NCBI RefSeq assembly: GCF_039724765.1
Contig: NZ_CP155729.1
Span: forward strand, 3,047,501-3,111,500
DNA from: Sagittula stellata E-37
Lineage (GTDB): Bacteria; Pseudomonadota; Alphaproteobacteria; Rhodobacterales; Rhodobacteraceae
Length of the DNA stretch: 64,000 nucleotides
Direction: 5' to 3'
Shown here: positions 1 to 64,000 of the stretch, one piece after another
Layout: each line of letters opens with the position of its first letter
Numbering within the stretch: the first letter of the stretch is position 1
Made by a program: the position numbers and the translations under genes
The notes under the pieces: model-generated
Seen by the model: only the letters and a program-made list of their open reading frames with translations
The model's database searches: none
Told to the model about the DNA's origin: nothing

Positions 1-336
1 AAGTTCGGGCTTCTGGCGCCCGCGAAGGACGGCGGCACGATCTGCACGCGCTACTTCATGCCCTGGACGACCCATCCCTCGATGGCTGTCACCGGGTCGC
101 AATGTCTGGCGTCCTGCGCGCTGACGCCCGGTACGGTGGCCGATGGCCTGCTGGACCGTCCGACGCAAAGCCCCACGAACGTCGTGCTGGAGCATGCCTC
201 CGGCACCATCGAAGTGCTGGTGGATTTCGAGATGACCACCCAGTTCAAGCTCAATTCCGCCGGCCTGATGCGCACCGCCCGCAAGCTCGCCGACGGGCAC
301 ATCTATGTGCCCGCCACGGTCTGGGAAGGACACTGA
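1..336 (+). CDS. PrpF-family isomerase (DUF453), 3' end only
   Basis: The reading frame is open from base 1 and ends in TGA at 334-336, so only the C-terminal 111 residues are present. The segment with FMPWTTHPSMAVTGSQCLA and the downstream VEVLVDF-like strand resemble the C-terminal half of PrpF-type proteins, a diaminopimelate-epimerase-fold family. Known members isomerise trans-aconitate to cis-aconitate or tautomerise 4-oxalomesaconate. The nearby tricarballylate genes (whose product is cis-aconitate) make an aconitate-type substrate the best guess, but that is inferred from context. The stop codon lies one base before the next start, so the two genes are probably co-transcribed. Confidence 0.75.
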   Translation, partial: KFGLLAPAKDGGTICTRYFMPWTTHPSMAVTGSQCLASCALTPGTVADGLLDRPTQSPTNVVLEHASGTIEVLVDFEMTTQFKLNSAGLMRTARKLADGHIYVPATVWEGH

Positions 337-337
337 C

Positions 338-1153
338 ATGCCGATGATGAACCTGCTCGTGGCCTTCAACGGTTCGGATGGCTCGGTCGCCGCTCTGCGC
401 TATGCCGCGTCGCTGGCGGAACGGCTGGGCGCGCATGTCACCGCCATACTGGCACACAGTTCGCACGAGGTGATCGACAAGCGGTCACGCTGGATCCCGA
501 AGGAAGCGCGCGCGCTGCTCGACGCCGCCAACTCGGACATCCTGCGCGAGATCGAAGCGAAGTTCGAAACGGAACGCTCTGCCCTGGGGTTGGCCACCGG
601 GCTTCAGTTGAAGGAAGTCACCGGCCGTGTCGACAACGTCCTGTCGGAAGCCGCGCGGCACTACGACATGCTCATCGTGGGCAGCCATGCCGACACCGAC
701 GACGAACATGTGACGCTGCACCCGGACCGCATCGCGCTGATGTCCGGGCGTCCGGTGGTTGTCGTGCCTGCGGGCTATGCCGGCGGCGGCGGGCTCAGCC
801 ACTCCGCGCTGGCCTGGGACGGCGGCCGCGCCGCGGCGCGTGCCCTGTCGGACAGCCTGCGCCTGATCGAAGACGACGGGCGCGTCAGCGTGCTGACCGT
901 CGGGCCGCGTGCCGCATGGCCGATCGAGGACCTGATGACCCACCTCTCCCGTCACGGCGTCGAAGCCGTGCACGAGGAATGGCCGACGTCGCACCCTGTC
1001 GCCCCTACCCTTCTCGCCTGGTGCCAGAAGCATCGCCCATCGCTTCTGGTGCTCGGCGCATTCGAGCATTCGAAGTTCCGTGAAGATCTGCTTGGCGGTG
1101 TCACCTCCGAGGTACTGGCGCAGATCGACATTCCCGTACTCCTGTCGCACTGA
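338..1153 (+). CDS. Universal stress protein, tandem Usp domains
   Basis: The product is 271 residues long. An N-terminal Usp-like half (LLVAFNGSDGSVAALRYAA, then LIVGSHADT) is followed by a second half (SALAWDGGRAAARAL ... LLVLGAFEHS). The ATG at 338 is preferred over an upstream in-frame start because GGAAGGA precedes it and it abuts the preceding stop. Tandem Usp proteins are cytoplasmic stress and nucleotide-binding proteins with no fixed pathway. Usp genes often sit inside organic-acid transport and catabolism clusters in this group, which fits the location. No specific role can be read from the sequence. Confidence 0.85.
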   Translation: MPMMNLLVAFNGSDGSVAALRYAASLAERLGAHVTAILAHSSHEVIDKRSRWIPKEARALLDAANSDILREIEAKFETERSALGLATGLQLKEVTGRVDNVLSEAARHYDMLIVGSHADTDDEHVTLHPDRIALMSGRPVVVVPAGYAGGGGLSHSALAWDGGRAAARALSDSLRLIEDDGRVSVLTVGPRAAWPIEDLMTHLSRHGVEAVHEEWPTSHPVAPTLLAWCQKHRPSLLVLGAFEHSKFREDLLGGVTSEVLAQIDIPVLLSH

Positions 1154-1163
1154 GGATCCCCGA

Positions 1164-1325
1164 ATGAGCGATTACGAAAAACTGAGCCGCGTGCGCCGCG
1201 ATCTGGAAGAGATCCGCAGCGACCTGTCGCAGAGGATCGCCAAAGACGGTCCGAGCCAATCCGATCTTCTGATCCTGCACGAACGGGTCAGCCGGGCGAT
1301 CAAGGCGCTCTCTCCCCAGAGCTGA
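1164..1325 (+). CDS. Small hypothetical protein (53 aa)
   Basis: A short frame starts at ATG 1164, ten bases after the Usp gene, with GAGGATCCCCGA upstream. It ends 12 bases before the dehydrogenase gene. The product is highly charged and predicted helical (YEKLSRVRRDLEEIRSDLSQ), with no membrane segment or signal peptide. The tight spacing with both neighbours and the amphipathic helix argue that it is a real gene in the operon. I recognise no family and assign no function. Confidence 0.6.
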   Translation: MSDYEKLSRVRRDLEEIRSDLSQRIAKDGPSQSDLLILHERVSRAIKALSPQS

Positions 1326-1337
1326 CAGGGCACGCAC

Positions 1338-2312
1338 ATGAAGGTCCACATTCTCGACGACTGGTTCGACACCTTGCGGGGGCTGCCCTGCTTCCGCCTG
1401 CTCGACGGCCATGACGTCACGGTCTGGACCGACCATGAACCCGACGAGGCGGCGCTGGCGGCCCGCCTCGCAGAGGCCGAGTGTGTCGTGCTGTTCCGGG
1501 AACGTACACGGGTCACGCGGGGCCTTCTTGAGCGCCTGCCGAAGCTGCGGCTGATCTCTCAACGCGGGGTCTGGCCGCACGTGGATGTGGCGGCCTGCAC
1601 CGACCGGCGTGTGTTGCTCTGCTCGAACAAGGGCGCTGACGGCGCGAACTATGCCGCCGCCGAACTGACCTTCGCCCTGATCCTCGCGGCCATGCGCCAG
1701 TTGCCGCAGCAGATGGCTAGCGCCAAGGCCGGACAGTGGCAGATGGGCGTGGGCCGAACCCTGCGCGGCCGGACGCTGGGGCTGTATGGCTATGGCCGGA
1801 TAGGTCGCGTGGTGGCGGACTACGCCCGCGCCTTCGGGATGCAGGTGCAATGGTGGGCCTCCGACGAGGGGCGCAGCCGGGCGCGCGTGGCGGGCGAGCT
1901 TGTCGCGGACAGCCGGGCCGCCTTCTTCGCCGAAAGTGACGTGGTCTCCCTTCACCTGCGCCTGACACCGGAAACGCGTGGCATCGTCACTGCGGACGAC
2001 CTGGCGCAGATGCCGCAGCGCTCTGTCCTGGTGAACACGTCCCGCGCCGGGCTGATCGCGCCGGGCGCGTTGCTTGACGGGTTGAATGCGGGCTATCCCG
2101 GCATGGCAGCCGTCGACGTCTTCGACACCGAGCCGCTGACAGACGCCCATGACCCGCTGCTGTCCCATCCCAATCTGATCGCCACGCCACATATCGGTTT
2201 TGTCACCGAGGACGAGTTCGACAAGCAGTTCGCGGATATCTTCGAGCAGGTGAATGCCTACGCTGCCGGCCAGCCGATCCACATGGTCAATCCTTCCGTC
2301 TTCGAGCGATAA
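1338..2312 (+). CDS. D-2-hydroxyacid dehydrogenase family protein
   Basis: This 324-residue protein carries the NAD-binding motif GYGRIG (about residues 150-155) of the D-2-hydroxyacid dehydrogenase family. It also has the expected catalytic residues: Arg in NTSRAGLI, Glu in DVFDTEPL and His in TPHIGF. Such enzymes reduce 2-oxo acids or oxidise D-2-hydroxy acids in the cytoplasm; the substrate cannot be read from the sequence. Its place in the tricarboxylate cluster suggests a hydroxyacid derived from that pathway. The last 26 bases overlap the convergent AbrB-family gene. Confidence 0.88.
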   Translation: MKVHILDDWFDTLRGLPCFRLLDGHDVTVWTDHEPDEAALAARLAEAECVVLFRERTRVTRGLLERLPKLRLISQRGVWPHVDVAACTDRRVLLCSNKGADGANYAAAELTFALILAAMRQLPQQMASAKAGQWQMGVGRTLRGRTLGLYGYGRIGRVVADYARAFGMQVQWWASDEGRSRARVAGELVADSRAAFFAESDVVSLHLRLTPETRGIVTADDLAQMPQRSVLVNTSRAGLIAPGALLDGLNAGYPGMAAVDVFDTEPLTDAHDPLLSHPNLIATPHIGFVTEDEFDKQFADIFEQVNAYAAGQPIHMVNPSVFER

Positions 2313-3372
2313 GCGCGGCCAGCACCGGCGCGCCGACGATCACGATGACGATGCGCGTCAGATGGTGGGTGATGACAAACCCGAGATCTGCACCGGTCAC
2401 AATGGCCAGCACCGTCATCTCGGCCTGCCCGCCGGGCGCGAAGGCCAGGAACGCGGCCACCGGCTCTCCCAGCCCCAACCCCGTGACGACGCCGGAAAAG
2501 ACCGCCGCGAGGACAGCCAGCACCAGTACGTAGGCGATACCTGCCGCGACCACGCGGGTGAGTTCCTTCCATGTGACCCCACGGAACTGCACCCCGATCC
2601 CGCAGCCGATGAAGAACTGCGCCAGCAGGATCGCCTCGGCCGGGGGCCGGGCATGGATCACATCGGCCAGCGACAGCGCCGCCGTGACGATCATTGGCCC
2701 CAGGATCGACGCTCCGAACAGCCCTATGCGTTCCCCGCCCTTCCAGCCGATCAAAGCGGCGACGGCCATGATCAACAACTCGTGCACTGGCAGATCGGCG
2801 GCCGGCGCTCCGATGGGATTGGTCAGACCGACGCCGTAGAAGTGCCCGAGGATGAAAGGCGCAAGCGTCACGATGATCAGGACGCGCGTGCCGTGAACCA
2901 GTGACAGCACGCGCGGATTGGCCCCGGCCTCGGTGCCGAAGATCACCATGTCCTGAAGCCCCCCCGGCATGGCCGCGTAATAGGCCGTGGGCGCGTCGAA
3001 CCCCCAGAGCTTGCGGAAGAACGGCACGCCCACCAGCGCGATCACCGCGATGAACACGGGGATCAGCGCGACAGAGACCGCCATGCGCGGCAGTTGGGCG
3101 ATGACGTCGGGCGTGATGGAGGCGCCGACCGCAACCCCGAGAATCGTTCGGGCCGCCACAGACACCTGCCCGAAGCCCTTCAGCGGCAGATGGGCCAGCG
3201 CCCCTGCGAGGCAGAAACTCATCGGACCGAAAAGAAACGGCAGCGGCAGGTTGCCCAACCAGAACAGCGCCGCCCCAAACGACGCAAGGACGAAAGTCAG
3301 CCCACGCTGCTGCATCGCCTTGTCGATGAAATGTTTGCGCAAACCGGCCTCCCGACTCTCTTGACCAAGCAT
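2287..3372 (-). CDS. AbrB-family membrane protein (PF05145 type), probable transporter
   Basis: The 361-residue protein is largely hydrophobic, with about ten membrane segments arranged as two similar halves. Each half carries a glycine-rich motif (AMPGGLQDMVIFG and FAPGGQAEMTVLA), the hallmark of the AbrB duplication family. This family is unrelated to the AbrB DNA-binding proteins despite the name. It is transcribed divergently from the GntR regulator and the tcu genes, with only 48 bases between start codons. I infer that it moves the tricarboxylate substrate or a product across the inner membrane. A downstream start at the Met before QQRGLTF is also possible. Confidence 0.82.
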   Translation of the reverse strand: MLGQESREAGLRKHFIDKAMQQRGLTFVLASFGAALFWLGNLPLPFLFGPMSFCLAGALAHLPLKGFGQVSVAARTILGVAVGASITPDVIAQLPRMAVSVALIPVFIAVIALVGVPFFRKLWGFDAPTAYYAAMPGGLQDMVIFGTEAGANPRVLSLVHGTRVLIIVTLAPFILGHFYGVGLTNPIGAPAADLPVHELLIMAVAALIGWKGGERIGLFGASILGPMIVTAALSLADVIHARPPAEAILLAQFFIGCGIGVQFRGVTWKELTRVVAAGIAYVLVLAVLAAVFSGVVTGLGLGEPVAAFLAFAPGGQAEMTVLAIVTGADLGFVITHHLTRIVIVIVGAPVLAALIARRRKD

Positions 3373-3381
3373 TGAATACTC

Positions 3382-3401
3382 TTGTATCCACCCGCATACA
3401 A
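3382..3401. promoter_or_regulatory. Putative GntR/FCD operator in divergent promoter
   Basis: A perfect inverted repeat, TTGTAT-N8-ATACAA, lies in the 48-base gap between the AbrB-family start (3372) and the GntR start (3421). FCD-type GntR regulators typically bind short AT-rich palindromes of this kind. The position would let one dimer control both divergent transcripts, including autoregulation. The site is seen directly; its function is inferred. Confidence 0.6.
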
Positions 3402-3420
3402 TATTGATTGGGAGGGTTCA

Positions 3421-4104
3421 ATGACGACCGAAGACGACGGCACCCCGCAGGGCAACGCCGCCTACGCCCGCCTGCTGACCGAGTTGCGCGAAGGCCGCCT
3501 GAACCCCGGCGACCGGTTGCGCGAGACCGAGCTGGCCGACCGGCTCGGCATGTCCCGCACCCCGGTGCGCGAGGCGATTCGCCAGCTCGAGGCCGACGGC
3601 ATCGTCACCCATGTCCCCCGTCAGGGCGCGACGATCCGGACGCTGGATTACGCCGAGGTCATGGAGCTTTACGAAATGCGCGCCGTACTCGAAGGCACGG
3701 CGGCGCGGCTGGCGGCGCGGGCGGCCTCGGACATCGAAATCGAGGAGCTGATCGACATGAACCAGCAGATGTCGCACCTGGGCAACGTGCCCGAGGCCTT
3801 CGTGCTGAACCGCCAGTTCCATGCCGCGCTGCTGGATGCCGCCAAGAACCGCTTTCTCACCCGGTCGATCCACGCGCTGCAGAAGGCGCTGATGATCCTG
3901 GGCCCGACGACGCTGACCGAACCGGACCGCGCCGAGAAAGCGGTAGAGGAACATTTCGGCGTACTCGATGCGATCAAGGCGCGTGACGGCGCCCTGGCCG
4001 AGGCCGCCATGCGCGCCCACATCGAGGCCGCTCAACGGGTGCGGGTGCGCGCCCTGCGCACCCTGCCCAACCGTACCCCCGGCTTTGACGGAGACCTACT
4101 GTGA
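3421..4104 (+). CDS. GntR-family transcriptional regulator, FCD domain
   Basis: The product has 227 residues. The N-terminal winged helix contains the GntR signature (LNPGDRLRETELADRLGMS, then TPVREAIRQLEADG at about residues 25-60). The C-terminal FCD ligand domain includes YEMRAVLEGTAARLAA and the metal-site histidines in RQFHAALL and EEHFGVLDA. GGGAGG six bases upstream fixes the ATG at 3421 rather than an in-frame start at 3382. Its stop overlaps the GTG start of tcuA. It probably senses a tricarboxylate and controls the cluster through the palindrome just upstream. Salmonella uses a LysR-type regulator (TcuR) for this job. Confidence 0.9.
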   Translation: MTTEDDGTPQGNAAYARLLTELREGRLNPGDRLRETELADRLGMSRTPVREAIRQLEADGIVTHVPRQGATIRTLDYAEVMELYEMRAVLEGTAARLAARAASDIEIEELIDMNQQMSHLGNVPEAFVLNRQFHAALLDAAKNRFLTRSIHALQKALMILGPTTLTEPDRAEKAVEEHFGVLDAIKARDGALAEAAMRAHIEAAQRVRVRALRTLPNRTPGFDGDLL

Positions 4105-5495
4105 ACCAAACTGCCGATACCCCCGACATCGTCGTCATCGGCGGCGGAAATGCGGCGCTCTGTGCCGCCATCACCGCCGCCGAGGCGGGCGCCCGCGTGC
4201 TGATCCTGGAATCCGCACCCAAGCCATACCGCGGCGGCAATTCCCGCCACACACGCAACTTCCGCTGTATGCACCACGGCCCGCTCGGCCCGCTGGTCGA
4301 CAGCTACACCGAAGAGGAATACCTCGCCGATCTGATGAAAGTGACCGGCGGCAAGACGGACGAGCATCTGGCCCGCCTCGCCATCCGCACGTCGGAGGAA
4401 TGCCTGCCATGGATGCAGGAACACGGCGTCCGCTTTCAGCCCTCGCTCTCGGGCACGCTGTCGCTGGCACGCACGAACGCGTTCTTCCTCGGCGGCGGCA
4501 AGAGCCTTGTGAACGCCTATTACCGCACCGCAGCGCGCCTCGGCGTGGAGGTGCACTACGAGGCCGAAGTCACCCACCTCGAACTCGACAACGACCGCAT
4601 CGCCTTCGTCGAATATGCCCATCAAGGCGAGACGCGGCGCGTCACGCCGAAGTCCGTCGTCGTGGCCTCCGGCGGTTTCCAGGCCGACACCGACTGGCTT
4701 GCCCGCGCATGGGGGCCTGCGGCGAAGAACTTCCTGATCCGGGGCACGCCCTACAACCGGGGTGTAGTGCTGGCCGATCTGCTGGACCAGGGCGTCGAAC
4801 AGGTCGGCGACCCGACACAATGCCACGCTGTGGCCATCGACGGCCGCGCCCCGAAGTTCGACGGCGGCATCGTCACGCGGCTTGATTGCGTGCCCTTCTC
4901 CATCGTGGTGAACAAGGACGCGCAGCGCTTCTACGACGAGGGCGAGGACGTCTGGCCCAAACGCTACGCGATCTGGGGCCGCCTTGTCGCGGCTCAACCC
5001 GATCAGGTGGGCTACGTCATCATCGACGCCAAGTCGCTGAACCTGTTCATGCCGTCGGTCTTTCCGCCGATCAAGGCCGACACGCTGGAAGAGCTGGCCG
5101 ACAAGATGGAACTGCCCGCCGATGCGCTGGTGCAGACCGTCGCAGAATTCAACGCCGCTTGCGGTGACACCTCGGGTTTCCACCCCACCGAACTCGACGG
5201 CGTGTCGACCAACGGCCTCACCCCGCCCAAGACCAACTGGGCCCGCCCCATCACCGAACCGCCGTTCTACGGCTACTCGCTCAGGACCGGCGTGACCTTC
5301 ACCTACCTCGGGCTGAAGGTCGACGAGCGCGCCCAATGCGCCATTGGCAACCGCCCCGTCCGAAACCTCTGGGCCGCGGGCGAAACCATGGCCGGGTCGA
5401 TCCTGGGTCAGGGTTACCTCGCCGGCTTCGGCATGACCATCGGAACCGTCTTCGGACGCATCGCAGGCAAGGAGGCCGCCGCCCATGCAAACTGA
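4101..5495 (+). CDS. tcuA: FAD-dependent tricarballylate dehydrogenase
   Basis: This 464-residue flavoprotein begins with the dinucleotide-binding motif VVIGGGNAALCAAITAAE. It continues with the fumarate-reductase/succinate-dehydrogenase type catalytic region and ends with a C-terminal FAD-contact block (NLWAAGETMAGSILGQGYL). TcuA oxidises tricarballylate to cis-aconitate, passing electrons to TcuB. The GTG start at 4101 overlaps the regulator stop (GTGA), and the 3' end overlaps tcuB by 11 bases, so translation is probably coupled. Identification rests on both the sequence pattern and the tcuAB pair. Confidence 0.88.
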   Translation: MNQTADTPDIVVIGGGNAALCAAITAAEAGARVLILESAPKPYRGGNSRHTRNFRCMHHGPLGPLVDSYTEEEYLADLMKVTGGKTDEHLARLAIRTSEECLPWMQEHGVRFQPSLSGTLSLARTNAFFLGGGKSLVNAYYRTAARLGVEVHYEAEVTHLELDNDRIAFVEYAHQGETRRVTPKSVVVASGGFQADTDWLARAWGPAAKNFLIRGTPYNRGVVLADLLDQGVEQVGDPTQCHAVAIDGRAPKFDGGIVTRLDCVPFSIVVNKDAQRFYDEGEDVWPKRYAIWGRLVAAQPDQVGYVIIDAKSLNLFMPSVFPPIKADTLEELADKMELPADALVQTVAEFNAACGDTSGFHPTELDGVSTNGLTPPKTNWARPITEPPFYGYSLRTGVTFTYLGLKVDERAQCAIGNRPVRNLWAAGETMAGSILGQGYLAGFGMTIGTVFGRIAGKEAAAHAN

Positions 5496-6540
5496 TCTGC
5501 TCCAGGAAGCCCGCCGCCAGGCCGAAATCTGCAATGCCTGCCGCTATTGCGAGGGCTACTGTTCGGTCTTCCCCGCACTGCACGCCGAGCGCGCGTTCAG
5601 CGACGGTGATCTCACACAACTGGCCAACCTCTGCCACAACTGCCGGGGCTGCTATTACGCCTGCCAGTACACCGCCCCCCACGAGTTTGACCTGAACCTG
5701 CCACAGGCGCTGGCGGATGTCCGGCAGGACAGCTGGGAAGACCTGGCCTTTCCGCAAGCGGCGGGTCGGGCCTTCCAGAAGAACGGGGTTCTGATCGCGC
5801 TGGCCACGGTTGTCGGTTTCGCGCTCCTGTTCTGGGCGGCGCGGTCTCTGGCCAGTCAGGGCGGCGAAGGCTTCTACGCAGTGCTGTCGCACAATGCCAT
5901 GGTTGCGATCTTCCTGCCCGCCTTCCTCTTCCCGCTGGTCAGCATCGGCATCAGTTTGCGTCGGTACTGGCGCCATGTCGGCGCGCAGCCGCTGAAGCCG
6001 GCGCATCTGGCACAGGCATTCCGGCAGGCTGCCAACATGAAGAACCTCAAGGGCGGTCATGGCGACGGCTGCAACTTCGAAGACGAAGACCGTTTCACCC
6101 ATGCGCGACGGGCGGTCCATCAGGCGGTGATGTATGGTTTCCTGCTGTGCTTCGCCTCGACCAGCGTTGCGACCGTGATGCATTACGCGCTGCACATGCC
6201 CGCGCCCTACGGGCTGTTGTCCCTGCCCAAGATCCTCGGGTTGTCGGGCGGACTGTTGCTGGTGGCCGGCTGTTTCGAGATGATCCGGCTGAAGTTGAGA
6301 TCCGACCGGAACCTTGGGGCCAGCGGCGCCTTCGGCGGCGAAATCGCCTTTATCGGCCTGCTGGGGTTCGTGGGCCTGAGCGGATTGGTGCTCTATGCCC
6401 TTGGCCAGACAGCGCTGATGCCCCCGCTGCTTGCCCTGCATCTGGGCGCGGTCCTTGCCTTCTTCCTGCTGACACCCTTCACCAAGATGGCACATGGGTT
6501 CTACAGGCTTGCCGCGCTTGCCGCCGACGCGCAGAGGTGA
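5485..6540 (+). CDS. tcuB: Tricarballylate utilisation Fe-S membrane protein
   Basis: The 351-residue protein has two cysteine-rich [4Fe-4S] binding stretches near the N-terminus (CNACRYCEGYC and CHNCRGCYYAC). These are followed by about six membrane-spanning segments. TcuB re-oxidises the FADH2 of TcuA and hands electrons to the quinone pool at the inner membrane. It overlaps tcuA by 11 bases and is the last gene of the transcript; a strong hairpin follows six bases after the stop codon. Confidence 0.88.
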   Translation: MQTDLLQEARRQAEICNACRYCEGYCSVFPALHAERAFSDGDLTQLANLCHNCRGCYYACQYTAPHEFDLNLPQALADVRQDSWEDLAFPQAAGRAFQKNGVLIALATVVGFALLFWAARSLASQGGEGFYAVLSHNAMVAIFLPAFLFPLVSIGISLRRYWRHVGAQPLKPAHLAQAFRQAANMKNLKGGHGDGCNFEDEDRFTHARRAVHQAVMYGFLLCFASTSVATVMHYALHMPAPYGLLSLPKILGLSGGLLLVAGCFEMIRLKLRSDRNLGASGAFGGEIAFIGLLGFVGLSGLVLYALGQTALMPPLLALHLGAVLAFFLLTPFTKMAHGFYRLAALAADAQR

Positions 6541-6545
6541 ACAGA

Positions 6546-6576
6546 GCAGCCCCCTTGGCACCACCAAGGGGGCTGC
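6546..6576 (+). terminator. Hairpin after tcuB
   Basis: A perfect 13-bp stem (GCAGCCCCCTTGG paired with its complement) with a five-base CACCA loop lies just after the tcuB stop. There is no T run, so it may act as a transcript-stabilising hairpin or a weak intrinsic terminator. Confidence 0.65.
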
Positions 6577-6792
6577 AGGCTCTTGAGGGTACAACCGGGA
6601 TACGCCTGGGCACGGCCGAGGCGAAGGCCCGCGCCACAGCATTGGGCAGCAGAGCGAGAGCCGGAAGAACTCTGCTTCCGGCGGCCCTACGATGGGGAAC
6701 AGAGCAACTCAGCCTAGCAAAATCGCGCCAGTAGCAGAGGTTTCACGCTCTGCTACGTTCCTGATCTCAATAATTTCCATCTATTTTCAACG

Positions 6793-6877
6793 TGGTGCGG
6801 GTGGAGGGACTTGAACCCCCACGCCTTGCGGCGCCAGAACCTAAATCTGGTGCGTCTACCAATTTCGCCACACCCGC
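6793..6877 (-). tRNA. tRNA-Leu, anticodon UAG
   Basis: On the minus strand this folds as a type II (long variable arm) tRNA. It has a 7-bp acceptor stem (GCGGGTG/CACCCGC), an anticodon stem CCAGA/TCTGG with loop TTTAGGT giving anticodon UAG, a variable arm GCGCCGCAAGGCG, and a T-loop GTTCAAG. The 3' CCA is encoded. The length of 85 nt is normal for tRNA-Leu. Confidence 0.96.
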
Positions 6878-7023
6878 TCCGTGGCGCGCTCCATAGCAAA
6901 GCCCCCGCGCGCATGCGAGAGAAAAAAGCACCTGCGCCAAAGTCAGAAAAGCCGTGACATCGCGCGAATGTTGCTGGACACTTCTGAAAAAACCAGAGGC
7001 AACCAGAGCAGGACGCCCAAGAC

Positions 7024-7509
7024 ATGACGAACCGACCGAACGCGCGCTTGCGCGCGCGGCATGTCGTGCCACGCGAGACGCTGAACGCAGTCTGCGCGGG
7101 TACGCTCGTGCTGACTCTCGATGGCGAGCTGCCCGTCGAATACCTGACGCCCGGCGACCGGATCATCACCCGCACCGCGGGCACCGCTCGCCTGCACGCC
7201 CTGCGCCACAGGCGCCTGACGGTCGATGCGGTCAGCATCGCGCATGGCACGCTGGGCAACGCCCGGCCCGACCGTGACGTGATCCTGCCCGGCTGCCAGG
7301 AGATCCTCGTGCGCGACTGGCGGGCAAGCGCGCTTTTCGGTGCGGCCCAGGCGCTGGTGCCGGCCTGCCGGCTCGTCGACGGCACCTACATCCGCAGCCT
7401 TGGCCGAGAGACGCTGGACCTGTTCGAACTGCACTTCGAGACGCCGCAGATCCTGTATGCCGACGGGCTGGAACTGGCTTCCGCGCAAACCGTCGTCGCC
7501 CCGGCCTGA
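7024..7509 (+). CDS. Short Hint-domain protein (161 aa)
   Basis: After a basic leader of about 20 residues the protein consists almost entirely of a Hint (hedgehog/intein) fold. It opens with CAGTLVLTLDGELPVEYLTPGDRI and continues into the IREGALG-like and VRDWRAS blocks. Hint modules can carry out protein self-splicing or autoprocessing. In this bacterial group, stand-alone Hint proteins are common and usually uncharacterised. The Cys in VCAGT is at the usual nucleophile position. A second, longer Hint protein lies at 54678-55802. No signal peptide is evident and the function is unknown. Confidence 0.75.
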   Translation: MTNRPNARLRARHVVPRETLNAVCAGTLVLTLDGELPVEYLTPGDRIITRTAGTARLHALRHRRLTVDAVSIAHGTLGNARPDRDVILPGCQEILVRDWRASALFGAAQALVPACRLVDGTYIRSLGRETLDLFELHFETPQILYADGLELASAQTVVAPA

Positions 7510-7539
7510 CCACGCGCCGGCGACAGACCTGCAAGGCAG

Positions 7540-9610
<2,071 letters not shown>

Positions 9611-9696
9611 GCACCGGTTGACCTCACGGGGCCGCGCCCGCGCGCGCGGCGTCCGCGCAAACAAAATCCAATTCTGACAGAGAAGGACACAACAGA

Positions 9697-11103
<1,407 letters not shown>

Positions 11104-11131
11104 TCCAGCCTGACGGCACATGTTTTTCGGG

Positions 11132-11163
11132 ACGGGCTCCGCGTTTTCGCGGGGCCCGTTTCC
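11132..11163 (+). terminator. Intrinsic terminator after glnA
   Basis: A 12-bp stem (ACGGGCTCCGCG with its partner, one T-G wobble) and a TTTT loop are followed by TTT. It lies 29 bases after the glnA stop and closes the glnBA transcript. Confidence 0.8.
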
Positions 11164-11422
11164 GTTGACGCAAAGTCACGTCAAGCCGTCATGTCAGAAT
11201 GCCCGGAAACAATGCGTTTCGAACGTTCCGTTTTTATGTCGAAACCTTGGCGCCCTTCGGGTTTTGCGGCGGCACCGCCGCATTTGAACGCGATCAAGAC
11301 GACTTCGGCACAACTGTGGCGGATTGCGTCCGATCTTGCCTAAGTCCCCCCCGGATGCGGTCCAGATTCTTCCCAAAACTGCGGCAAGACTGTCTCTGCA
11401 AGCAAAGAAATCCGGGGGAACC

Positions 11423-12085
11423 ATGTCCGCAAAAGCCAAGTTCGTCTTCACAGGCCGTCCGTCCGTCGCTCTCCCGCAGATGGCAGACGTGCTCAAACCG
11501 TACTTGCGCGTCGAAGGCCTGCACGTCGACGACGTTTCCCTGAACGCGCTCCGGATGGCGGCGCCTGGCCTGACCTTGTCATTCGCCGTGTCGCACATGG
11601 CCGATGAAACAGTGGTCACGCTTTCGCTCGATCTCGGCGACGCAGATGCCTCCGCCCGTCTCGCGGAACTCGCCTACCGCTTCACCCGCGCACTCGACGT
11701 GACGTCGGTCATCTGGCAAGACAGGAAGACGGCCATCCCCCGCACGGCCTTCCTGGAAGGGCTCGACGCCGTCTTCGCTCCGGCTCCTCCGCCCATCGCC
11801 CCCCGCCGGGTCTCGGTCCGCCGCGCCGTGACAATGCGTCCCCGCCAAACCCGTGTCACCGACGACCGCTTCGACGCCCATGTCGCCGCGTTCGAGGACC
11901 ACATGCGCGCAGCCTTCCGCCGGGAGGCCACCGCGGCCGAGATCGCGGGCGAGCGCGTCGGCATACAGAACCAAGTCTCCGACGTTGCCGGAAACCTCGC
12001 GAAAAACCCCGGGCTGCGCGCAGCTTCCCTCGTGGTCACGATCACCACGCTGGTGCTCTCCGGCGGCTTCTCCGGCATGATCTGA
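11423..12085 (+). CDS. Hypothetical protein with C-terminal membrane anchor
   Basis: The product has 220 residues and starts at ATG 11423 behind CCGGGGGAA. The N-terminal 130 residues look like a soluble alpha/beta domain. A basic Arg-rich linker (RRVSVRRAVTMRPRQTR) and a helical stretch follow. The C-terminus ends in one hydrophobic segment (SLVVTITTLVLSGGFSG), suggesting a tail-anchored inner-membrane protein. I do not recognise a family. It stands alone between glnA and a murein transglycosylase. Confidence 0.65.
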   Translation: MSAKAKFVFTGRPSVALPQMADVLKPYLRVEGLHVDDVSLNALRMAAPGLTLSFAVSHMADETVVTLSLDLGDADASARLAELAYRFTRALDVTSVIWQDRKTAIPRTAFLEGLDAVFAPAPPPIAPRRVSVRRAVTMRPRQTRVTDDRFDAHVAAFEDHMRAAFRREATAAEIAGERVGIQNQVSDVAGNLAKNPGLRAASLVVTITTLVLSGGFSGMI

Positions 12086-12153
12086 CGAACGGCCCTTGGC
12101 GGACAGCAAACCGATGCTAGTCTCCCGTGAACTGTAGCTATCCGGAGGACCCG

Positions 12154-12969
12154 ATGCGCCGTATCGTTCACGCAGCCCTGCTGTCTCTTCTCGCAACCTC
12201 GCCGGCATTCGCGGCGAGCTGCATCACCGACCAAGGCTCTTTCGGCGCCTACAAGGCCGCGTTCGCCCAGCAAGCGGCATCGCGCGGCGTAGGCCAGCGT
12301 GGCCTGCAGGCGCTGCAGGGGGCACAGCTGTCCTCCATTACCTGGCGGTTCGAATCCCGCCCCTCCAGCCAGACGGGCGTGTCGCATGCCGACCCGGCGA
12401 CCTTCCTCGCCAAGCGCACCGGCGGATCGGCACAGGCCTTCGTGAACGCCGCGCGCTCCCGGATGAACAAAAACGCCAACCTTTTCAATTCCATCGAACG
12501 GCAATACGGCGTACCAGGCAGCGTGCTTGCGGTGATCTGGGGGCTTGAGACCTCTTGGGGCGGCTACCTTGGCAAGACGCCGATCGTCGGTGGCGCCGTG
12601 ACGCTGGCCTCCTACTGCCGCCGTCATCCGCGATTCGAACCCCACGCGGAAGCTGCGCTGATGATGGTCGACCGTGGCATGATTTCGCCCAACACGCAGG
12701 GCGGCCCCTCGGGTGAGCTGGGCCATATGCAGTTCCTCGCCGGCAACTGGATGCGCTACGGTGTCGATGCCAACGGCGACGGTCGGGCCGATCCCTACAA
12801 CGCCGCCGATGCCCTGGCCTCCGCAGCAAATCTCCTGCGCCAGAACGGTTGGCAGAAGGGTCAGCCGTTCGGAGAAGGCACGCGGAACTTCCGTGCCCTG
12901 TCGGCGTGGAACGACAGTGGCAACTACCAGCGCGCCATCGCCTATGCAGCCCAGGCCGTCGGCAACTGA
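12154..12969 (+). CDS. Lytic murein transglycosylase, MltB type
   Basis: The precursor has 271 residues. It has an N-terminal signal peptide (MRRIVHAALLSLLATSPAFA, cleavage near AFA-AS) and a SLT_2/MltB-like domain with the catalytic glutamate in IWGLETSWGGY. Further family blocks are GELGHMQFLAGNW and DANGDGRADPYNAADAL. These periplasmic enzymes cleave peptidoglycan to 1,6-anhydro-muropeptides. GGAGGA before the ATG at 12154 sets the start. There is no lipobox-like cysteine at the cleavage point, so it is probably soluble rather than a lipoprotein. Confidence 0.88.
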   Translation: MRRIVHAALLSLLATSPAFAASCITDQGSFGAYKAAFAQQAASRGVGQRGLQALQGAQLSSITWRFESRPSSQTGVSHADPATFLAKRTGGSAQAFVNAARSRMNKNANLFNSIERQYGVPGSVLAVIWGLETSWGGYLGKTPIVGGAVTLASYCRRHPRFEPHAEAALMMVDRGMISPNTQGGPSGELGHMQFLAGNWMRYGVDANGDGRADPYNAADALASAANLLRQNGWQKGQPFGEGTRNFRALSAWNDSGNYQRAIAYAAQAVGN

Positions 12970-13143
12970 TCGCCTGCGACCGAAGGGCGGAATGATCAAC
13001 CCAAAGTTGAACAAAAGTGCAACACTATCTCTTAAATTGACAAGAAAGTTGCGTCATTTCGCCCAAATCGAAACATGATCTGCGGGCACACATTGGCTAA
13101 CGCGGCGCATGCAGCGCCGCCCTGCCACACTGAGGACCCACGC

Positions 13144-13923
13144 ATGACAAAAGCCGAGTATCCCTACGCAGGTCTTGTTCTTCCCGACGCCACCGATCTG
13201 GATCCGGCGCCCTACGTCGAAAGCGCAGCCCGCGTGCTGGCGCGTCTCGACCCGGTGCCAGGCAAAGCGCCCAGCCGGTCTGTCCATGCCGACAAGGTCT
13301 TTGGGCGCCGCTACGGTATCCACGTCATCCCCGAGGAACAAAGCGTATATGGCCCGCGCGTCTTGCTGGAGGTCATCACCACCGATGGCGAGCCGCTCGA
13401 CGACGAAAAGGCCGCGCGCATCCTGTCCGACACTGTCCTGGCCGCACTCGACCATTCCTCTGCCGACATCCTCGAATGGTATTCGCCTGACGTTCTGCTC
13501 GACCGCGACGACTTCGTCCGTCTGCGGTCCTACGTGTCGCCGCATCGAATGCCAGAGCTCGATGCAGAGATGGAGAATGAACTGTTCGAACACGAGAACC
13601 TGAACGGCCATTTCAGCAAAACCTCTCCTGAAACGCCTACGCCCGAACCGGTGGAGGAGCGTCTCAACGCCGCCGAGTTACTCGAAACCTACGTGAAACT
13701 TGAACCGCAGGAACCGGTCAAGCGCCGCCTCTCCGTCGCGGGCTACATGATGACCGGCGTTCTTGGCATGGTTTACTTCCCGGCCGCCGTCTTCGTCTAC
13801 ATCGCCAGCCTGCGTGGCATGGACTTCCGCCTGGCGGCACAGACGCTGGCGGTCACGTGCCTTTTCTCCGTTCTCCACACCACACACCGCCTGGACGGTG
13901 TAATGAGCGCCCTGGTGAATTGA
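13144..13923 (+). CDS. Hypothetical membrane protein
   Basis: The product has 259 residues. The first 190 are acidic and soluble-looking, with a proline/glutamate-rich linker near residues 175-195. Two hydrophobic segments follow near the C-terminus (TGVLGMVYFPAAVFVYIAS and LAVTCLFSVLHTT). The ATG at 13144 is chosen because TGAGGACCC lies upstream and the longer frame starting at 13075 has an unconserved leader. I recognise no family. A stem-loop lies just after the stop. Confidence 0.65.
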   Translation: MTKAEYPYAGLVLPDATDLDPAPYVESAARVLARLDPVPGKAPSRSVHADKVFGRRYGIHVIPEEQSVYGPRVLLEVITTDGEPLDDEKAARILSDTVLAALDHSSADILEWYSPDVLLDRDDFVRLRSYVSPHRMPELDAEMENELFEHENLNGHFSKTSPETPTPEPVEERLNAAELLETYVKLEPQEPVKRRLSVAGYMMTGVLGMVYFPAAVFVYIASLRGMDFRLAAQTLAVTCLFSVLHTTHRLDGVMSALVN

Positions 13924-13929
13924 ACCCGC

Positions 13930-13965
13930 GGCCGGCGGTTGCCTGATGAGGCAATAGCGCCGGCC
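13930..13965 (+). terminator. Stem-loop after 13144-13923
   Basis: An interrupted stem pairs GGCCGGCG (13930-13937) with CGCCGGCC (13958-13965), and an inner stem pairs TTGCC with GGCAA. It lies seven bases after the stop codon. No T run follows, so it is a probable transcript end but not a classical terminator. Confidence 0.55.
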
Positions 13966-14107
13966 GACTCTATGACCTTGCAGGCTTCATCGACCGCGTC
14001 TTCGTTTGGAGAGGCCGACAGACCCGCGGCCTTCCAATTCCACCCGAAAAATGCGGACGAACGAGGCAGATCGGGTATTAGAATTCCCGCCCTGCTCGGG
14101 GCCGGAA

Positions 14108-14887
14108 TCAATCATCCGCAAAGAGATATGTGCCAAACTCCTCGGAAGCTTTCCGTGACAGAAACTCATCGCGGCCTATCGGCTTCAGAAACTCATCGTA
14201 TATGTTGGGATAAAAAGAAAGGGCATCCAAAAGCGCAGCCATCGCATCCATCCGCTTCGACTCGTCAAGGTAAGGCGCATGTGTCGAAAGGAACAATGCC
14301 GGACGGTTGTCTTCAAGATACTCCCGCATCGTCGGAATAAGATCGAACTCCGCACCTTCGGTGTCTATTTTTATCAAGCTGACATTTTCGGGCTGAGCCT
14401 TCTGAATAAAGTCGGCCCAGGTGATCGCAAGAACATGAACAAAATACTGTGCTTCGTTCTGCAACAAGCTGGTCTTGCTGTCGCCGGGGTTGTCTCCAAA
14501 CGTCGCCATTTTGAGAAGGCCGGCCTCGGCGGCAACGGCCACGCCCAGAGCGTGAACGTTATGCAGTTCGTTCAGATCAAGGTTCCAGTTCAGGAACCGC
14601 AACGCTGTCGGGTCGGGTTCGAAGCAATAGACCTGTTTGCATTGCTTGGCAGCGTGTAACACCGTAGGGCCGATCCACGCGCCGATATCGATATACGTCG
14701 CTTCGGGCGAAAGGTATTTCGTGATTACGTCGAAAGTGCTTGGCTCCCAGCGTTCTTGCGACGCGGCGCTCCAGAAAGCGAAATGATATGGATCGAGCTT
14801 GAAATCGTTCCCGCGAATGGTTGCCGGGAAATAGCCCTTCGCCCGATAATATGCGCGGCCAGCCGACTTAACAAATCCGAGTACCAT
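14108..14887 (-). CDS. FkbM-family SAM-dependent methyltransferase
   Basis: The 259-residue protein has the FkbM-type methyltransferase pattern. SAM-binding motif I (YIDIGAWIGPTVLHAA) comes at about residue 70, then FEPDPTALRFL. The family block IKIDTEGAEFDLIP is at about residue 170, followed by ALFLSTHAPY. These enzymes methylate sugars or small glycoconjugates, often for surface polysaccharides; the target is unknown here. The gene is visibly more AT-rich than its neighbours and stands alone, which suggests horizontal acquisition. Confidence 0.85.
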   Translation of the reverse strand: MVLGFVKSAGRAYYRAKGYFPATIRGNDFKLDPYHFAFWSAASQERWEPSTFDVITKYLSPEATYIDIGAWIGPTVLHAAKQCKQVYCFEPDPTALRFLNWNLDLNELHNVHALGVAVAAEAGLLKMATFGDNPGDSKTSLLQNEAQYFVHVLAITWADFIQKAQPENVSLIKIDTEGAEFDLIPTMREYLEDNRPALFLSTHAPYLDESKRMDAMAALLDALSFYPNIYDEFLKPIGRDEFLSRKASEEFGTYLFADD

Positions 14888-15128
14888 CGTGTTGAAATCT
14901 CTAAATGATTGCCTGTTCTTGAACCCATTCTAAACAAGGTTTGCCGTCACAAGTAAAGCGAGTCATGCTGTCGTTCGGCGGGTACGCTGGCATCGTGTGT
15001 CCGGGTTTCGCAGACGGCGCCAAGATCTTCGACGGGGTGGCCAAGAAAACCTCACCCCTTTCGCCGATCAGGGTCGGCAGTGACTGCGATGCTGTCGAAC
15101 GGCACCAAGCCCCCATGTGGGGCGAAAC

Positions 15129-15845
15129 CTACCGGGCCACGATGTATGTGTGGATCGAAAACACGACCGCGCCGGTCTGTGGCAACCGCACGAGGCATTG
15201 GCGTTCGCTGCGCGTGAAGGGTGCCGTTTCCTGGTCAACCTCCGGGCGGCGCGCGTTTTCCGACCGGGGCTGGAACAACGCGGGATCGTCATAGTTCAAC
15301 AGGTTGTAGCGCCACAGCGGCCGACCCGGCTGCAGCCCGTCGAACAACCGCTGCACCCGCTTGGCAAGCCCCTCGTCATAGACCTTGACCGGGTCATGTA
15401 TGCCCACCAACGGCCTGAGGAACTTCTCCGACAGGAGCCAACTTGCGGGGAAACACAAAACCGCGCCGGTCAGAACGTGGACGCCGTCCCGTGGTTGCAT
15501 GAGGCACAAATCCTCCTGCACAATCACCCCAAGGGTGCCCAAGGGGTCGCTGCGATCGGCCTCGACGACACGACCGTCAGGACAGAAAATGCGCTCCCCC
15601 TCTCGTGAAAACCCTTCCGGCAGGTGCGCCAGCACGAGATCCAGCAATTCCCCTGCCGCCGCCTTGGCGTCCGGATCGAGCCGCAGCACATCGGTCCGCC
15701 GCTCGGACAAAAGCCTGACGCGTTCCGCCATCTGTCCAGCGTAAGCCTCGTCCACCTGCAGCCAGTCGGCCATGTCGAAGGGAGCGACACCCGGCAAGCG
15801 GCGTGGAGTCGAGACATCGTAGGGAAGGCGTTTCTGCAGGATCAT
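15129..15845 (-). CDS. DUF3445 haem-dependent oxidative N-demethylase-like protein
   Basis: The product has 238 residues, starting at ATG 15845 (MILQKRLPYD). The order of conserved pieces matches the DUF3445 family: an N-terminal DMADWLQVDEAYAGQMAER block, VIVQEDLCLMQ, LTGAVLCFPASW and a C-terminal WRYNLLNYDDPALFQPR. Characterised members are haem-dependent N-demethylases acting on small methylamines. No methylamine-pathway partner genes lie nearby, so the substrate is open. A longer frame extends 87 residues upstream but is unlikely to be translated. Confidence 0.75.
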   Translation of the reverse strand: MILQKRLPYDVSTPRRLPGVAPFDMADWLQVDEAYAGQMAERVRLLSERRTDVLRLDPDAKAAAGELLDLVLAHLPEGFSREGERIFCPDGRVVEADRSDPLGTLGVIVQEDLCLMQPRDGVHVLTGAVLCFPASWLLSEKFLRPLVGIHDPVKVYDEGLAKRVQRLFDGLQPGRPLWRYNLLNYDDPALFQPRSENARRPEVDQETAPFTRSERQCLVRLPQTGAVVFSIHTYIVAR

Positions 15846-16364
15846 GCCCGCATTTAAGGTCAGCGCCGCTGACCCGTCCACCCCGAACATGGACCGCGAC
15901 CACGACCTGGACGACGCGCCGCTGTTTTGCGATGCCATCCGCCCCACCACACCACGTCGGACGTGACATCCCGCGACCGGCCGCGAAACGGCTCTGTGAT
16001 CGACCGACATCGCCCCTGACGATGTATGGCAGGGCGTGTGCTGTAAGGGACCTGGAACACCTGCGTCCCGTTCAGCTCGAACGCCCGGCCAAATCCCGTG
16101 GGCCATCTGCGTTTCGCAAACATCTCGGCTCCCGGTCCGAGCGCAGACACCAATCGTTCATGACAATGAGCCGAGTCGCGAATACCATATTGCCTCTGGC
16201 AGGTTTTGCCCGTATCCGACGACCAAGGTGCCGGGCACCTGCCGCCTGCGGACGCGAGTCACGGTGAAGCCCGGATAATGACGACATCTCACCCCCGAAG
16301 CATTTCGCAGGTGGGCAATGCAGGCTCCCTCCCGATCCGAAATGCCTCCCCGGAGGAGTGAGCG
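15846..16364. other. Gene-free 0.5 kb between DUF3445 gene and MATE gene
   Basis: No convincing reading frame is present; the open frames here have no recognisable homology. The only distinct structure I see is the 15-base perfect palindrome at 16226-16240. The segment must hold the promoters of the two divergent neighbours. Confidence 0.5.
16226..16240. promoter_or_regulatory. Perfect 15-base palindrome upstream of MATE gene
   Basis: AGGTGCC-G-GGCACCT lies about 125 bases before the MATE transporter start. It could be an operator for an unlinked repressor. The palindrome is seen; the function is speculation. Confidence 0.35.
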
Positions 16365-17759
16365 ATGTCTGTCGGACCCGCCCCACGAACCATTGAGAAC
16401 CGATTTCTGACCCGATCCGTCGGACGCCTGTTCCTGTCGAATGCCCTGCCAATGGCTGTGGTCATGTCGATGGGCGGCCTCCTCAACGTGATCGACGGAG
16501 TATTCGTCGGCCGCTTCGTCGGCGCGCAGGCCCTGGCCGCGGTCAGCCTGGCCTTTCCTGTCGTCATGCTGCTGACCGCGCTGACCACCCTTGCCGGCGG
16601 TGGCATGTCGAGCCTGTTCGCCCGCCATCTGGGCGCCGGGGATCGCACACAGGCGGGTGCGGTCTTCGCGGCTGCCCACGGGCTGGCCATGGCCATCGGC
16701 GCGGCGCTGGTCATCGGAGCGCTGACGCTCGGCCCCGCTGTCGTCTCGACGCTTGCCGCCGGAAACGCAGAGATCGCAGGGATGGCGCAGCGCTACCTGT
16801 TGATCCTGATCCTTGGCGCTCCGATCCAGTTCGGGCTGGGCCTGCACGCCGATGCGCTCAGGAACGAGGGCCGCGCCGGGCTGATAGCCCTGCTCTCGGT
16901 ACTGGTGAACCTGCTGAACATCGGCGCGAATTATGTGGCCATCGTGCTTCTCGGGCTTGGCGTGGCAGGCTCGGCCATTGGCACCGTGTGCGCGCAGGCG
17001 CTTGGCCTCGCCCTGCTGCTGGGCGTGCGGGCACGCGACGACGAGCTTCTGCCGCTTGGCACGCTCCGGCACGCCAACTGGCTGTCGGGTTGGGGCCGGA
17101 TCCTCTCGCTCGGTCTGCCGCTTTGCCTGACTTTCGTCGGGATGGCCGTTGTGGCAAGCACCGTGCTTCTCGTCATCGGCACCGCCACGGCGGATCATGC
17201 CGCATATGTCGCAGCCTACGGCGTGGTGACGCGCCTCCTCGGACTGGCCTTCCTGCCGCAGATGGCCATCGCCCTGACCGTCCAGAGCATCACCGGCCAC
17301 AACGCTGGCGCAGGCCGCATGGACCGGGCACGCGATGCCCTGCGGCTGGCCATGGCAAGCGCGTTTGTCTGGTGTCTTGGCGTGACGTTCTGCGCGACCT
17401 TCGCCGGTCAACCGTTGGGCGCGCTGTTCTCGAACGACCCGCAGGTCATTTCAGCGGTTGGCGCGGTCCTGCGCCCGATGACCGCTCTCTATGCCGCCAC
17501 CGGGCCGGTCCTCGTCCTGGCCCTGCATTTCCAGGCATTGGGTCATCCGCTGCGGACGGCTGCGCTGACACTGGTCAAACCCTGGGTGTTGACGCCAATA
17601 CTGCTCGTCGTCCTGAATGCCCATGCCGGGATCGACGGCCTGTGGTTCGCCTTCCCCATCGCCGATGCCGCGCTGTTTTTGCTGGCTCTGGCTCTGGTTG
17701 TCCGCGCCCGCCTGAGCACGGCAACCTCGGCATCCCCCTCTGCCACGGAGGCAACATGA
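16365..17759 (+). CDS. MATE-family multidrug efflux transporter
   Basis: The 464-residue inner-membrane protein has about twelve hydrophobic segments and two MatE halves. Family features include the first-helix region LPMAVVMSMGGLLNVIDGVFVGRFVG and the mid-protein LGLPLCL block that opens the second half. MATE proteins export cationic drugs in exchange for Na+ or H+. GGAGGAG seven bases upstream fixes the start. The stop overlaps the ATG of the next gene (ATGA), so the two are translationally coupled. Confidence 0.9.
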   Translation: MSVGPAPRTIENRFLTRSVGRLFLSNALPMAVVMSMGGLLNVIDGVFVGRFVGAQALAAVSLAFPVVMLLTALTTLAGGGMSSLFARHLGAGDRTQAGAVFAAAHGLAMAIGAALVIGALTLGPAVVSTLAAGNAEIAGMAQRYLLILILGAPIQFGLGLHADALRNEGRAGLIALLSVLVNLLNIGANYVAIVLLGLGVAGSAIGTVCAQALGLALLLGVRARDDELLPLGTLRHANWLSGWGRILSLGLPLCLTFVGMAVVASTVLLVIGTATADHAAYVAAYGVVTRLLGLAFLPQMAIALTVQSITGHNAGAGRMDRARDALRLAMASAFVWCLGVTFCATFAGQPLGALFSNDPQVISAVGAVLRPMTALYAATGPVLVLALHFQALGHPLRTAALTLVKPWVLTPILLVVLNAHAGIDGLWFAFPIADAALFLLALALVVRARLSTATSASPSATEAT

Positions 17760-18187
17760 CACAGCCGACACTCGATTTCGTGAAAGCCCAGGCCAAGGCG
17801 CTCCGGCGCGCCTTGCAAGCCGAGGGCACGACGATCAGCCACGCCCGGTCCCTCGAACTCGTCGCCCTGCAGTACGGCGCGCGGGACTGGAATACGCTGC
17901 ATGCCCGCCTTGGCAAAGGCGGCGCCGAAACGGGCCTTGCCTTGGGCGCACAGGTGTCGGGCCACTACCTGGGGCAGGCCTACACGGGACGGATCGTCTC
18001 TCTCTCGGGTCCCGCCGGCCATCGCCACGTCGAGATCGCGCTGGATCAACCGATCGACACCGTGGTGTTCGACAGCTTTTCGAACTGGCGTCACCGTATT
18101 CGCGGAATCGTCGGCAAGGATGGCCGCAGCCGTCGCAGAACATCGGACGGCACACCGCATCTGACGGTGGAGAAATCGCTGCCCTGA
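17756..18187 (+). CDS. Small 'glyoxalase superfamily' type protein
   Basis: The product has 143 residues and starts at ATG 17756, overlapping the MATE stop by four bases. The N-terminal block (KAQAKALRRAL, TISHARSLELVALQYGARDW) is the conserved start of a small family annotated as a glyoxalase-superfamily protein. The rest is a beta-rich domain. I see no clear set of metal-ligand residues, so enzyme activity is uncertain. Coupling to an efflux pump suggests a resistance or binding role, but this is only context. Confidence 0.6.
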   Translation: MTQPTLDFVKAQAKALRRALQAEGTTISHARSLELVALQYGARDWNTLHARLGKGGAETGLALGAQVSGHYLGQAYTGRIVSLSGPAGHRHVEIALDQPIDTVVFDSFSNWRHRIRGIVGKDGRSRRRTSDGTPHLTVEKSLP

Positions 18188-18602
18188 CAAAGCGATCTGC
18201 GTGCAGCAACCATCCCGGTTTGTCCGCCCGGTTTATCCAGCTTCAAAGGCGGTAGCTTGCCCCAAGCTGCCGTCGAACACTCCGTCGAATGAGTCCCGGA
18301 TTCCCGTAAGAAAATCGGACTGTTGTCACGGCACAGCAAGTGGCCCAAGACCTGCCCCTGCGCGCCCCGGTGTCAACACAACCAACGCCATCCAGACCTG
18401 TCGCGTGTACCTTACCGAGCCTCTCGGCCCTCTGAAGGCCCATGCCACGCGAACTTCGACCCGGAGCCTCAGCCAGCCCCCTCAGGCCCTTAGCGATTGC
18501 ACTGACAGGCGCCCCCCTTCTGGACGATGAGTAGCATCCAAATGGGCCCTCCGCCCCCTGCGTACATCGCGCAGCGATACTGACGACTTTCTAATGAGAA
18601 AA
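18188..18602. other. Gene-free 0.4 kb left of the island boundary
   Basis: I see no supported gene. The right end contains the tRNA-like direct repeat that begins at 18603; the rest is unremarkable, apparently non-coding DNA. Confidence 0.5.
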
Positions 18603-18624
18603 TGGTGCGATCGAAAAGACTCGA
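18603..18624 (-). repeat. tRNA-Leu 3'-end remnant; putative left attachment site
   Basis: On the plus strand this reads TGGTGCG-A-TCGA-A-AAGACTCGA. It matches 39092-39113 (the T-loop to CCA end of tRNA-Leu(GAG)) at 20 of 22 positions, both differences being G to A. The match ends within the T-loop, and the rest of the tRNA is absent. Same-orientation repeats of a tRNA 3' end are the classic footprint of integration by a tyrosine recombinase. No integrase gene is visible. Confidence 0.6.
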
Positions 18625-18639
18625 TTTTGGAAAAGCTTA

Positions 18640-18814
18640 GGACGTGTTGACAAAAGGGATTCACAGTTCGGGCTGATCGTGATTCAAGCTGGTATCTGCG
18701 ATGGAGACCCGCTTGGCACGAGACCTGATGTCGGACGAGGAATGGGCGTTCTTTGAGCGTTTCATCCGGACAGTCCGCGCCCCGAACGGGCGCAAACCTA
18801 CCAACCACCGGCTA
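18640..18814 (+). mobile_element. Truncated IS427-like (IS5 family) copy A, 5' end
   Basis: These 175 bases carry an IS terminal repeat (GGACGTGTTGACAAAAGG) and the first codons of a transposase (MSDEEWAFFERFIRTVR). They are an almost perfect inverted copy (one mismatch seen) of 19491-19665 in the neighbouring element. The element is flanked on the left by TA and is cut off at 18814, where copy B starts. Confidence 0.85.
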
Positions 18815-19665
18815 GGTCATGTTGACAAATGGCGCACCCAAAGGCGTATCGACGTGATGTCGATGAAGCCCAGGAAGCTCTCCGCAGTTTTGTCGTAGCG
18901 GGTGGCGACGCGGCGGGCGTTCTTCAGCTTGTTGAAGCACCGTTCGACCAGGTTGCGCAGTCGGTATAGTGATCGGTCCACGCCAACGCGCTTTTTGCGG
19001 GACTTGCGCATTGGAATGACCGGCAGGACATCCCGTTTGTCCATGGTTTCCCGAATGCTGTCAGCGTCATAGCCTCAGTCGGCCAGCAGGACGCTTGGGG
19101 TCGGCATGTTGTCCGCCATGACCAGATCGAAGCCGAGATAGTCGAAGGTTTGCCCCGCGGTTATCTCCGTCCTCATGGGCAGCCCTGCTGCATTGTCGAG
19201 GAGATGGATTTTGGTCGTGAAGCCACCTCTTGAGCGGCCAAAACCCTCTCGCGGAGTCCCCCTTTAGCGCCCGCTGCCTGATGAGGGGCGCGAACCACGG
19301 TGCTGTCGATCATTTGCAGGGCGTGCGGGACCGCGCCGCTTTCGATCAGGGCGTCCATGATCTGCTCCCAGAGCCCCGGCAGCGTCCAGCGCCGGAACTG
19401 GCGGTAGATGCTTGACCACTTGCCGAACTCTTCCCGCAGATCGCGCCAGGGAGACCCCGTGCGCGCGATCCAGAAAATCCCATCAAGAACTAGCCGGTGG
19501 TTGGTAGGTTTGCGCCCGTTCGGGGCGCGGACTGTCCGGATGAAACGCTCAAAGAACGCCCATTCCTCGTCCGACATCAGGTCTCGTGCCAAGCGGGTCT
19601 CCATCGCAGATACCAGCTTGAATCACGATCAGCCCGAACTGTGAATACCTTTTGTCAACACGTCC
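18815..19665 (-). mobile_element. IS427-like (IS5 family) element, copy B
   Basis: This is an 851-bp insertion sequence. Its ends are imperfect inverted repeats (GGTCATGTTGACAAATGG on the left; GGACGTGTTGACAAAAGG on the right, read inward). It is flanked by TA on both sides (18813-18814 and 19666-19667), the expected 2-bp target duplication. It inserted into copy A. The rest of copy A is missing to the right, so a deletion followed the insertion. Confidence 0.85.
18817..19604 (-). pseudogene. IS427-like transposase, frameshifted and with in-frame stop
   Basis: The first part (19604 to about 19243) encodes an orfA-type DDE transposase start (SDEEWAFFERF, GSPWRDLREEFGKW, DSTVVRAP). Homology then moves by -1 near 19243 into GRSRGGFTTKIHL, which may be the natural orfA/orfB frameshift of this group. 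However, the second part also has a TGA at 19077-19075 where the family has the Arg of DRGYDAD. After that, RNLVERCFNKLKNARRVATRYDK continues to the end. The nonsense codon makes this copy probably inactive. Confidence 0.8.
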
Positions 19666-19689
19666 TAAAGTGAATCCTCATCGCTGATA

Positions 19690-19979
19690 TGTGCAACAAG
19701 CCCGCACTCGATCCCCGTGCTTTGGCACCAGCTCAGCACCGCCAGCCACGTCAGCTCGGTTCCGTTGCCCGAGACCACCATCGCCGGTCGGCCACGCTGC
19801 ATGATCAGCCCATCGAGTTCTCGCACGGCGCGCAGGCCGGACAGCGAGGTGTCCGCCACCAGCGCCAGGCGTTCCCGGCCATAGTCGTCGACCACGACCA
19901 GAACCCGGAAGCGGCGGCCATCCGGCAGCGACGTCGCGACACGAGCGACCAAGCGCTTGGCACCTCTGCGCCGCCGCAT
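19690..19979 (-). pseudogene. IS3-family OrfB (integrase core) fragment
   Basis: The middle of an IS3-type transposase is recognisable: RFRVLVVVDDYGRERLALVADTSLSG and GRPAMVVSGNGTELT, the latter normally SDNGTE. Both ends are missing. After SWCQSTGIE the sequence diverges, and the upstream zinc-finger and helix region is absent. It is a dead fragment in the IS cluster. Confidence 0.8.
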
Positions 19980-20287
19980 GTCCGCTCAGAGCCCAAGGTG
20001 CCGGATGCTGCGCTGTGAACGAAGGTCGACTATTGCTCGGCGTTGTTGCACAACCTGAGCCGATAAGGATTCACAGACCGAATCCAGCAAGTAAGTAGGG
20101 CGGCATGCCGAAGCCTGCACCTACCCGCTTCCGCACGACGAACTGGTCCGCCTACACTGCCGCGCTCCGCAAGCGCGGTGAGGTGCTGATCTGGTTCGAC
20201 AAGGACATGAGGTGGCGCGCGCCGCACGACGGTCGCGCAGGCAGGCCACCGGTTTTCTCCGATGCGGCGATCCAGTTCTGCTTGTCC

Positions 20288-20328
20288 ACTTCCCGGCAGG
20301 GTATTGCACAGCAATGTCCCGAGAGGGG
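20288..20328. repeat. Mini palindromic insertion, copy 1 (41 bp)
   Basis: This is extra DNA between codons for CLS and IKVL of the transposase. It contains a hairpin (ATTGC-ACA-GCAAT) and conserved ends. Its core matches the reverse complement of copy 2 at 27 of 32 positions by eye. Confidence 0.65.
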
Positions 20329-20505
20329 ATCAAAGTTCTGATCAGGCTTCCTCTGCGACAGACCGTAGAGATGGTCGCCGGGCTCGTGCGGCAGGCGGGG
20401 CTCGACTGGCCCGTTCCGGACGCGTCCACGCTCTGCCGCCGGCAGAATACCCTGGCGGTGCAGATCCCGTATCGGCGTGCCGATGGCCCGCTGGATCTGC
20501 TCGTG

Positions 20506-20546
20506 GCCTCTCGGGACATCGCTGCGTGATGCCCTGCCAGATGACA
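20506..20546. repeat. Mini palindromic insertion, copy 2 (41 bp, inverted)
   Basis: Same length as copy 1 and in the opposite orientation, inserted between the codons for DLLV and DSTGIK. It contains a hairpin with CATC and GATG arms. It begins with CCTCTC and has TGCC near its other end, as do the other copies read in this direction. Confidence 0.65.
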
Positions 20547-20580
20547 GACAGCACCGGCATCAAGTTTCTCGGCGATGGTG

Positions 20581-20619
20581 CCCTCTCATGGTTTGCAAGC
20601 AAACCATTGCCGGGTCCTA
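20581..20619. repeat. Mini palindromic insertion, copy 3 (about 39 bp)
   Basis: Extra DNA between the codons for GDG and WQARKHG. It has a strong hairpin (ATGGTTTGC-AA-GCAAACCAT). It starts CCCTCTC and has TGCCGGG near its end, like copy 1 read in reverse. The exact boundaries are uncertain by one to two bases. Confidence 0.5.
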
Positions 20620-21210
20620 AATGGCAGGCTCGCAAGCACGGAGTGCAGGGTCCCTGCCAATGGCGAAAGGGTCATCTCGCCATGGACCCTGCCACCTCCG
20701 ACATCCGGGCTGTAGAGTTCACGTCACGTCGGGACGGGGACAGCCCTCTCTTGCCCGAACTGCCCCCAGGTGCCACAGGGGGAACCTATCGGCACGGTGA
20801 CGGCCGACGTTGCCTACGATACCCGCCGCTGTCACACCGCCATCCTCGAACGCGATGCCGCTCCGATCATTATGATCCGCAAGAACGGCAAACCTTGGAA
20901 GGACAACGGCCCGGCGGCCCGCGTCCGGAACGATACCCTGCGCGCCACGCGCCATTAAGGCAAGGCGTTCTGAAATCTTTGGACGGGCTACCATCTCCGA
21001 AGTCGCATCGGGGCGAAGGTGCGATGCTTCAAAGCCTTCGGCGACCGGATCGCTGCGATAGTTCCCGACAGACAAACCGCCGAAGTTCAAATATGCATCG
21101 CCCTCATGAACCGCTTCTCAGCCTTCCGCACCACCAAGATCGTGCGCGCCTCCTGACATCAAACGGGAAAGGGACAGGTGCGTCTGAGGTAAATGTTCTG
21201 CAACAACGCC

Positions 21211-21365
21211 GAACGCAGGACATCGTTGACGCCGGATCTGATCTTGCGCAGCGGATGCCGGAACGGGATGCGCTCCTCACGATCGACGTAGCTGGACAGC
21301 GACCCCGTTCCCTCGTCCGAACCGCGCATCGCCACCTCCGTCATACCGTGGTGCCGGTGGCTCAT
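21211..21365 (-). pseudogene. N-terminal fragment of another transposase
   Basis: From ATG 21365 the frame encodes a typical transposase start of the IS1182/IS5-like DDE group (MRGSDEGTGSLSSYVDREER, then PLRKIRSGVNDVL). It is cut at 21211 by the IS5-family element. The rest of this IS is not found on the other side. Confidence 0.7.
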
Positions 21366-21464
21366 GATCTTCGATGCGCGTCGCGACCGGAATTTCTCAG
21401 CAGCCTGCCAGAAGGCACGCCCCCGTGGAAGGGTCCGCGCCGGGAGGGCGCGAACCTGCAGATG

Positions 21465-22217
21465 TCAAGCGCGGTAGTCGCTGCCCAGCCCTTCGATCGA
21501 GCGCAAATGGGCGTCCCACTCAAGTTGCAGGTCGCCGTCTTCCTCGTTCATCTGCGCGTATTGCCCGTGGACATGCGCAGCGATGCTGTCTTCCACCATG
21601 CGGAGCGGGCGCCCCGAGGATGTCGCTGCCACCTGGATCTCGCAGGACCGTTCCAGATAGAACATGTTGGAGAACATCTCGGCCGCAGACCGCCCGGTTG
21701 CGATCAGCCCGTGATTGCGCAGGACCATGACCGGGTGGGTGCCAAAGTCTGCCACGATGCGCGCGCGCTCTTCGAGGTCGAGCGCGATGCCTTCGAAATC
21801 ATGGTAGGCTGTGCGATTGTGGAATTGCAGCGAAATCTGGTTGAGCGGCAGCAGCCCCTCCTCCATGCAGGACACAGCCACCCCTGCGCGGGTGTGCGTG
21901 TGCATGATCCAGGCTGCGTCATGCCGGTGCATGTGGACCGCCGAATGGATGGTAAACCCCGCCGGGTTCACCCGGTGCGGGCTGCCGTCAACCTTGTTGC
22001 CGTCTACGTCGATCTTGACCAGCGACGAAGCGGTGATCTCTTCCCAGCGCCAGCCGTAGGGGTTGATCAGGAAATGCCCCTCCTCGCCCGGCACGCGGGC
22101 GGTAATATGGGTGTAGATCAGATCGGTAAAGCGATGCAGCGCCGCCAGGCGGTAGCAGGCGGCCAAGTCTTCGCGGGTCTGTTTCTCTTCGGGAGACATC
22201 TTGGGTCCATTCCTCAA
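21465..22217 (-). CDS. Class II aldolase/adducin-family protein
   Basis: The product has 250 residues and the class II aldolase fold. It has metal-binding histidines in IMHTHTRAGV and a further His in LRNHGLIATG, plus the N-terminal LAACYRLAALHRFTDLIYTHI block. Members cleave or decarboxylate sugar phosphates and related aldols with a divalent metal. It is the last gene of the carnitine operon and overlaps the upstream dehydrogenase gene by four bases. That suggests a dedicated step in the pathway, but no known carnitine reaction needs it. The true substrate is unknown. A second homologue is at 33606-34340. Confidence 0.82.
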   Translation of the reverse strand: MRNGPKMSPEEKQTREDLAACYRLAALHRFTDLIYTHITARVPGEEGHFLINPYGWRWEEITASSLVKIDVDGNKVDGSPHRVNPAGFTIHSAVHMHRHDAAWIMHTHTRAGVAVSCMEEGLLPLNQISLQFHNRTAYHDFEGIALDLEERARIVADFGTHPVMVLRNHGLIATGRSAAEMFSNMFYLERSCEIQVAATSSGRPLRMVEDSIAAHVHGQYAQMNEEDGDLQLEWDAHLRSIEGLGSDYRA

Positions 22218-23647
22218 TTGCGCTGGCCGACAGAGCCGCCGGCACCGGGCGCATCGCGCCCGGCATGGGCCGCAGCCAGGGTTTCGAGCGCCTCCGCCAC
22301 CGCTGGCTCCGGCAGGCAGGCGCGACGGGTGTTCAGATCGGTGTGCAGCATGAGCGTTTCGATGGTGGCCGCGAGGCTGCCGTCTTCCTTCAGAATGCGG
22401 TGAAAGAGCTTCATCTTCTTGCCTGCCCCTTCGAGCACCTGCGTGGTCACCGTCAGCACCGCCCCCCGATGCACTTCGCCCAAGTACCGAATGCGGGTGT
22501 CGACGGTGAAAAAGCTCTTGCCGCTGGCGACATAGGCATCGTCGGCGCCCACCAGCTTCATCAGGCCGTCGGTGGCCCAGGTGCCAAGTTCGAGATAGGC
22601 GGCCTCGTTCATGTGACCGTTATAGTCGGTCCAGGTCACCGGCACGGCGCGGCGCTGCGTGACCGGCAGCCCGTCGATCTCGCCGTCGGAGTCCAAACTC
22701 TCCTCATGTGCGGTGATCACGCCCCCTGCGCCGCTGCCCGTGCGGCGCAGCCCCCGCAGGATGGCGACGAGGTTGTCGTCGCGCAGGGTTTCCATCCGGG
22801 CGATGGTCATATGGCCGGACTGCGCGTCTGACTGGTCGCTGATGGCCTGCACCAGCGCGGCGTCGAGATCGGGCACATCGGTCAGCCTGGACCACGGCCA
22901 GTGCAGCGACGGGCCGAACTGCTCCATGTAGCTGGCCATGCCGGCCTCGCCGCCTGCCAGGCGATAGGTCTCGAACAGGCCCATCTGCGCAAGCCGCAGG
23001 CCGAAGCCCATGCGCATCGCGTCGTCGATCTGCGCGGTGGTGGCGATGCCGTCCTTGATCATCCACAATGCCTCGCGCCAAATCGCTTCCTGAAAGCGGT
23101 TGCCGATGAAGGCATCGATCTCGGCATGCATCTCCAGCGGGGACATGCCGATGGACTGCACCACGGGCAGAGCCTTGGCGCGCAGCTCCGGCTCGCCGGT
23201 GATCTCCGCCAACGGCAAGAGGTACACCGGGTTGAACGGATGGACCACGACCACCGGCGCTCCGTTCGCCGCAAGGTCAGACGCCTTGAAACCGGAGGTC
23301 GAGGAGGCGATGAACCCACCCTCGGGCAGATGCGCGGCGATCTGGTCGTAGACCTTGTGCTTGAGCTCCAGACGCTCGGACACGCTTTCCTGCACCCAGT
23401 CGGCGCCCTGCAACGCGTCCACGAGGCTGTCGCAGAAAGTCAGCGCGCCCTCGGGCGGCAGCGCCCGGTCGTAGAGCGCGGGAAGCGAGGCGCGGGCCCG
23501 GTCGAGCACCGCGCCGATCTTGCGCTCCGCCTCCGGATCGGGATCGAACACCGCGACGTCCCAGCCGTTCAGCAGGAACCGCGCCGCCCAGCCGCCGCCG
23601 ATGACGCCACCCCCGATGATGGCCGCCTTCTTCGTTGTGGGGGTCAT
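22214..23647 (-). CDS. L-carnitine dehydrogenase fused to betainyl-CoA thioesterase
   Basis: This is a 477-residue two-domain protein. Residues 1-320 are a 3-hydroxyacyl-CoA-dehydrogenase-like NAD enzyme (AAIIGGGVIGGGWAARFLL, VVHPFNPVYLLPLAE). This type oxidises L-carnitine to 3-dehydrocarnitine. Residues from about 330 form a hotdog thioesterase (TWTDYNGHMNEAAYLEL) of the kind that releases glycine betaine from betainyl-CoA. The fusion and its position four bases over the BKACE gene tie steps one and three of aerobic carnitine breakdown together. The assignment is from motif and context; the enzyme family is well described. Confidence 0.87.
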   Translation of the reverse strand: MTPTTKKAAIIGGGVIGGGWAARFLLNGWDVAVFDPDPEAERKIGAVLDRARASLPALYDRALPPEGALTFCDSLVDALQGADWVQESVSERLELKHKVYDQIAAHLPEGGFIASSTSGFKASDLAANGAPVVVVHPFNPVYLLPLAEITGEPELRAKALPVVQSIGMSPLEMHAEIDAFIGNRFQEAIWREALWMIKDGIATTAQIDDAMRMGFGLRLAQMGLFETYRLAGGEAGMASYMEQFGPSLHWPWSRLTDVPDLDAALVQAISDQSDAQSGHMTIARMETLRDDNLVAILRGLRRTGSGAGGVITAHEESLDSDGEIDGLPVTQRRAVPVTWTDYNGHMNEAAYLELGTWATDGLMKLVGADDAYVASGKSFFTVDTRIRYLGEVHRGAVLTVTTQVLEGAGKKMKLFHRILKEDGSLAATIETLMLHTDLNTRRACLPEPAVAEALETLAAAHAGRDAPGAGGSVGQRN

Positions 23648-24564
23648 GCAGGCACCGGCATGTCACGCTTCACGAGGCCAAGCTGGTCGCGGACCTCCTG
23701 CGGGCCCATCAGCGCCGCCCCCATGTTGGCAAGGATGTTCGCCGCCTTCTCCACCAACTGCGCATTGGTCGCCATGACCCCACGTTCGAGATAGAGGTTG
23801 TCCTCGAGGCCCACCCGCACGTTGCCCCCGGCCAGGGCTGCTGCGGCCACATAGGGCATCTCGTCCCGGCCGAGGCTGAACGCCGACCAGGTCCAACCGG
23901 CGGGCACGTTGTTGACCATAGCCATGAACGTGTTCATGTCCCCCGGCGCGCCCCACGGGATGCCCATGCAAAGCTGCACCAGCGCGGGATCGTCCAGCAC
24001 ACCTTCCTTCACCAGCTGCTTGGCGAACCACAGGTGCCCGGTGTCGAAGGCCTCGATCTCGGGTTTCACGCCAAGCTCGGTCATCATCGCGCCCATGGCA
24101 CGCAGCATCTCGGTGGTGTTGGTCATCACGTAGGTGCCATCACCAAAGTTCATCGACCCGCAGTCGAGCGTGCAGATCTCCGGAAGGCAATCGCGGATAT
24201 GCGCCATGCGCTCGGTCGCGCCCGCCATGTCGGTGTTGGCCGTGTCCAACTGCATCGGGGTCTCGACATCGCCGAAGGTCAGATCGCCCCCCGTCCCGGC
24301 GGTGAGGTTCAACACGACGTCCACCTCGGACGAACGGATGCGGTCCGTCACCTCGCGGAACAGCGCCACGTCGCGGCAGGGCGCACCGGTCTCGGGGTCG
24401 CGGACGTGGCAATGCACCACCGCGGCGCCCGCCTTGGCTGCTTCGATGGCGGCCTCGGCGATCTCCTTGGGCGAGCGCGGCACGTGCCGGCTCTTGTCCT
24501 GCGTGGCCCCCGCCCCGGTGATGGCGGCAGTGATGAAAGGCTTGCGGTTCATCTGAAGGGTCAT
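23644..24564 (-). CDS. BKACE-family beta-keto acid cleavage enzyme (DUF849), dehydrocarnitine-specific by context
   Basis: The 306-residue protein shows the DUF849/BKACE pattern. An N-terminal FITAAITGAG is followed by the metal-site VHCHVRD and the central ESFD-like IEAFDTGHLWFA. GGNVRVGLEDNLYL comes near the C-terminus. These Zn enzymes transfer acetyl-CoA onto a beta-keto acid; the carnitine-pathway member makes betainyl-CoA plus acetoacetate from 3-dehydrocarnitine. The genes for the preceding and following reactions overlap its 3' end, which supports this substrate. Confidence 0.88.
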   Translation of the reverse strand: MTLQMNRKPFITAAITGAGATQDKSRHVPRSPKEIAEAAIEAAKAGAAVVHCHVRDPETGAPCRDVALFREVTDRIRSSEVDVVLNLTAGTGGDLTFGDVETPMQLDTANTDMAGATERMAHIRDCLPEICTLDCGSMNFGDGTYVMTNTTEMLRAMGAMMTELGVKPEIEAFDTGHLWFAKQLVKEGVLDDPALVQLCMGIPWGAPGDMNTFMAMVNNVPAGWTWSAFSLGRDEMPYVAAAALAGGNVRVGLEDNLYLERGVMATNAQLVEKAANILANMGAALMGPQEVRDQLGLVKRDMPVPA

Positions 24565-24573
24565 GGGATCTCC

Positions 24574-25356
24574 TTACCGGCCCTTCCAGACCGGATCTCG
24601 TTTTTCGGCGAAGGCGCGGGCGCCTTCCTTCTGGTCCTCGGAGCGGTAGAGCTTTTCCACCGTCTCGAACTGGCTGGCGTTGATGCGGTTGAGGGCGTCC
24701 TGGAACTTCATGTCCTCGGCCTCGCGCGCGATCTCCTTGATGGCGGCAAAGACCAGCGGCGGTCCGGCGGCCAGCTCGTCGGCCATCTTGCGGGCCTCGG
24801 ACATGAGATCGGCGGCGGGGACGATCCGGTTGACCAGCCCCCAGCAATGCGCTTCCTCGACATCGAACCAGCGCCCGGTGAAGAGCAGCTCCATGGCGAT
24901 GTGATAGGGAATGCGCTTGGGCAGCCTCAGCGTCGCCGCATCGGCCACGGTGCCCGACTTGATCTCCGGAAGGGCAAAGCTGGCGTGATCCGCGGCAAGG
25001 ATGATGTCGGCGCTGATCGCAAGCTCCAGCCCGCCGCCGCAGGCGATGCCGTTGACGGCGGCGATCACCGGCTTGTTGAGACCACGCAGTTCCTGCAATC
25101 CGCCGAAGCCGCCCTTGCCATAGTCGCCATCGGCGCCCTCGCCCCCCGCGGCGGCCTTGAGGTCCCAGCCGGGGCAGAAGAACTTCTCGCCCTGCGCGGT
25201 AAGGATCGCCACGCGCAGCTCGGGATCGTCGCGGAAATCGGTGAAGATCTCGCCCAGCTCTCGCGAGGTCGCCATGTCGATGGCATTGGCCTTGGGCCGG
25301 TTCAGTGTGACTTCGAGCACCGCGCCGCGGCGCTCGGTCAGAACGTTCTGGGTCAT
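24574..25356 (-). CDS. caiD: Enoyl-CoA hydratase family, crotonobetainyl-CoA hydratase-like
   Basis: The product has 260 residues and the crotonase fold. The oxyanion-hole segments are FFCPGWDLKAAA and NGIACGGGLELAI. The FxxGWDLKAAA stretch resembles CaiD (carnitinyl-CoA dehydratase) more than ordinary beta-oxidation enzymes. It would hydrate crotonobetainyl-CoA to L-carnitinyl-CoA. It lies between the CoA ligase and the BKACE gene, overlapping the ligase by four bases. Exact substrate remains inferred. Confidence 0.82.
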   Translation of the reverse strand: MTQNVLTERRGAVLEVTLNRPKANAIDMATSRELGEIFTDFRDDPELRVAILTAQGEKFFCPGWDLKAAAGGEGADGDYGKGGFGGLQELRGLNKPVIAAVNGIACGGGLELAISADIILAADHASFALPEIKSGTVADAATLRLPKRIPYHIAMELLFTGRWFDVEEAHCWGLVNRIVPAADLMSEARKMADELAAGPPLVFAAIKEIAREAEDMKFQDALNRINASQFETVEKLYRSEDQKEGARAFAEKRDPVWKGR

Positions 25357-27392
25357 TCTTCCATCCTGATCAGGGCATCCGCCGCCACCGCGTCCGTCGC
25401 GCGGCAGATCAGCGGATTGATTTCGATTTCGTGCAGCGCACCGGCGTGCTGCTGCACCAGCTTTTGCAGTGCCATCGCGGTGTCGATGACCGCGTCGACA
25501 TCGGCCCCGGCACGGCCCCGGTAGCCGGTCAGCAGCGGCGCGGTGCGCAGGCTTTGCAACGCCGCCGCGATGTCCTCGCGTGTGGCCGGGATCAGCACCG
25601 AGGCGGTGTCGCGGATCAGTTCAGTTAGGATCCCGCCAAGCCCCAGCGTCAGCACGAAGCCATGCGCCGCATCGCGCGTGACGCCGATGATCAGCTCGGC
25701 CACGGTGCCGGTGATCATCTCTTCCACGAGAAAGCTCTCGGCCGGCATCTTCGCGGCGGCCTCGGCCACCGCCTGCGCGGTGGCGAGGTTCAGCACCACC
25801 GCCCCGGCCTCGGTCTTGTGAGCGATGCCCTCGCCTTTGAGCACCACGGGAAAGCCGATCCGCGCGGCAGCCTCGGCAGCCTCGGCCGGATCACCGGCAC
25901 GGGAGGCGCCAGGTACCCGCACGCCGAAGCTCTTGAGCAGCGCCTTGGCCTCGGCCTCGGAGAACACCCGCGCAGCGCCATGTCCATTCACCGGCAGGGT
26001 CACCGGGTCTGGACGGGCGTTGCGGCGGTCCGGCGCGGTAACGGCGGCGCGGATCGCCCGCAGCGCATCTCCCATACCACAGAGCGGGACGATCCCCATG
26101 GTCATCGCCCTTTGCGCCACCGCCTCGGGCAACCCCTCGGAGAGCAGCGAGACCATCGCCATCGGCGTGCCTGTGATTTCGCGGGCCTTCGCAACGGCAC
26201 GCAGGACCTGATCGTAATCGGGCGCCTCGAACCGGTCGTTGCGGGGGTAGTCCAGCACGACGCAGCCAAGCCCAAGCTCCGCCGTGCAGAGCGCCGTGAA
26301 GGTCGCCGTCAGCGCGTCTTCGTCGCCCCAGATATAGGTGTTGTAATCCAGCGGATTGGCGAGCGCGACCTTGGGGCCGAGCACCGCGCGCAGGCCGGTT
26401 TTCTGCGTATCGGTCAGCGCCGGATAGGTGACCCCCGCGATTTCGCCCATATCCGCCATCAACGACGCCTCGCCTCCGGAACAGGAGGCCGAAGCGATGC
26501 GCGACGACCGTAGCCCGCCGGTCACGTGCAGGATCTTCAGCGTCTCGACCAGCTCGGTCGGCGTGTCCACCTGTGCGATGTCCAGCCGCCGCAAGAGCGC
26601 CCGCGCGCCCGCGTCCGAGCCGGTGAGCGAGGCCGTATGCGACACCGCCGCCGTCTGCGCCTGCTCGGACGCGCCGACGCGCAGCGCGACGATGGGCTTG
26701 CCCAGTTCGGCGGCACGGCCGGCCAGCGCTTCGAAGGCAGGCAGATCGCTGATCCCTTCGATGTGCAGGCCAAGCGCGGTGATGCGCGGATCTTCAAGCA
26801 GCGCAATGCCGAGATCCGACATCGAGGTCTGCGCCTGATTGCCCGCCGCGACCACGGCGGCGAGCGGCAGGCCGCGCCGTTGCATGGTCAGGTTGATGAG
26901 CACGTTGGAGGACTGGCCGATCACGGCCACGCCGGACTCGACCGGTGACATTCCGTGCCGGTCGGGCCAGAGCGCCATGCCATCCAGCGCATTGACGATG
27001 CCATAGCAGTTCGGCCCCAGAACCCGCATCTCTCCGGCCGCGTCTACAAGCTGCGCCTGAAGCGCGTCGCCATCGACAAGCTCGGACACCGCCTCCGAGA
27101 AGCCGGCGGCGAAACAGACCGCGCCACCGCATCCCATGGCGGAGAGCTCGCGCGCCATGGTCACCGTCAGCTCCCGGTTGACGCCGATGAAGGCCGCGTC
27201 GGGCACCCCCGGCAAGGAGGCGAGGTCCGGATAGGCGGGCACCCCGCCGACCTCCGATTTCTTCGGATGCACGGGCCATATCGGCCCGGCAAAGCCGGTG
27301 GCACGGCACTGGCGCACCACCGCCTCGCACCAAGCGCCGCCACCGATCACGGTGACGGCCTTCGGCGAGAAGAACCGGCTTAGCGGCGACAT
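25353..27392 (-). CDS. ADP-forming acyl-CoA ligase (acetate-CoA ligase family)
   Basis: This 679-residue single-chain enzyme has an N-terminal CoA-binding domain (SPKAVTVIGGGAWCEA) and central succinyl-CoA-ligase-like domains with the His motif SHTASLTGSD. A C-terminal ATP-grasp domain begins near residue 455 (GFPVVLKGEGIAHKTEAG, VEEMITGTVAELIIGV). Such enzymes make acyl-CoA from acid, ATP and CoA, releasing ADP, and are reversible. Given its neighbours it probably activates gamma-butyrobetaine or carnitine. This differs from the AMP-forming CaiC of enterobacteria. Confidence 0.85.
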   Translation of the reverse strand: MSPLSRFFSPKAVTVIGGGAWCEAVVRQCRATGFAGPIWPVHPKKSEVGGVPAYPDLASLPGVPDAAFIGVNRELTVTMARELSAMGCGGAVCFAAGFSEAVSELVDGDALQAQLVDAAGEMRVLGPNCYGIVNALDGMALWPDRHGMSPVESGVAVIGQSSNVLINLTMQRRGLPLAAVVAAGNQAQTSMSDLGIALLEDPRITALGLHIEGISDLPAFEALAGRAAELGKPIVALRVGASEQAQTAAVSHTASLTGSDAGARALLRRLDIAQVDTPTELVETLKILHVTGGLRSSRIASASCSGGEASLMADMGEIAGVTYPALTDTQKTGLRAVLGPKVALANPLDYNTYIWGDEDALTATFTALCTAELGLGCVVLDYPRNDRFEAPDYDQVLRAVAKAREITGTPMAMVSLLSEGLPEAVAQRAMTMGIVPLCGMGDALRAIRAAVTAPDRRNARPDPVTLPVNGHGAARVFSEAEAKALLKSFGVRVPGASRAGDPAEAAEAAARIGFPVVLKGEGIAHKTEAGAVVLNLATAQAVAEAAAKMPAESFLVEEMITGTVAELIIGVTRDAAHGFVLTLGLGGILTELIRDTASVLIPATREDIAAALQSLRTAPLLTGYRGRAGADVDAVIDTAMALQKLVQQHAGALHEIEINPLICRATDAVAADALIRMEE

Positions 27393-27395
27393 GGC

Positions 27396-28556
27396 TCAGG
27401 CTCCCAGCGGCCGGAAAATCTCCCGGCTGATGATGTGGCGCTGGATCTCGGACGTGCCGTCCCAGATGCGCTCCACCCGCGCGTCACGCCAGAAGCGTTC
27501 GATCGGCAGTTCGTCCATCAGACCCATGCCGCCGTGGATCTGGAGGGCCGCATCGGTGACGCGGGCAAGCATCTCCGAGGCATAGAGCTTGGCCGAGGCG
27601 ATCTCGCGGTTTGCGGGCAGCCCCTGGTCGAGACGCCAGGCGGCGGCGAGGGTCAGCCAGTCGGCGGCGTCGATCTCGGTGATCATGTCGGCGATCTGGA
27701 AGCTCACGCCCTGGAACTTGCCGATGGGCTGGCCGAACTGCTTGCGTTCGGCGGCATATTGCACCGCGTGGTCATAGACCCGGCGCGCCCGACCGACAGA
27801 GTTGGTCGCGACGGTGATGCGCGTGGCATAGAGCCATTCGTTCATCACGTCGAAGCCGCCGTCGACCTCGCCCAGCACCTGCGCGTCAGACAGACGGCAG
27901 TTGTCGAAATAGAGGATGCTGTTCTGGTAGCCCCGGTGCGACACGGAATTGTAGCCGCGCGCGATCTCGAACCCCGGCGTGCCGCGATCCACCAGGAAAC
28001 AGGTGATGCGCTTCTTGGGGCCGCGCGGGGTCTCATCGACGCCGGTGGCGACGAAGACGATGACGAAATCCGCGTGCTCCGCGCCGGAGATGAAGTGCTT
28101 GGAGCCGTTCACCACCCAGTCGCCTCCGTCGCGCACAGCCGAGCATTTCATGCCCCGCACGTCGGACCCGGCGTCCGGTTCGGTCATCGCGAGCGCATCC
28201 ATCTTCTCCCCGCGCACCGCAGGCATCAGATACTTCTCGACCTGCTCGCCCTCGCAGGCCATCAGGATGTTCTGCGGGCGCCCGAAGAAATGGGTCAGTG
28301 CCATCGAGCCGCGGCCAAGCTCGCGCTCGACCAGCGCGAAATCGACGTGGGACAGGCCCGGGCCGCCGACGCTCTCGGGGAAGTTCGAAGCGTAAAAGCC
28401 CAGGTCGAGGCACTTTTGCTTGATGTTCTGCGCAATCTCGGCGGGCACCTCGCCGGTGCGCTCGACGAGCGCCTCGTGCGGGTAGATCTCGTTCTCGACG
28501 AAACTACGGACGGTGGAGACGATCATCTCCTGTTCTTCGGTCAGTCCAAAATGCAT
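27396..28556 (-). CDS. Acyl-CoA dehydrogenase, gamma-butyrobetainyl-CoA dehydrogenase by context
   Basis: The product has 386 residues, the standard acyl-CoA dehydrogenase length. Signatures are ALAMTEPDAGSDVRGM for FAD/substrate contact, RKQFGQPIGKFQ, and the C-terminal QIHGGMGLMDELPIERFWRDAR. The catalytic base in this family is a Glu near residue 370; WDGTSEIQRHIISR carries the expected Glu. It would oxidise gamma-butyrobetainyl-CoA to crotonobetainyl-CoA. It is the first catabolic gene after the transporter genes, three bases upstream of the CoA ligase. Confidence 0.84.
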   Translation of the reverse strand: MHFGLTEEQEMIVSTVRSFVENEIYPHEALVERTGEVPAEIAQNIKQKCLDLGFYASNFPESVGGPGLSHVDFALVERELGRGSMALTHFFGRPQNILMACEGEQVEKYLMPAVRGEKMDALAMTEPDAGSDVRGMKCSAVRDGGDWVVNGSKHFISGAEHADFVIVFVATGVDETPRGPKKRITCFLVDRGTPGFEIARGYNSVSHRGYQNSILYFDNCRLSDAQVLGEVDGGFDVMNEWLYATRITVATNSVGRARRVYDHAVQYAAERKQFGQPIGKFQGVSFQIADMITEIDAADWLTLAAAWRLDQGLPANREIASAKLYASEMLARVTDAALQIHGGMGLMDELPIERFWRDARVERIWDGTSEIQRHIISREIFRPLGA

Positions 28557-28560
28557 GGGT

Positions 28561-28577
28561 CACACTTTTCTTTTGTG
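28561..28577. promoter_or_regulatory. Short inverted repeat upstream of acyl-CoA dehydrogenase gene
   Basis: CACA-N9-TGTG lies immediately before the start of the acyl-CoA dehydrogenase gene. It contains TTTCTTTTGT, ten bases that also occur at 32627-32636 in front of the transporter gene. It may be a shared operator. Low certainty. Confidence 0.3.
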
Positions 28578-28637
28578 CGGAAGGTCCGGGGTGGGTTCGG
28601 TCCACGCCCGGGCTGCGGGCGCGGGAATGGGGCGGGA

Positions 28638-29447
28638 TCAGCGCAAGCTTTCCTTGCGCATCAACATCGCGGCGCGGATGACGACCAGCAAGGTTACCAC
28701 GCAGATCAGCAACACCGAAAGCGCGGCGATCGAAGGATCGACATTGTCACGCAGTCCCATCCACATGCGGCGCGGCAGGGTGATCGTCTCGACCGAGGTG
28801 ACGAAGAGCGTCACACCGATCTCGTCCCAGCTGAGCAGGAAGCACAGGAAGAACGCGCCGATCAGGCCGAAGCGGATGTTGGGGATGATGACTCCGAAGA
28901 CGCGGGTCGGCACGCTTGCCCCCATCGACTGTGCGGCAAGGTCCATACGCCGGTCGAGCTGGCTGAGCGAGACCATGATCACCACCACAGCGTATGGCAC
29001 GACCATGACCATGTGCGCCAGCACCACTCCGCCGAGCTTGTCGTAGGCGATGATGTCGTTCCAGCGGGCCATCTTGTTGAGGAAGAAATACAGCGTCAGC
29101 GAAGACACCACGGGCGGAGCCATCATCGGCAGCAGCACGAAGCCGGTCATCAGCCCCGCGCCGCGCGGACGCAGCATCCAGATGCCGATGCAGAAGGCCG
29201 CCGCCAGCGCCACCGCAAGGAAGCTGGCCAGAACGCCGACCTGCACCGATGTCAGAAGGCTCTGCCCCCACTCGGCATCTTCGAAGAGCGCGGCGTAGTG
29301 CCGCCAGGACCATTCGCCGTTCGGCAGGGACAGGTAGCGCCGCGACGTGAAGCTGACCGGGACCACCGCGATCAGCGGCATCAGCAGGAAGACCGCGACG
29401 AGGCCCGAGAGGAGCGTGGCGATGACGCCGGGACGAAGCCTGTTCAT
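28638..29447 (-). CDS. ABC transporter permease, PotC type
   Basis: The 269-residue inner-membrane protein has six hydrophobic segments. The cytoplasmic EAA loop is recognisable as AAQSMGASVPTRVFGVIIPNIR. The ATG at 29447 is chosen because it overlaps the stop of the preceding permease (ATGA); the longer frame from 29540 overlaps that gene heavily. It belongs to the spermidine/putrescine-type importer class, whose members also carry quaternary amines and opines. With the adjacent carnitine genes it probably imports carnitine or gamma-butyrobetaine. Confidence 0.88.
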   Translation of the reverse strand: MNRLRPGVIATLLSGLVAVFLLMPLIAVVPVSFTSRRYLSLPNGEWSWRHYAALFEDAEWGQSLLTSVQVGVLASFLAVALAAAFCIGIWMLRPRGAGLMTGFVLLPMMAPPVVSSLTLYFFLNKMARWNDIIAYDKLGGVVLAHMVMVVPYAVVVIMVSLSQLDRRMDLAAQSMGASVPTRVFGVIIPNIRFGLIGAFFLCFLLSWDEIGVTLFVTSVETITLPRRMWMGLRDNVDPSIAALSVLLICVVTLLVVIRAAMLMRKESLR

Positions 29448-30253
29448 TTCGCCATCTCCCCGTAGCGGCGCATCAGCACGTAGAGGATGCCCCCGACCCC
29501 GAGCATCAGCACCACGCTCATCGCGGCGGCCATGCCCCATTGCGGGATCTGGAAGATCCAGAGGTAGATCAGTTCCGCCACCAGCACCGACTGTCCACCG
29601 CCCAGCAGCGCGGGCGTCACGTAGAAACCGATGGAGAAGACGAACACGAGCAGGGTCGCGCCCAGGATGCCGCTGGAGGTCATCGGCAGGAAAACCTGCC
29701 AGAAGATCCGCAGCCGCGATGCGCCCATTCCGTCGGCTGCGGTCAGCACGCGTTCATCGACGTTGCGCATGGCCGTGGCGAGCGGAAAGACCGCGAAAGG
29801 GATCAGGTAGTGCGACATGCCGACGACCACGGCAAACTCGTTGCGGGTCATCTGGATGGCGCTGTCGATCAGCCCCATGTCCTGCAGCCACGTGTTCAGC
29901 AGGCCACGGTTGGACAGCATCGACAGCCAGCCGAACGCGCGGCTGAGAACCGAGATCCAGAACGGGATCATGATGCACAGCTCGGTGATAGAGCGCACCA
30001 GCGGCGAGCCCCGCACCCAGAGCAGTGTGATGACATAGGCGCAGCTTACCGACACGGCGGTGACCATCACGCACAGGCGCAGGGTCCGCCAGATGACGCC
30101 AGTGGGCAGATCCTCGGTCAGCACGCGGCTGTACTGGGCCAGCCCCGGATCGGGGTCGGTGAAGCTCAGCTGCACGATCCCCAGGAACGGCAGCAGGTAG
30201 CTGACTCCGAGAAACAGCAGCACGGGACATATGAGAAAGAGGAAGGCGCGCAT
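29444..30253 (-). CDS. ABC transporter permease, PotB type
   Basis: The 269-residue protein has six predicted membrane segments. The EAA motif is seen as TAADGMGASRLRIFWQVFLPMT. It pairs with the downstream PotC-type permease through a four-base overlap. It starts 64 bases after the binding-protein gene. Confidence 0.88.
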   Translation of the reverse strand: MRAFLFLICPVLLFLGVSYLLPFLGIVQLSFTDPDPGLAQYSRVLTEDLPTGVIWRTLRLCVMVTAVSVSCAYVITLLWVRGSPLVRSITELCIMIPFWISVLSRAFGWLSMLSNRGLLNTWLQDMGLIDSAIQMTRNEFAVVVGMSHYLIPFAVFPLATAMRNVDERVLTAADGMGASRLRIFWQVFLPMTSSGILGATLLVFVFSIGFYVTPALLGGGQSVLVAELIYLWIFQIPQWGMAAAMSVVLMLGVGGILYVLMRRYGEMAK

Positions 30254-30317
30254 GGGGTCTCCGGTCCGCCGCCCCGGTCAAGGGCGGCGGTCGTTGAAAA
30301 TCAGGCGGAGGCGTCGA

Positions 30318-31424
30318 TCAGGCCGAGATGATCTGAAGATAGGCGTCGAGCGCGGCGCCGTAGTTTTCTTCGTACCAGTCGGTGTCCAGAGCGATCTGCT
30401 TCGGCAGGTTCTCGGGATCCATCGCATTGAAGCGGCGCTCGTCTTCGGGGATCAGCGCGTCGGCGGCGGGGTTCGACGGCGCGTTGCCCAGCATCTGGAA
30501 CAGCACGACCTGGCGCTCTGGCTCCTGCGTGGCGGCGATGTAGCGCATCGCGGCCTCGGTGCCGCCCGGGTTGTCCTTGAGCACGCCGATGCCGCCCGGG
30601 CCGATGATGCCATCCTGCCAGGTGAAGGTGATCTCGCCTTCGGTATCCTTGTGCAGCAGGCTCGCGCGGGTATTCCAGATCAGCGCCATCGACACGTCGC
30701 CGTTCAGCAGCAGCGACTGGCTTTCCGCGCCGCCGCCCCAGAAGGCGCCGATGTGCTCCTTGAAGCCATCGATCTTCGCATGGGCACGCTCGAGGTCGAG
30801 CGGATAGAGGTCTTCGGGCGCGACGCCATCAGCGAGCAGCGCTGCCTCCCACATGCCCGCGCCCCATTTATACATGGACCGCTTGCCGGGGAACTTCTCG
30901 GTGTCGAAGAAATCTGCGATCGAGGTCGGCGGCTCGTCGAACCGCGTCGCATCGTAGGCGATGACGTAGCTGTAGAAATAGCACGACGAGCTGTATTCCC
31001 AGCCGAAGCCCTCACGCTGCTTGGCCTTGTCGACGATGTCATAGTCGATGGGCGTCATCAGCCCCTTACGCCCCAGCGCCTGCGACGAGAACGGGTCCGC
31101 ATCCACAAGATCCCAGGTCGGGTTGCCGCCCTGTACCTGCGCGGTGATCGCGCCCTCGGTCGGGCCGGAGCCGTCATAGAGCACCTCGATACCGGTCTCT
31201 TCGGTGAACGGCGTACCGAAGGCTTCGTCCATCGCATCGAGCGCATCGCCGCCCCAGTTGACAAAGACCAGCCGGCCCTCCTCCGCCTTCGCCGCGCCCG
31301 CGCCAAGCGCGGTGGTGCCCATAAGAGCCGCAAAGCCCTGCAGCATCTGGCGGCGCGAGATTTGCCCCTTCGCGGCGCGCTCTTTCAGGATTTCCACGAG
31401 GTCGTTCTGAAAATGGGTGTTCAT
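30318..31424 (-). CDS. Periplasmic substrate-binding protein with twin-arginine signal, PotD type
   Basis: The precursor has 368 residues. The N-terminal ISRRQMLQGFAALMGTTALG with AKA-EE at the cleavage point is a twin-arginine-like signal. The mature part resembles PotD-class extracellular solute-binding proteins (LVFVNWGGDALDAMDEAF, LVDADPFSSQ, SMALIWNTRA). Aromatic residues in WEYSSSCYFYSY may form a cation-pi cage for a quaternary ammonium group; that is speculation. The ATG at 31424 follows AGGTGAG; a longer frame from 31541 is rejected. Confidence 0.88.
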   Translation of the reverse strand: MNTHFQNDLVEILKERAAKGQISRRQMLQGFAALMGTTALGAGAAKAEEGRLVFVNWGGDALDAMDEAFGTPFTEETGIEVLYDGSGPTEGAITAQVQGGNPTWDLVDADPFSSQALGRKGLMTPIDYDIVDKAKQREGFGWEYSSSCYFYSYVIAYDATRFDEPPTSIADFFDTEKFPGKRSMYKWGAGMWEAALLADGVAPEDLYPLDLERAHAKIDGFKEHIGAFWGGGAESQSLLLNGDVSMALIWNTRASLLHKDTEGEITFTWQDGIIGPGGIGVLKDNPGGTEAAMRYIAATQEPERQVVLFQMLGNAPSNPAADALIPEDERRFNAMDPENLPKQIALDTDWYEENYGAALDAYLQIISA

Positions 31425-31510
31425 TGGTCTCACCTGTTTGTTTTTTATAAGGGTATCGTCGTCCCGAAGCGACCTGCGCCGCGGGTCGGGGATGTGTCGT
31501 GTGACCGACG

Positions 31511-32551
31511 TCAGATGGCGAAGCTGTCGCCGGTGTGCCATGCCACACGAAGTTCGGTGCCCGGATCGGGAGGCGGCACTCCGGGACCGTTGTCGAAATA
31601 GAGCATCAGCTCTTCACCCGTCTGGGTTTCCAGAAGCAGCCGGGATTTCGAGCCGAGATAGACCCGGTCGCGCATCGTTACCGGCAGTTGGTTGGTGTCA
31701 GTGCCCGTGGCAAGGCGCATGTGTTCGGGGCGGATCGCCAGCGTGTCGAAGGCACCCGCATTGGTGGGCAGCTCGATCGGCGCGCCGGAAAGACCCGCAA
31801 GCGACAGGATGTTGATGTCACCGAGGAATTCCGCGGTGAAGCGGTTGGCGGGGCGCTCGTAGACCTCGGCCGGTGTGCCGATCTGTTGCAGCTCGCCCTG
31901 ATTGAAGATCGCCACGCGGGACGACAACGCCAGCGCCTCTTCCTGGTCGTGGGTGACGAAGACGAAGGTTGTACCCAGCTCTCGGTGCAGGCGGCGCAGC
32001 TCTTCCTGCATCTGCCCGCGCAGGTTCTTGTCGAGGGCCGAGAACGGCTCGTCAAGCAGCAGCACCTTGGGCTCGTAGGCCAGCGCCCGAGCCAGTGCGA
32101 CCCGCTGCTGCTGCCCGCCCGAAAGCGCCTTGGGCTTCTTGTTGGCGTGACCGTCGAGGCCGACCATCTCGACCATCTGCGCGACGCGGTCGGCAATCTG
32201 CGCCTTGCCGCGTTTCTGCACCTTCAGCGGGAAGGCAATGTTCTCGGCCACGGTGAGATGCGGGAACAGGGCATAGCCCTGGAACACCATGCCGAAGCCG
32301 CGCTGGTTGGCAGACCAGTTCGTCATGTCCTGCCCTTCGAGAAGCAGCTGGCCCGATGTCACCGGCTCGTATCCGCCAAGCAGCGTGAGAAAGGTGGTCT
32401 TGCCCGAGCCCGATGGACCGAGCAGGGAGAGAAACTCGCCCTCCGAAACCCCGAGGGAAATATCCCGCAAAGCGTGGAACTTCCCAAATTTTTTTCCGAC
32501 CGAACGTGCTTCGATCTGCGTTGTGTCTGACACAATCGCCTCGCTCTTCAT
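31511..32551 (-). CDS. ABC transporter ATP-binding protein, PotA type
   Basis: The product has 346 residues. It has Walker A GPSGSGKTTFL, the signature LSGGQQQRVALARAL and Walker B VLLLDEPFSALD. A C-terminal TOBE-like regulatory domain (LAIRPEHMRL) is typical of the spermidine/putrescine class. ACAGGA before ATG 32551 sets the start. It is the first gene of the transport/catabolism run, with the likely operator at 32616-32642 upstream. Confidence 0.92.
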   Translation of the reverse strand: MKSEAIVSDTTQIEARSVGKKFGKFHALRDISLGVSEGEFLSLLGPSGSGKTTFLTLLGGYEPVTSGQLLLEGQDMTNWSANQRGFGMVFQGYALFPHLTVAENIAFPLKVQKRGKAQIADRVAQMVEMVGLDGHANKKPKALSGGQQQRVALARALAYEPKVLLLDEPFSALDKNLRGQMQEELRRLHRELGTTFVFVTHDQEEALALSSRVAIFNQGELQQIGTPAEVYERPANRFTAEFLGDINILSLAGLSGAPIELPTNAGAFDTLAIRPEHMRLATGTDTNQLPVTMRDRVYLGSKSRLLLETQTGEELMLYFDNGPGVPPPDPGTELRVAWHTGDSFAI

Positions 32552-32615
32552 TCCTGTCCGTTGTGGACCAAGGGTGCGGGGCGCAGAGCCGAACTGCAAA
32601 TGAAACTCATTCAGA

Positions 32616-32642
32616 GGCGTGACAAATTTCTTTTGTCACGCC
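32616..32642. promoter_or_regulatory. Perfect hairpin/operator between LysR and transporter genes
   Basis: GGCGTGACAAA and its exact complement flank a five-base spacer, covering the LysR stop codon and lying 65 bases upstream of the PotA-type start. It could terminate the LysR transcript or serve as the operator for the transport operon. It contains the TTTCTTTTGT word shared with 28567-28576. Confidence 0.5.
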
Positions 32643-33547
32643 CTCTGGGAGGAGCTGAGCCGGCTAAATTCAACTTTTGATTTCAACCACTTATGGAACT
32701 CTTCAACAATGGGATTTTCGAGGTTTTCCTTGGGCGTGCAAACGAAATAACCTGTGCCCGCGTGCAAGGACGCTGAAAACGGCCGCATCAGACGCCCGTC
32801 TCGCAGGTCCTTTCCCCAAAGAACCGTGTCGCCGATGGCGATCCCCTCCCCCGCCAGAACCGCCGTATGGACGATGTTCATGTCCGAGTAGCAGATGCCG
32901 CGCCGGGCATCCTCGGCCGGCAACCCCGAGAGGGCCATCCAGCCCTCCCAGTCGGTGAAATCGGTCATGTGCAAAAGTGTCGCCTGCTGCAAGATGCGCA
33001 GATCGTTGAAGCTCTCGAATCGGCTGAGATAGGCAGGGCTGCACAGCGGCGTGAACTCAACCTCGAATAGTGGCTCGGTCCTAAGGTTGGCGCGCGACTC
33101 TTGCCCGAAAGTGATGAAGGTGTCGATCTCGGGATTGGTGGTGTCTGCCATCTTGTGCGAGCTCAGCACGGTCACCACCACGTCGGGATGCTCGTCGATG
33201 AAATCGCCCAAATGCAGACACAGCCAGCCATCGGCAAAGCCGGGTGTGGCGCTGATCGTCAGTGACCCGGTCAGCCCCTCCTGCGCCACCCGCGCGGTGG
33301 AGGTGGCGATCATGCTGAGCGCACGGCGCACGTCCTCGGCATAAGCGCGGGCGCGGGGCGTGATCTCGGACTTGTTGCCGCTGCGTTCGACGATCTTGAA
33401 ACCGAGATCCGCCTCGAGCAGCCGCAACTGGTGGCTGATCGCGCTGCGAGTAACGTTCAGCTCGGCTGCGGCGCGCCAGAGAGCACCGTTGCGAGCGACA
33501 CTCTCGATGGCACGCAGCGCCTGAATGGAGGGGTAGCGTTTGATGAT
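32636..33547 (-). CDS. LysR-family transcriptional regulator (start uncertain)
   Basis: The protein is about 303 residues. It has an N-terminal winged helix (YPSIQALRAIESVARNGALW, ELNVTRSAISHQLRLLE) and a substrate domain with GFADGWLCLHLGDFIDEHPDVVV. Homology should begin at Ile-Ile-Lys-Arg, but the codons there are ATC-ATC. The nearest in-frame ATG is 39 codons further up, inside the preceding gene. A GAGG lies close to the ATC codons, so a rare ATC start is possible. It probably regulates the downstream transporter/carnitine operon. Confidence 0.75.
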   Translation of the reverse strand: MIKRYPSIQALRAIESVARNGALWRAAAELNVTRSAISHQLRLLEADLGFKIVERSGNKSEITPRARAYAEDVRRALSMIATSTARVAQEGLTGSLTISATPGFADGWLCLHLGDFIDEHPDVVVTVLSSHKMADTTNPEIDTFITFGQESRANLRTEPLFEVEFTPLCSPAYLSRFESFNDLRILQQATLLHMTDFTDWEGWMALSGLPAEDARRGICYSDMNIVHTAVLAGEGIAIGDTVLWGKDLRDGRLMRPFSASLHAGTGYFVCTPKENLENPIVEEFHKWLKSKVEFSRLSSSQRA

Positions 33548-33564
33548 AGGCCTCGCGCTTGGAT

Positions 33565-33591
33565 GCCCCCGCTGGATACACCGGCGGGGGC
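33565..33591 (-). terminator. GC-rich stem-loop between aldolase-family gene and LysR
   Basis: An 11-bp stem (one wobble) of GCCCCCGC-type arms with a five-base loop lies 15 bases after the aldolase-family gene stop and just before the LysR start. It lacks a T run and may attenuate read-through. Confidence 0.5.
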
Positions 33592-33605
33592 CTACATGCG
33601 AGCGC

Positions 33606-34340
33606 TCAGAGCGCAGGGAGCTGCGACTTGAGAAAGTCGAAGTGCCGTTCTGCCATTCCGGCATAGGCCCGCCAGCCATCGGCGGTGTTCTGCGCCACTG
33701 CGTCTGAGAGCACCGCAAGCGGTTCTCCCGTTGATCGGGCCAGGATCAGCGTCTGTGCCGCCTTCTCGAAGAAGTAGAGATCCTCGAAGGCCGCCGCGAC
33801 AGTCTCGCCGGTAACGGTGACGCCATGGTTGCCCATCACCAGCACGCTTTTGTCGCCCAGCGAGTCCGCCAGCCGCTCGCCCTCTTCCTCGGCGTCGGCA
33901 ATGCCGCCGAAGTCGAGATCATAAGCGGTACGCCCGTAGAATCGCGCGGTGTTGTTGTCGATCGGCACGACGGTCGGGTCCTTCAGGCAGGCCAGCGCCG
34001 TTGCGTAAGGCGAATGCGCGTGCAGGATCACTTTTGCTTCGGGTTTCTTGCGGTGCAGCGTTCCATGCACGCACCAGGCCGAGGCGTCGGGCGAGCCCTC
34101 CCCCTCGATCACCCGCCCGTCGCGGGCGTCGATGCGCAGCAGATCCTGCGGGCGGATCGACGCGAAATGCTGCCAGCAGGGATTCAGCAGAAACTCGTGT
34201 TCGCTGACGGCAGCGCTGAAATGGTTGCCGACCGACTCGCTCCAGCCCATCTGGTGGCAGATGCGGAAGGCGGCCGAGAGATCCTGGCGCAGGGCGGCAG
34301 TCTCCCCGGCGTTGCCGGTCATCTGGGTCAGGTCCTTCAT
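33606..34340 (-). CDS. Class II aldolase/adducin-family protein, second copy
   Basis: The product has 244 residues, with metal-site histidines in VILHAHSPYATAL and LVMGNHGVTVTG, and SVGNHFSAAV near the N-terminus. It is only distantly similar to the copy at 21465-22217. It overlaps the oxygenase gene by four bases, forming a two-gene unit. Its substrate is unknown. The pairing suggests that it acts on a product of the oxygenase or of a related trimethylammonium compound. Confidence 0.82.
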   Translation of the reverse strand: MKDLTQMTGNAGETAALRQDLSAAFRICHQMGWSESVGNHFSAAVSEHEFLLNPCWQHFASIRPQDLLRIDARDGRVIEGEGSPDASAWCVHGTLHRKKPEAKVILHAHSPYATALACLKDPTVVPIDNNTARFYGRTAYDLDFGGIADAEEEGERLADSLGDKSVLVMGNHGVTVTGETVAAAFEDLYFFEKAAQTLILARSTGEPLAVLSDAVAQNTADGWRAYAGMAERHFDFLKSQLPAL

Positions 34341-35473
34341 TTGAAACGCCCCTCGCTCACCAGCGCGCGGTAAGTGGACCGCATCTCGGCCCGGTCGGTG
34401 TAGGTGCCGCGCAGGTAGCGGTCACCGCTTTCGGCGGTATAGGCCGCGCGGCCATGCACGATGCGGTGGTTGTCGAAGACCATGCATTCGCCGGCCTTCA
34501 TCATGAAGGTCATCATATACTTCTCTTCCTGAAGCATCTTCCCGAAGCGGCAGAACGCCGGATACCAGCGGTCGAGCAGCTCTTGATCCAGATCTGAGAT
34601 GTCCAGCATGTGCTGGCTGATGGTCAGACCCGAGACCTCACCGTGCTGGTCCAGCTCGATGATCGTCTGGCGCGAGCGCATGTCGTAGGTGTCGTGCTCG
34701 CAGAAGAAGGGCACCTTGGTTTCCGCGAGCAGCTTGAACCCCTCGGGATCACGCGCGCGGAAATCGTTCGCCACCGCAACGCCGTCGGCATAGAGGCTGT
34801 AGCCGCCCTCGACCGTGTTGGCGCGGCAATGCAGGAACTGCACGCCGGGGGCATGTTCTTCGGCGGGGGTGTCGGTGTGCAGCTCCAGCGCCGAGGCGGT
34901 GTAGGCGGTGTTGGTCGGGTTGATGTGAGTCTTTACGTCGAAGTAGTCGCCAAAGAAGGTCGGGCGGACCCGTCCGATCATCTCGGCAGTCTCGGTAAGA
35001 CCCTCGTCGCTATCCGGCATGTCGGTGAGGATCACGAAGCCCTTGACCAGCATCGCCTCGATCCACTTGGCGCGCAGCTCCGGATCGGCCTTGAGCGCGG
35101 GCTGACTGAAGCGCGGCACGTTCGGGTAGTGATCGCCATACCATGCCTCGCGGGCGAGGTCGGCGGGATCGGGGCGGCGCTGCGGTGTCTTGTAAGCCTC
35201 GAGCCATGCCAGCGGGAAACGGGACACGTGGTTTTCGCTTTCCCAGGTGATTTCCAGAACATCGCCGGTCACCTCGGCGGCCTTCGCCTTGGGCGCGGTA
35301 TCGAGGTGGAAGATGTCGAAACTGCGCTCGCGCGTGGCGCTGTTGAACGAGCTGGGGCAGTTGTCGCGCAGCCAGTAATAGTTGAAGTAGTGAGCCTCTC
35401 CGTCGGAGAGGAGGATTTCAAGGCCCGTGTCCTTGAGGACCGGGGCAGCCACGGGGGAGGTCATGACATTCAT
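34337..35473 (-). CDS. Gamma-butyrobetaine hydroxylase-like 2-oxoglutarate/Fe(II) dioxygenase
   Basis: The product has 378 residues. The N-terminal part resembles the BBOX DUF971-type domain (HYFNYYWLRDNC). The C-terminal TauD-type core has the iron ligands His-x-Asp in ELHTDTPAEEH and the distal His in FDNHRIVHGRAAY, with Arg downstream for 2-oxoglutarate. Known family members make L-carnitine from gamma-butyrobetaine, or hydroxylate trimethyllysine. Only one of the zinc-binding cysteines usual in the N-terminal domain is visible. The ATG at 35473 is preferred; ATG 35464 is an alternative. Confidence 0.78.
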   Translation of the reverse strand: MNVMTSPVAAPVLKDTGLEILLSDGEAHYFNYYWLRDNCPSSFNSATRERSFDIFHLDTAPKAKAAEVTGDVLEITWESENHVSRFPLAWLEAYKTPQRRPDPADLAREAWYGDHYPNVPRFSQPALKADPELRAKWIEAMLVKGFVILTDMPDSDEGLTETAEMIGRVRPTFFGDYFDVKTHINPTNTAYTASALELHTDTPAEEHAPGVQFLHCRANTVEGGYSLYADGVAVANDFRARDPEGFKLLAETKVPFFCEHDTYDMRSRQTIIELDQHGEVSGLTISQHMLDISDLDQELLDRWYPAFCRFGKMLQEEKYMMTFMMKAGECMVFDNHRIVHGRAAYTAESGDRYLRGTYTDRAEMRSTYRALVSEGRFK

Positions 35474-35554
35474 GCGTGATACCAGATCTTTGGAGTGAGT
35501 TTGGAGGATTCTGCAAACAAGCATTCCACGCCTTCCTTTCCGCCAAAAGCCGGA

Positions 35555-35569
35555 TTAGCGTGAAGATAA
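35555..35569. promoter_or_regulatory. Candidate LysR box in divergent promoter
   Basis: TTA-N9-TAA contains a T-N11-A core and lies between the divergent oxygenase gene (start 35473) and the LysR gene (start 35591), 22 bases before the latter. This is the usual place for a LysR autoregulatory site. Confidence 0.45.
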
Positions 35570-35590
35570 CTTAAGCCACGGATTAACTTG

Positions 35591-36472
35591 ATGGACCGCC
35601 TGCCCCCACTGCGCCTGCTGACCACATTCGAGGCCGTCGCCCGGCATGGTTCGGCGCGGCTCGCCGCCGCCCGGCTCAACGTAAGCGCGTCCGCGGTGAG
35701 CCAGACCGTCAAAGCGCTCGAGGATCATATCGGCACCTCTCTCTTTGATCGCGGCACGCGTCCCGCGCAGCTGACAGAAGCGGGCGAGCTTCTCTCGCGG
35801 GCGGTACGTGACGGGCTGGGACAGATCGCGGCCGCGCTGGAGGACATCCGGGCACTCAGCGGGCAGGACGGAGCCCAGTTGACAGTGTCGTGCACATTGG
35901 GCATGGCCACCTATTGGTTGATGCCTCGCCTACCTGATTTCTACGCCGCGCACCCGGATGTGACCGTGAACGTACAAGCTCCGGCAACCGACCTGCCGCA
36001 CCTGTCCCCCGGCGTCGACGTCGCCATCCGCTACGGCACCGGCGGCTGGAGCGAGGGCACGACAGTGAAACTGTTCGACGAACGCGTTTGCCCGGTGGCG
36101 GCACCCCAGCTGCTCGAAAGCCTTCTCGAAAAGGGGGTTGAGCTCGATACGGCACCACTCATTCACGTGCGCAGCCCGCACAACCAGCATTGGGCCGGCT
36201 GGGAGGAATACCTGCGCACCCGGCGGATCGAACGCAGCCGGCTGTCGGGGCAGACCTTCAACAACTACGTGCAGGCCGCGCAGGCGGTACTGGACGGGCG
36301 CGGTGTCATGCTGGGCTGGCGCTCCATTGCAAGCGGTGCGGTCCGCGAGGGCGCGCTGCGCATGTGGCCAGACGGAGAGCTCGATCTCGGCACATCCTAC
36401 TACGTGACCGGACCTCGACGCCCGTCGGGCCCCGCGCTGGCCTTCCTGGAATGGATCATCGGCAATGAGTGA
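35591..36472 (+). CDS. LysR-family regulator, GcvA-like
   Basis: The product has 293 residues. The N-terminal helix-turn-helix reads LPPLRLLTTFEAVARHGSARLAAARLNVSASAVSQ in order, and the effector domain contains VDVAIRYGTGGW and a C-terminal GTSYYVTGP stretch, as in GcvA-type regulators. The ATG at 35591 is used; a TTG directly before it is also in frame. It is divergent from the gamma-butyrobetaine-hydroxylase-like gene and is its likely regulator. An ISL3 remnant abuts the stop codon. Confidence 0.88.
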   Translation: MDRLPPLRLLTTFEAVARHGSARLAAARLNVSASAVSQTVKALEDHIGTSLFDRGTRPAQLTEAGELLSRAVRDGLGQIAAALEDIRALSGQDGAQLTVSCTLGMATYWLMPRLPDFYAAHPDVTVNVQAPATDLPHLSPGVDVAIRYGTGGWSEGTTVKLFDERVCPVAAPQLLESLLEKGVELDTAPLIHVRSPHNQHWAGWEEYLRTRRIERSRLSGQTFNNYVQAAQAVLDGRGVMLGWRSIASGAVREGALRMWPDGELDLGTSYYVTGPRRPSGPALAFLEWIIGNE

Positions 36473-36479
36473 GCTGCCG

Positions 36480-37766
36480 CCGGCCGCCAAAGCTGGCAGC
36501 GCGGCTTCAACTTGCGCAACGAGCACGGCGTCCGCCTTGGACAGATGGTTTCGTGCCGAGGTCATGAGCAGCGCGATCCTGCGGGCGGGCGGGCATTTCC
36601 CGTTGCCGGCCAGCATCGCGTTCTCGGCACGGCGCTGCCGCGTGGCCCATTCACCAACCACGCGGAGGCTACCGCCGAAGCCCGAGGTGCGAAGTCGGCG
36701 CCAGAGCTCTGTGGCATTGCGACACCCGCCGACCCAATCTTCCTCCAGCCGAAGTAACCAAGGGGTCAGGCCGTTTTGGCGCACCCGGAAGACATCGTCG
36801 CGCTCGCCACACACGATCTGGCGGACGAGGCCACGGCTCAGCCCTGTCGTCCGCACGATGCGCTTGACCGGAACACCTTCGCTGGTCATGCGCCCGACGG
36901 TTTCGTTTGTATGTTTTCGGCGCTGGAAACCGTCGTATTGCAGGCGCTCGGCCCCGGTGAGCAGGGCGGGATCGAGCTCCGACGCCCCAACAGCGCGGCG
37001 GATCGTCGGCATGGACCGTCGCACCGCCGCCAGAAACGCCACGCTGACGGTCTCGAGGAGGTGCCAGCGATCCGCCACCTGAACCGCTTGCGGCAAGGCG
37101 CGCGTGACGGCACCGCCATTGCGATCGCGGGCGACGACCTCGATCTGGGGCTGGCTCCTCAGCCATGTCTCGATGGTCGCCGGCTCCCTGCCCGGCGGCG
37201 AGCCGGATCGATGATCCGCCGCCGCTCGAGATCGCAGATCAAAGTGCCGTAGCGCTGGTCCCGCAACCAAGCCCGGTCGTCGATACCGATCACCCGTGGC
37301 GCGCTAACCGGCTGTCTCATCGCAATGCGGACGCTGCGCAGGAAGGGAAGGTGTCCTTGCTCACTGGCAGGAGCAGTCGTGCGGCCAAGGCCTGAGCCGG
37401 CTGCCCACCGAGGGCGAGGCCAAGATGTCGGACCAGGTCTTGCAAGCGCCCTGTCCGCCGCGCGTAGGGCTGAGCAATTGCCGGCGAGAACCGCTCCGCG
37501 AAGATCCGTGTCCGGCACAAAGGGGACCAGCACCGAAAGCGCCGAGCAGACAGAACAAGCCTGACTTGCCGCCCATGTGCCGGCAGATCCGCAAGACGAC
37601 GCTGGTAGTGGCTATGAACGCGTCGAGAAATCTCGCCGCATCTTGGGCAGGCGGCTGTTCCGCCGACCGGGCGCACATGGATCTGCACCCTATCGTCAAC
37701 CAGCTCGACCCGGTCCGCCTTCAACCCTCCGGGCAGTAACGCCCGTCGATCCATTCCACATGCCAT
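36480..37766 (-). pseudogene. ISL3-family transposase, frameshifted and 3'-truncated
   Basis: The N-terminal part has the ISL3 zinc-binding stretch (ACPRCGEISRRVHSH). The middle has RVIGIDDRAWLRDQRYGTLICDLERRRIID, and then IEVVARDRNGGAV and QVADRWHLLETV. These lie in three different frames, so there are at least two frameshifts (near 37340 and 37195). The C-terminal end is missing where the element meets the LysR stop codon. The apparent outer end of the element is near 37791. Confidence 0.82.
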
Positions 37767-38057
37767 GGGCAAACTCCCGCGAAGATCGCCCAAATGTAGC
37801 GAGGCAAGGCTTCATCTGCACCAAATATGCGTCAGACCCAAGATTGCCTGCCGATTGACACAGTGCACCAATGTCTGCCCTTTCGGCTGCAGGCAAAAAC
37901 GTGACAAAGCCCAAAGTGGCCCCTGCTTTTCGACTTTCCAGCAAACAATCAGGGTCAGACGCTTGCGTTTTCAATTCGCTTTTTCCGGGCCATGATGAAC
38001 GCTGTGACCGCGTCACGATAAGTGCGGTATGTGTCGAGATCAGAAGGATAGTGCCTA

Positions 38058-38898
38058 GGTTCAGGACCCATTGATTTGGTTGAGCGAGCGTGATTCACCG
38101 TTCGAAAACGAGCGGTGAACATGTCTGATCTCTACTGGTTGAGCGATGCGCAGATGGCGCGTCTGGAGCCTTACTTCCCCAAGTCGCACGGCAAGCCCCG
38201 GGTTGATGACCGGCGCGTTCTGAGCGGTATTATCTTTATCAATCGCAATGGATTGCGGTGGCGAGATGCGCCAAGGGAATACGGCCCGCACAAGACACTC
38301 TACAACCGCTGGAAGCGGTGGAGCGATAGAGGCGTCTTCGCCCGGATCATGGCCGGGCTGGCGGGCGAGCATGGTGAGGAGACGACCGTGATGATCGACG
38401 CAACTCATCTGAAGGCCCATCGCACGGCGTCCAGCCTGGGCGTGAAAAAGGGGGGCGTGGACGGCTGATTGGCCGGACGAAGGGAGGCATGAACACGAAG
38501 TTGCACGCCGTCTGCGACAGCCATGGCCGGCCCATCGACCTGTTCCTGACTGCCGGCCCCGTCAGCGACTACATCGGGGCGCGTGCGCTGGTCGGCGGGC
38601 TGCCAGACGTGAAATGGCTGCTCGGAGATCGCGGCTACGATGCCGACTGGTTCAGAGAAGCCTTGCAAGACAAGAAGATACGCCCTTGCATCCCGGGCCG
38701 GACGAAACGGAAGACGCCCGTCCCGTACGACAAGCGCAGGTACAAGCGTCGCAACCGGATCGAGATCATGTTCGGCAGGCTCAAGGATTGGAGACGGGTG
38801 GCGACCCGTTATGACCGATGCCCAAAGACCTTCTTCTCAGCGATCGCACTCGCTGCGACCGTGATCTTCTGGCTTTGAGAGAGAACGAGTCCTGACCC
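38058..38898 (+). mobile_element. Complete IS427-like (IS5 family) insertion sequence
   Basis: This 841-bp element has inverted ends (GGTTCAGGACCC on the left, GGGTCAGGACTC read inward from the right). It is flanked by the 2-bp duplication TA (38056-38057 and 38899-38900). Both parts of the transposase are free of internal stops. It is different in sequence from the elements at 18640-19665. Confidence 0.88.
38121..38878 (+). CDS. IS427-like transposase, orfA/orfB joined by -1 frameshift
   Basis: OrfA (38121-38468) encodes the N-terminal DDE region (SDLYWLSDAQMARLEPYF, NGLRWRDAP, VMIDATHLKAHRTASSLG). OrfB continues in the -1 frame with RLIGRTKGGMNTKLHAV, LLGDRGYDADWFREAL and RNRIEIMFGRLKDWRRVATRYD. 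An A5G6 run at 38445-38456 lies just before the orfA stop and is a plausible programmed slippage site, a known device in this IS group. All expected DDE-fold blocks are present, so it may be active. Confidence 0.85.
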
Positions 38899-39091
38899 TA
38901 GAACCAGCGCTCCAGTTCCTGTCAAACCCTTGGAAGCTATGGGAATCGGGCCACATAGAATTGCGCAAAATAATGCTGAAACTAGCCCTGTCAGACCGCT
39001 TGGCATACTGCCGGAATACAGGCCCCAGAACCCCGCCTTTAGCCTTTCCATTCAAGGCTCTAGGGGGTCAAAAACAGACTGAATTCTGTTT

Positions 39092-39178
39092 TGGTGCGGT
39101 CGAGAAGACTCGAACTTCCACGGGTGTTACCCCACAGCGACCTCAACGCTGCGCGTCTACCAATTCCGCCACGACCGC
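39092..39178 (-). tRNA. tRNA-Leu, anticodon GAG
   Basis: On the minus strand this forms a type II tRNA with acceptor stem GCGGTCG/CGACCGC, anticodon stem CAGCG/CGCTG with loop TTGAGGT (anticodon GAG), a long variable arm, a T-loop GTTCGAG and an encoded CCA. It is 87 nt long. The 3' end faces the IS/carnitine region. Its last 22 bases (39092-39113) recur at 18603-18624, which makes it the likely integration target of the island. Confidence 0.96.
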
Positions 39179-39462
39179 ACTGTCTTGACTTGGTGACGCG
39201 CCTCTTAGCGAAGCCCGTCAGCAATGTGAAGAGGAAAATTGCATTGCCATTCGGACAGTTTGCGCGAGCGGCCGACAGGTCTCCGGTTCCGGCGGATCTG
39301 CGCCCTGTCCGTCTTGTCCGACGCCCGTGTCCGGGGACCCGACACATCCCCTTTGCGTTGCGCTTTAGCCCGATGCGCATTACCCCGAAATTTGTGGGAG
39401 GCGAGGGCGTCGCCCGGACAACAGGCATGAGGGAGACGGGGCGCAGAGGTCCCGGCAGGCGC

Positions 39463-40134
39463 ATGGTGGAATGGAAGATCAGTGACGGGCTGACGTCCTA
39501 CGAGGAAGCGCTCGCCTTCATGGAAGCCCGCGCCGAAGCCATCGCGCGCGGCGAGGCCGAGGAATGCGTCTGGCTGCTGGAGCACCCGCCGCTTTACACC
39601 GCAGGCACTTCGGCCAAGCGCGAGGATCTCAAGGACCCGGACCGCTTCCCGGTTCACGCCACGCGGCGCGGCGGGCAGTACACCTACCACGGCCCCGGCC
39701 AGCGGATCGTCTACGCGATGCTGGACGTGGGCAAACGCGGCAAGGACGTGCGGCGCTTCGTGCAGGATCTTGAGAACTGGGTGATCGCGACGCTGGACAC
39801 CTTCAACCTGCGCGGCCATATCCGCGAGGGCCGAGTCGGCGTGTGGATCGAGCGGCCCGACCGCCCCGCCCTGCCCGACGGGCGCATGGCAGAGGACAAG
39901 GTCGCAGCGATCGGGATCCGCCTGCGCAAATGGGTGAGCTTTCACGGTATTTCGATCAACGTCGAACCGGACCTGAGCCATTTCGACGGCATCACGCCTT
40001 GCGGAATCACCGACTACGGGGTGACGAGCCTTGTCGACCTCGGCCTGCCGGTGACGATGGACGACCTCGACGTGGCACTCAGGGAGACCTTCGATGAGGT
40101 CTTCGGTCCGATTCCGGTGAAGGCCGATGCCTGA
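39463..40134 (+). CDS. lipB: Lipoyl(octanoyl) transferase
   Basis: The product has 223 residues, the normal LipB length. The lipoate-binding signature [13 protein letters not shown] and the catalytic-site [15 protein letters not shown] (Cys nucleophile) are present, with [12 protein letters not shown] containing the conserved Lys. LipB moves the octanoyl group from acyl-carrier protein to lipoyl domains. Several in-frame starts exist upstream; ATG 39463 (MVEWKISDG) gives the expected N-terminus but has only a weak ribosome-binding site (CCGGCAGG). Confidence 0.92.
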
Positions 40135-40152
40135 CGTCCGCCAGAGGACGCC

Positions 40153-40368
40153 TCAGGCCACGGCGCGGCCGCCGAACACATGCGGCACGATCTCGTCCCG
40201 CGTCAGGCCCATCGCGGCCAGATCGGCATCCGACTTGGCGCGCAGCGCCGCAATGGTCGCGGTGCGCTGACGATAGCGCCGGTCGAACGGCGTTTCGAAG
40301 ATCCGGGCAAGGCGCTGGCGCAGCGAGCTGCCGGTCGTGTGAGCAGACATCATATCAACGGCAGTCAT
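40153..40368 (-). CDS. DUF1127-like small protein (71 aa)
   Basis: This short basic protein ends in the DUF1127-like segment TIAALRAKSDADLAAMGLTRDEI. Members are small, Arg-rich proteins of alphaproteobacteria linked to stress, phosphate or RNA-related regulation. A very good ribosome-binding site (GAGGAGGG) precedes ATG 40368, which rules out the longer frame from 40707. It is convergent with lipB. Confidence 0.75.
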   Translation of the reverse strand: MTAVDMMSAHTTGSSLRQRLARIFETPFDRRYRQRTATIAALRAKSDADLAAMGLTRDEIVPHVFGGRAVA

Positions 40369-40983
40369 TGTACCCTCCTCATCCCAAACGTTGCATGGGC
40401 AATTTTGTTGCGTGGCAGTGAGACAATAAATAGACACTCCCACCCGAACCGACAGTCTGGAATGCCTGACCCCGCCCTCTGCCGCGTAAACCGATGCCCG
40501 TCCCGAAGGTGACGCCTGCACCACTAACAAAGCGTTAAGGCAGCACTGCCCCCGGCCGCGTCTTGCGCGCACTGGCGCTGCGTCAGGCCACACCGCACGC
40601 TTCAGGCACCGGCGAACGAACCTTCGGAATGGCCGGATATCTACAACAAATTCAAAGCCATGGACGACATTCCTCACCCTGCGAGACATTGTCACCGGCC
40701 TTGGCACAGGTCCGATTCCGCGCCCGCCCGAATCGGACGTTGCGCCAGAACCACGGTCGGACGGTTTCCGAACCGCACCCGGTTTGACCGACGACGGCCT
40801 CCGGGTGGACCGGACCGCAGCACTTCAACTGGGTGCGACAAAAAGTTTGATCGAGATCAAATCGCCGCATGGACGCTGTCGCGGACACATTCTAAAAACC
40901 TGACAGAACACCGGATGCACGGAAAGATTCTTGGCAGGAGTCTTTTCGCGCGTCCCCGCATGGAAACGCTAGGGAGGCAGACA
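40369..40983. other. 0.6 kb without supported genes before ctaD
   Basis: The open frames here give low-complexity, unconserved translations. The stretch must contain the DUF1127-like gene promoter (left part) and the ctaD promoter. AGGGAGG at 40972-40978 is the ctaD ribosome-binding site. I see no clear small-RNA or riboswitch structure. Confidence 0.5.
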
Positions 40984-42657
40984 ATGGCAGACGCCGCCAT
41001 TCATGGCCACGAGCATGAAGACAACCGGGGGTTCTTCACCCGGTGGTTCATGTCGACGAACCACAAGGACATCGGGATCCTTTACCTGATCGTGTCGGCC
41101 TTCGCCGGCCTGATCTCCGTCATTTTCACCGTCTACATGCGCATGGAGCTCATGGAGCCGGGCGTCCAGTTCATGTGTATGGAAGGCGCACGCCTGTTCC
41201 CGACCGCGGTCGAGAACTGCACGCCGAACGGACACCTCTGGAACGTGCTGATCACCGGCCACGGCATCCTCATGATGTTCTTCGTGGTCATTCCGGCGCT
41301 GTTCGGCGGTTTCGGCAACTACTTCATGCCGCTGCAGATCGGCGCGCCGGACATGGCGTTCCCGCGGATGAACAACCTGTCGTTCTGGCTGTATGTCGCG
41401 GGCACCACGCTGGCGATCTGCTCGGTCTTCTCGCCGGGCGGCAACGGTCAGCTCGGGTCTGGTATCGGCTGGGTGCTTTACCCGCCGCTCTCGACCACCG
41501 AAGGGGGCTTCTCCACCGACCTCGCGATCTTTGCGGTGCACGTCTCCGGCGCGTCCTCGATCCTCGGTGCGATCAACATGATCACCACCTTCCTGAACAT
41601 GCGCGCCCCGGGCATGACGCTCTTCAAGGTGCCGCTGTTCTCGTGGTCGATCTTCGTCACCTCCTGGCTGATCCTGCTGTCCCTGCCCGTTCTGGCCGGC
41701 GCGATCACCATGCTGCTGACCGACCGGAACTTCGGGACGACCTTCTTCGACCCGGCCGGCGGCGGTGACCCGATCCTCTACCAGCACATCCTGTGGTTCT
41801 TCGGCCACCCGGAAGTGTACATCGTGATCCTGCCGGGCTTCGGCATCATCAGCCACGTCATCGCGACCTTCTCGCGCAAGCCGGTCTTCGGTTACCTGCC
41901 GATGGTCTGGGCGATCATCGCCATCGGCGCGCTGGGTTTCGTCGTGTGGGCGCACCACATGTACACGGTCGGCATGTCGCTGTCCCAGCAGTCCTACTTC
42001 ATGCTGGCAACGATGGTCATCGCGGTCCCCACGGGCGTGAAGGTCTTCTCGTGGATCGCCACCATGTGGGGCGGCTCCATCGACATGAAGGCACCGATGC
42101 TCTGGGCCTTCGGCTTCCTGTTCCTCTTCACCGTCGGCGGCGTGACCGGCGTGGTGCTGAGCCAGGCAGGCGTCGACCGCGCGTACCACGACACCTACTA
42201 CGTGGTTGCCCACTTCCACTACGTTATGTCGCTGGGTGCCGTCTTCGCCATCTTCGCCGGGATGTACTTCTACCTGCCGAAGATGTCGGGCCGGATGTAC
42301 TCCGAACCCCTGGCCAAGCTGCACTTCTGGATGATGTTCATCGGTGCGAACCTGACCTTCTTCCCGCAGCACTTCCTTGGCCGTCAGGGTATGCCGCGCC
42401 GCTACATCGACTACCCGGATGCATTCGCCACCTGGAACTTCGTCTCGTCGATCGGCGCATTCATCTCCTTCGCCTCGTTCCTGCTGTTCTTCTACATCGT
42501 CTTCCACGCGCTCACCCGTGGCGCGCGGGTGACCGAGAACAACCCGTGGAACGAATGGGCCGACACGCTGGAGTGGACCCTGCCCTCCCCGCCGCCGGAG
42601 CACACGTTCGAGCAGCTCCCGAAGCAGGAAGACTGGGACAAGGGCCACGCACACTAA
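40984..42657 (+). CDS. ctaD: Cytochrome c oxidase subunit I, aa3 type
   Basis: The 557-residue protein has twelve membrane helices. The CuB/haem a3 site is visible: [17 protein letters not shown] with the His-Tyr pair, [11 protein letters not shown] with two His, and [11 protein letters not shown] with two more. It is the catalytic subunit reducing O2 to water with proton pumping. The start at ATG 40984 ([14 protein letters not shown]) is supported by AGGGAGGCAG; the frame is open further up but not conserved. It is monocistronic, with a strong terminator 24 bases after the stop, as is common for ctaD in this family. Confidence 0.97.
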
Positions 42658-42680
42658 GCGCCCCGTGTTAAAGACCAACG

Positions 42681-42712
42681 AAAGGCCCCGCGACACGCTC
42701 GCGGGGCCTTTT
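42681..42712 (+). terminator. Intrinsic terminator after ctaD
   Basis: A 13-bp perfect stem (AAAGGCCCCGCGA) with a five-base loop, ending in TTTT. Confidence 0.9.
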
Positions 42713-42891
42713 GAATTCCGGCCTGCGGCGAGACACCCGGACAGGCGCACGATACTGTCAGCGCAAGCCTGACCCCCGACGCCCTCTGGCGCAAAGGCCA
42801 CACCCGGACCGGTGCACACACGACGGGCCTTTCTCCGGTGCTCCCGCCCGCTACCTTCCTCTCTCCCCACTGTCCGCAGCCGGAGTCCCCG

Positions 42892-43410
42892 TTGTCCTAC
42901 GTCGTCCTCCTGATCGTATCGGCCCTGCCCCTGGCCGCCTTTCTCAGGCGCCCGGGCTGGCCGCCGATCCTGCTGCTCGCCATTCCGTTCTCGTGGGCGC
43001 TCTATGCCGGTTGGCTGCTTGCGATGACCGAGGTTCCGGCGCTGCGCGACACCTCGCTGCACGACACCTTCTCCACCATTCCGCTGCCGCAACTCTTCGC
43101 CCGCGTGGCGCTGACATTCGCGATCTTTCCGGCGGTGTACTTCGTGCTGGATTTCATCCGTGCGGTCCGCTTCGGGCGCAACATGGCGCTGTGCGTTCTG
43201 ACACAGCACGGCATCCTGTCGGCGGTAGAGTTCGGAGCCTTGCACGTCCGCGGTGTGGTGCCCGAAGCCGACGCACTTCCAGCCATGTTCTGGACGCTCG
43301 AAGTGCAGCAGGCGCTGACCGGAGTGGCGGGCCTGGCGCTCATCGTCTTCGCCGCGCTGACGCTGGGGCAGATCGTGCTCCGGGTCCTGCGCGGCCCCGC
43401 CCGGACCTGA
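42892..43410 (+). CDS. Hypothetical inner-membrane protein
   Basis: The product has 172 residues with about four or five hydrophobic segments (VVLLIVSALPLAAFL, LLAIPFSWALYAGWLLA, LTFAIFPAVYFVLDF, LTGVAGLALIVFAAL). The TTG at 42892 is chosen because CGGAG lies six bases before it and the hydrophobic N-terminus then begins at once. A GTG at 42838 is an alternative. I recognise no family. It stands between ctaD and a DUF2244 gene on the same strand. Confidence 0.6.
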   Translation: MSYVVLLIVSALPLAAFLRRPGWPPILLLAIPFSWALYAGWLLAMTEVPALRDTSLHDTFSTIPLPQLFARVALTFAIFPAVYFVLDFIRAVRFGRNMALCVLTQHGILSAVEFGALHVRGVVPEADALPAMFWTLEVQQALTGVAGLALIVFAALTLGQIVLRVLRGPART

Positions 43411-43524
43411 CTGGAGCCAACTGGGCCACCCGCTGCGCCGCATCTGCGCAAAACGGACGCAACCTCCCGAAAACACGATAGCTTCCCGCTTTGCGGACGC
43501 CATGTGGCACGTTATAGGACAGGA

Positions 43525-44019
43525 ATGCCGTACCACTGGACGACACCCCAACGCGCGCACGTACAGGAGATGCAGCTCTGGCCGCACAACTCCCTGTCGC
43601 CAAAGGGCTTCGCCGCCATGGTGCTTGGTTTCTTCCTTGCCGCCTCGATCCCGCTTTATGGGGTTCTCGGCACGCTGGTGCTCTGGGGGCTGTTGCCGTT
43701 CATGCTGGCCGCGACGGCCGCGCTCTACTACGCGCTGCGCCGCAACCTGCGCGACCGCCGCATCCTCGAGGTGCTCACCCTGACCCACGACAACACCAGT
43801 CTCGTGCGCACCGATCCGCGCGGCGACTCCCTGTCGTGGGATGCCAACACCTTCTGGGTCACCGTCTCGCTGCACGAGACGGGCGGCCCGGTTCCCTACT
43901 ACGTCACCCTCAAGGGCAGCGGGCGCGAGGTCGAGATCGGCGCCTTCCTGTCCGAGGACGAACGCAAGGCGCTCTACACCGACCTGCTGACCGCCGTCCG
44001 CCGCGCGAAGGAGAGCTGA
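43525..44019 (+). CDS. DUF2244 domain-containing membrane protein
   Basis: The product has 164 residues. Two membrane helices near the N-terminus (MVLGFFLAASIPLYGVLGT and PFMLAATAALYYA) are followed by a soluble beta domain of the DUF2244 type (LTLTHDNTSLVR, YYVTLKGSGREVEIGAFLS). The family often lies near respiratory oxidase genes in alphaproteobacteria; its role is not known. AGGACAGGA precedes ATG 43525. The next gene starts one base after its stop. Confidence 0.8.
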   Translation: MPYHWTTPQRAHVQEMQLWPHNSLSPKGFAAMVLGFFLAASIPLYGVLGTLVLWGLLPFMLAATAALYYALRRNLRDRRILEVLTLTHDNTSLVRTDPRGDSLSWDANTFWVTVSLHETGGPVPYYVTLKGSGREVEIGAFLSEDERKALYTDLLTAVRRAKES

Positions 44020-44020
44020 G

Positions 44021-45007
44021 ATGGCCCAGGCCCCCGCAACACCCAAATGGCACCGCGCCGCCCTGTCCCTTGCCGCCCGCGCCGGACGCGACGACATCGC
44101 CGACCGGCTGACCCCCGTCCCCTCCGAGGCCGCGGCCCTCGCCCTGCGCCACGCGCTCAGGACCCGGGTCCCCGCGATGCGCCGGCAGGTGATCTTCCTC
44201 ATTCCGCTGGTCGGGCCGGAGCAGGTCGGCGACTGGCGTGCCGTCAACATCCGCCTGCGCGCCACGCTGCAATGCATGATCGCGCAGGACGATCCGCACT
44301 GGCAGGCCATCGTCTGCTGCCAGGAACGGCCCGCCCTGCCGGACGACCGCCGCATCCATTTCCTGCCCTTCGACGATCCCACCCCCGGCAATGACAAGTG
44401 GCGCAAGCTGGCGGCGCTCTACGGACAGCTCGACCGGCTGGACACCGGCCCCTCCTATGTCATGAGCTTCGACGCCGACGACCTCATGCGCCAGGGCATG
44501 GTGCGCGAGATGCTGCGCCGGCAGGCCCCGGGCGGCTACCTTGTGCAGCAGGGCCTCGTGATGGACGACGCGACCGGGGTGATCGCGCTCGCCGATGCGC
44601 CGACCCTGCGCGAACCGATGCGGAAACCTTTCTGGAAGCTCTGCGGAAGTTGCGCGGCGGTGGCCCACGATCCGGACCTGCCGCAGTCGGCGGGCTTTCT
44701 TCAGGCGATGACGCAGCACGAACACCGGATGTTTCCCTACCTCGCCGCGCTGGCGGGCCACCGGCTGGCGCCCCTGTCCTTCCCGGCGGTGCTTTATGTC
44801 CTGAACCACGGAGAGAACTTCGGCGCGCGGCGCGGGCGCGTCAGCTTCAAGACGAAATTCGTGGAGCGTTTCCGCATCGACGACCCGGAGGAACTGGCCC
44901 GCATCGCGCAGGGATTTCCCCTGCCCGAGGAGCTGCCCGAGGATCTCGCCGCCATGGAGCCGGCACAGGGACAGGCGGGACAGAATCCGGACGCACAACC
45001 GGTGTAG
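44021..45007 (+). CDS. Glycosyltransferase-like protein (GT-A type)
   Basis: The product has 328 residues. After a short leader, the order FLIPLVGPEQVGDW, LRATLQCMIAQDDPHWQAIVCC and a DxD-type motif in VMSFDADDLM is that of a GT-A nucleotide-sugar transferase. It resembles the putative rhamnosyltransferase group. No membrane segment is seen. The acceptor is unknown. The TAG stop lies inside a copy of the GTAGGGCGG repeat (45004-45026). Confidence 0.65.
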   Translation: MAQAPATPKWHRAALSLAARAGRDDIADRLTPVPSEAAALALRHALRTRVPAMRRQVIFLIPLVGPEQVGDWRAVNIRLRATLQCMIAQDDPHWQAIVCCQERPALPDDRRIHFLPFDDPTPGNDKWRKLAALYGQLDRLDTGPSYVMSFDADDLMRQGMVREMLRRQAPGGYLVQQGLVMDDATGVIALADAPTLREPMRKPFWKLCGSCAAVAHDPDLPQSAGFLQAMTQHEHRMFPYLAALAGHRLAPLSFPAVLYVLNHGENFGARRGRVSFKTKFVERFRIDDPEELARIAQGFPLPEELPEDLAAMEPAQGQAGQNPDAQPV

Positions 45008-45026
45008 GGCGGGGCTGCGCGCCGCC
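45004..45026. repeat. GTAGGGCGG repeat, copy 1
   Basis: This 23-base segment matches 60733-60755 at 22 positions. It includes the stop codon of the glycosyltransferase-like gene. See the full inverted copy at 60733-60759. Confidence 0.65.
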
Positions 45027-45408
45027 TGCCTTCGTTAACCGTTTGTGACGCAACGTCCTTCTTGGCGCATGGACAAAGGTTAACAACCGGCCGGTTCGGC
45101 CCCCCGTTCCGGCCGGTTTTGTCCCGATATTAAGAATAAATCCCGACTTCGGGAAACCCGTGTCTGCGGGCCTTGTGCGCGCGCCCCTGCCTGCCACAAG
45201 CCCTGCCCACCGCACGGTCCGTTACCCTGGCGCGCGTTGCGTGAACGTCGGCGTTCCGGTGGCTGCGACTCGCACTTTCCCCGACCGGGGACGCGCGCAG
45301 CCCCACACCGGACCGCGCCGAACCCGACGCAGAGGTCTCATTTCTCAACCGGATGTCAGGAAAAATGACTGCGGCGTTTACCCGAATGAACGCCGCGCCC
45401 GCCGATCC
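45008..45408. other. 0.4 kb intergenic region with a hairpin repeat
   Basis: No gene is supported between the glycosyltransferase-like gene and the convergent YqeY-type gene. The region holds the hairpin repeat at 45074-45120, which can end the glycosyltransferase transcript. The remainder (45121-45408) shows no clear structure. Confidence 0.5.
45074..45120 (+). repeat. Hairpin repeat, copy 1 (also terminator-like)
   Basis: CAAAGGTTAAC leads into arms AACCGGCCGG (45085-45094) and CCGGCCGGTT (45109-45118) with TTTT at the end. The first 21 bases recur exactly on the minus strand at 58110-58130. The stem followed by T4 could terminate transcription. Confidence 0.75.
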
Positions 45409-45870
45409 TCAGGAGGCCAGCCGCGCCTTGACCAGCGGCCCCGCGGCCGCGAAATCCATCTGGCCGGTGTACTTCGATTTCAGCACACCCATGACACGCC
45501 CCATGTCGCGGATGGATTCGGCCCCGACTTCGGCCACAGCCGCATCGATCGCCGCCGAAACCTCCGCATCGCTCAGGGCGCGCGGCAGGAATTCCTCGAT
45601 CACCTCGATCTCGGCCATCTCGCGCTCGGCCAGATCCAGCCGTCCGCCTTCCTCGTAGGTCTTCGCGCTCTCGCGGCGCTGCTTGACCATCTTTCCGAGG
45701 ATTGCCAGCACTTCGGAGTCGTCCACGCCGTTTTCCTGCCCGTCCGCACGGGCCGCAATGTCGCGATCCTTGATCGCGGCATTGATCAGGCGAAGGGTGG
45801 ACAGCCGCGCGGCGTCCTTCTCCCGCATCGCCTGCTTGACGGCCACGTTGACTCTCTCGCGCAATTCCAT
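45409..45870 (-). CDS. GatB/YqeY domain-containing protein
   Basis: The product has 153 residues. It shows the YqeY pattern: an N-terminal VKQAMREKDAARLSTLRLINAAI, then AEREMAEIEVIEEFLPRAL and the C-terminal GRVMGVLKSKYTGQMD. These small helical proteins share the tail domain of GatB and may bind tRNA; the precise role is unclear. The ATG at 45870 is preferred to the longer frame from 45900. It is divergent from carA. Confidence 0.88.
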   Translation of the reverse strand: MELRERVNVAVKQAMREKDAARLSTLRLINAAIKDRDIAARADGQENGVDDSEVLAILGKMVKQRRESAKTYEEGGRLDLAEREMAEIEVIEEFLPRALSDAEVSAAIDAAVAEVGAESIRDMGRVMGVLKSKYTGQMDFAAAGPLVKARLAS

Positions 45871-46057
45871 GCCGCAATCCCCGCGGTTATCCACATTCAA
45901 GACCCGACCCTATCCCAACCGCTGCGTCGGCGCAACTCCGCCAGATTTGCCCAAAACCCTGAAATTAAAGGGATTTACATTTTGAGAACGGCCTCTTGAC
46001 CGCCTCACGGCGCGGGCTTAGGTTCCGCACGATTTGCCCACAGTCCGGAGTCGCCCC

Positions 46058-47209
46058 ATGCCGAGCCCAAAGCCCGCGCCCACCGCATGCCTCGCCCTAG
46101 CCGACGGTACACTTTTCTACGGGCAGGGCTTCGGCGCCACCGGTCAGGTCACCGCCGAGCTGTGCTTCAACACCGCCATGACGGGCTATCAGGAAATCAT
46201 GACCGACCCCTCCTACGCCGGTCAGGTCGTCACCTTCACCTTCCCGCACGTGGGCAACGTCGGTGTGAATCCCGAAGATGACGAAACCGGCGATCCGGTG
46301 GCGGCAGGCATGGTCGTCAAGTGGATGCCGACCGCACCGTCGAACTGGCGCGCGGTGCAGGGCCTGTCGGACTGGCTCTCGGCCCGTGGCCGCATTGCCA
46401 TCGGCGGCATCGACACCCGGCGGCTGACTCGGGCGATCCGCCAGTCCGGCGCCCCGCATGTGGCACTGGCCCACGATCCCGAGGGCAACTTCGACATCGA
46501 GGCTTTGGTGGCCGCGGCGCGCGGTTTCTCCGGGCTGGAAGGGCTCGACCTCGCCAAGGACGTCACCTGCGCGCAATCCTACCGCTGGGACGAGATGCGG
46601 TGGGCCTGGCCGGACGGCTACGTTCGCCAGACCGATGCCCGGCACAAGGTTGTCGCCATTGATTTCGGCGCCAAGCGCAACATCCTGCGCTGTCTCGCGT
46701 CTGCCGGCTGCGAGGTGACCGTCCTGCCCGCCACGGCGACCTATGAAGACGTCATGGCGCACGCCCCGGACGGCGTCTTCCTGTCGAACGGACCCGGCGA
46801 CCCTGCTGCGACCGGATCTTATGCCGTGCCGATGATTAAGGGCCTGCTGGACAACACCGATCTGCCGGTGTTCGGCATCTGCCTGGGCCACCAGATGCTT
46901 GCGCTGGCGCTGGGGGCACGGACGATCAAGATGAACCACGGTCACCACGGCGCCAACCACCCCGTGAAGGACATGGAAACCGGCAAGGTGGAAATCACCT
47001 CCATGAACCACGGTTTCGCGGTGGACAGCCAGACCTTGCCCTCCGGCGTGCTTGAAACCCACGTATCGCTGTTCGACGGCTCCAACTGCGGAATACGCGT
47101 GGCCGACCGCCCGGTGTTCTCTGTCCAGCACCACCCGGAGGCCAGCCCGGGGCCGCAGGACAGTTTCTACCTGTTCGAACGTTTCGCCGCATCCATGGCC
47201 CACGCCTGA
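46058..47209 (+). CDS. carA: Carbamoyl-phosphate synthase small subunit
   Basis: The product has 383 residues. The N-terminal small-subunit domain has ELCFNTAMTGYQEIMTDPSY. The class I glutamine amidotransferase domain has the nucleophile in VFGICLGHQMLALAL and the His/Glu pair in VQHHPEASPGP. It hydrolyses glutamine and channels ammonia to CarB for pyrimidine and arginine synthesis. CGGAG seven bases upstream supports ATG 46058. carB is not adjacent in this window; a terminator follows. Confidence 0.96.
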   Translation: MPSPKPAPTACLALADGTLFYGQGFGATGQVTAELCFNTAMTGYQEIMTDPSYAGQVVTFTFPHVGNVGVNPEDDETGDPVAAGMVVKWMPTAPSNWRAVQGLSDWLSARGRIAIGGIDTRRLTRAIRQSGAPHVALAHDPEGNFDIEALVAAARGFSGLEGLDLAKDVTCAQSYRWDEMRWAWPDGYVRQTDARHKVVAIDFGAKRNILRCLASAGCEVTVLPATATYEDVMAHAPDGVFLSNGPGDPAATGSYAVPMIKGLLDNTDLPVFGICLGHQMLALALGARTIKMNHGHHGANHPVKDMETGKVEITSMNHGFAVDSQTLPSGVLETHVSLFDGSNCGIRVADRPVFSVQHHPEASPGPQDSFYLFERFAASMAHA

Positions 47210-47256
47210 TCCGGTTCCATCGGTCTCTCACGACAGGGACTTCAAAGCATGCTCCG

Positions 47257-47286
47257 GCCCCGACGCTCTCTGCGCCGGGGCTTTTT
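47257..47286 (+). terminator. Intrinsic terminator after carA
   Basis: A 10-bp stem (GCCCCGACGC with one mismatch) and a five-base loop are followed by TTTTT, 47 bases after the carA stop. Confidence 0.88.
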
Positions 47287-47526
47287 ACGTTCCCATCTGT
47301 GCCCGCTAGTCCAGCGGCTTGGCGGGCACGGCAAAGGCACGGTCGCGCCTATGGACGGCAAGCCTGCGCTGTCGCGCCGGTGCGGCTTTTCCATTTGTTC
47401 ACAATCATCAAGGGTGGCAGTTAACGCATTGCCGCACACGGGGAAATATTTGCCGCACCCAAACCGGCGTTAAACGCATCTTAAATCCCGTTCGCGACAC
47501 TCCCGGCAGGCAAAGCCGGACCCTCC

Positions 47527-49419
47527 ATGACCCAGACCCGCCTCTTGTTGACGGACGTCACCCTCGCGCAGGCTCGCGGGCCAAGGGGTCAGCCGGTCAG
47601 CCACATCCTCATGGAGGCCGGGGCCGTCGCACCCGGCACGATGCTTGGTGCGCTGGCGGAGTCCGCTCGACTGCATCAGCCGGTTTCCACGGTCGTCATG
47701 GCAGAGGCGCTCGCCACACGAAAGGACGTTGCCGAAGCCCAGGCACGGCACTATGGCGCCATGGCCCTCGACCGTGCGGCCCATCCCCCCGATCCCGCGT
47801 TGTCACATCTGCTGCCCGCCAATTTCTGCCTTGCTCACGGCGTCCTGCCGTGGATCCGCATCGGGGATACACTCGTCCTCGCCACCGCTCGCCCGGAGCA
47901 CTACGACGACCTTCTGGAATTGCTCCCGCCCGACATCGGACCTGTCGTCATGGCTGTCGCGACCGAAGCGGACATCCACGACGAAATCGCCCAACGACAC
48001 GGCAATGCCATGGCCGCAGCCGCCGAAAACTGGGTCCGGGAGGAGGACAGCTGCCGCGATCTCAACACCTCCAGCCCGGCGGCGACCGCACTTGCGATCC
48101 TTGCCAGCCTCATTTGTCTCTCCCTCCTTGCGACCGCGCCTGCACTGCTGTTCACCATAGGGCTCTTGCTTGCCCTTGGATCGCTGCTGGTGTCGCAGGG
48201 TATGAAGCTTGCTGCGCTCATCGCCGTTCCGCGTCGTCTGGCATCGACCCGACACACCTTGCCTCCCCATCCGCCAGTGGTTTCGATCCTTGTGCCGCTG
48301 TTTCATGAACAGGAAATTGCGCGAACGCTCGTCAAACGCCTGTCGCGCCTGACCTACCCGAAATCCTTGCTGGACGTCGTGCTCGTGCTGGAGGCGGAGG
48401 ACACTGTCACGCGGACAACCGTCGACCGAACCGCCCTGCCGCCATGGATCAGGACCATCGTGGTGCCGCCCGGGCGCATACGGACAAAGCCCCGCGCCCT
48501 GAACTACGCGTTTCGCTTCACTCGTGGCGCGATTGTCGGCATCTACGACGCCGAGGACGCCCCTGCCCCCGACCAGATCGACCAGGTGGTGAGCGCCTTC
48601 GACAGCGCCCCGGCAAAGGTCGGATGCCTGCAGGGCATTCTCGATTTCTACAACCCGCGCGCCAACTGGTTGTCACGCTGTTTCGCCGTCGAATACGCAA
48701 GCTGGTTCCGCATCCTGCTGCCGGGGTTCGCGCGGATGGGTTTCGCCGTCCCGCTTGGCGGCACCACCGTCTTCTTCCGGCGCGAGGCGCTGGAGGAGGT
48801 GCGCGGCTGGGACGCCCACAATGTGACAGAGGACGCGGACCTCGGCATCCGGCTGGCCCGCTACGGCTGGCGGACAGAGATGATCCGCTCCGTCACAAGG
48901 GAAGAGGCGAACAACCGGTTCTGGCCCTGGATCAAGCAGCGGTCGCGCTGGCTGAAGGGATACGTCATCACCTGGTGGGTGCACTCGCGCCACCCTAGGC
49001 GCCTGTGGCACGACCTCGGTCCGAAACGGTTCTTCGGGATGCAGGCGCTGTTCATGGGCACGATCCTGCAATTCGCCTTCGCGCCGGTGCTCTGGTCGTT
49101 CTGGCTGATCCTCGCCGGGTTGCCTCATCCGCTGGACCCGTGGATCGGACGTGGCGGGATCCTGGCGCTGACGGTCATTTTCCTCACGGCAGAGGGAATG
49201 ACGCTGCTGGTCGGCATGGCCGCCCTCGCGCGCAGCCCGCACCGAGCGCTGTTCCCCTGGGTTCCGACGCTATTCGCCTACTTCCCGCTCGGCACCGTGG
49301 CGATCTACAAGGCCCTGTGGGAAACGCTGCGGAACCCGTTCTTCTGGGACAAGACCCAGCACGGTCATTCCTCGCCCGATACGCCGGGCGCGGACATTCC
49401 CCCGGACCGAGAGCTCTGA
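47527..49419 (+). CDS. Family 2 glycosyltransferase with N-terminal GspE_N-like domain
   Basis: The product has 630 residues. Residues 1-160 resemble the N-terminal domain of type II/IV pilus ATPases (MshEN/GspE_N: SHILMEAGAVAPGTM, LPANFCLAHGVLPWIRIGDTLVLAT). Two membrane helices follow. A cytoplasmic GT2 domain has DAEDAPAP (DxD), TEDADLGIRLARYG and the QRSRWLKG processivity motif. C-terminal membrane helices complete the chain. This is a cellulose-synthase-like processive polysaccharide synthase architecture. MshEN domains can bind cyclic di-GMP in other proteins, which would make regulation by that messenger possible here. The polymer is unknown. Confidence 0.85.
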   Translation: MTQTRLLLTDVTLAQARGPRGQPVSHILMEAGAVAPGTMLGALAESARLHQPVSTVVMAEALATRKDVAEAQARHYGAMALDRAAHPPDPALSHLLPANFCLAHGVLPWIRIGDTLVLATARPEHYDDLLELLPPDIGPVVMAVATEADIHDEIAQRHGNAMAAAAENWVREEDSCRDLNTSSPAATALAILASLICLSLLATAPALLFTIGLLLALGSLLVSQGMKLAALIAVPRRLASTRHTLPPHPPVVSILVPLFHEQEIARTLVKRLSRLTYPKSLLDVVLVLEAEDTVTRTTVDRTALPPWIRTIVVPPGRIRTKPRALNYAFRFTRGAIVGIYDAEDAPAPDQIDQVVSAFDSAPAKVGCLQGILDFYNPRANWLSRCFAVEYASWFRILLPGFARMGFAVPLGGTTVFFRREALEEVRGWDAHNVTEDADLGIRLARYGWRTEMIRSVTREEANNRFWPWIKQRSRWLKGYVITWWVHSRHPRRLWHDLGPKRFFGMQALFMGTILQFAFAPVLWSFWLILAGLPHPLDPWIGRGGILALTVIFLTAEGMTLLVGMAALARSPHRALFPWVPTLFAYFPLGTVAIYKALWETLRNPFFWDKTQHGHSSPDTPGADIPPDREL

Positions 49420-49425
49420 CATACG

Positions 49426-50076
49426 TCAGGCGCCAAGCGCCTCCTGGGTGTCGAGCTTCAGACGCGTCACGAAGGCCACCGAGATATGATCGCGCAACGC
49501 CTTGTAGGCCGCATCCTCGTCCCGCCGGGAGATCGCATCGACGATGGCCTGATGTTCGGCCATGGCGATCTCGCCCCGGCCGCGCGCCGCCAGAGAGGTC
49601 GTGGCCATCAGCGCCATCGACCGGTGCACGAGATCGAGCTGCTGGACCAGATACCGGTTGTGCGACGACAGGTGGATCATCTTGTGGAACCGCCGGTTCG
49701 CACGGCTGAGCGCCTTGGGGTCGTTCATCAGTGCGCGGTCTTCCTCGACCATCTCGGTCAGGACCTGGATTTCTTCCTCGGTGGCATGCCGGGCCGCAAG
49801 CCGCGCGGCCAGCCCCTCAAGCTCCGTCCGCACCGCATAGAGCTCGGCCATCTGGTTGTGGTCGAGCGAGGCCACGATCAGCGACCGACCGTCCCGAGCC
49901 AGAAGGCTTTGCGTTTCAAGCCGTTGCAAGGCCTCTCGGATCGGTGTCCGCGACACGCCGAAGCGGTCCGCCAGTTCGCTCTCTACAAGGCGGTCGCCTG
50001 GTCGGTAGATCCCGGAGTCGATGGCATCGAGGATCAGAGAATAGGCGTCCTTCTGGGCGGTTTTGGGTTGAGCCAT
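49426..50076 (-). CDS. GntR-family transcriptional regulator, FCD domain
   Basis: The product has 216 residues. The winged helix carries IYRPGDRLVESELADRFGVS and TPIREALQRLETQSLL. The FCD domain has VRTELEGLAARLAARHA, NRRFHKMIH and AEHQAIVDAI. Start ATG 50076 (MAQPKTAQKD) follows AAGGAACC; the frame from 50226 would run into the divergent gene. It probably represses the divergent HAD gene or an unlinked pathway. A perfect short palindrome lies in the shared promoter. Confidence 0.88.
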   Translation of the reverse strand: MAQPKTAQKDAYSLILDAIDSGIYRPGDRLVESELADRFGVSRTPIREALQRLETQSLLARDGRSLIVASLDHNQMAELYAVRTELEGLAARLAARHATEEEIQVLTEMVEEDRALMNDPKALSRANRRFHKMIHLSSHNRYLVQQLDLVHRSMALMATTSLAARGRGEIAMAEHQAIVDAISRRDEDAAYKALRDHISVAFVTRLKLDTQEALGA

Positions 50077-50129
50077 GAGGGTTCCTTGCAGTCTTCGCGG
50101 CAAGTTAGACCTTTGGGGCGCTAACACAC

Positions 50130-50142
50130 AAGCAACTTGCTT
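50130..50142. promoter_or_regulatory. Candidate GntR operator
   Basis: AAGCAA-C-TTGCTT is a perfect 13-base palindrome. It lies between the divergent GntR (start 50076) and HAD (start 50177) genes. A looser repeat GTTAG-N12-CTAAC precedes it. Confidence 0.45.
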
Positions 50143-50176
50143 TGCCTCGATGCCGCAACAGGCATAAACTGGCGTC

Positions 50177-50830
50177 ATGGACCGTTTTTCCCGACTGCGC
50201 ACCTGGGTCTTCGACCTCGACAACACGCTTTACCCGCCTGCGATGCGGCTTTTCGACCAGATCGAGGCGAAGATGACCGCCTTCGTGATGGAAACCCTGT
50301 CGGTCTCGCACAAGGCCGCCGACGAATTGCGGCACCGCTACTGGATGGATCACGGCACGACGTTGGCCGGGCTGATGACCCATTACGGCGTCGAGCCGGA
50401 GCGCTATCTGACAGAGGTGCACGACATCTCGTTCGACGCGCTGACACCCGACCCTCATCTGGCCGAACTGATTGGCCAGTTGCCCGGACGGCGCGTGGTC
50501 TACACCAACGGCAGTGCGCCTTATGCGGCGCAGGTCCTGAAGGCGCGCGGGCTGGAACACGCCTTCGACGCGATCTATGGCGTGGAAGATGCCGACTACC
50601 TTCCGAAACCGCACGCCGATGCCTTCGCGAAGGTCTTTGCCAAGGAGTCGCTCGACCCCACACAGGCGGTCATGTTCGAAGACGACCCGAGGAACCTCGC
50701 CGTGCCGCACGGCCTTGGAATGGTGACGGTGCACGTTGCGCCCACACCTGCGCCGGCGGATCACATTCACCATCATACCGACGATCTGACCGGGTTCCTC
50801 GACACGGTCCGGAAACGAACCGCTACATGA
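50177..50830 (+). CDS. HAD-family pyrimidine 5'-nucleotidase-like phosphatase
   Basis: The product has 217 residues. HAD motifs are clear: motif I WVFDLDNTLYPP, motif II VVYTNGSAPYA, motif III Lys in YLPKPHADAF and motif IV FEDDPRNLAVPHGLGM. The LYP after the Asp pair and the NGS of motif II match the pyrimidine 5'-nucleotidase (SDT1-like) subgroup. Those proteins dephosphorylate UMP/CMP or non-canonical nucleotides. It is divergent from the GntR regulator. Confidence 0.85.
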   Translation: MDRFSRLRTWVFDLDNTLYPPAMRLFDQIEAKMTAFVMETLSVSHKAADELRHRYWMDHGTTLAGLMTHYGVEPERYLTEVHDISFDALTPDPHLAELIGQLPGRRVVYTNGSAPYAAQVLKARGLEHAFDAIYGVEDADYLPKPHADAFAKVFAKESLDPTQAVMFEDDPRNLAVPHGLGMVTVHVAPTPAPADHIHHHTDDLTGFLDTVRKRTAT

Positions 50831-50945
50831 CGCCGCGCGCGGCACGGCACAAAGGACATCCTGACACGTCAGATGCGGCATTTCGCACATGTCGTTTTCG
50901 CGCAAGACCTGTATGTCGGATCGGCCAAGTTCAGGAGACCCGCCC

Positions 50946-51152
50946 ATGACGACCGAAGACGCCACCCTGTCGCACGAAACCGCCAAGACCCCCGCAAGCG
51001 TCGTGACGCTGATCCTGATGTGCGTGGTGCTATTCGTGGCGCTCACCGCGCTCGCCACGTGGACATGGGGCCTGCCGGCACTGGCAATGATCGCACTGGC
51101 GCTGGTGCCGGTGATGTATGCGCTGCTGATCCTGATCTCCATGGGCAGATAA
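50946..51152 (+). CDS. Small membrane protein (68 aa)
   Basis: The ATG at 50946 follows CAGGAGACCC. The first 18 residues are polar. The rest forms two hydrophobic helices (LILMCVVLFVALTALATW and ALAMIALALVPVMYALLIL). It lies between the HAD and monooxygenase genes on the same strand. No family is recognised; aminotransferase- or oxidase-linked small subunits look similar but nothing here proves such a role. Confidence 0.6.
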   Translation: MTTEDATLSHETAKTPASVVTLILMCVVLFVALTALATWTWGLPALAMIALALVPVMYALLILISMGR

Positions 51153-51215
51153 CCCATCGCGTCGCATGGCGATCCGCTGTTGCGCGCCCTAGGTTGCCGC
51201 GCAAGGAGAGTGTCC

Positions 51216-52409
51216 ATGGATTACGATATCACGATTTCAGGCGGCGGCATCGCGGGACTGACCGCGGCCGCCGCTTTTGCGCAGGCCGGGTTCTCGACGC
51301 TTGTGGTCGACCCGACCGCTCCGGTGACAGAGCGCGAGGCCGAAGGCTCCGACCTGCGGACCACCGCCTTCCTGCAGCCTGCGCAGGCCTTTCTTGAAGA
51401 CATTGGTCTTTGGACGCGGCTCGCCGATCACGCCATGCCCCTGCAGACCATGCGCATCGTCGATGCCGGTGGTGCCGTGTCCGAACCGCGCGTGACAAAG
51501 GACTTCGACGCAGGCGATATCTCGGACAAACCATTCGGGTGGAACCTTCCCAACTGGCTCCTGCGCCGTGAATTGGCGGCTCGGCTCGGCGAACTGGCGC
51601 AGGTCGACTTCCGCCCCGGCACCGGCACCACGGGCCTGTTCACGCGCGAGGGCGAAGCGCGCGTCTCGCTTTCGGACGGCAGCCGGATCCGCACCCGCCT
51701 TGTGATCGCCGCAGACGGTCGCAACTCGCCCATGCGGCAGGCGGCGGGGATCGGCGTGCGCACGACCCGCTTCGGGCAAAAGGCGCTGGCCTTTGCCGTG
51801 ACACACCCCATCCCGCATGGCAACGTCTCGACCGAGGTGCACCGCACCGGCGGTCCCTTCACGCTCGTGCCGCTGCCTGACTTCGAAGGCCGCCCGTCCT
51901 CCGCCATTGTTTGGATGGACGACGGCGCGAAGTCCGAACAGCGCATGGCACTGGACAAGACGGCCTTCGAACAGGAGATGTCGGAACGCTCCTGCCACCT
52001 GTTCGGCCCGCTCGAACTGGCCTCCCGACGCACGATCTGGCCGATCATCGCTCGGGAAGCCGAGCAACTGGCCGGGCAGCGCCTCGCCCTCGTTGCCGAA
52101 GCCGCGCATGTCGTGCCGCCCATCGGGGCCCAGGGTCTGAACATGAGCCTGCGGGATCTGGTCACGCTGCGCGACCTCGCCATGGCCCAGCCTGACCGGC
52201 TCGGAGATGCCGCGATGCTCGACGCCTACCACCGCCGCCGGATCACCGACATCCGTGCGCGCGTCGCGGGGATCACCGCGCTGAACCGGATCTCGCAGAT
52301 GTCGTCGCAACCGCTCCGCGACCTCCGGGCCAGGGGTCTGGACACGCTCTACAGCATGAAGCCGGTCCGCACGTCCTTGATGAAACTGGGTCTTGGCGCC
52401 TCCGGATGA
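51216..52409 (+). CDS. UbiH/UbiF-family FAD-dependent monooxygenase
   Basis: The product has 397 residues. It has the N-terminal FAD motif ITISGGGIAGLTAAAAFA, the DG motif VIAADGRNSPMR and the C-terminal PPIGAQGLNMSLRDL. Members hydroxylate the ubiquinone ring. The third FAD motif, usually GDAAH, reads VAEAAH here, with Glu in place of the conserved Asp. The start at 51216 follows AAGGAGAG. It may be a ubiquinone-pathway hydroxylase; the ring position cannot be told from sequence. Confidence 0.82.
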   Translation: MDYDITISGGGIAGLTAAAAFAQAGFSTLVVDPTAPVTEREAEGSDLRTTAFLQPAQAFLEDIGLWTRLADHAMPLQTMRIVDAGGAVSEPRVTKDFDAGDISDKPFGWNLPNWLLRRELAARLGELAQVDFRPGTGTTGLFTREGEARVSLSDGSRIRTRLVIAADGRNSPMRQAAGIGVRTTRFGQKALAFAVTHPIPHGNVSTEVHRTGGPFTLVPLPDFEGRPSSAIVWMDDGAKSEQRMALDKTAFEQEMSERSCHLFGPLELASRRTIWPIIAREAEQLAGQRLALVAEAAHVVPPIGAQGLNMSLRDLVTLRDLAMAQPDRLGDAAMLDAYHRRRITDIRARVAGITALNRISQMSSQPLRDLRARGLDTLYSMKPVRTSLMKLGLGASG

Positions 52410-52626
52410 TCCCGTCTTCACCGGGCCGAATCATTGCAACGGCGCTGCGTTCGCGTACGGCCACTCACGGTTGAGCGACTTTGGCAACTCCCCACAACTG
52501 GGGATGGTTTTTGCAAGAACAAGTGAGCAACACAGTCGCCGCCACAGCCGCGGTTTACCTTCTATTAAGGCGCATATCGGCAGATGGGAGTGCATCAGAC
52601 GAAACTCGCCAAATCGAGGTAAAGCC

Positions 52627-53232
52627 ATGATAACTCGCCTGTTTTTGGGCGCCGCCTTTGCGTGCGCCGCAGCTATCCCCTTGCCTTCTGCAGCGGACGT
52701 AACCCGCGCCGTATCGGAGATGCGCGCCAGCCACCCGACGTCTGCCAACTGGGGATCGACCCACGAAGGCTGGGGGGCGGCCTCCCTGACCTACAATCGC
52801 GATGAAGGCCGCATCATCGAACTGGTCATGACGATCTCCGGCGTGGCGCCGGATACGCTGGCTTCGGCCGGGCCGGGTGGCGTGCTTGGCCCGATCCACA
52901 TCCACAACTATCCGCAAGGCGGTCCCGACTTCTTCGTCCAACAGATGCCGGGAGAGATCGAGGCGACGGAAGACGGTTTCATCTACCGCGTGTCGAACTG
53001 GACGATGGAACCGGCAATGGTCGGGCCGGATCACGTCGATGTCGATTTCGTCCTGTCCGAGATCGCGGCAGGCAATGCCTACTTCGGCCTGCACACGACC
53101 GACGCATTCTGTCCGGGGAACAAGAAGGAAGGCGTTGCGGGCACATGTGCTGCGCCCGGAACCGCCCTTTCGGGGCATATCACCGTGCTGCCCGCACCCG
53201 ATCCGAACGTTCTGGCGCTCGTGACCCGTTGA
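52627..53232 (+). CDS. Exported CHRD-domain-like protein
   Basis: The product has 201 residues with an N-terminal signal peptide (MITRLFLGAAFACAAAIPLPSAA). The mature region has the CHRD-like pattern of a beta domain: SLTYNRDEGRIIELVMTISGV, then HIHNYPQGGPD. Two Cys near the C-terminus (AFCPGNKK and GTCAAPG) may form a disulfide. It is probably periplasmic or secreted; bacterial CHRD proteins have no firmly known role. The ATG at 52627 gives a clean signal peptide; the frame further up does not. Confidence 0.7.
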   Translation: MITRLFLGAAFACAAAIPLPSAADVTRAVSEMRASHPTSANWGSTHEGWGAASLTYNRDEGRIIELVMTISGVAPDTLASAGPGGVLGPIHIHNYPQGGPDFFVQQMPGEIEATEDGFIYRVSNWTMEPAMVGPDHVDVDFVLSEIAAGNAYFGLHTTDAFCPGNKKEGVAGTCAAPGTALSGHITVLPAPDPNVLALVTR

Positions 53233-53345
53233 CGGGCCGATGCGCGCGGACGTGACCGCGCGCGGCGAGCGGCCTTCGGTGCGCACAATATGAAGAGGAT
53301 GCCGCGCTGGACGCACCGGCGCGGCATCGCAACGTCAGCCCGTTG

Positions 53346-54473
53346 TCAGAACACCGCGTCCACGACGCGCTTCAGCCGCGCCACAGTGCCGTCGACGTCA
53401 TAGAGCTTGTCGAGACCGAACAGCCCGATCCGGAAGGTCGAGAACTCCGCCCCCTCGTCTACGGCCAGCGGCACACCCGCAGCGATCTGCATCCCGTGCG
53501 CGGCAAAGGCCTTGCCCGATTTCACCTCCGGATCGGAGGTGTAGAACACCGCGACGCCCGGCGCTGCGAAACCCTCTGCCGCAACCGATTTCACGCCCTT
53601 TTCCGCGAACAGGGACCGCACAGCGTTCCCCAGCGCCCACTGCGCCTCCTTCAGGCGGGTGAAGCCGTAGTCCTTGGTCTCGGCCATGGCATCGCGGAAC
53701 CCGCGCAGACCGTCCGTCGGCATGGTGGCGTGATAGGCGTGGCCGCCGTCCTCGTAGGCCTTCATGATCTGGCGCCACTTCTTCAGATCCACGGCGAAAC
53801 TGTCGGAGGTGGTCTCTTCCAGCCGGGCCACCGCGCGTTCGGACATCATCACGAGGCCGGCGCAGGGCGTTGCCGACCAGCCCTTTTGCGGGGCCGAGAC
53901 CAGCACGTCCACGCCGCAGTCCTTCATGTCCACCCAGACACAGCCCGAGGCGATGCAGTCCAGCACCATCAACGCGCCCACGTCATGCGCCGCCGCCGCC
54001 ATCCGGCGGATGTAGTCGTCGGGCAGGATCATCCCGGCCGAGGTCTCTACATGCGGTGCGAAGACGATGCCGGGCTTCGTTTCGGCGATCTTCGCTTCCA
54101 CGTCCTCGATCGGCGCGGGAGAGAACGGCGCGTCGGACGCGTTGCCGGGCCGGCGTGCCTTCAGCACCGTCGTCTGGCCGCCGAAGTTGCCTGCTTCGAA
54201 AATCTGCGACCAGCGGTACGAGAACCACCCGTTGCGCACCACCAGAACGTCGGTGCCCTGGCCGAACTGGCGCGCCACCGCCTCCATCCCGTAGGTGCCG
54301 CCGCCGGGGACAAGCGCCACCGCTTCGGCATTGTAGACCTCGCGCAGCATGCCGGAAATGTCGCGCATCACCTGCTGGAACGCGGCGGACATGTGGTTCA
54401 GCGAACGGTCGGTGAAGACCACCGAAAACTCCTCGAGCCCGTCCGGGTCGATGTTGTCGAGCAAAGCAGCCAT
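53346..54473 (-). CDS. Class V aminotransferase (alanine-glyoxylate type)
   Basis: The product has 375 residues. It has the fold-type I class V pattern: LVPGGGTYGMEAVARQF near the N-terminus, an ETSAGM stretch, DCIASG and the PLP-lysine region VSAPQKGWSATPC. Such enzymes include serine-glyoxylate, alanine-glyoxylate and phosphonate transaminases. The substrate is not determinable. GGAGGG before ATG 54473 sets the start rather than 54485. It is convergent with the CHRD gene. Confidence 0.87.
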   Translation of the reverse strand: MAALLDNIDPDGLEEFSVVFTDRSLNHMSAAFQQVMRDISGMLREVYNAEAVALVPGGGTYGMEAVARQFGQGTDVLVVRNGWFSYRWSQIFEAGNFGGQTTVLKARRPGNASDAPFSPAPIEDVEAKIAETKPGIVFAPHVETSAGMILPDDYIRRMAAAAHDVGALMVLDCIASGCVWVDMKDCGVDVLVSAPQKGWSATPCAGLVMMSERAVARLEETTSDSFAVDLKKWRQIMKAYEDGGHAYHATMPTDGLRGFRDAMAETKDYGFTRLKEAQWALGNAVRSLFAEKGVKSVAAEGFAAPGVAVFYTSDPEVKSGKAFAAHGMQIAAGVPLAVDEGAEFSTFRIGLFGLDKLYDVDGTVARLKRVVDAVF

Positions 54474-54677
54474 ATATCCCTCCAAAGGTCGTTATCCCGG
54501 ACCTACCGCAGCGCGCGACGCTTGGCAAAACAACCTTTGGTCCCGGTGGACGTGTCGCATATGCCGCAGTGTCATTGCTGCATCAACTAAAGGATTCACG
54601 AACCGCGAGAACCTGTTACATTTCCCCCAGATCAAAGAGCGGCCGGGCACGAAGACCCGGCGCCGAGGCAGAGTATC

Positions 54678-55802
54678 ATGGCGGACACGACGATCCTCCT
54701 CAATGCGTACAGCATTGTGGGCGGCCCGAAGCTGAAGGTTGTGCATTCGGGGGGCAATCTCGACGAGGGCGGCATGCTCCTCCGAGACGCAGAGTTCGTG
54801 TGGGAGCACGACGACATCGTCCTTATCGACGTGACGAATGCCAACGAGGATGGCGGCGTCGGGCATGGGTCGGAAATCACCCGGATCACCGTCTACGACA
54901 CCTCGGCGGACTACTTTGCCGGGACGTCAAAATATGTCTACGAAGGACACAACGGGCATACTGGCGAGATCCGTGGAAACACTTCAGGTGTCGGCGACAA
55001 CTACCTGAGACTGAACGCAAATGTTCTGACATCGGATGACCCCGACGCGCCGGACATCAACCAGCTTTTCCTTGTCTCGGGGACGGATCTGTCCGACGCG
55101 GTCAACGACGGCATTCCGCTTTTTGTCGACCAGTATAAGGACAACGACTACAACGCGAACGACACGATCGACGGCGGAAGCAGCGAACAGGCCGACGGGA
55201 TCTTCCATGGCGGCGCGGGCGGCAACGACATCTACGTGGTGCTCTGCTTTGCCCGGGGCACCCTGATCGAGACACCGGGCGGCCCGCGTTTTGTCGAGAC
55301 GCTGAAGGAAGGCGACCTTGTCGTCACGCAGGATGACGGACCGCAGCCGGTGATCTGGGCCGGGTCGGACCGGCAGGCGGGGGTCGGGCCGAATGCGCCG
55401 GTCCGCATCCGCGCCGGTGCGCTTGGAAACCTGCGCGATCTGGTCGTGTCGCAGAACCACCGGATGCTGTTCGGCGGCCCACGCGCGGAACTGATGTTCG
55501 GCCAGTCCGAGGTGCTGGTCGCGGCAAAGCATCTTGTCGACGGGCGCGACATCTTCATCGAAGAATGCCCGGTCGTGCATTACTATCACCTGCTGTTCGA
55601 ACGGCACCAGATCATCTTTGCAGAAGGCTGCCCGGCGGAGTCCCTGCACCTTGGCAGCCAGGCGTTGAAGACGGTGGGGCCTGAGGAACGCGACGAGATC
55701 ATCGCCCGTTTTCCCGACCTCGCGCAGCGACCGGACGCCGGCGCGCTGTCGCGTTACGAACTGAAACGCTTCGAGGCGGAGGCCCTCCGGCGGTCGGCCT
55801 GA
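54678..55802 (+). CDS. Hint-domain protein (374 aa)
   Basis: Residues 1-190 form an acidic, Asp/Gly/Asn-rich beta region (HSGGNLDEGGM, GHNGHTGEIRGNT, GGSSEQADGIFHGGAGGND), similar to secreted calcium-binding or RTX-like adhesive domains. Residues 190-335 form the Hint domain, starting with the Cys of VLCFARGTLIETPGG and containing VSQNHRMLF, where the His matches the usual Hint block. No N-terminal Sec signal is visible. Type I secretion is conceivable but no partner genes are present. It is clearly a longer relative of the protein at 7024-7509. Confidence 0.8.
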   Translation: MADTTILLNAYSIVGGPKLKVVHSGGNLDEGGMLLRDAEFVWEHDDIVLIDVTNANEDGGVGHGSEITRITVYDTSADYFAGTSKYVYEGHNGHTGEIRGNTSGVGDNYLRLNANVLTSDDPDAPDINQLFLVSGTDLSDAVNDGIPLFVDQYKDNDYNANDTIDGGSSEQADGIFHGGAGGNDIYVVLCFARGTLIETPGGPRFVETLKEGDLVVTQDDGPQPVIWAGSDRQAGVGPNAPVRIRAGALGNLRDLVVSQNHRMLFGGPRAELMFGQSEVLVAAKHLVDGRDIFIEECPVVHYYHLLFERHQIIFAEGCPAESLHLGSQALKTVGPEERDEIIARFPDLAQRPDAGALSRYELKRFEAEALRRSA

Positions 55803-55827
55803 GCGCGCCTGACCGCACCCGGCCCGG

Positions 55828-56292
55828 TCAGATCGCGAACAGGGGTCCGGGCCTGCGTTCTTCCGACAACAGCACGTTGGCGTCCAGATTGCCCACCCCC
55901 GGCAACGTCATGATCCGGCGCCGCAGGACCCGCTCGAAATCCGCCAGGTCGCGCGCCACCACGCGCAACCGGTAGTCGTAGGCGCCCAGAACGTGCTCCA
56001 CCGTCTGCACTTCCGGAATGGCCGACACCGCGCGTTCGAAGTCCTGCAGGCTGACACGGCCCTTGGTCGCCAGCTTCACGCCGAGGAAGACCGTCACTCC
56101 GAACCCCAAAGCCTGCGCGTCGAGGTCCAGCCGGGTGTCGCGGAACAGCCCGGCCTCGCGCAGCCGCTTGATGCGGCGCCAGCAGGCCGGTTGCGACAGG
56201 CCAAGCTCACGCCCGAGCGCGCCGGCAGTCGCCGTGGCATCCTCTGCCAGCGCCCGGAGCAGCGCGCGGTCGATGTCGTCGAGGTCGATCAC
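55828..56292 (-). CDS. Lrp/AsnC-family regulator
   Basis: The product has 154 residues. The AsnC helix-turn-helix (LDDIDRALLRALAEDATAT, GLSQPACWRRIKRLREAG) is followed by the RAM ligand domain (QTVEHVLGAYDYRLRVVA). It overlaps the second Lrp-type gene by four bases, so the two are produced together and could form mixed oligomers. It is probably involved in amino-acid-responsive control. Confidence 0.9.
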   Translation of the reverse strand: MIDLDDIDRALLRALAEDATATAGALGRELGLSQPACWRRIKRLREAGLFRDTRLDLDAQALGFGVTVFLGVKLATKGRVSLQDFERAVSAIPEVQTVEHVLGAYDYRLRVVARDLADFERVLRRRIMTLPGVGNLDANVLLSEERRPGPLFAI

Positions 56293-56744
56293 AGCGGCAG
56301 CGTCTCCTCGTCCTTGAGGCGGGCGACGTGCATCAAGGCCTCGATGTCCTGTATGTGCGGCAGGTCCAGCAGCCGTTCGCGGTAGATGCGCTGGTAATGA
56401 GCCATGTCGCGGGCGATCACGGCGAGGCGCACGTCCACCTGACCCAGAAAGGTCTGGATCTCCAGCACCTCCGGCACCTCGCGTGCGGCGGCGATGAAGG
56501 TGTCGAAGGCGCGCGGCTGGGTCTTGTCGAGGGTGACACGCAGGCTGACCTCGACCTCGTACCCCAGCGCGTGCCAGTCGATGACGCCGCGCACGCCTTT
56601 CAGCACGCCGGTTTCGCGCAGCCGTTCCAGCCGCCGCGCCAGCGTCGAAGGGGTCACACCGGCCCTGTCCGCCAGTTCGGCGGCGGGCGAGTCCGGGTCG
56701 GCCTGGTAGTGCCGAAGGATGCGTCTGTCTGTGTCGTCGAGCAT
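56289..56744 (-). CDS. Lrp/AsnC-family regulator
   Basis: The product has 151 residues. The helix-turn-helix DRAGVTPSTLARRLERLRETG and the RAM domain LEIQTFLGQVDVRLAVIARD are present. It is divergent from ilvC with 123 AT-rich bases between them, so branched-chain amino acid control of ilvC and autoregulation are likely. It is the first gene of the two-gene regulator unit. Confidence 0.9.
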   Translation of the reverse strand: MLDDTDRRILRHYQADPDSPAAELADRAGVTPSTLARRLERLRETGVLKGVRGVIDWHALGYEVEVSLRVTLDKTQPRAFDTFIAAAREVPEVLEIQTFLGQVDVRLAVIARDMAHYQRIYRERLLDLPHIQDIEALMHVARLKDEETLPL

Positions 56745-56780
56745 GATTTCACCGAAATATCACGTAATGGAGAATGATAA

Positions 56781-57890
<1,110 letters not shown>

Positions 57891-57914
57891 GGTCCTTTCC
57901 GGACCGGACGACAG

Positions 57915-57938
57915 GGGCGGCCTTCGGGCCGCCCTTTT
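57915..57938 (+). terminator. Intrinsic terminator after ilvC
   Basis: An 8-bp GC stem (GGGCGGCC) with a TTCG loop is followed by TTTT. Confidence 0.92.
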
Positions 57939-58282
57939 GCGTTGCGACGTTAACCGTGACACCACCGCGCGATGGCCTTAACGCCGCGTGCGCCGTCCTT
58001 GCAGGACCACATGCGGTGTACGCCCTTCAGCGCGGCACAACGACATCACGAAGCGTTAACCGACCTTAACGCCCTGTAAGGGGTGAACCGGCCGATTGGA
58101 CCCCGATTCCCGGCCGGTTGTTAACCTTTGCCCCCGAGTCGGCCAAAATCTCCCGTTGCGCAGGGATTTTTTTGCGTTAACCCCGATCCGTCTGCTTCGT
58201 GCACAGACGGTGCGATCCGGTCAGAGCCACTGTGCGCGGTCGCGACATTGTTACATCATAACGCGCCCACCATCTTCCGGTC
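57939..58282. other. 0.34 kb intergenic region containing a hairpin repeat
   Basis: No gene is supported here. It contains the second copy of the CAAAGGTTAAC hairpin repeat on the minus strand (58086-58130) and several GTTAAC-like words. The right end holds the promoter of the hemerythrin-like gene. Confidence 0.5.
58086..58130 (-). repeat. Hairpin repeat, copy 2
   Basis: On the minus strand the first 21 bases (58130-58110) are identical to 45074-45094. The opposite arm is AACCGGCCG (58086-58094), so the hairpin is conserved while the loop differs. Confidence 0.75.
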
Positions 58283-58846
58283 ATGACTTACGACATCAAC
58301 ACGCGCGAGGGGCTTCCGCCCGAAATGCGGACCCTCTATCGGGACCTGCCACGCGACGGCTGGCTGGAACACCCGGGCCTGAAAAAAGCGACCCGCAACT
58401 GGATGGGCGCTCATCTGGGCTTTCGCCATACCGGCGCGCTCCTGAAGGCCGAGACCGAGCGGTTCCTCGACAAGGAGACGCCCGCCGACCTCTATGCGGA
58501 ACGGCTGGGGTTCTTCGGGCACCGGCTGGTCGTCAGCCTGCACGGGCATCACACCTGGGAGGATCGCAGCTTCTTCCCGGAACTCGAAGCGGCCGATCCG
58601 CGCTTTGCCCGCGGACTGGAGATGCTGGAAAGCGATCACGTCACGCTGGACGAGACGCTGGACCGGCTGACGCGGCAGGCCAACCGGGTGATCGCGCTGG
58701 AAACGCTCGATCCCGCGCAGATGACCGAAGAGGCCGGACCGCTGCACGACACGGTGAGCGCTCTGACCGGGTTCCTGGAGCGGCACCTGACGGACGAGGA
58801 AGACCTCGTTGTGCCGATCGTCCTGCACCACCGGCTGCGTGGCTGA
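58283..58846 (+). CDS. Hemerythrin HHE-domain protein
   Basis: The product has 187 residues and is mostly helical. The HHE cation-binding blocks are LHGHHTWEDRSFFPEL, LESDHVTLDETLD and LERHLTDEEDLVVPI, supplying the His/Glu ligands of a diiron site. Such proteins bind O2, NO or iron or act in repair of iron clusters. No neighbouring gene hints at a pathway. Confidence 0.85.
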   Translation: MTYDINTREGLPPEMRTLYRDLPRDGWLEHPGLKKATRNWMGAHLGFRHTGALLKAETERFLDKETPADLYAERLGFFGHRLVVSLHGHHTWEDRSFFPELEAADPRFARGLEMLESDHVTLDETLDRLTRQANRVIALETLDPAQMTEEAGPLHDTVSALTGFLERHLTDEEDLVVPIVLHHRLRG

Positions 58847-58935
58847 CATGACCCTGAGTGGGGCGGAGAGGCTCCGCCCTGCCTCGTGTCGCGCGGGACC
58901 TTGGCGCGGCACGACATGCCCGATATAGCGCCGGC

Positions 58936-59841
58936 ATGACACCAGAGATCACGCCCCGAAGCTGGGCAATGGTCGGGAGCCTCGGCCTTGTCTGGGGCGC
59001 GACCTTCCTGTTCATCGAGATTGCCCTGCACGGCATCACGCCGTTCTGGCTGGCCGCCTACCGCATCGGATTCGCGGCATTGCTGACGCTGGCCGTCTGG
59101 GCGCTGCGCGGCGGCGGCCTGTGGCTGACAGAGGCGCGCAACTGGCCATCGCTGATCCTGATCGGCGTCCTGTCCTCCGGCCTGCCCTTCATGTTGCTGG
59201 GCTGGGGCCAGCAATACGCGACCTCCGGCTTTGCCGGGGTCAGCATGGCGGCGGTGGCGTTGATGGTGCTGCCGCTGGCGCATTTCCTCGTGCCGGGCGA
59301 ACGGATGACGGCACGCCGCGCGGTGGGGTTCGCGGTGGGCTTTGTCGGGGTCGTCGTGCTGATCGGACCGGAGGCGTTGCAGGCGTCCGGCAACGCGATG
59401 GAGCCCTGGGGACGGCTTGCCTGCCTCGGCGCGGCCTGCTGCTATGCGGTCAGCTCGGTCACCATGCGGCGCCTGCCGCCGATCGACGCCATAGGGCTGG
59501 CGGCGGTCCCGCTGGTGGTGGGGGCGCTGTTCGTGCTGCCCGTCGCCTGGGCGCAGGAAGGTCCGCCGCCCCTGCCGCACGGCCAGACGCTGGCCATACT
59601 GGCGGTGCTGGGACTGCTGCCTACGGCGGGTGCGAATCTGCTGCGGGTGCTGGTGATCCGCTCTGCCGGGCCGGTGTTCATGAGCCTGACGAACTACCAG
59701 GTGCCGCTGTGGTCGGTGGCGTTGGGGGTGATCGTGCTGGGGGAGCCGCTGCACGCCTCCCTTCTGGTGGCACTGGTGCTGATCCTCGCGGGCGTTTTCC
59801 TGAGCCAATGGGGCGCGCTGAAGCGGCTGTTCCTGCGCTGA
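58936..59841 (+). CDS. EamA/DMT-superfamily transporter
   Basis: The product has 301 residues and ten hydrophobic segments in two EamA repeats. The first opens with GSLGLVWGATFLFIEIAL. The second has CLGAACCYAVSSVTMRRL and the end block NYQVPLWSVALGVIVLGEPLHASLL. DMT proteins export metabolites or drugs; the substrate is unknown. The start at 58936 gives the conserved N-terminus; the frame upstream from 58858 is not conserved. Confidence 0.88.
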   Translation: MTPEITPRSWAMVGSLGLVWGATFLFIEIALHGITPFWLAAYRIGFAALLTLAVWALRGGGLWLTEARNWPSLILIGVLSSGLPFMLLGWGQQYATSGFAGVSMAAVALMVLPLAHFLVPGERMTARRAVGFAVGFVGVVVLIGPEALQASGNAMEPWGRLACLGAACCYAVSSVTMRRLPPIDAIGLAAVPLVVGALFVLPVAWAQEGPPPLPHGQTLAILAVLGLLPTAGANLLRVLVIRSAGPVFMSLTNYQVPLWSVALGVIVLGEPLHASLLVALVLILAGVFLSQWGALKRLFLR

Positions 59842-60089
59842 GGCCGGGGGCGTGCCCGGTGAGGCGCGCCCTGCCCGGTCTGGCGATCCGCTTGCCGTAT
59901 GCCGCATCGATCAGGCCGTCCGAGTAATGCCCTTGTGACGGCTGGGCGCCCTCCATGACCGATGCTAAGGCCGACCGATAGGCGGCATGCCAGCCATGGG
60001 TCCACGCCGGGAGGGCAACCAATTCAATGCTCGGGACGTTGAGTGCGCGTATTCAAACTTGCCTCCAGCCGAAAGAGAAAAAACCAAGC

Positions 60090-60482
60090 ATGCCGCTCCT
60101 GCGAATTGACATGATCGAAGGACGCTCTGACGAGGATCTTCAACGCCTTCTGGATACCGTCCAGTCCTGCGTTGTCGAAGCCTTCGGCGTCCCCGAGACC
60201 GACCGCTACCAGATCGTCCACGAACACAAGCCCGGACGTATGGTCTTTCTCGACACCGGGCTGGGGTTCACGCGCAGCGATCAAATGATCTCGATCCAGT
60301 TCTTTACCAGTCCGCGCACCCACGTCGAGAAGATGAAGGTCTACAAACTGTTGGCTGAGAACCTCGAACACACCTGCGGGCTGGACCCGAACGACCTCCT
60401 GATCTCGGTTTTCACCAACCGGGAAGAGGACTGGAGTTTCGCACAAGGTGAAGCGCAGTATGTCACAGGGCGCCTGCCGTAA
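60090..60482 (+). CDS. Tautomerase-family protein
   Basis: The product has 130 residues and begins Met-Pro-Leu-Leu-Arg, so processing exposes the N-terminal Pro used as catalytic base in 4-oxalocrotonate-tautomerase-type enzymes. The C-terminal half (NREEDWSFAQGEAQYV) fits the larger malonate-semialdehyde/tautomerase subgroup. No aromatic degradation genes are nearby, so the substrate is open. The start at 60090 is chosen for the Pro1; the frame upstream is not conserved. Confidence 0.82.
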   Translation: MPLLRIDMIEGRSDEDLQRLLDTVQSCVVEAFGVPETDRYQIVHEHKPGRMVFLDTGLGFTRSDQMISIQFFTSPRTHVEKMKVYKLLAENLEHTCGLDPNDLLISVFTNREEDWSFAQGEAQYVTGRLP

Positions 60483-60776
60483 GAGGACGCAATCGTCGAG
60501 ACCGGGCTTGATCCGCAAGCGGACCACCGGGTCTTTGGTAAAAGCCGGCCTGCCCCGTGTGACAGATCACCCAGACAGGAACGCCCTCGCGAATTTTCGT
60601 GAGAGCGTTTTGGGTTTGACCGTCGATCCGCGCGGCGCCAGCACATCGGCGGCCGCCGCGAAGGCGAAGGGTCTTCAGGGAAGAGTTTTCAGGCAGGACG
60701 GGGACCCTGCGTCCGGTCCCGTGCCACGATTCGTAGGGCGGGGCTGTGCGCCGCCCTACCTTGGATCAAAGGCCTG
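60483..60776. other. Intergenic region with palindromic repeat
   Basis: There is no supported gene between the convergent tautomerase and peptidase-like genes. The only structure seen is the inverted repeat at 60733-60759. Confidence 0.5.
60733..60759. repeat. GTAGGGCGG inverted repeat, copy 2
   Basis: Arms GTAGGGCGG and CCGCCCTAC flank nine bases. The left 23 bases match 45004-45026 at 22 positions. It lies 18 bases beyond the stop of the peptidase-like gene and looks like a REP-type intergenic palindrome. Confidence 0.7.
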
Positions 60777-62657
60777 TCACCAGCACGACACCAGCACGGT
60801 CATGTCGGTGGCCAGCGCGGTCAGGTCCTCCGGCTCCATGATGCCGCCCGTCACCTGGCTGCTGGCGCTCACGCCGTTGGCACGCAGGAAATCGAGGATC
60901 ATCTCGCCCTTGGCGGCAAAGCTCACCTGATCGGGCAGTTGCCGTCCGCCTTCGGTTTCGCGTGGCAGCAGCATCCCCATGACCGAGCCGCCTGCATCGA
61001 AGACCGGTCCGCCCGCGTCGCCCGGCATCGCCGACAGCGCGAGGCGCTTGACCTGCGGTTCGCCGGAAAGGCCACGGGTGTCCTCCAGCGTGCCGAAGGT
61101 CAGGGTCGGCGCGGTCAGCACGCCACCGAAGGAAAAGCCCGCCACCGCGATCTCAGACTGGAGGCGCTGCGTGCCGGTGGAGAACTGCGCCACACGGCGC
61201 GGCGCCAGCGCGTCCTGCGGACGCAGCAGCGCCACGCCCAGCGACGCATCGCGCGCCATCACCTGCGCCGGGTAGCTGCCGTTGATCGTCACGCGTTCGC
61301 AGTCTGCCACCGCGTCGGCAGAGGTCAGGACCGCGCCGCCCGATGCCACGAAGAACCCCGAACCGTTGCCCTTCGGCGTGCGCACCTTCAGGCCGGAAAC
61401 GAGGTCGACGGACTGACCGTCGTCCGAGACCATCGCCGGATCGAGCACGCCGGGAATGCGCTGATAGCTGTCCTGCATCAAAGCCAGCACGCGCGAGCGG
61501 CGCTCCTCGTCGTTGGCGGGCCAGACAAGGGTGAAACCCTTGATCTCGCCGTCGCGCAGGCCGACCTCCGTGTGGCTGACGATACGCGAATTCGCCCCGG
61601 TCAGCAGGAAGCCGCCGTTGTCGCGGCGCCGCTCGCCCTCGACGGGGACGATTTCCAGCGTCTGCATGATCTCGTAAAGGCCGTTCAGCGTGTCGCGGTC
61701 GCCGGGTTGCGAGATCAGCAGAACCTGCGCGGGCAGATCGGTCTTCGACCCGTAGATCGCAAAAGGCGCCTCGTAGCGGTCGAAGTCCACCACGCCCAGC
61801 GGCATCTGCATGACGATGCCCGCGCGGTCGTCGACGCGGTCGGCCATGCCCATTCCGTCGAGCACGGCGTTGTACTGCCCCAGAAGCGCGGCGCGCTGGC
61901 GCGAGGTCAGGATGCCCGTGGATTCGTAGCCGTTGGCCTCCTGCCATCCGGCCATGGACCGGCGCGTGCCGGGACCGAAGGCACCGTCGATGCGGCCTTC
62001 GTAAAAGCCCGCCCATTGCAGCGCGATCTGCAGCATGTCGCGCGCTTCGCGGTCAAGCTGCGCCTCGGAGGCACGCGCCTCGCGCGGGGTCTCTTCCGGG
62101 ACCGCGGGGACCGGTGGCTCGGGCGCGGCCTGCGGTTCGGGCGCCGCTTGCTGCTCGTCGGAGAGCGCCGCTGCCAGGTCGTCCGCGGTCAGCGGCTGGT
62201 CCCCGGTCGCCGGCGCCTGGGCGGTATCGGTCGGTGCGGCGTCGTCCTGCGTCGGCTGAACCTCGGTCCGGGGCGTGTCGCCAGCGGCGGCCTGCCCGTC
62301 CTGCGGTGCGTCGAGCTCGACCTGGGCGCCCACCGGCCAGAACTGCCGGCCGTAGACGCGCGACGTCTCGACATAGCTGTCGGGCGGGATCGCGCCGGAG
62401 CGCATCAGCTCGCCCAGGAAGGCCTCCGCCTCGTTGCGGTCGCCGTAGGGGCCCACGGCCACGCCGTACCAGCCGCCGCCCAGCGAGAACCCGTTCACAT
62501 TGTTCAAACGCTGCGAAAACTGGCGGACACTCGATTGAGCCCCGGCCAAGGACGTGCGCGCCTCGACCTGGATGAAGAACCGCTCTTCCTGTTGCGCAAG
62601 GACGCCCTGCCCCGAAAGAACCAGCGCAAAAGCAAGGGAAATCAAATGTCTCGGCAT
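60777..62657 (-). CDS. Exported SPOR/peptidoglycan-binding protein with degenerate trypsin-like domain
   Basis: The product has 626 residues. A signal peptide ends near GVLAQQ, then comes a SPOR-like region (FIQVEARTSLAGAQ, GWYGVAVGPYGDRNEAEAFL). A Pro/Ala/Gln-rich linker (about residues 130-205) follows. Next is a PG_binding_1 domain (LQIALQWAGFYEGRIDGAFG) and a trypsin-2-like domain near the C-terminus. In that domain the His block reads GAVLTSADAVAD, with no His, and the Ser block reads MPGDAGGPVFD, with Ala in place of Ser; the Asp block DASLGVALL is kept. It is thus probably a non-catalytic envelope protein. The start at 62657 gives the signal peptide. Confidence 0.85.
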   Translation of the reverse strand: MPRHLISLAFALVLSGQGVLAQQEERFFIQVEARTSLAGAQSSVRQFSQRLNNVNGFSLGGGWYGVAVGPYGDRNEAEAFLGELMRSGAIPPDSYVETSRVYGRQFWPVGAQVELDAPQDGQAAAGDTPRTEVQPTQDDAAPTDTAQAPATGDQPLTADDLAAALSDEQQAAPEPQAAPEPPVPAVPEETPREARASEAQLDREARDMLQIALQWAGFYEGRIDGAFGPGTRRSMAGWQEANGYESTGILTSRQRAALLGQYNAVLDGMGMADRVDDRAGIVMQMPLGVVDFDRYEAPFAIYGSKTDLPAQVLLISQPGDRDTLNGLYEIMQTLEIVPVEGERRRDNGGFLLTGANSRIVSHTEVGLRDGEIKGFTLVWPANDEERRSRVLALMQDSYQRIPGVLDPAMVSDDGQSVDLVSGLKVRTPKGNGSGFFVASGGAVLTSADAVADCERVTINGSYPAQVMARDASLGVALLRPQDALAPRRVAQFSTGTQRLQSEIAVAGFSFGGVLTAPTLTFGTLEDTRGLSGEPQVKRLALSAMPGDAGGPVFDAGGSVMGMLLPRETEGGRQLPDQVSFAAKGEMILDFLRANGVSASSQVTGGIMEPEDLTALATDMTVLVSCW

Positions 62658-62806
62658 CGCTGTCGTCGGCCTCTTCGTGCTGCCCAAATCAGGCAACCTT
62701 TATCAGATCGCACGCCGCGTGCACGTGAAAATGACGTGAGGCGGCGCATTGACCCCACGCCTGTTGCCGCCTAATCAGACGCCCAAGCGCCGCGAGGAAG
62801 CCAACC

Positions 62807-63760
62807 ATGTCCGAGACCCAGCAAAAGAGCCCGCACAAACCCGCCTCCTTCCAGGAGATCATCCTGCGACTCCAGACATACTGGGCGTCGAAAGGATGTG
62901 CGATTCTGCAACCTTACGACATGGAAGTCGGCGCCGGCACCTTCCATCCCGCGACCACCCTGCGCGCCTTGGGCAACCGCCCCTGGACGGCCGCCTATGT
63001 GCAGCCCTCGCGCCGCCCCACGGACGGGCGCTACGGCGAGAACCCCAACCGGCTGCAGCATTATTACCAGTATCAGGTCATCATCAAGCCGTCGCCGCCG
63101 GACCTGCAGGCGCTCTACCTCGGCAGTCTCGAAGCCATCGGCATCGACATGGCCCTGCACGACATCCGCTTCGTCGAGGACGACTGGGAAAGCCCGACGC
63201 TCGGTGCCTGGGGCCTCGGATGGGAAGTCTGGTGCGATGGCATGGAAGTCAGCCAGTTCACCTATTTCCAGCAGGTCGGCGGCCACGACTGCCACCCCGT
63301 TTCCGGCGAACTGACCTACGGTCTCGAACGGCTGGCGATGTACGTGCTCGGCGTCGATCACGTGATGGAAATGCCGTTCAACGACCCGCAGTCGCCCATC
63401 GCGCTGACCTATGGCGACGTTTTCCGCCAGACCGAAGAGGAATACTCGCGCTTCAACTTCGACACCGCCGACACCGCGCTCCTGCTGCGCCACTTCGAGG
63501 AGGCAGAGGCCGAATGCGCCGCCATCCTCGCGCGCGATGCAGAGGACCCCAAGACCGGCAAGCGCATCGTCATGGCCCACCCGGCCTACGACCAGTGCAT
63601 CAAGGCCAGCCACATCTTCAACCTGCTCGACGCCCGTGGCGTGATCTCCGTCACCGAGCGGCAGGCCTACATCGGCCGCGTCCGCGCGCTGGCGAAGATG
63701 TGCGCCGATGCCTTCGTCACCACCACCGCCGGCGGGTACGAAAGCGGCGCGGCGGCATGA
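62807..63760 (+). CDS. glyQ: Glycine--tRNA ligase alpha subunit
   Basis: The product has 317 residues. The conserved start [20 protein letters not shown], then [36 protein letters not shown] in order and [13 protein letters not shown] are typical of the alpha subunit of the alpha2-beta2 bacterial enzyme. It carries the catalytic core for glycyl-tRNA formation. Its stop overlaps the next gene (ATGA). glyS is expected beyond the window. Confidence 0.97.
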
Positions 63761-64000
63761 GCGGCAAGGTCATCGGGATCGGTATCGTGCTCGTCTCCCT
63801 GATCTTCGGCGCCGTGGTGTATTACACGCAGGTCTACTACTATTACGAACCGGTGCAGGCCACCGGGCGCGACGACGTGCTGCTGACCAACATGGTCACC
63901 GACGCTCCGGAAGCGATCCTCTACGACAATTTCGAGGCCATCGACGCCGACAGCTCACCGATCCGTTACCGCGCCTGCTTCACCACGACCCTGTCGCTGG
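63757..64000 (+). CDS. DUF6446-type membrane protein, 5' part only
   Basis: The ATG at 63757 overlaps the glyQ stop by four bases; the frame runs off the window after 81 residues. It starts with one membrane anchor ([21 protein letters not shown]) and continues into a periplasmic-looking domain ([20 protein letters not shown]). A gene of this type between glyQ and glyS is characteristic of Rhodobacteraceae. The function is unknown. Confidence 0.8.

Follow-up and report, generated by a model that had tools for sequence, protein, structure and literature searches.

Does the gene cluster analysed here in Sagittula stellata E-37 encode two routes from gamma-butyrobetaine to carnitine, one through CoA esters and the other by direct hydroxylation, as the original prediction held? 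The window, i.e. the whole stretch of 64,000 nucleotides that was analysed, carries 13 consecutive minus-strand genes (21465-35524), from which a plus-strand LysR gene diverges (35588-36472). All genes named in the prediction are present, with order and coordinates borne out by the open reading frames and family scans, and an oxygenase gene with a LysR gene of its own (PF03466 and PF00126) is indeed found just upstream of the CoA-route genes. The predicted spacing, with nearly every gene overlapping the next or only bases away from it, is a little too tight: with our own choice of start codons, 8 of the 12 junctions are overlaps or gaps of no more than 9 bases, whereas the remaining four measure 64-86 bases. 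Judged from its gene content, the cluster is probably a catabolic operon by which gamma-butyrobetaine and L-carnitine are broken down, with the oxygenase and the aldolase-like gene aldB as an add-on.

The grouping is not accidental, because it recurs elsewhere. Among 28 loci whose ligase is at least 64% identical to that of the window, the acyl-CoA dehydrogenase (ACAD) and the hydratase (ECH) adjoin the ligase in all 28, the β-keto acid cleavage-type enzyme BKACE in 27 and the dehydrogenase-thioesterase in 26, aldA is present in 21, and 18 also have the oxygenase together with its LysR gene and aldolase-like partner.

A LysR-family regulator 1 (32636-33718, minus strand; PF03466, PF00126) lies between aldB and the importer genes, all of which are on the minus strand. 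The PotA-like ATPase (31511-32599, likely start 32551) has PhnT2 and PotA as its best models, both below cut-off, and the PotD-like substrate-binding protein (30318-31541, likely start 31424) is assigned from its solved relatives. The PotB-like (29444-30253) and PotC-like (28638-29540, likely start 29447) permeases were assigned from gene order and tblastn only; PotB is found in 18 of the 28 closest loci, namely those with potD, and PotC was placed with the help of start candidates. The closest solved chains of the PotD-like protein are 4eq7/4euo (named as polyamine-type), 9d57 (a GFP fusion) and 6dgv (a GABA sensor precursor). The GABA sensor protein among these relatives was counted for the catabolic-operon reading.

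The five enzymes of the CoA route follow on the minus strand. ACAD (27396-28556; PF00441, PF02770, PF02771), a putative gamma-butyrobetainyl-CoA dehydrogenase, carries Asp366 at the usual position of the catalytic Glu, and Asp is found there in all 53 readable relatives of at least 75% identity. The ADP-forming acyl-CoA ligase (25353-27392; PF13380, PF13607, PF13549), a putative gamma-butyrobetaine-CoA ligase, is composed of CoA_binding_2, Succ_CoA_lig and ATP-grasp_5 domains; its relatives with known structure comprise ligases acting on 3-hydroxypropionate or 4-hydroxybutyrate as well as a DMSP lyase, and its substrate lies outside the range of the curated models. The CaiD-like hydratase of the crotonase type (24574-25356; PF00378) is a putative crotonobetainyl-CoA hydratase. 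BKACE (23644-24564), the putative 3-dehydrocarnitine cleavage enzyme, scores 327.9 bits against PF05853 (cut-off 24.8), and the fusion of carnitine 3-dehydrogenase with a 4HBT thioesterase (CDH; 22214-23647; PF02737, PF00725, PF13279) passes NF005716 with 628 bits (cut-off 592).

Together, these enzymes make up the Sinorhizobium meliloti-type set, with the same five families as in the cluster of that species. In S. meliloti, the five enzymes were reportedly assayed by Bazire in 2019, leading from gamma-butyrobetaine to betaine. A passage of PMC12482172 assigns both dehydrogenase and betainyl-CoA thioesterase activity to the S. meliloti fusion enzyme. S. meliloti is not among the eight control genomes named as matching NF005716. 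The five-enzyme block in the order BKACE-CDH-ACAD-ligase-hydratase is seen in Rhizobium phaseoli, Mesorhizobium loci and Sulfitobacter W027; the rhizobial clusters differ from the window in this order, in having another importer and in lacking the oxygenase-aldB module and aldA. The CoA-route part of the cluster most likely represents chemistry already known from root-nodule bacteria. The ADP-forming ligase was thought to set the locus apart because it replaces CaiC, a claim that does not hold: the same ligase is found in the rhizobial five-gene cluster and adjoins ACAD in 64 of the 80 loci found by the ligase search. Since it occurs in the Rhizobium cluster as well, the ligase is normal for the CoA route. 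In the E. coli cai operon, CoA esters of the carnitine family are likewise processed by a CaiD-like hydratase and an acyl-CoA dehydrogenase. In contrast to that operon, no CaiB-, CaiC- or CaiT-type gene is present among the scanned window genes, the ligase is ADP-forming, and both ACAD (184.9 bits against the CaiA model, cut-off 540) and the hydratase (329 bits against CaiD/NF002936, its best curated model, cut-off 500) stay under the cut-offs.

From comparison with the homologous enzymes of the S. meliloti pathway, we infer the following steps. The Pot-type importer would bring in a gamma-type trimethylammonium acid, from which the ligase would form the CoA ester, and ACAD would convert this to crotonobetainyl-CoA. 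The hydratase would then yield carnitinyl-CoA, from which the thioesterase part may free L-carnitine, and the dehydrogenase part would oxidize L-carnitine to 3-dehydrocarnitine. Finally, BKACE would use acetyl-CoA to give betainyl-CoA and acetoacetate, the thioesterase releasing glycine betaine. The original prediction of a CoA route that yields carnitine and then betaine is thus supported by gene content and the reported S. meliloti enzymology. The added statement that this route needs no oxygen is correct insofar as O2 is not a substrate, but acyl-CoA dehydrogenases depend on an electron acceptor chain, which ACAD would still require.

The oxygenase (34337-35524, likely start 35473, minus strand; PF02668 and PF06155) is a TauD-type 2-oxoglutarate/Fe enzyme of the BBOX/TmpA family and carries a GBBH-like_N domain. 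From the likely start it comprises 378 residues, a length matching several close homologues, and at E 0.001 nothing else in the genome matches it. TmpA (E 5e-57) and human BBOX (E 8e-45) are solved relatives. The protein stays under the cut-off of TIGR02409 for gamma-butyrobetaine dioxygenase (278.8 bits, cut-off 414.75), a model that also admits TmpA-like enzymes, with five of the eight loci above its cut-off in 240 alphaproteobacterial genomes adjoining TmpB. The TmpA model NF049936 fits slightly better and still fails (286 bits, cut-off 400); this score, the residues at the acid end and the lack of a TmpB neighbour within 10 kb led us to reject TmpA identity. A trimethyllysine route, in which the oxygenase and an aldolase would make gamma-butyrobetaine, was dropped as the leading reading: TIGR02410 for trimethyllysine dioxygenase yields 184.6 bits (cut-off 268.3), and no PLP aldolase or aldehyde dehydrogenase is present among the scanned genes of the operon. 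When a bacterial BBOX was sought as a reference in 185 genomes of the gammaproteobacterial class to which G323 belongs, relatives at E 1e-40 turned up in 6, none of them recognizable as an enzyme known from experiment.

In the tree, which comprised 48 clade rows and no protein under 300 residues, the oxygenase belongs to a separate, well supported clade I (100/100); the points at which human BBOX and DfmD join involve long branches and were not used. The signature alignment, free of duplicates and of tblastn pieces under 330 residues, shows how this clade differs. The window protein shares with human BBOX and TmpA the family, the Fe triad (H, D, H) and the first substrate Asn, and it has the 2-oxoglutarate arginine. 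Of the two Asn residues that bind the substrate acid in human BBOX, however, the second is replaced by Gln, and the acid end reads S-Q-H rather than N-N-A (human BBOX) or N-N-R (TmpA). The S-Q-H signature is found in 45 of the 47 clade I rows read, and the first substrate Asn, first Fe His and Fe Asp in all 47. The arginine and the final Fe ligand, His, are retained in all 39 rows where they are printed. The roles of these residues are taken partly from PMC9296572, which states in one passage that, by neighbourhood, the majority of BBOX-clade proteins belong to carnitine metabolism. The putative aromatic cage reads F, F, Y, Y in the window protein against Y, W, Y, Y in human BBOX, but in the more distant clade I rows the first of these four positions is occupied by Glu, Asp or Ser.

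The partner gene aldB (33606-34340, minus strand; PF00596), of the class II aldolase/adducin family and PRK07490 type (NF005689, 334 bits, cut-off 260), overlaps the stop of the oxygenase gene by 4 bases. It adjoins the oxygenase in 21 of 23 clade I genomes, as counted by tblastn, the ORF caller having missed some aldB genes. A second member, aldA (21465-22217, minus strand; PF00596), of the PRK07044 type (NF005451, 358 bits, cut-off 207), closes the operon. Both proteins retain the metal-binding H-x-H and a distal His, with Gly or Ala at the position that we presume to be that of the catalytic Glu in fuculose aldolase. Adducin, NovR, TqaM and 4xxf are among the solved structures closest to them; the last is named fuculose-1-phosphate aldolase and likewise lacks the catalytic Glu in the alignment. 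No motif diagnostic of an activity was found in the aldB sequence.

The LysR-family regulator 2 (35588-36472, plus strand; PF03466, PF00126) is divergent from the oxygenase, an arrangement found within 400 bases in 36 of the 37 loci put in. The gap between the two genes holds a conserved, TTAA-rich block, a putative operator-like box without assigned strand (35541-35587, core 35554-35574). The intergenic alignment kept 36 of the 37 loci (L112 fell out); 14 of its 102 well-filled columns are at least 85% conserved, and 12 of these 14 are within the box. At up to three mismatches, the box has a single match in the window and none in 100 shuffles, and the same scan of the window did not find it before the CoA genes. 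As to regulation, the DNA shows an additional LysR gene and a box that precedes the oxygenase alone. The oxygenase-aldB pair is probably an add-on that was recruited repeatedly and has its own control by LysR2.

The module adjoins CoA genes in five arrangements: that of the window (13 loci), directly before ACAD (3), convergent after CDH (2), in Sulfitobacter W027, and with a deep-branching member in genome G092. Therefore, the link between the oxygenase and the CoA genes is real. Among the 23 clade I genomes examined from a family-wide draw of 295, however, the oxygenase lies within 10 kb of the ligase in only four, a fifth (G117) having it at about 11 kb. Because 19 genomes have no ligase within 10 kb, two routes from the same substrate are only plausible. 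The count of 23 leaves out G006, a 171-residue fragment with one stop; with it, there are 24 clade I genomes. A ligase match is hardly enriched among these (17 of 24, against 180 of 295 overall). Genes for carnitine-to-betaine conversion are common, a relative of the dehydrogenase-thioesterase (E 1e-70) being found in 217 of 295 Rhodobacteraceae genomes and in 21 of the 24, and its co-occurrence with the oxygenase thus has little power. The CoA block can stand alone: of 9 searched genomes with a ligase locus that lacks the oxygenase, 3 gave no hit to the BBOX family at E 0.001 (L025 and L069 were left out of this search). Neighbourhoods were also read for 11 clade II members and for 8 of the group at no more than 34% identity.

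If the oxygenase is a true gamma-butyrobetaine hydroxylase, two parallel routes would lead to L-carnitine from one substrate, chosen by oxygen or supply; we regard this as possible, somewhat short of even. Direct hydroxylation is a known bacterial route, which was counted in favour of this reading together with the five arrangements near gamma-butyrobetaine CoA genes and the retained Fe and 2-oxoglutarate residues and substrate Asn. Further support is provided by genome G013, in which a clade II oxygenase adjoins BKACE and CDH and no ligase match is found at E 1e-100. Against it are the score of 279 bits for a cut-off of 415, the S-Q-H residues, the near-constant partner aldB, which is unneeded for converting gamma-butyrobetaine to carnitine, and the absence of the oxygenase box before the CoA genes. 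With this score and without the second substrate-acid Asn, the naming of the enzyme in the original prediction is not supported as stated. The hydroxylase reading is a narrower form of the catabolic-operon explanation. For Lonza strain HK4, Table 2 of PMC2131755 lists the activity as gamma-butyrobetaine hydroxylase, and another passage of that paper disagrees on the route.

The distinct clade with its own acid-end residues and the constancy of aldB would also agree with a tentative alternative in which the pair acts on a trimethylammonium acid other than gamma-butyrobetaine. aldB would then cleave or decarboxylate the hydroxylated product, in some cases once a hydroxyisobutyrate-dehydrogenase-like enzyme has oxidized it, and the pathway would be joined at the level of betaine. 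The neighbours point the same way: such a dehydrogenase gene is found near 10 of the 23 clade I oxygenases and a GMC oxidoreductase near 7, several members add sugar-acid-dehydratase-like and aldehyde-dehydrogenase genes, and the module lies near betaine uptake and demethylation genes in Paracoccus seriniphilus and near the C1 genes purU and folD and ETF-QO in Agrobacterium vitis. However, the presence of the dehydrogenase (at least 60% identity) is not specific to clade I genomes (14 of 23, against 7 of 20 oxygenase-free and 7 of 7 TmpA-type genomes), aldB carries no diagnostic motif, and this reading names no candidate substrate. Rather doubtful is the bolder proposal that clade I embodies a new 2-oxoglutarate oxygenase specificity, the S-Q-H end accepting another trimethylammonium acid or giving another regio- or stereoisomer. 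In that case aldB, an adducin-like metal protein, might cleave or decarboxylate the product or a derived keto acid, e.g. a 3-keto betaine to a ketone or betaine aldehyde, and the pair, acquired more than once next to the carnitine operon, would offer a second, as yet unnamed way into the breakdown of betaine. It is very improbable that ACAD is a trimethylamine lyase of the BbuA kind, splitting gamma-butyrobetainyl-CoA into trimethylamine and crotonyl-CoA. According to a passage of PMC8364193, BbuA, which acts on this very ester, is homologous to acyl-CoA dehydrogenases, but the bbu cluster is described there with CoA transferases and ferredoxin, and it is by this description that ACAD is set apart from BbuA; moreover, the ligase, CaiD-like hydratase, BKACE and carnitine dehydrogenase of the window require crotonobetainyl-CoA.

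Within the catabolic operon that we prefer, the oxygenase would most likely place a hydroxyl group on the second carbon counted from the nitrogen, as judged from BBOX and TmpA; its substrate would be gamma-butyrobetaine or a closely related trimethylammonium acid, and its product would feed the same betaine end. The modules near betaine uptake, demethylation or C1 genes count for this explanation too, and those near the hydroxyisobutyrate-dehydrogenase-like or GMC oxidoreductase genes against it. An Arctic SAR11 island, as listed in a passage of PMC12421898, also combines BBOX-family genes, carnitine dehydrogenase, BKACE, a class II aldolase and an ABC importer in one region; unlike the window, that gene list is without acyl-CoA dehydrogenase, ligase and hydratase and adds choline and aldehyde dehydrogenases.

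Trimethylammonium compounds constitute a large marine pool of nitrogen and methyl groups. If the oxygenase provides a second route from the same substrate, both chemistries would be placed in one operon and their division of labour could be tested by single deletions; if it does not, a different betaine substrate would stand behind a group that commonly bears the name gamma-butyrobetaine dioxygenase. Either way, this name should not be passed on unchecked. The public names of close homologues already differ, varying between gamma-butyrobetaine dioxygenase and trimethyllysine dioxygenase.

The gene set claimed for this locus in the original prediction is confirmed; the window corresponds to C1:3047501-3111500 of the 5.29-Mb Sagittula stellata E-37 genome. 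The minus-strand order (21465-35524) is an oxygenase, aldB, LysR1, the importer ATPase, its binding protein, two permeases, an acyl-CoA dehydrogenase (ACAD), an ADP-forming CoA ligase, a CaiD-like hydratase, BKACE, a carnitine 3-dehydrogenase-thioesterase fusion (CDH) and aldA; LysR2 is encoded divergently on the plus strand (35588-36472). Eight of the 12 gaps are overlaps or at most 9 bases long, and the other four measure 64-86 bases. The closest named relatives of the locus are in Salipiger thiooxidans, Palleronia aestuarii and Alloyangia pacifica, and a plasmid of Palleronia sp. LCG004 carries the same row of genes in its annotation, with a ligase 92.6% identical.

The CoA part of the cluster is a known pathway. 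Bazire et al. 2019 reportedly assayed an S. meliloti gene set covering the seven-step conversion of gamma-butyrobetaine to glycine betaine, and the five CoA-route enzymes of the cluster correspond one to one to that set. In a later paper, which cites Bazire et al. 2019, S. meliloti SM2011_c01638 is assigned both the carnitine dehydrogenase and the betainyl-CoA thioesterase steps (PMC12482172). For strain HK4, one paper describes the conversion of gamma-butyrobetaine to carnitine as analogous to fatty acid degradation, but its Table 2 gives a gamma-butyrobetaine hydroxylase activity for this strain (PMC2131755). The genome also encodes a second CDH-thioesterase fusion (C1:2396089-2397492, plus strand, locus L233), 55% identical to the window copy; it scores 724 bits with NF005716, higher than the 628 bits of the window copy.

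The ligase search yielded 80 loci. Under the identity limits applied, 64 of these have ACAD beside the ligase, 60 the hydratase, 48 BKACE and 44 CDH. Most ACAD misses (13 of 16) and hydratase misses (15 of 20) fall in the 17 loci whose ligase is below 44% identity, which hold only 15 of the 32 BKACE and 15 of the 36 CDH misses. The same enzymes stand in a row with a GlxA-type regulator on Rhizobium phaseoli pBS3b (BKACE, CDH, ACAD, ADP-forming ligase, hydratase). In the CoA pathway from gamma-butyrobetaine to betaine, an ADP-forming ligase is therefore the usual case.

Residue 366 of the ACAD (27396-28556) is Asp, within RIWDGTSEI, and Glu, the usual catalytic base, in all five solved relatives shown. 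Asp is present in all 53 readable relatives of at least 75% identity, and Glu in 9 of the 11 of 50-75%, the Mesorhizobium loci among these. This is a Glu-to-Asp swap conserved in the marine branch. The best solved relatives of the importer binding protein are 4eq7/4euo, the GFP fusion 9d57, 4i1d and the GABA sensor 6dgv. Since gamma-butyrobetaine is trimethylated GABA, it is an attractive predicted ligand by its fit to the GABA-sensor relative, but different importers adjoin the CoA-route genes in other lineages.

The proposal that this organism makes carnitine from gamma-butyrobetaine by two routes, through CoA esters and by direct hydroxylation, is plausible, but the oxygenase is by sequence a poor fit to a gamma-butyrobetaine hydroxylase, scoring below the cut-off of three curated models. 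A match to the gamma-butyrobetaine dioxygenase (BBOX) family at E 0.001 occurs in 80 of 295 Rhodobacteraceae genomes, and the matches fall by identity into clade I (that of the window protein, at least 48%), clade II (36-43%) and a third group (mostly at most 34%). Clade I is present in 24 genomes, in one as a fragment. It forms 48 rows of a 91-row tree (support 100/100, stem 1.37), in which the related oxygenase TmpA joins six third-group rows in a supported seven-row set (100/99). At the acid end, where residue roles follow PMC9296572, human BBOX reads N-N-A and TmpA N-N-R. The clade I signature is S-Q-H in 45 of 47 rows and S-G-H in the other two; the register of the former depends on alignment through clade II. 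Eleven clade II rows read N-A-H (8), S-I-H, S-S-H and S-N-H (1 each). Seven of eight third-group rows read N-N-R (30-33% identity), all with an adjoining gene for TmpB, the partner of TmpA; the eighth (L143, 33%) reads T-S-F and stands apart. The eight alphaproteobacterial proteins that pass TIGR02409 (L191-L198) read N-N-R (five) or N-S-R (three), much like TmpA, and five of them adjoin TmpB, so this 'gamma-butyrobetaine dioxygenase' model probably also admits TmpA-type enzymes.

Within 10 kb of the clade I oxygenase in 23 genomes of the family-wide draw are aldB (21), LysR2 (15, at the identity used), hydroxyisobutyrate-dehydrogenase-like (10), GMC oxidoreductase (7), aldehyde dehydrogenase (6) and sugar-acid-dehydratase-like (5) genes and the ligase (4), with some loci ending at contig ends and the G117 ligase about 11 kb off. 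The oxygenase, aldB and LysR2 accompany 18 of the 28 closest-ligase loci, in three layouts (13, 3 and 2), and are absent at ten. A search of nine of those ten genomes (all but L025) located a clade I member away from the ligase locus in four (L007, L014, L015, L016; that of L015 is probably the same locus, split by a contig end) and clade II alone in two (L018, L019), while three (L005, L011, L074) gave no BBOX-family match. In Sulfitobacter sp. W027 the genes follow the rhizobial order and LysR-oxygenase-aldB comes immediately downstream, and in the deep-branching G092 aldB-oxygenase immediately precedes ACAD-ligase-hydratase. We take these five layouts of the module beside the CoA genes as probable repeated recruitment.

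The oxygenase neighbours in Paracoccus seriniphilus (a glycine betaine importer and an aminomethyltransferase-family gene) and Agrobacterium vitis (purU, folD and ETF-ubiquinone oxidoreductase) point to betaine metabolism; those annotated in Pseudooceanicola algae are of neither kind, although the plasmid concerned also carries the ligase, at a distance of about 17 kb. Several Rhodobacteraceae share a recurring module (L119, L123, L124, L126-L129, L237) of oxygenase, class II aldolase and hydroxyisobutyrate-dehydrogenase-like gene, to which some or all of gluconate/galactonate-dehydratase-like, GMC and BADH-like genes are added.

With pairs filtered for opposite strands and less than 400 bases, LysR2 and the oxygenase are divergent in 36 of the 37 loci put in, 101-160 bases separating the assumed starts. 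The gap contains a conserved TTAA-rich block: conservation reaches 85% or more in 14 of 102 well-filled columns, and 12 of these fall within the block, which occurs once in the window, solely in front of the oxygenase. This suits separate control of the oxygenase, for which oxygen or a substrate would be a hypothetical signal.

AldA (PRK07044 type) and aldB (PRK07490 type) each exceed the cut-off of their own family model, which carries no function. The metal histidines are retained in both proteins, whereas the catalytic Glu of fuculose-phosphate aldolase is missing; adducin, NovR and TqaM are among their solved relatives. Our guess, which fits aldA adjoining CDH and aldB adjoining the oxygenase, is that a keto or hydroxy betaine is decarboxylated or cleaved in a metal-dependent reaction.

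An Arctic SAR11 island carries a similar kit, namely two BBOX-family genes, a class II aldolase, CDH, BKACE, and choline and aldehyde dehydrogenases, which its authors read as glycine betaine uptake and production, but the CoA-route genes are absent from the gene list in the accessible text (PMC12421898). Searches of open-licence papers, mostly at the level of listed matches, turned up no description that places the CoA route together with a BBOX-family oxygenase at a single locus.

Transposase pieces flank the cluster on either side (19173-20529 and 37317-38878): IS4/5-type (19173-19604, 38115-38468), DDE-domain (20212-20529, 38489-38878), an integrase core (19665-19979) and an ISL3 zinc ribbon (37317-37793). 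Together with the plasmid-borne Palleronia copy, they suggest that the cluster is mobile. A tRNA-Leu(gag) gene (39092-39178, minus strand) lies just past these pieces at the LysR2 end.
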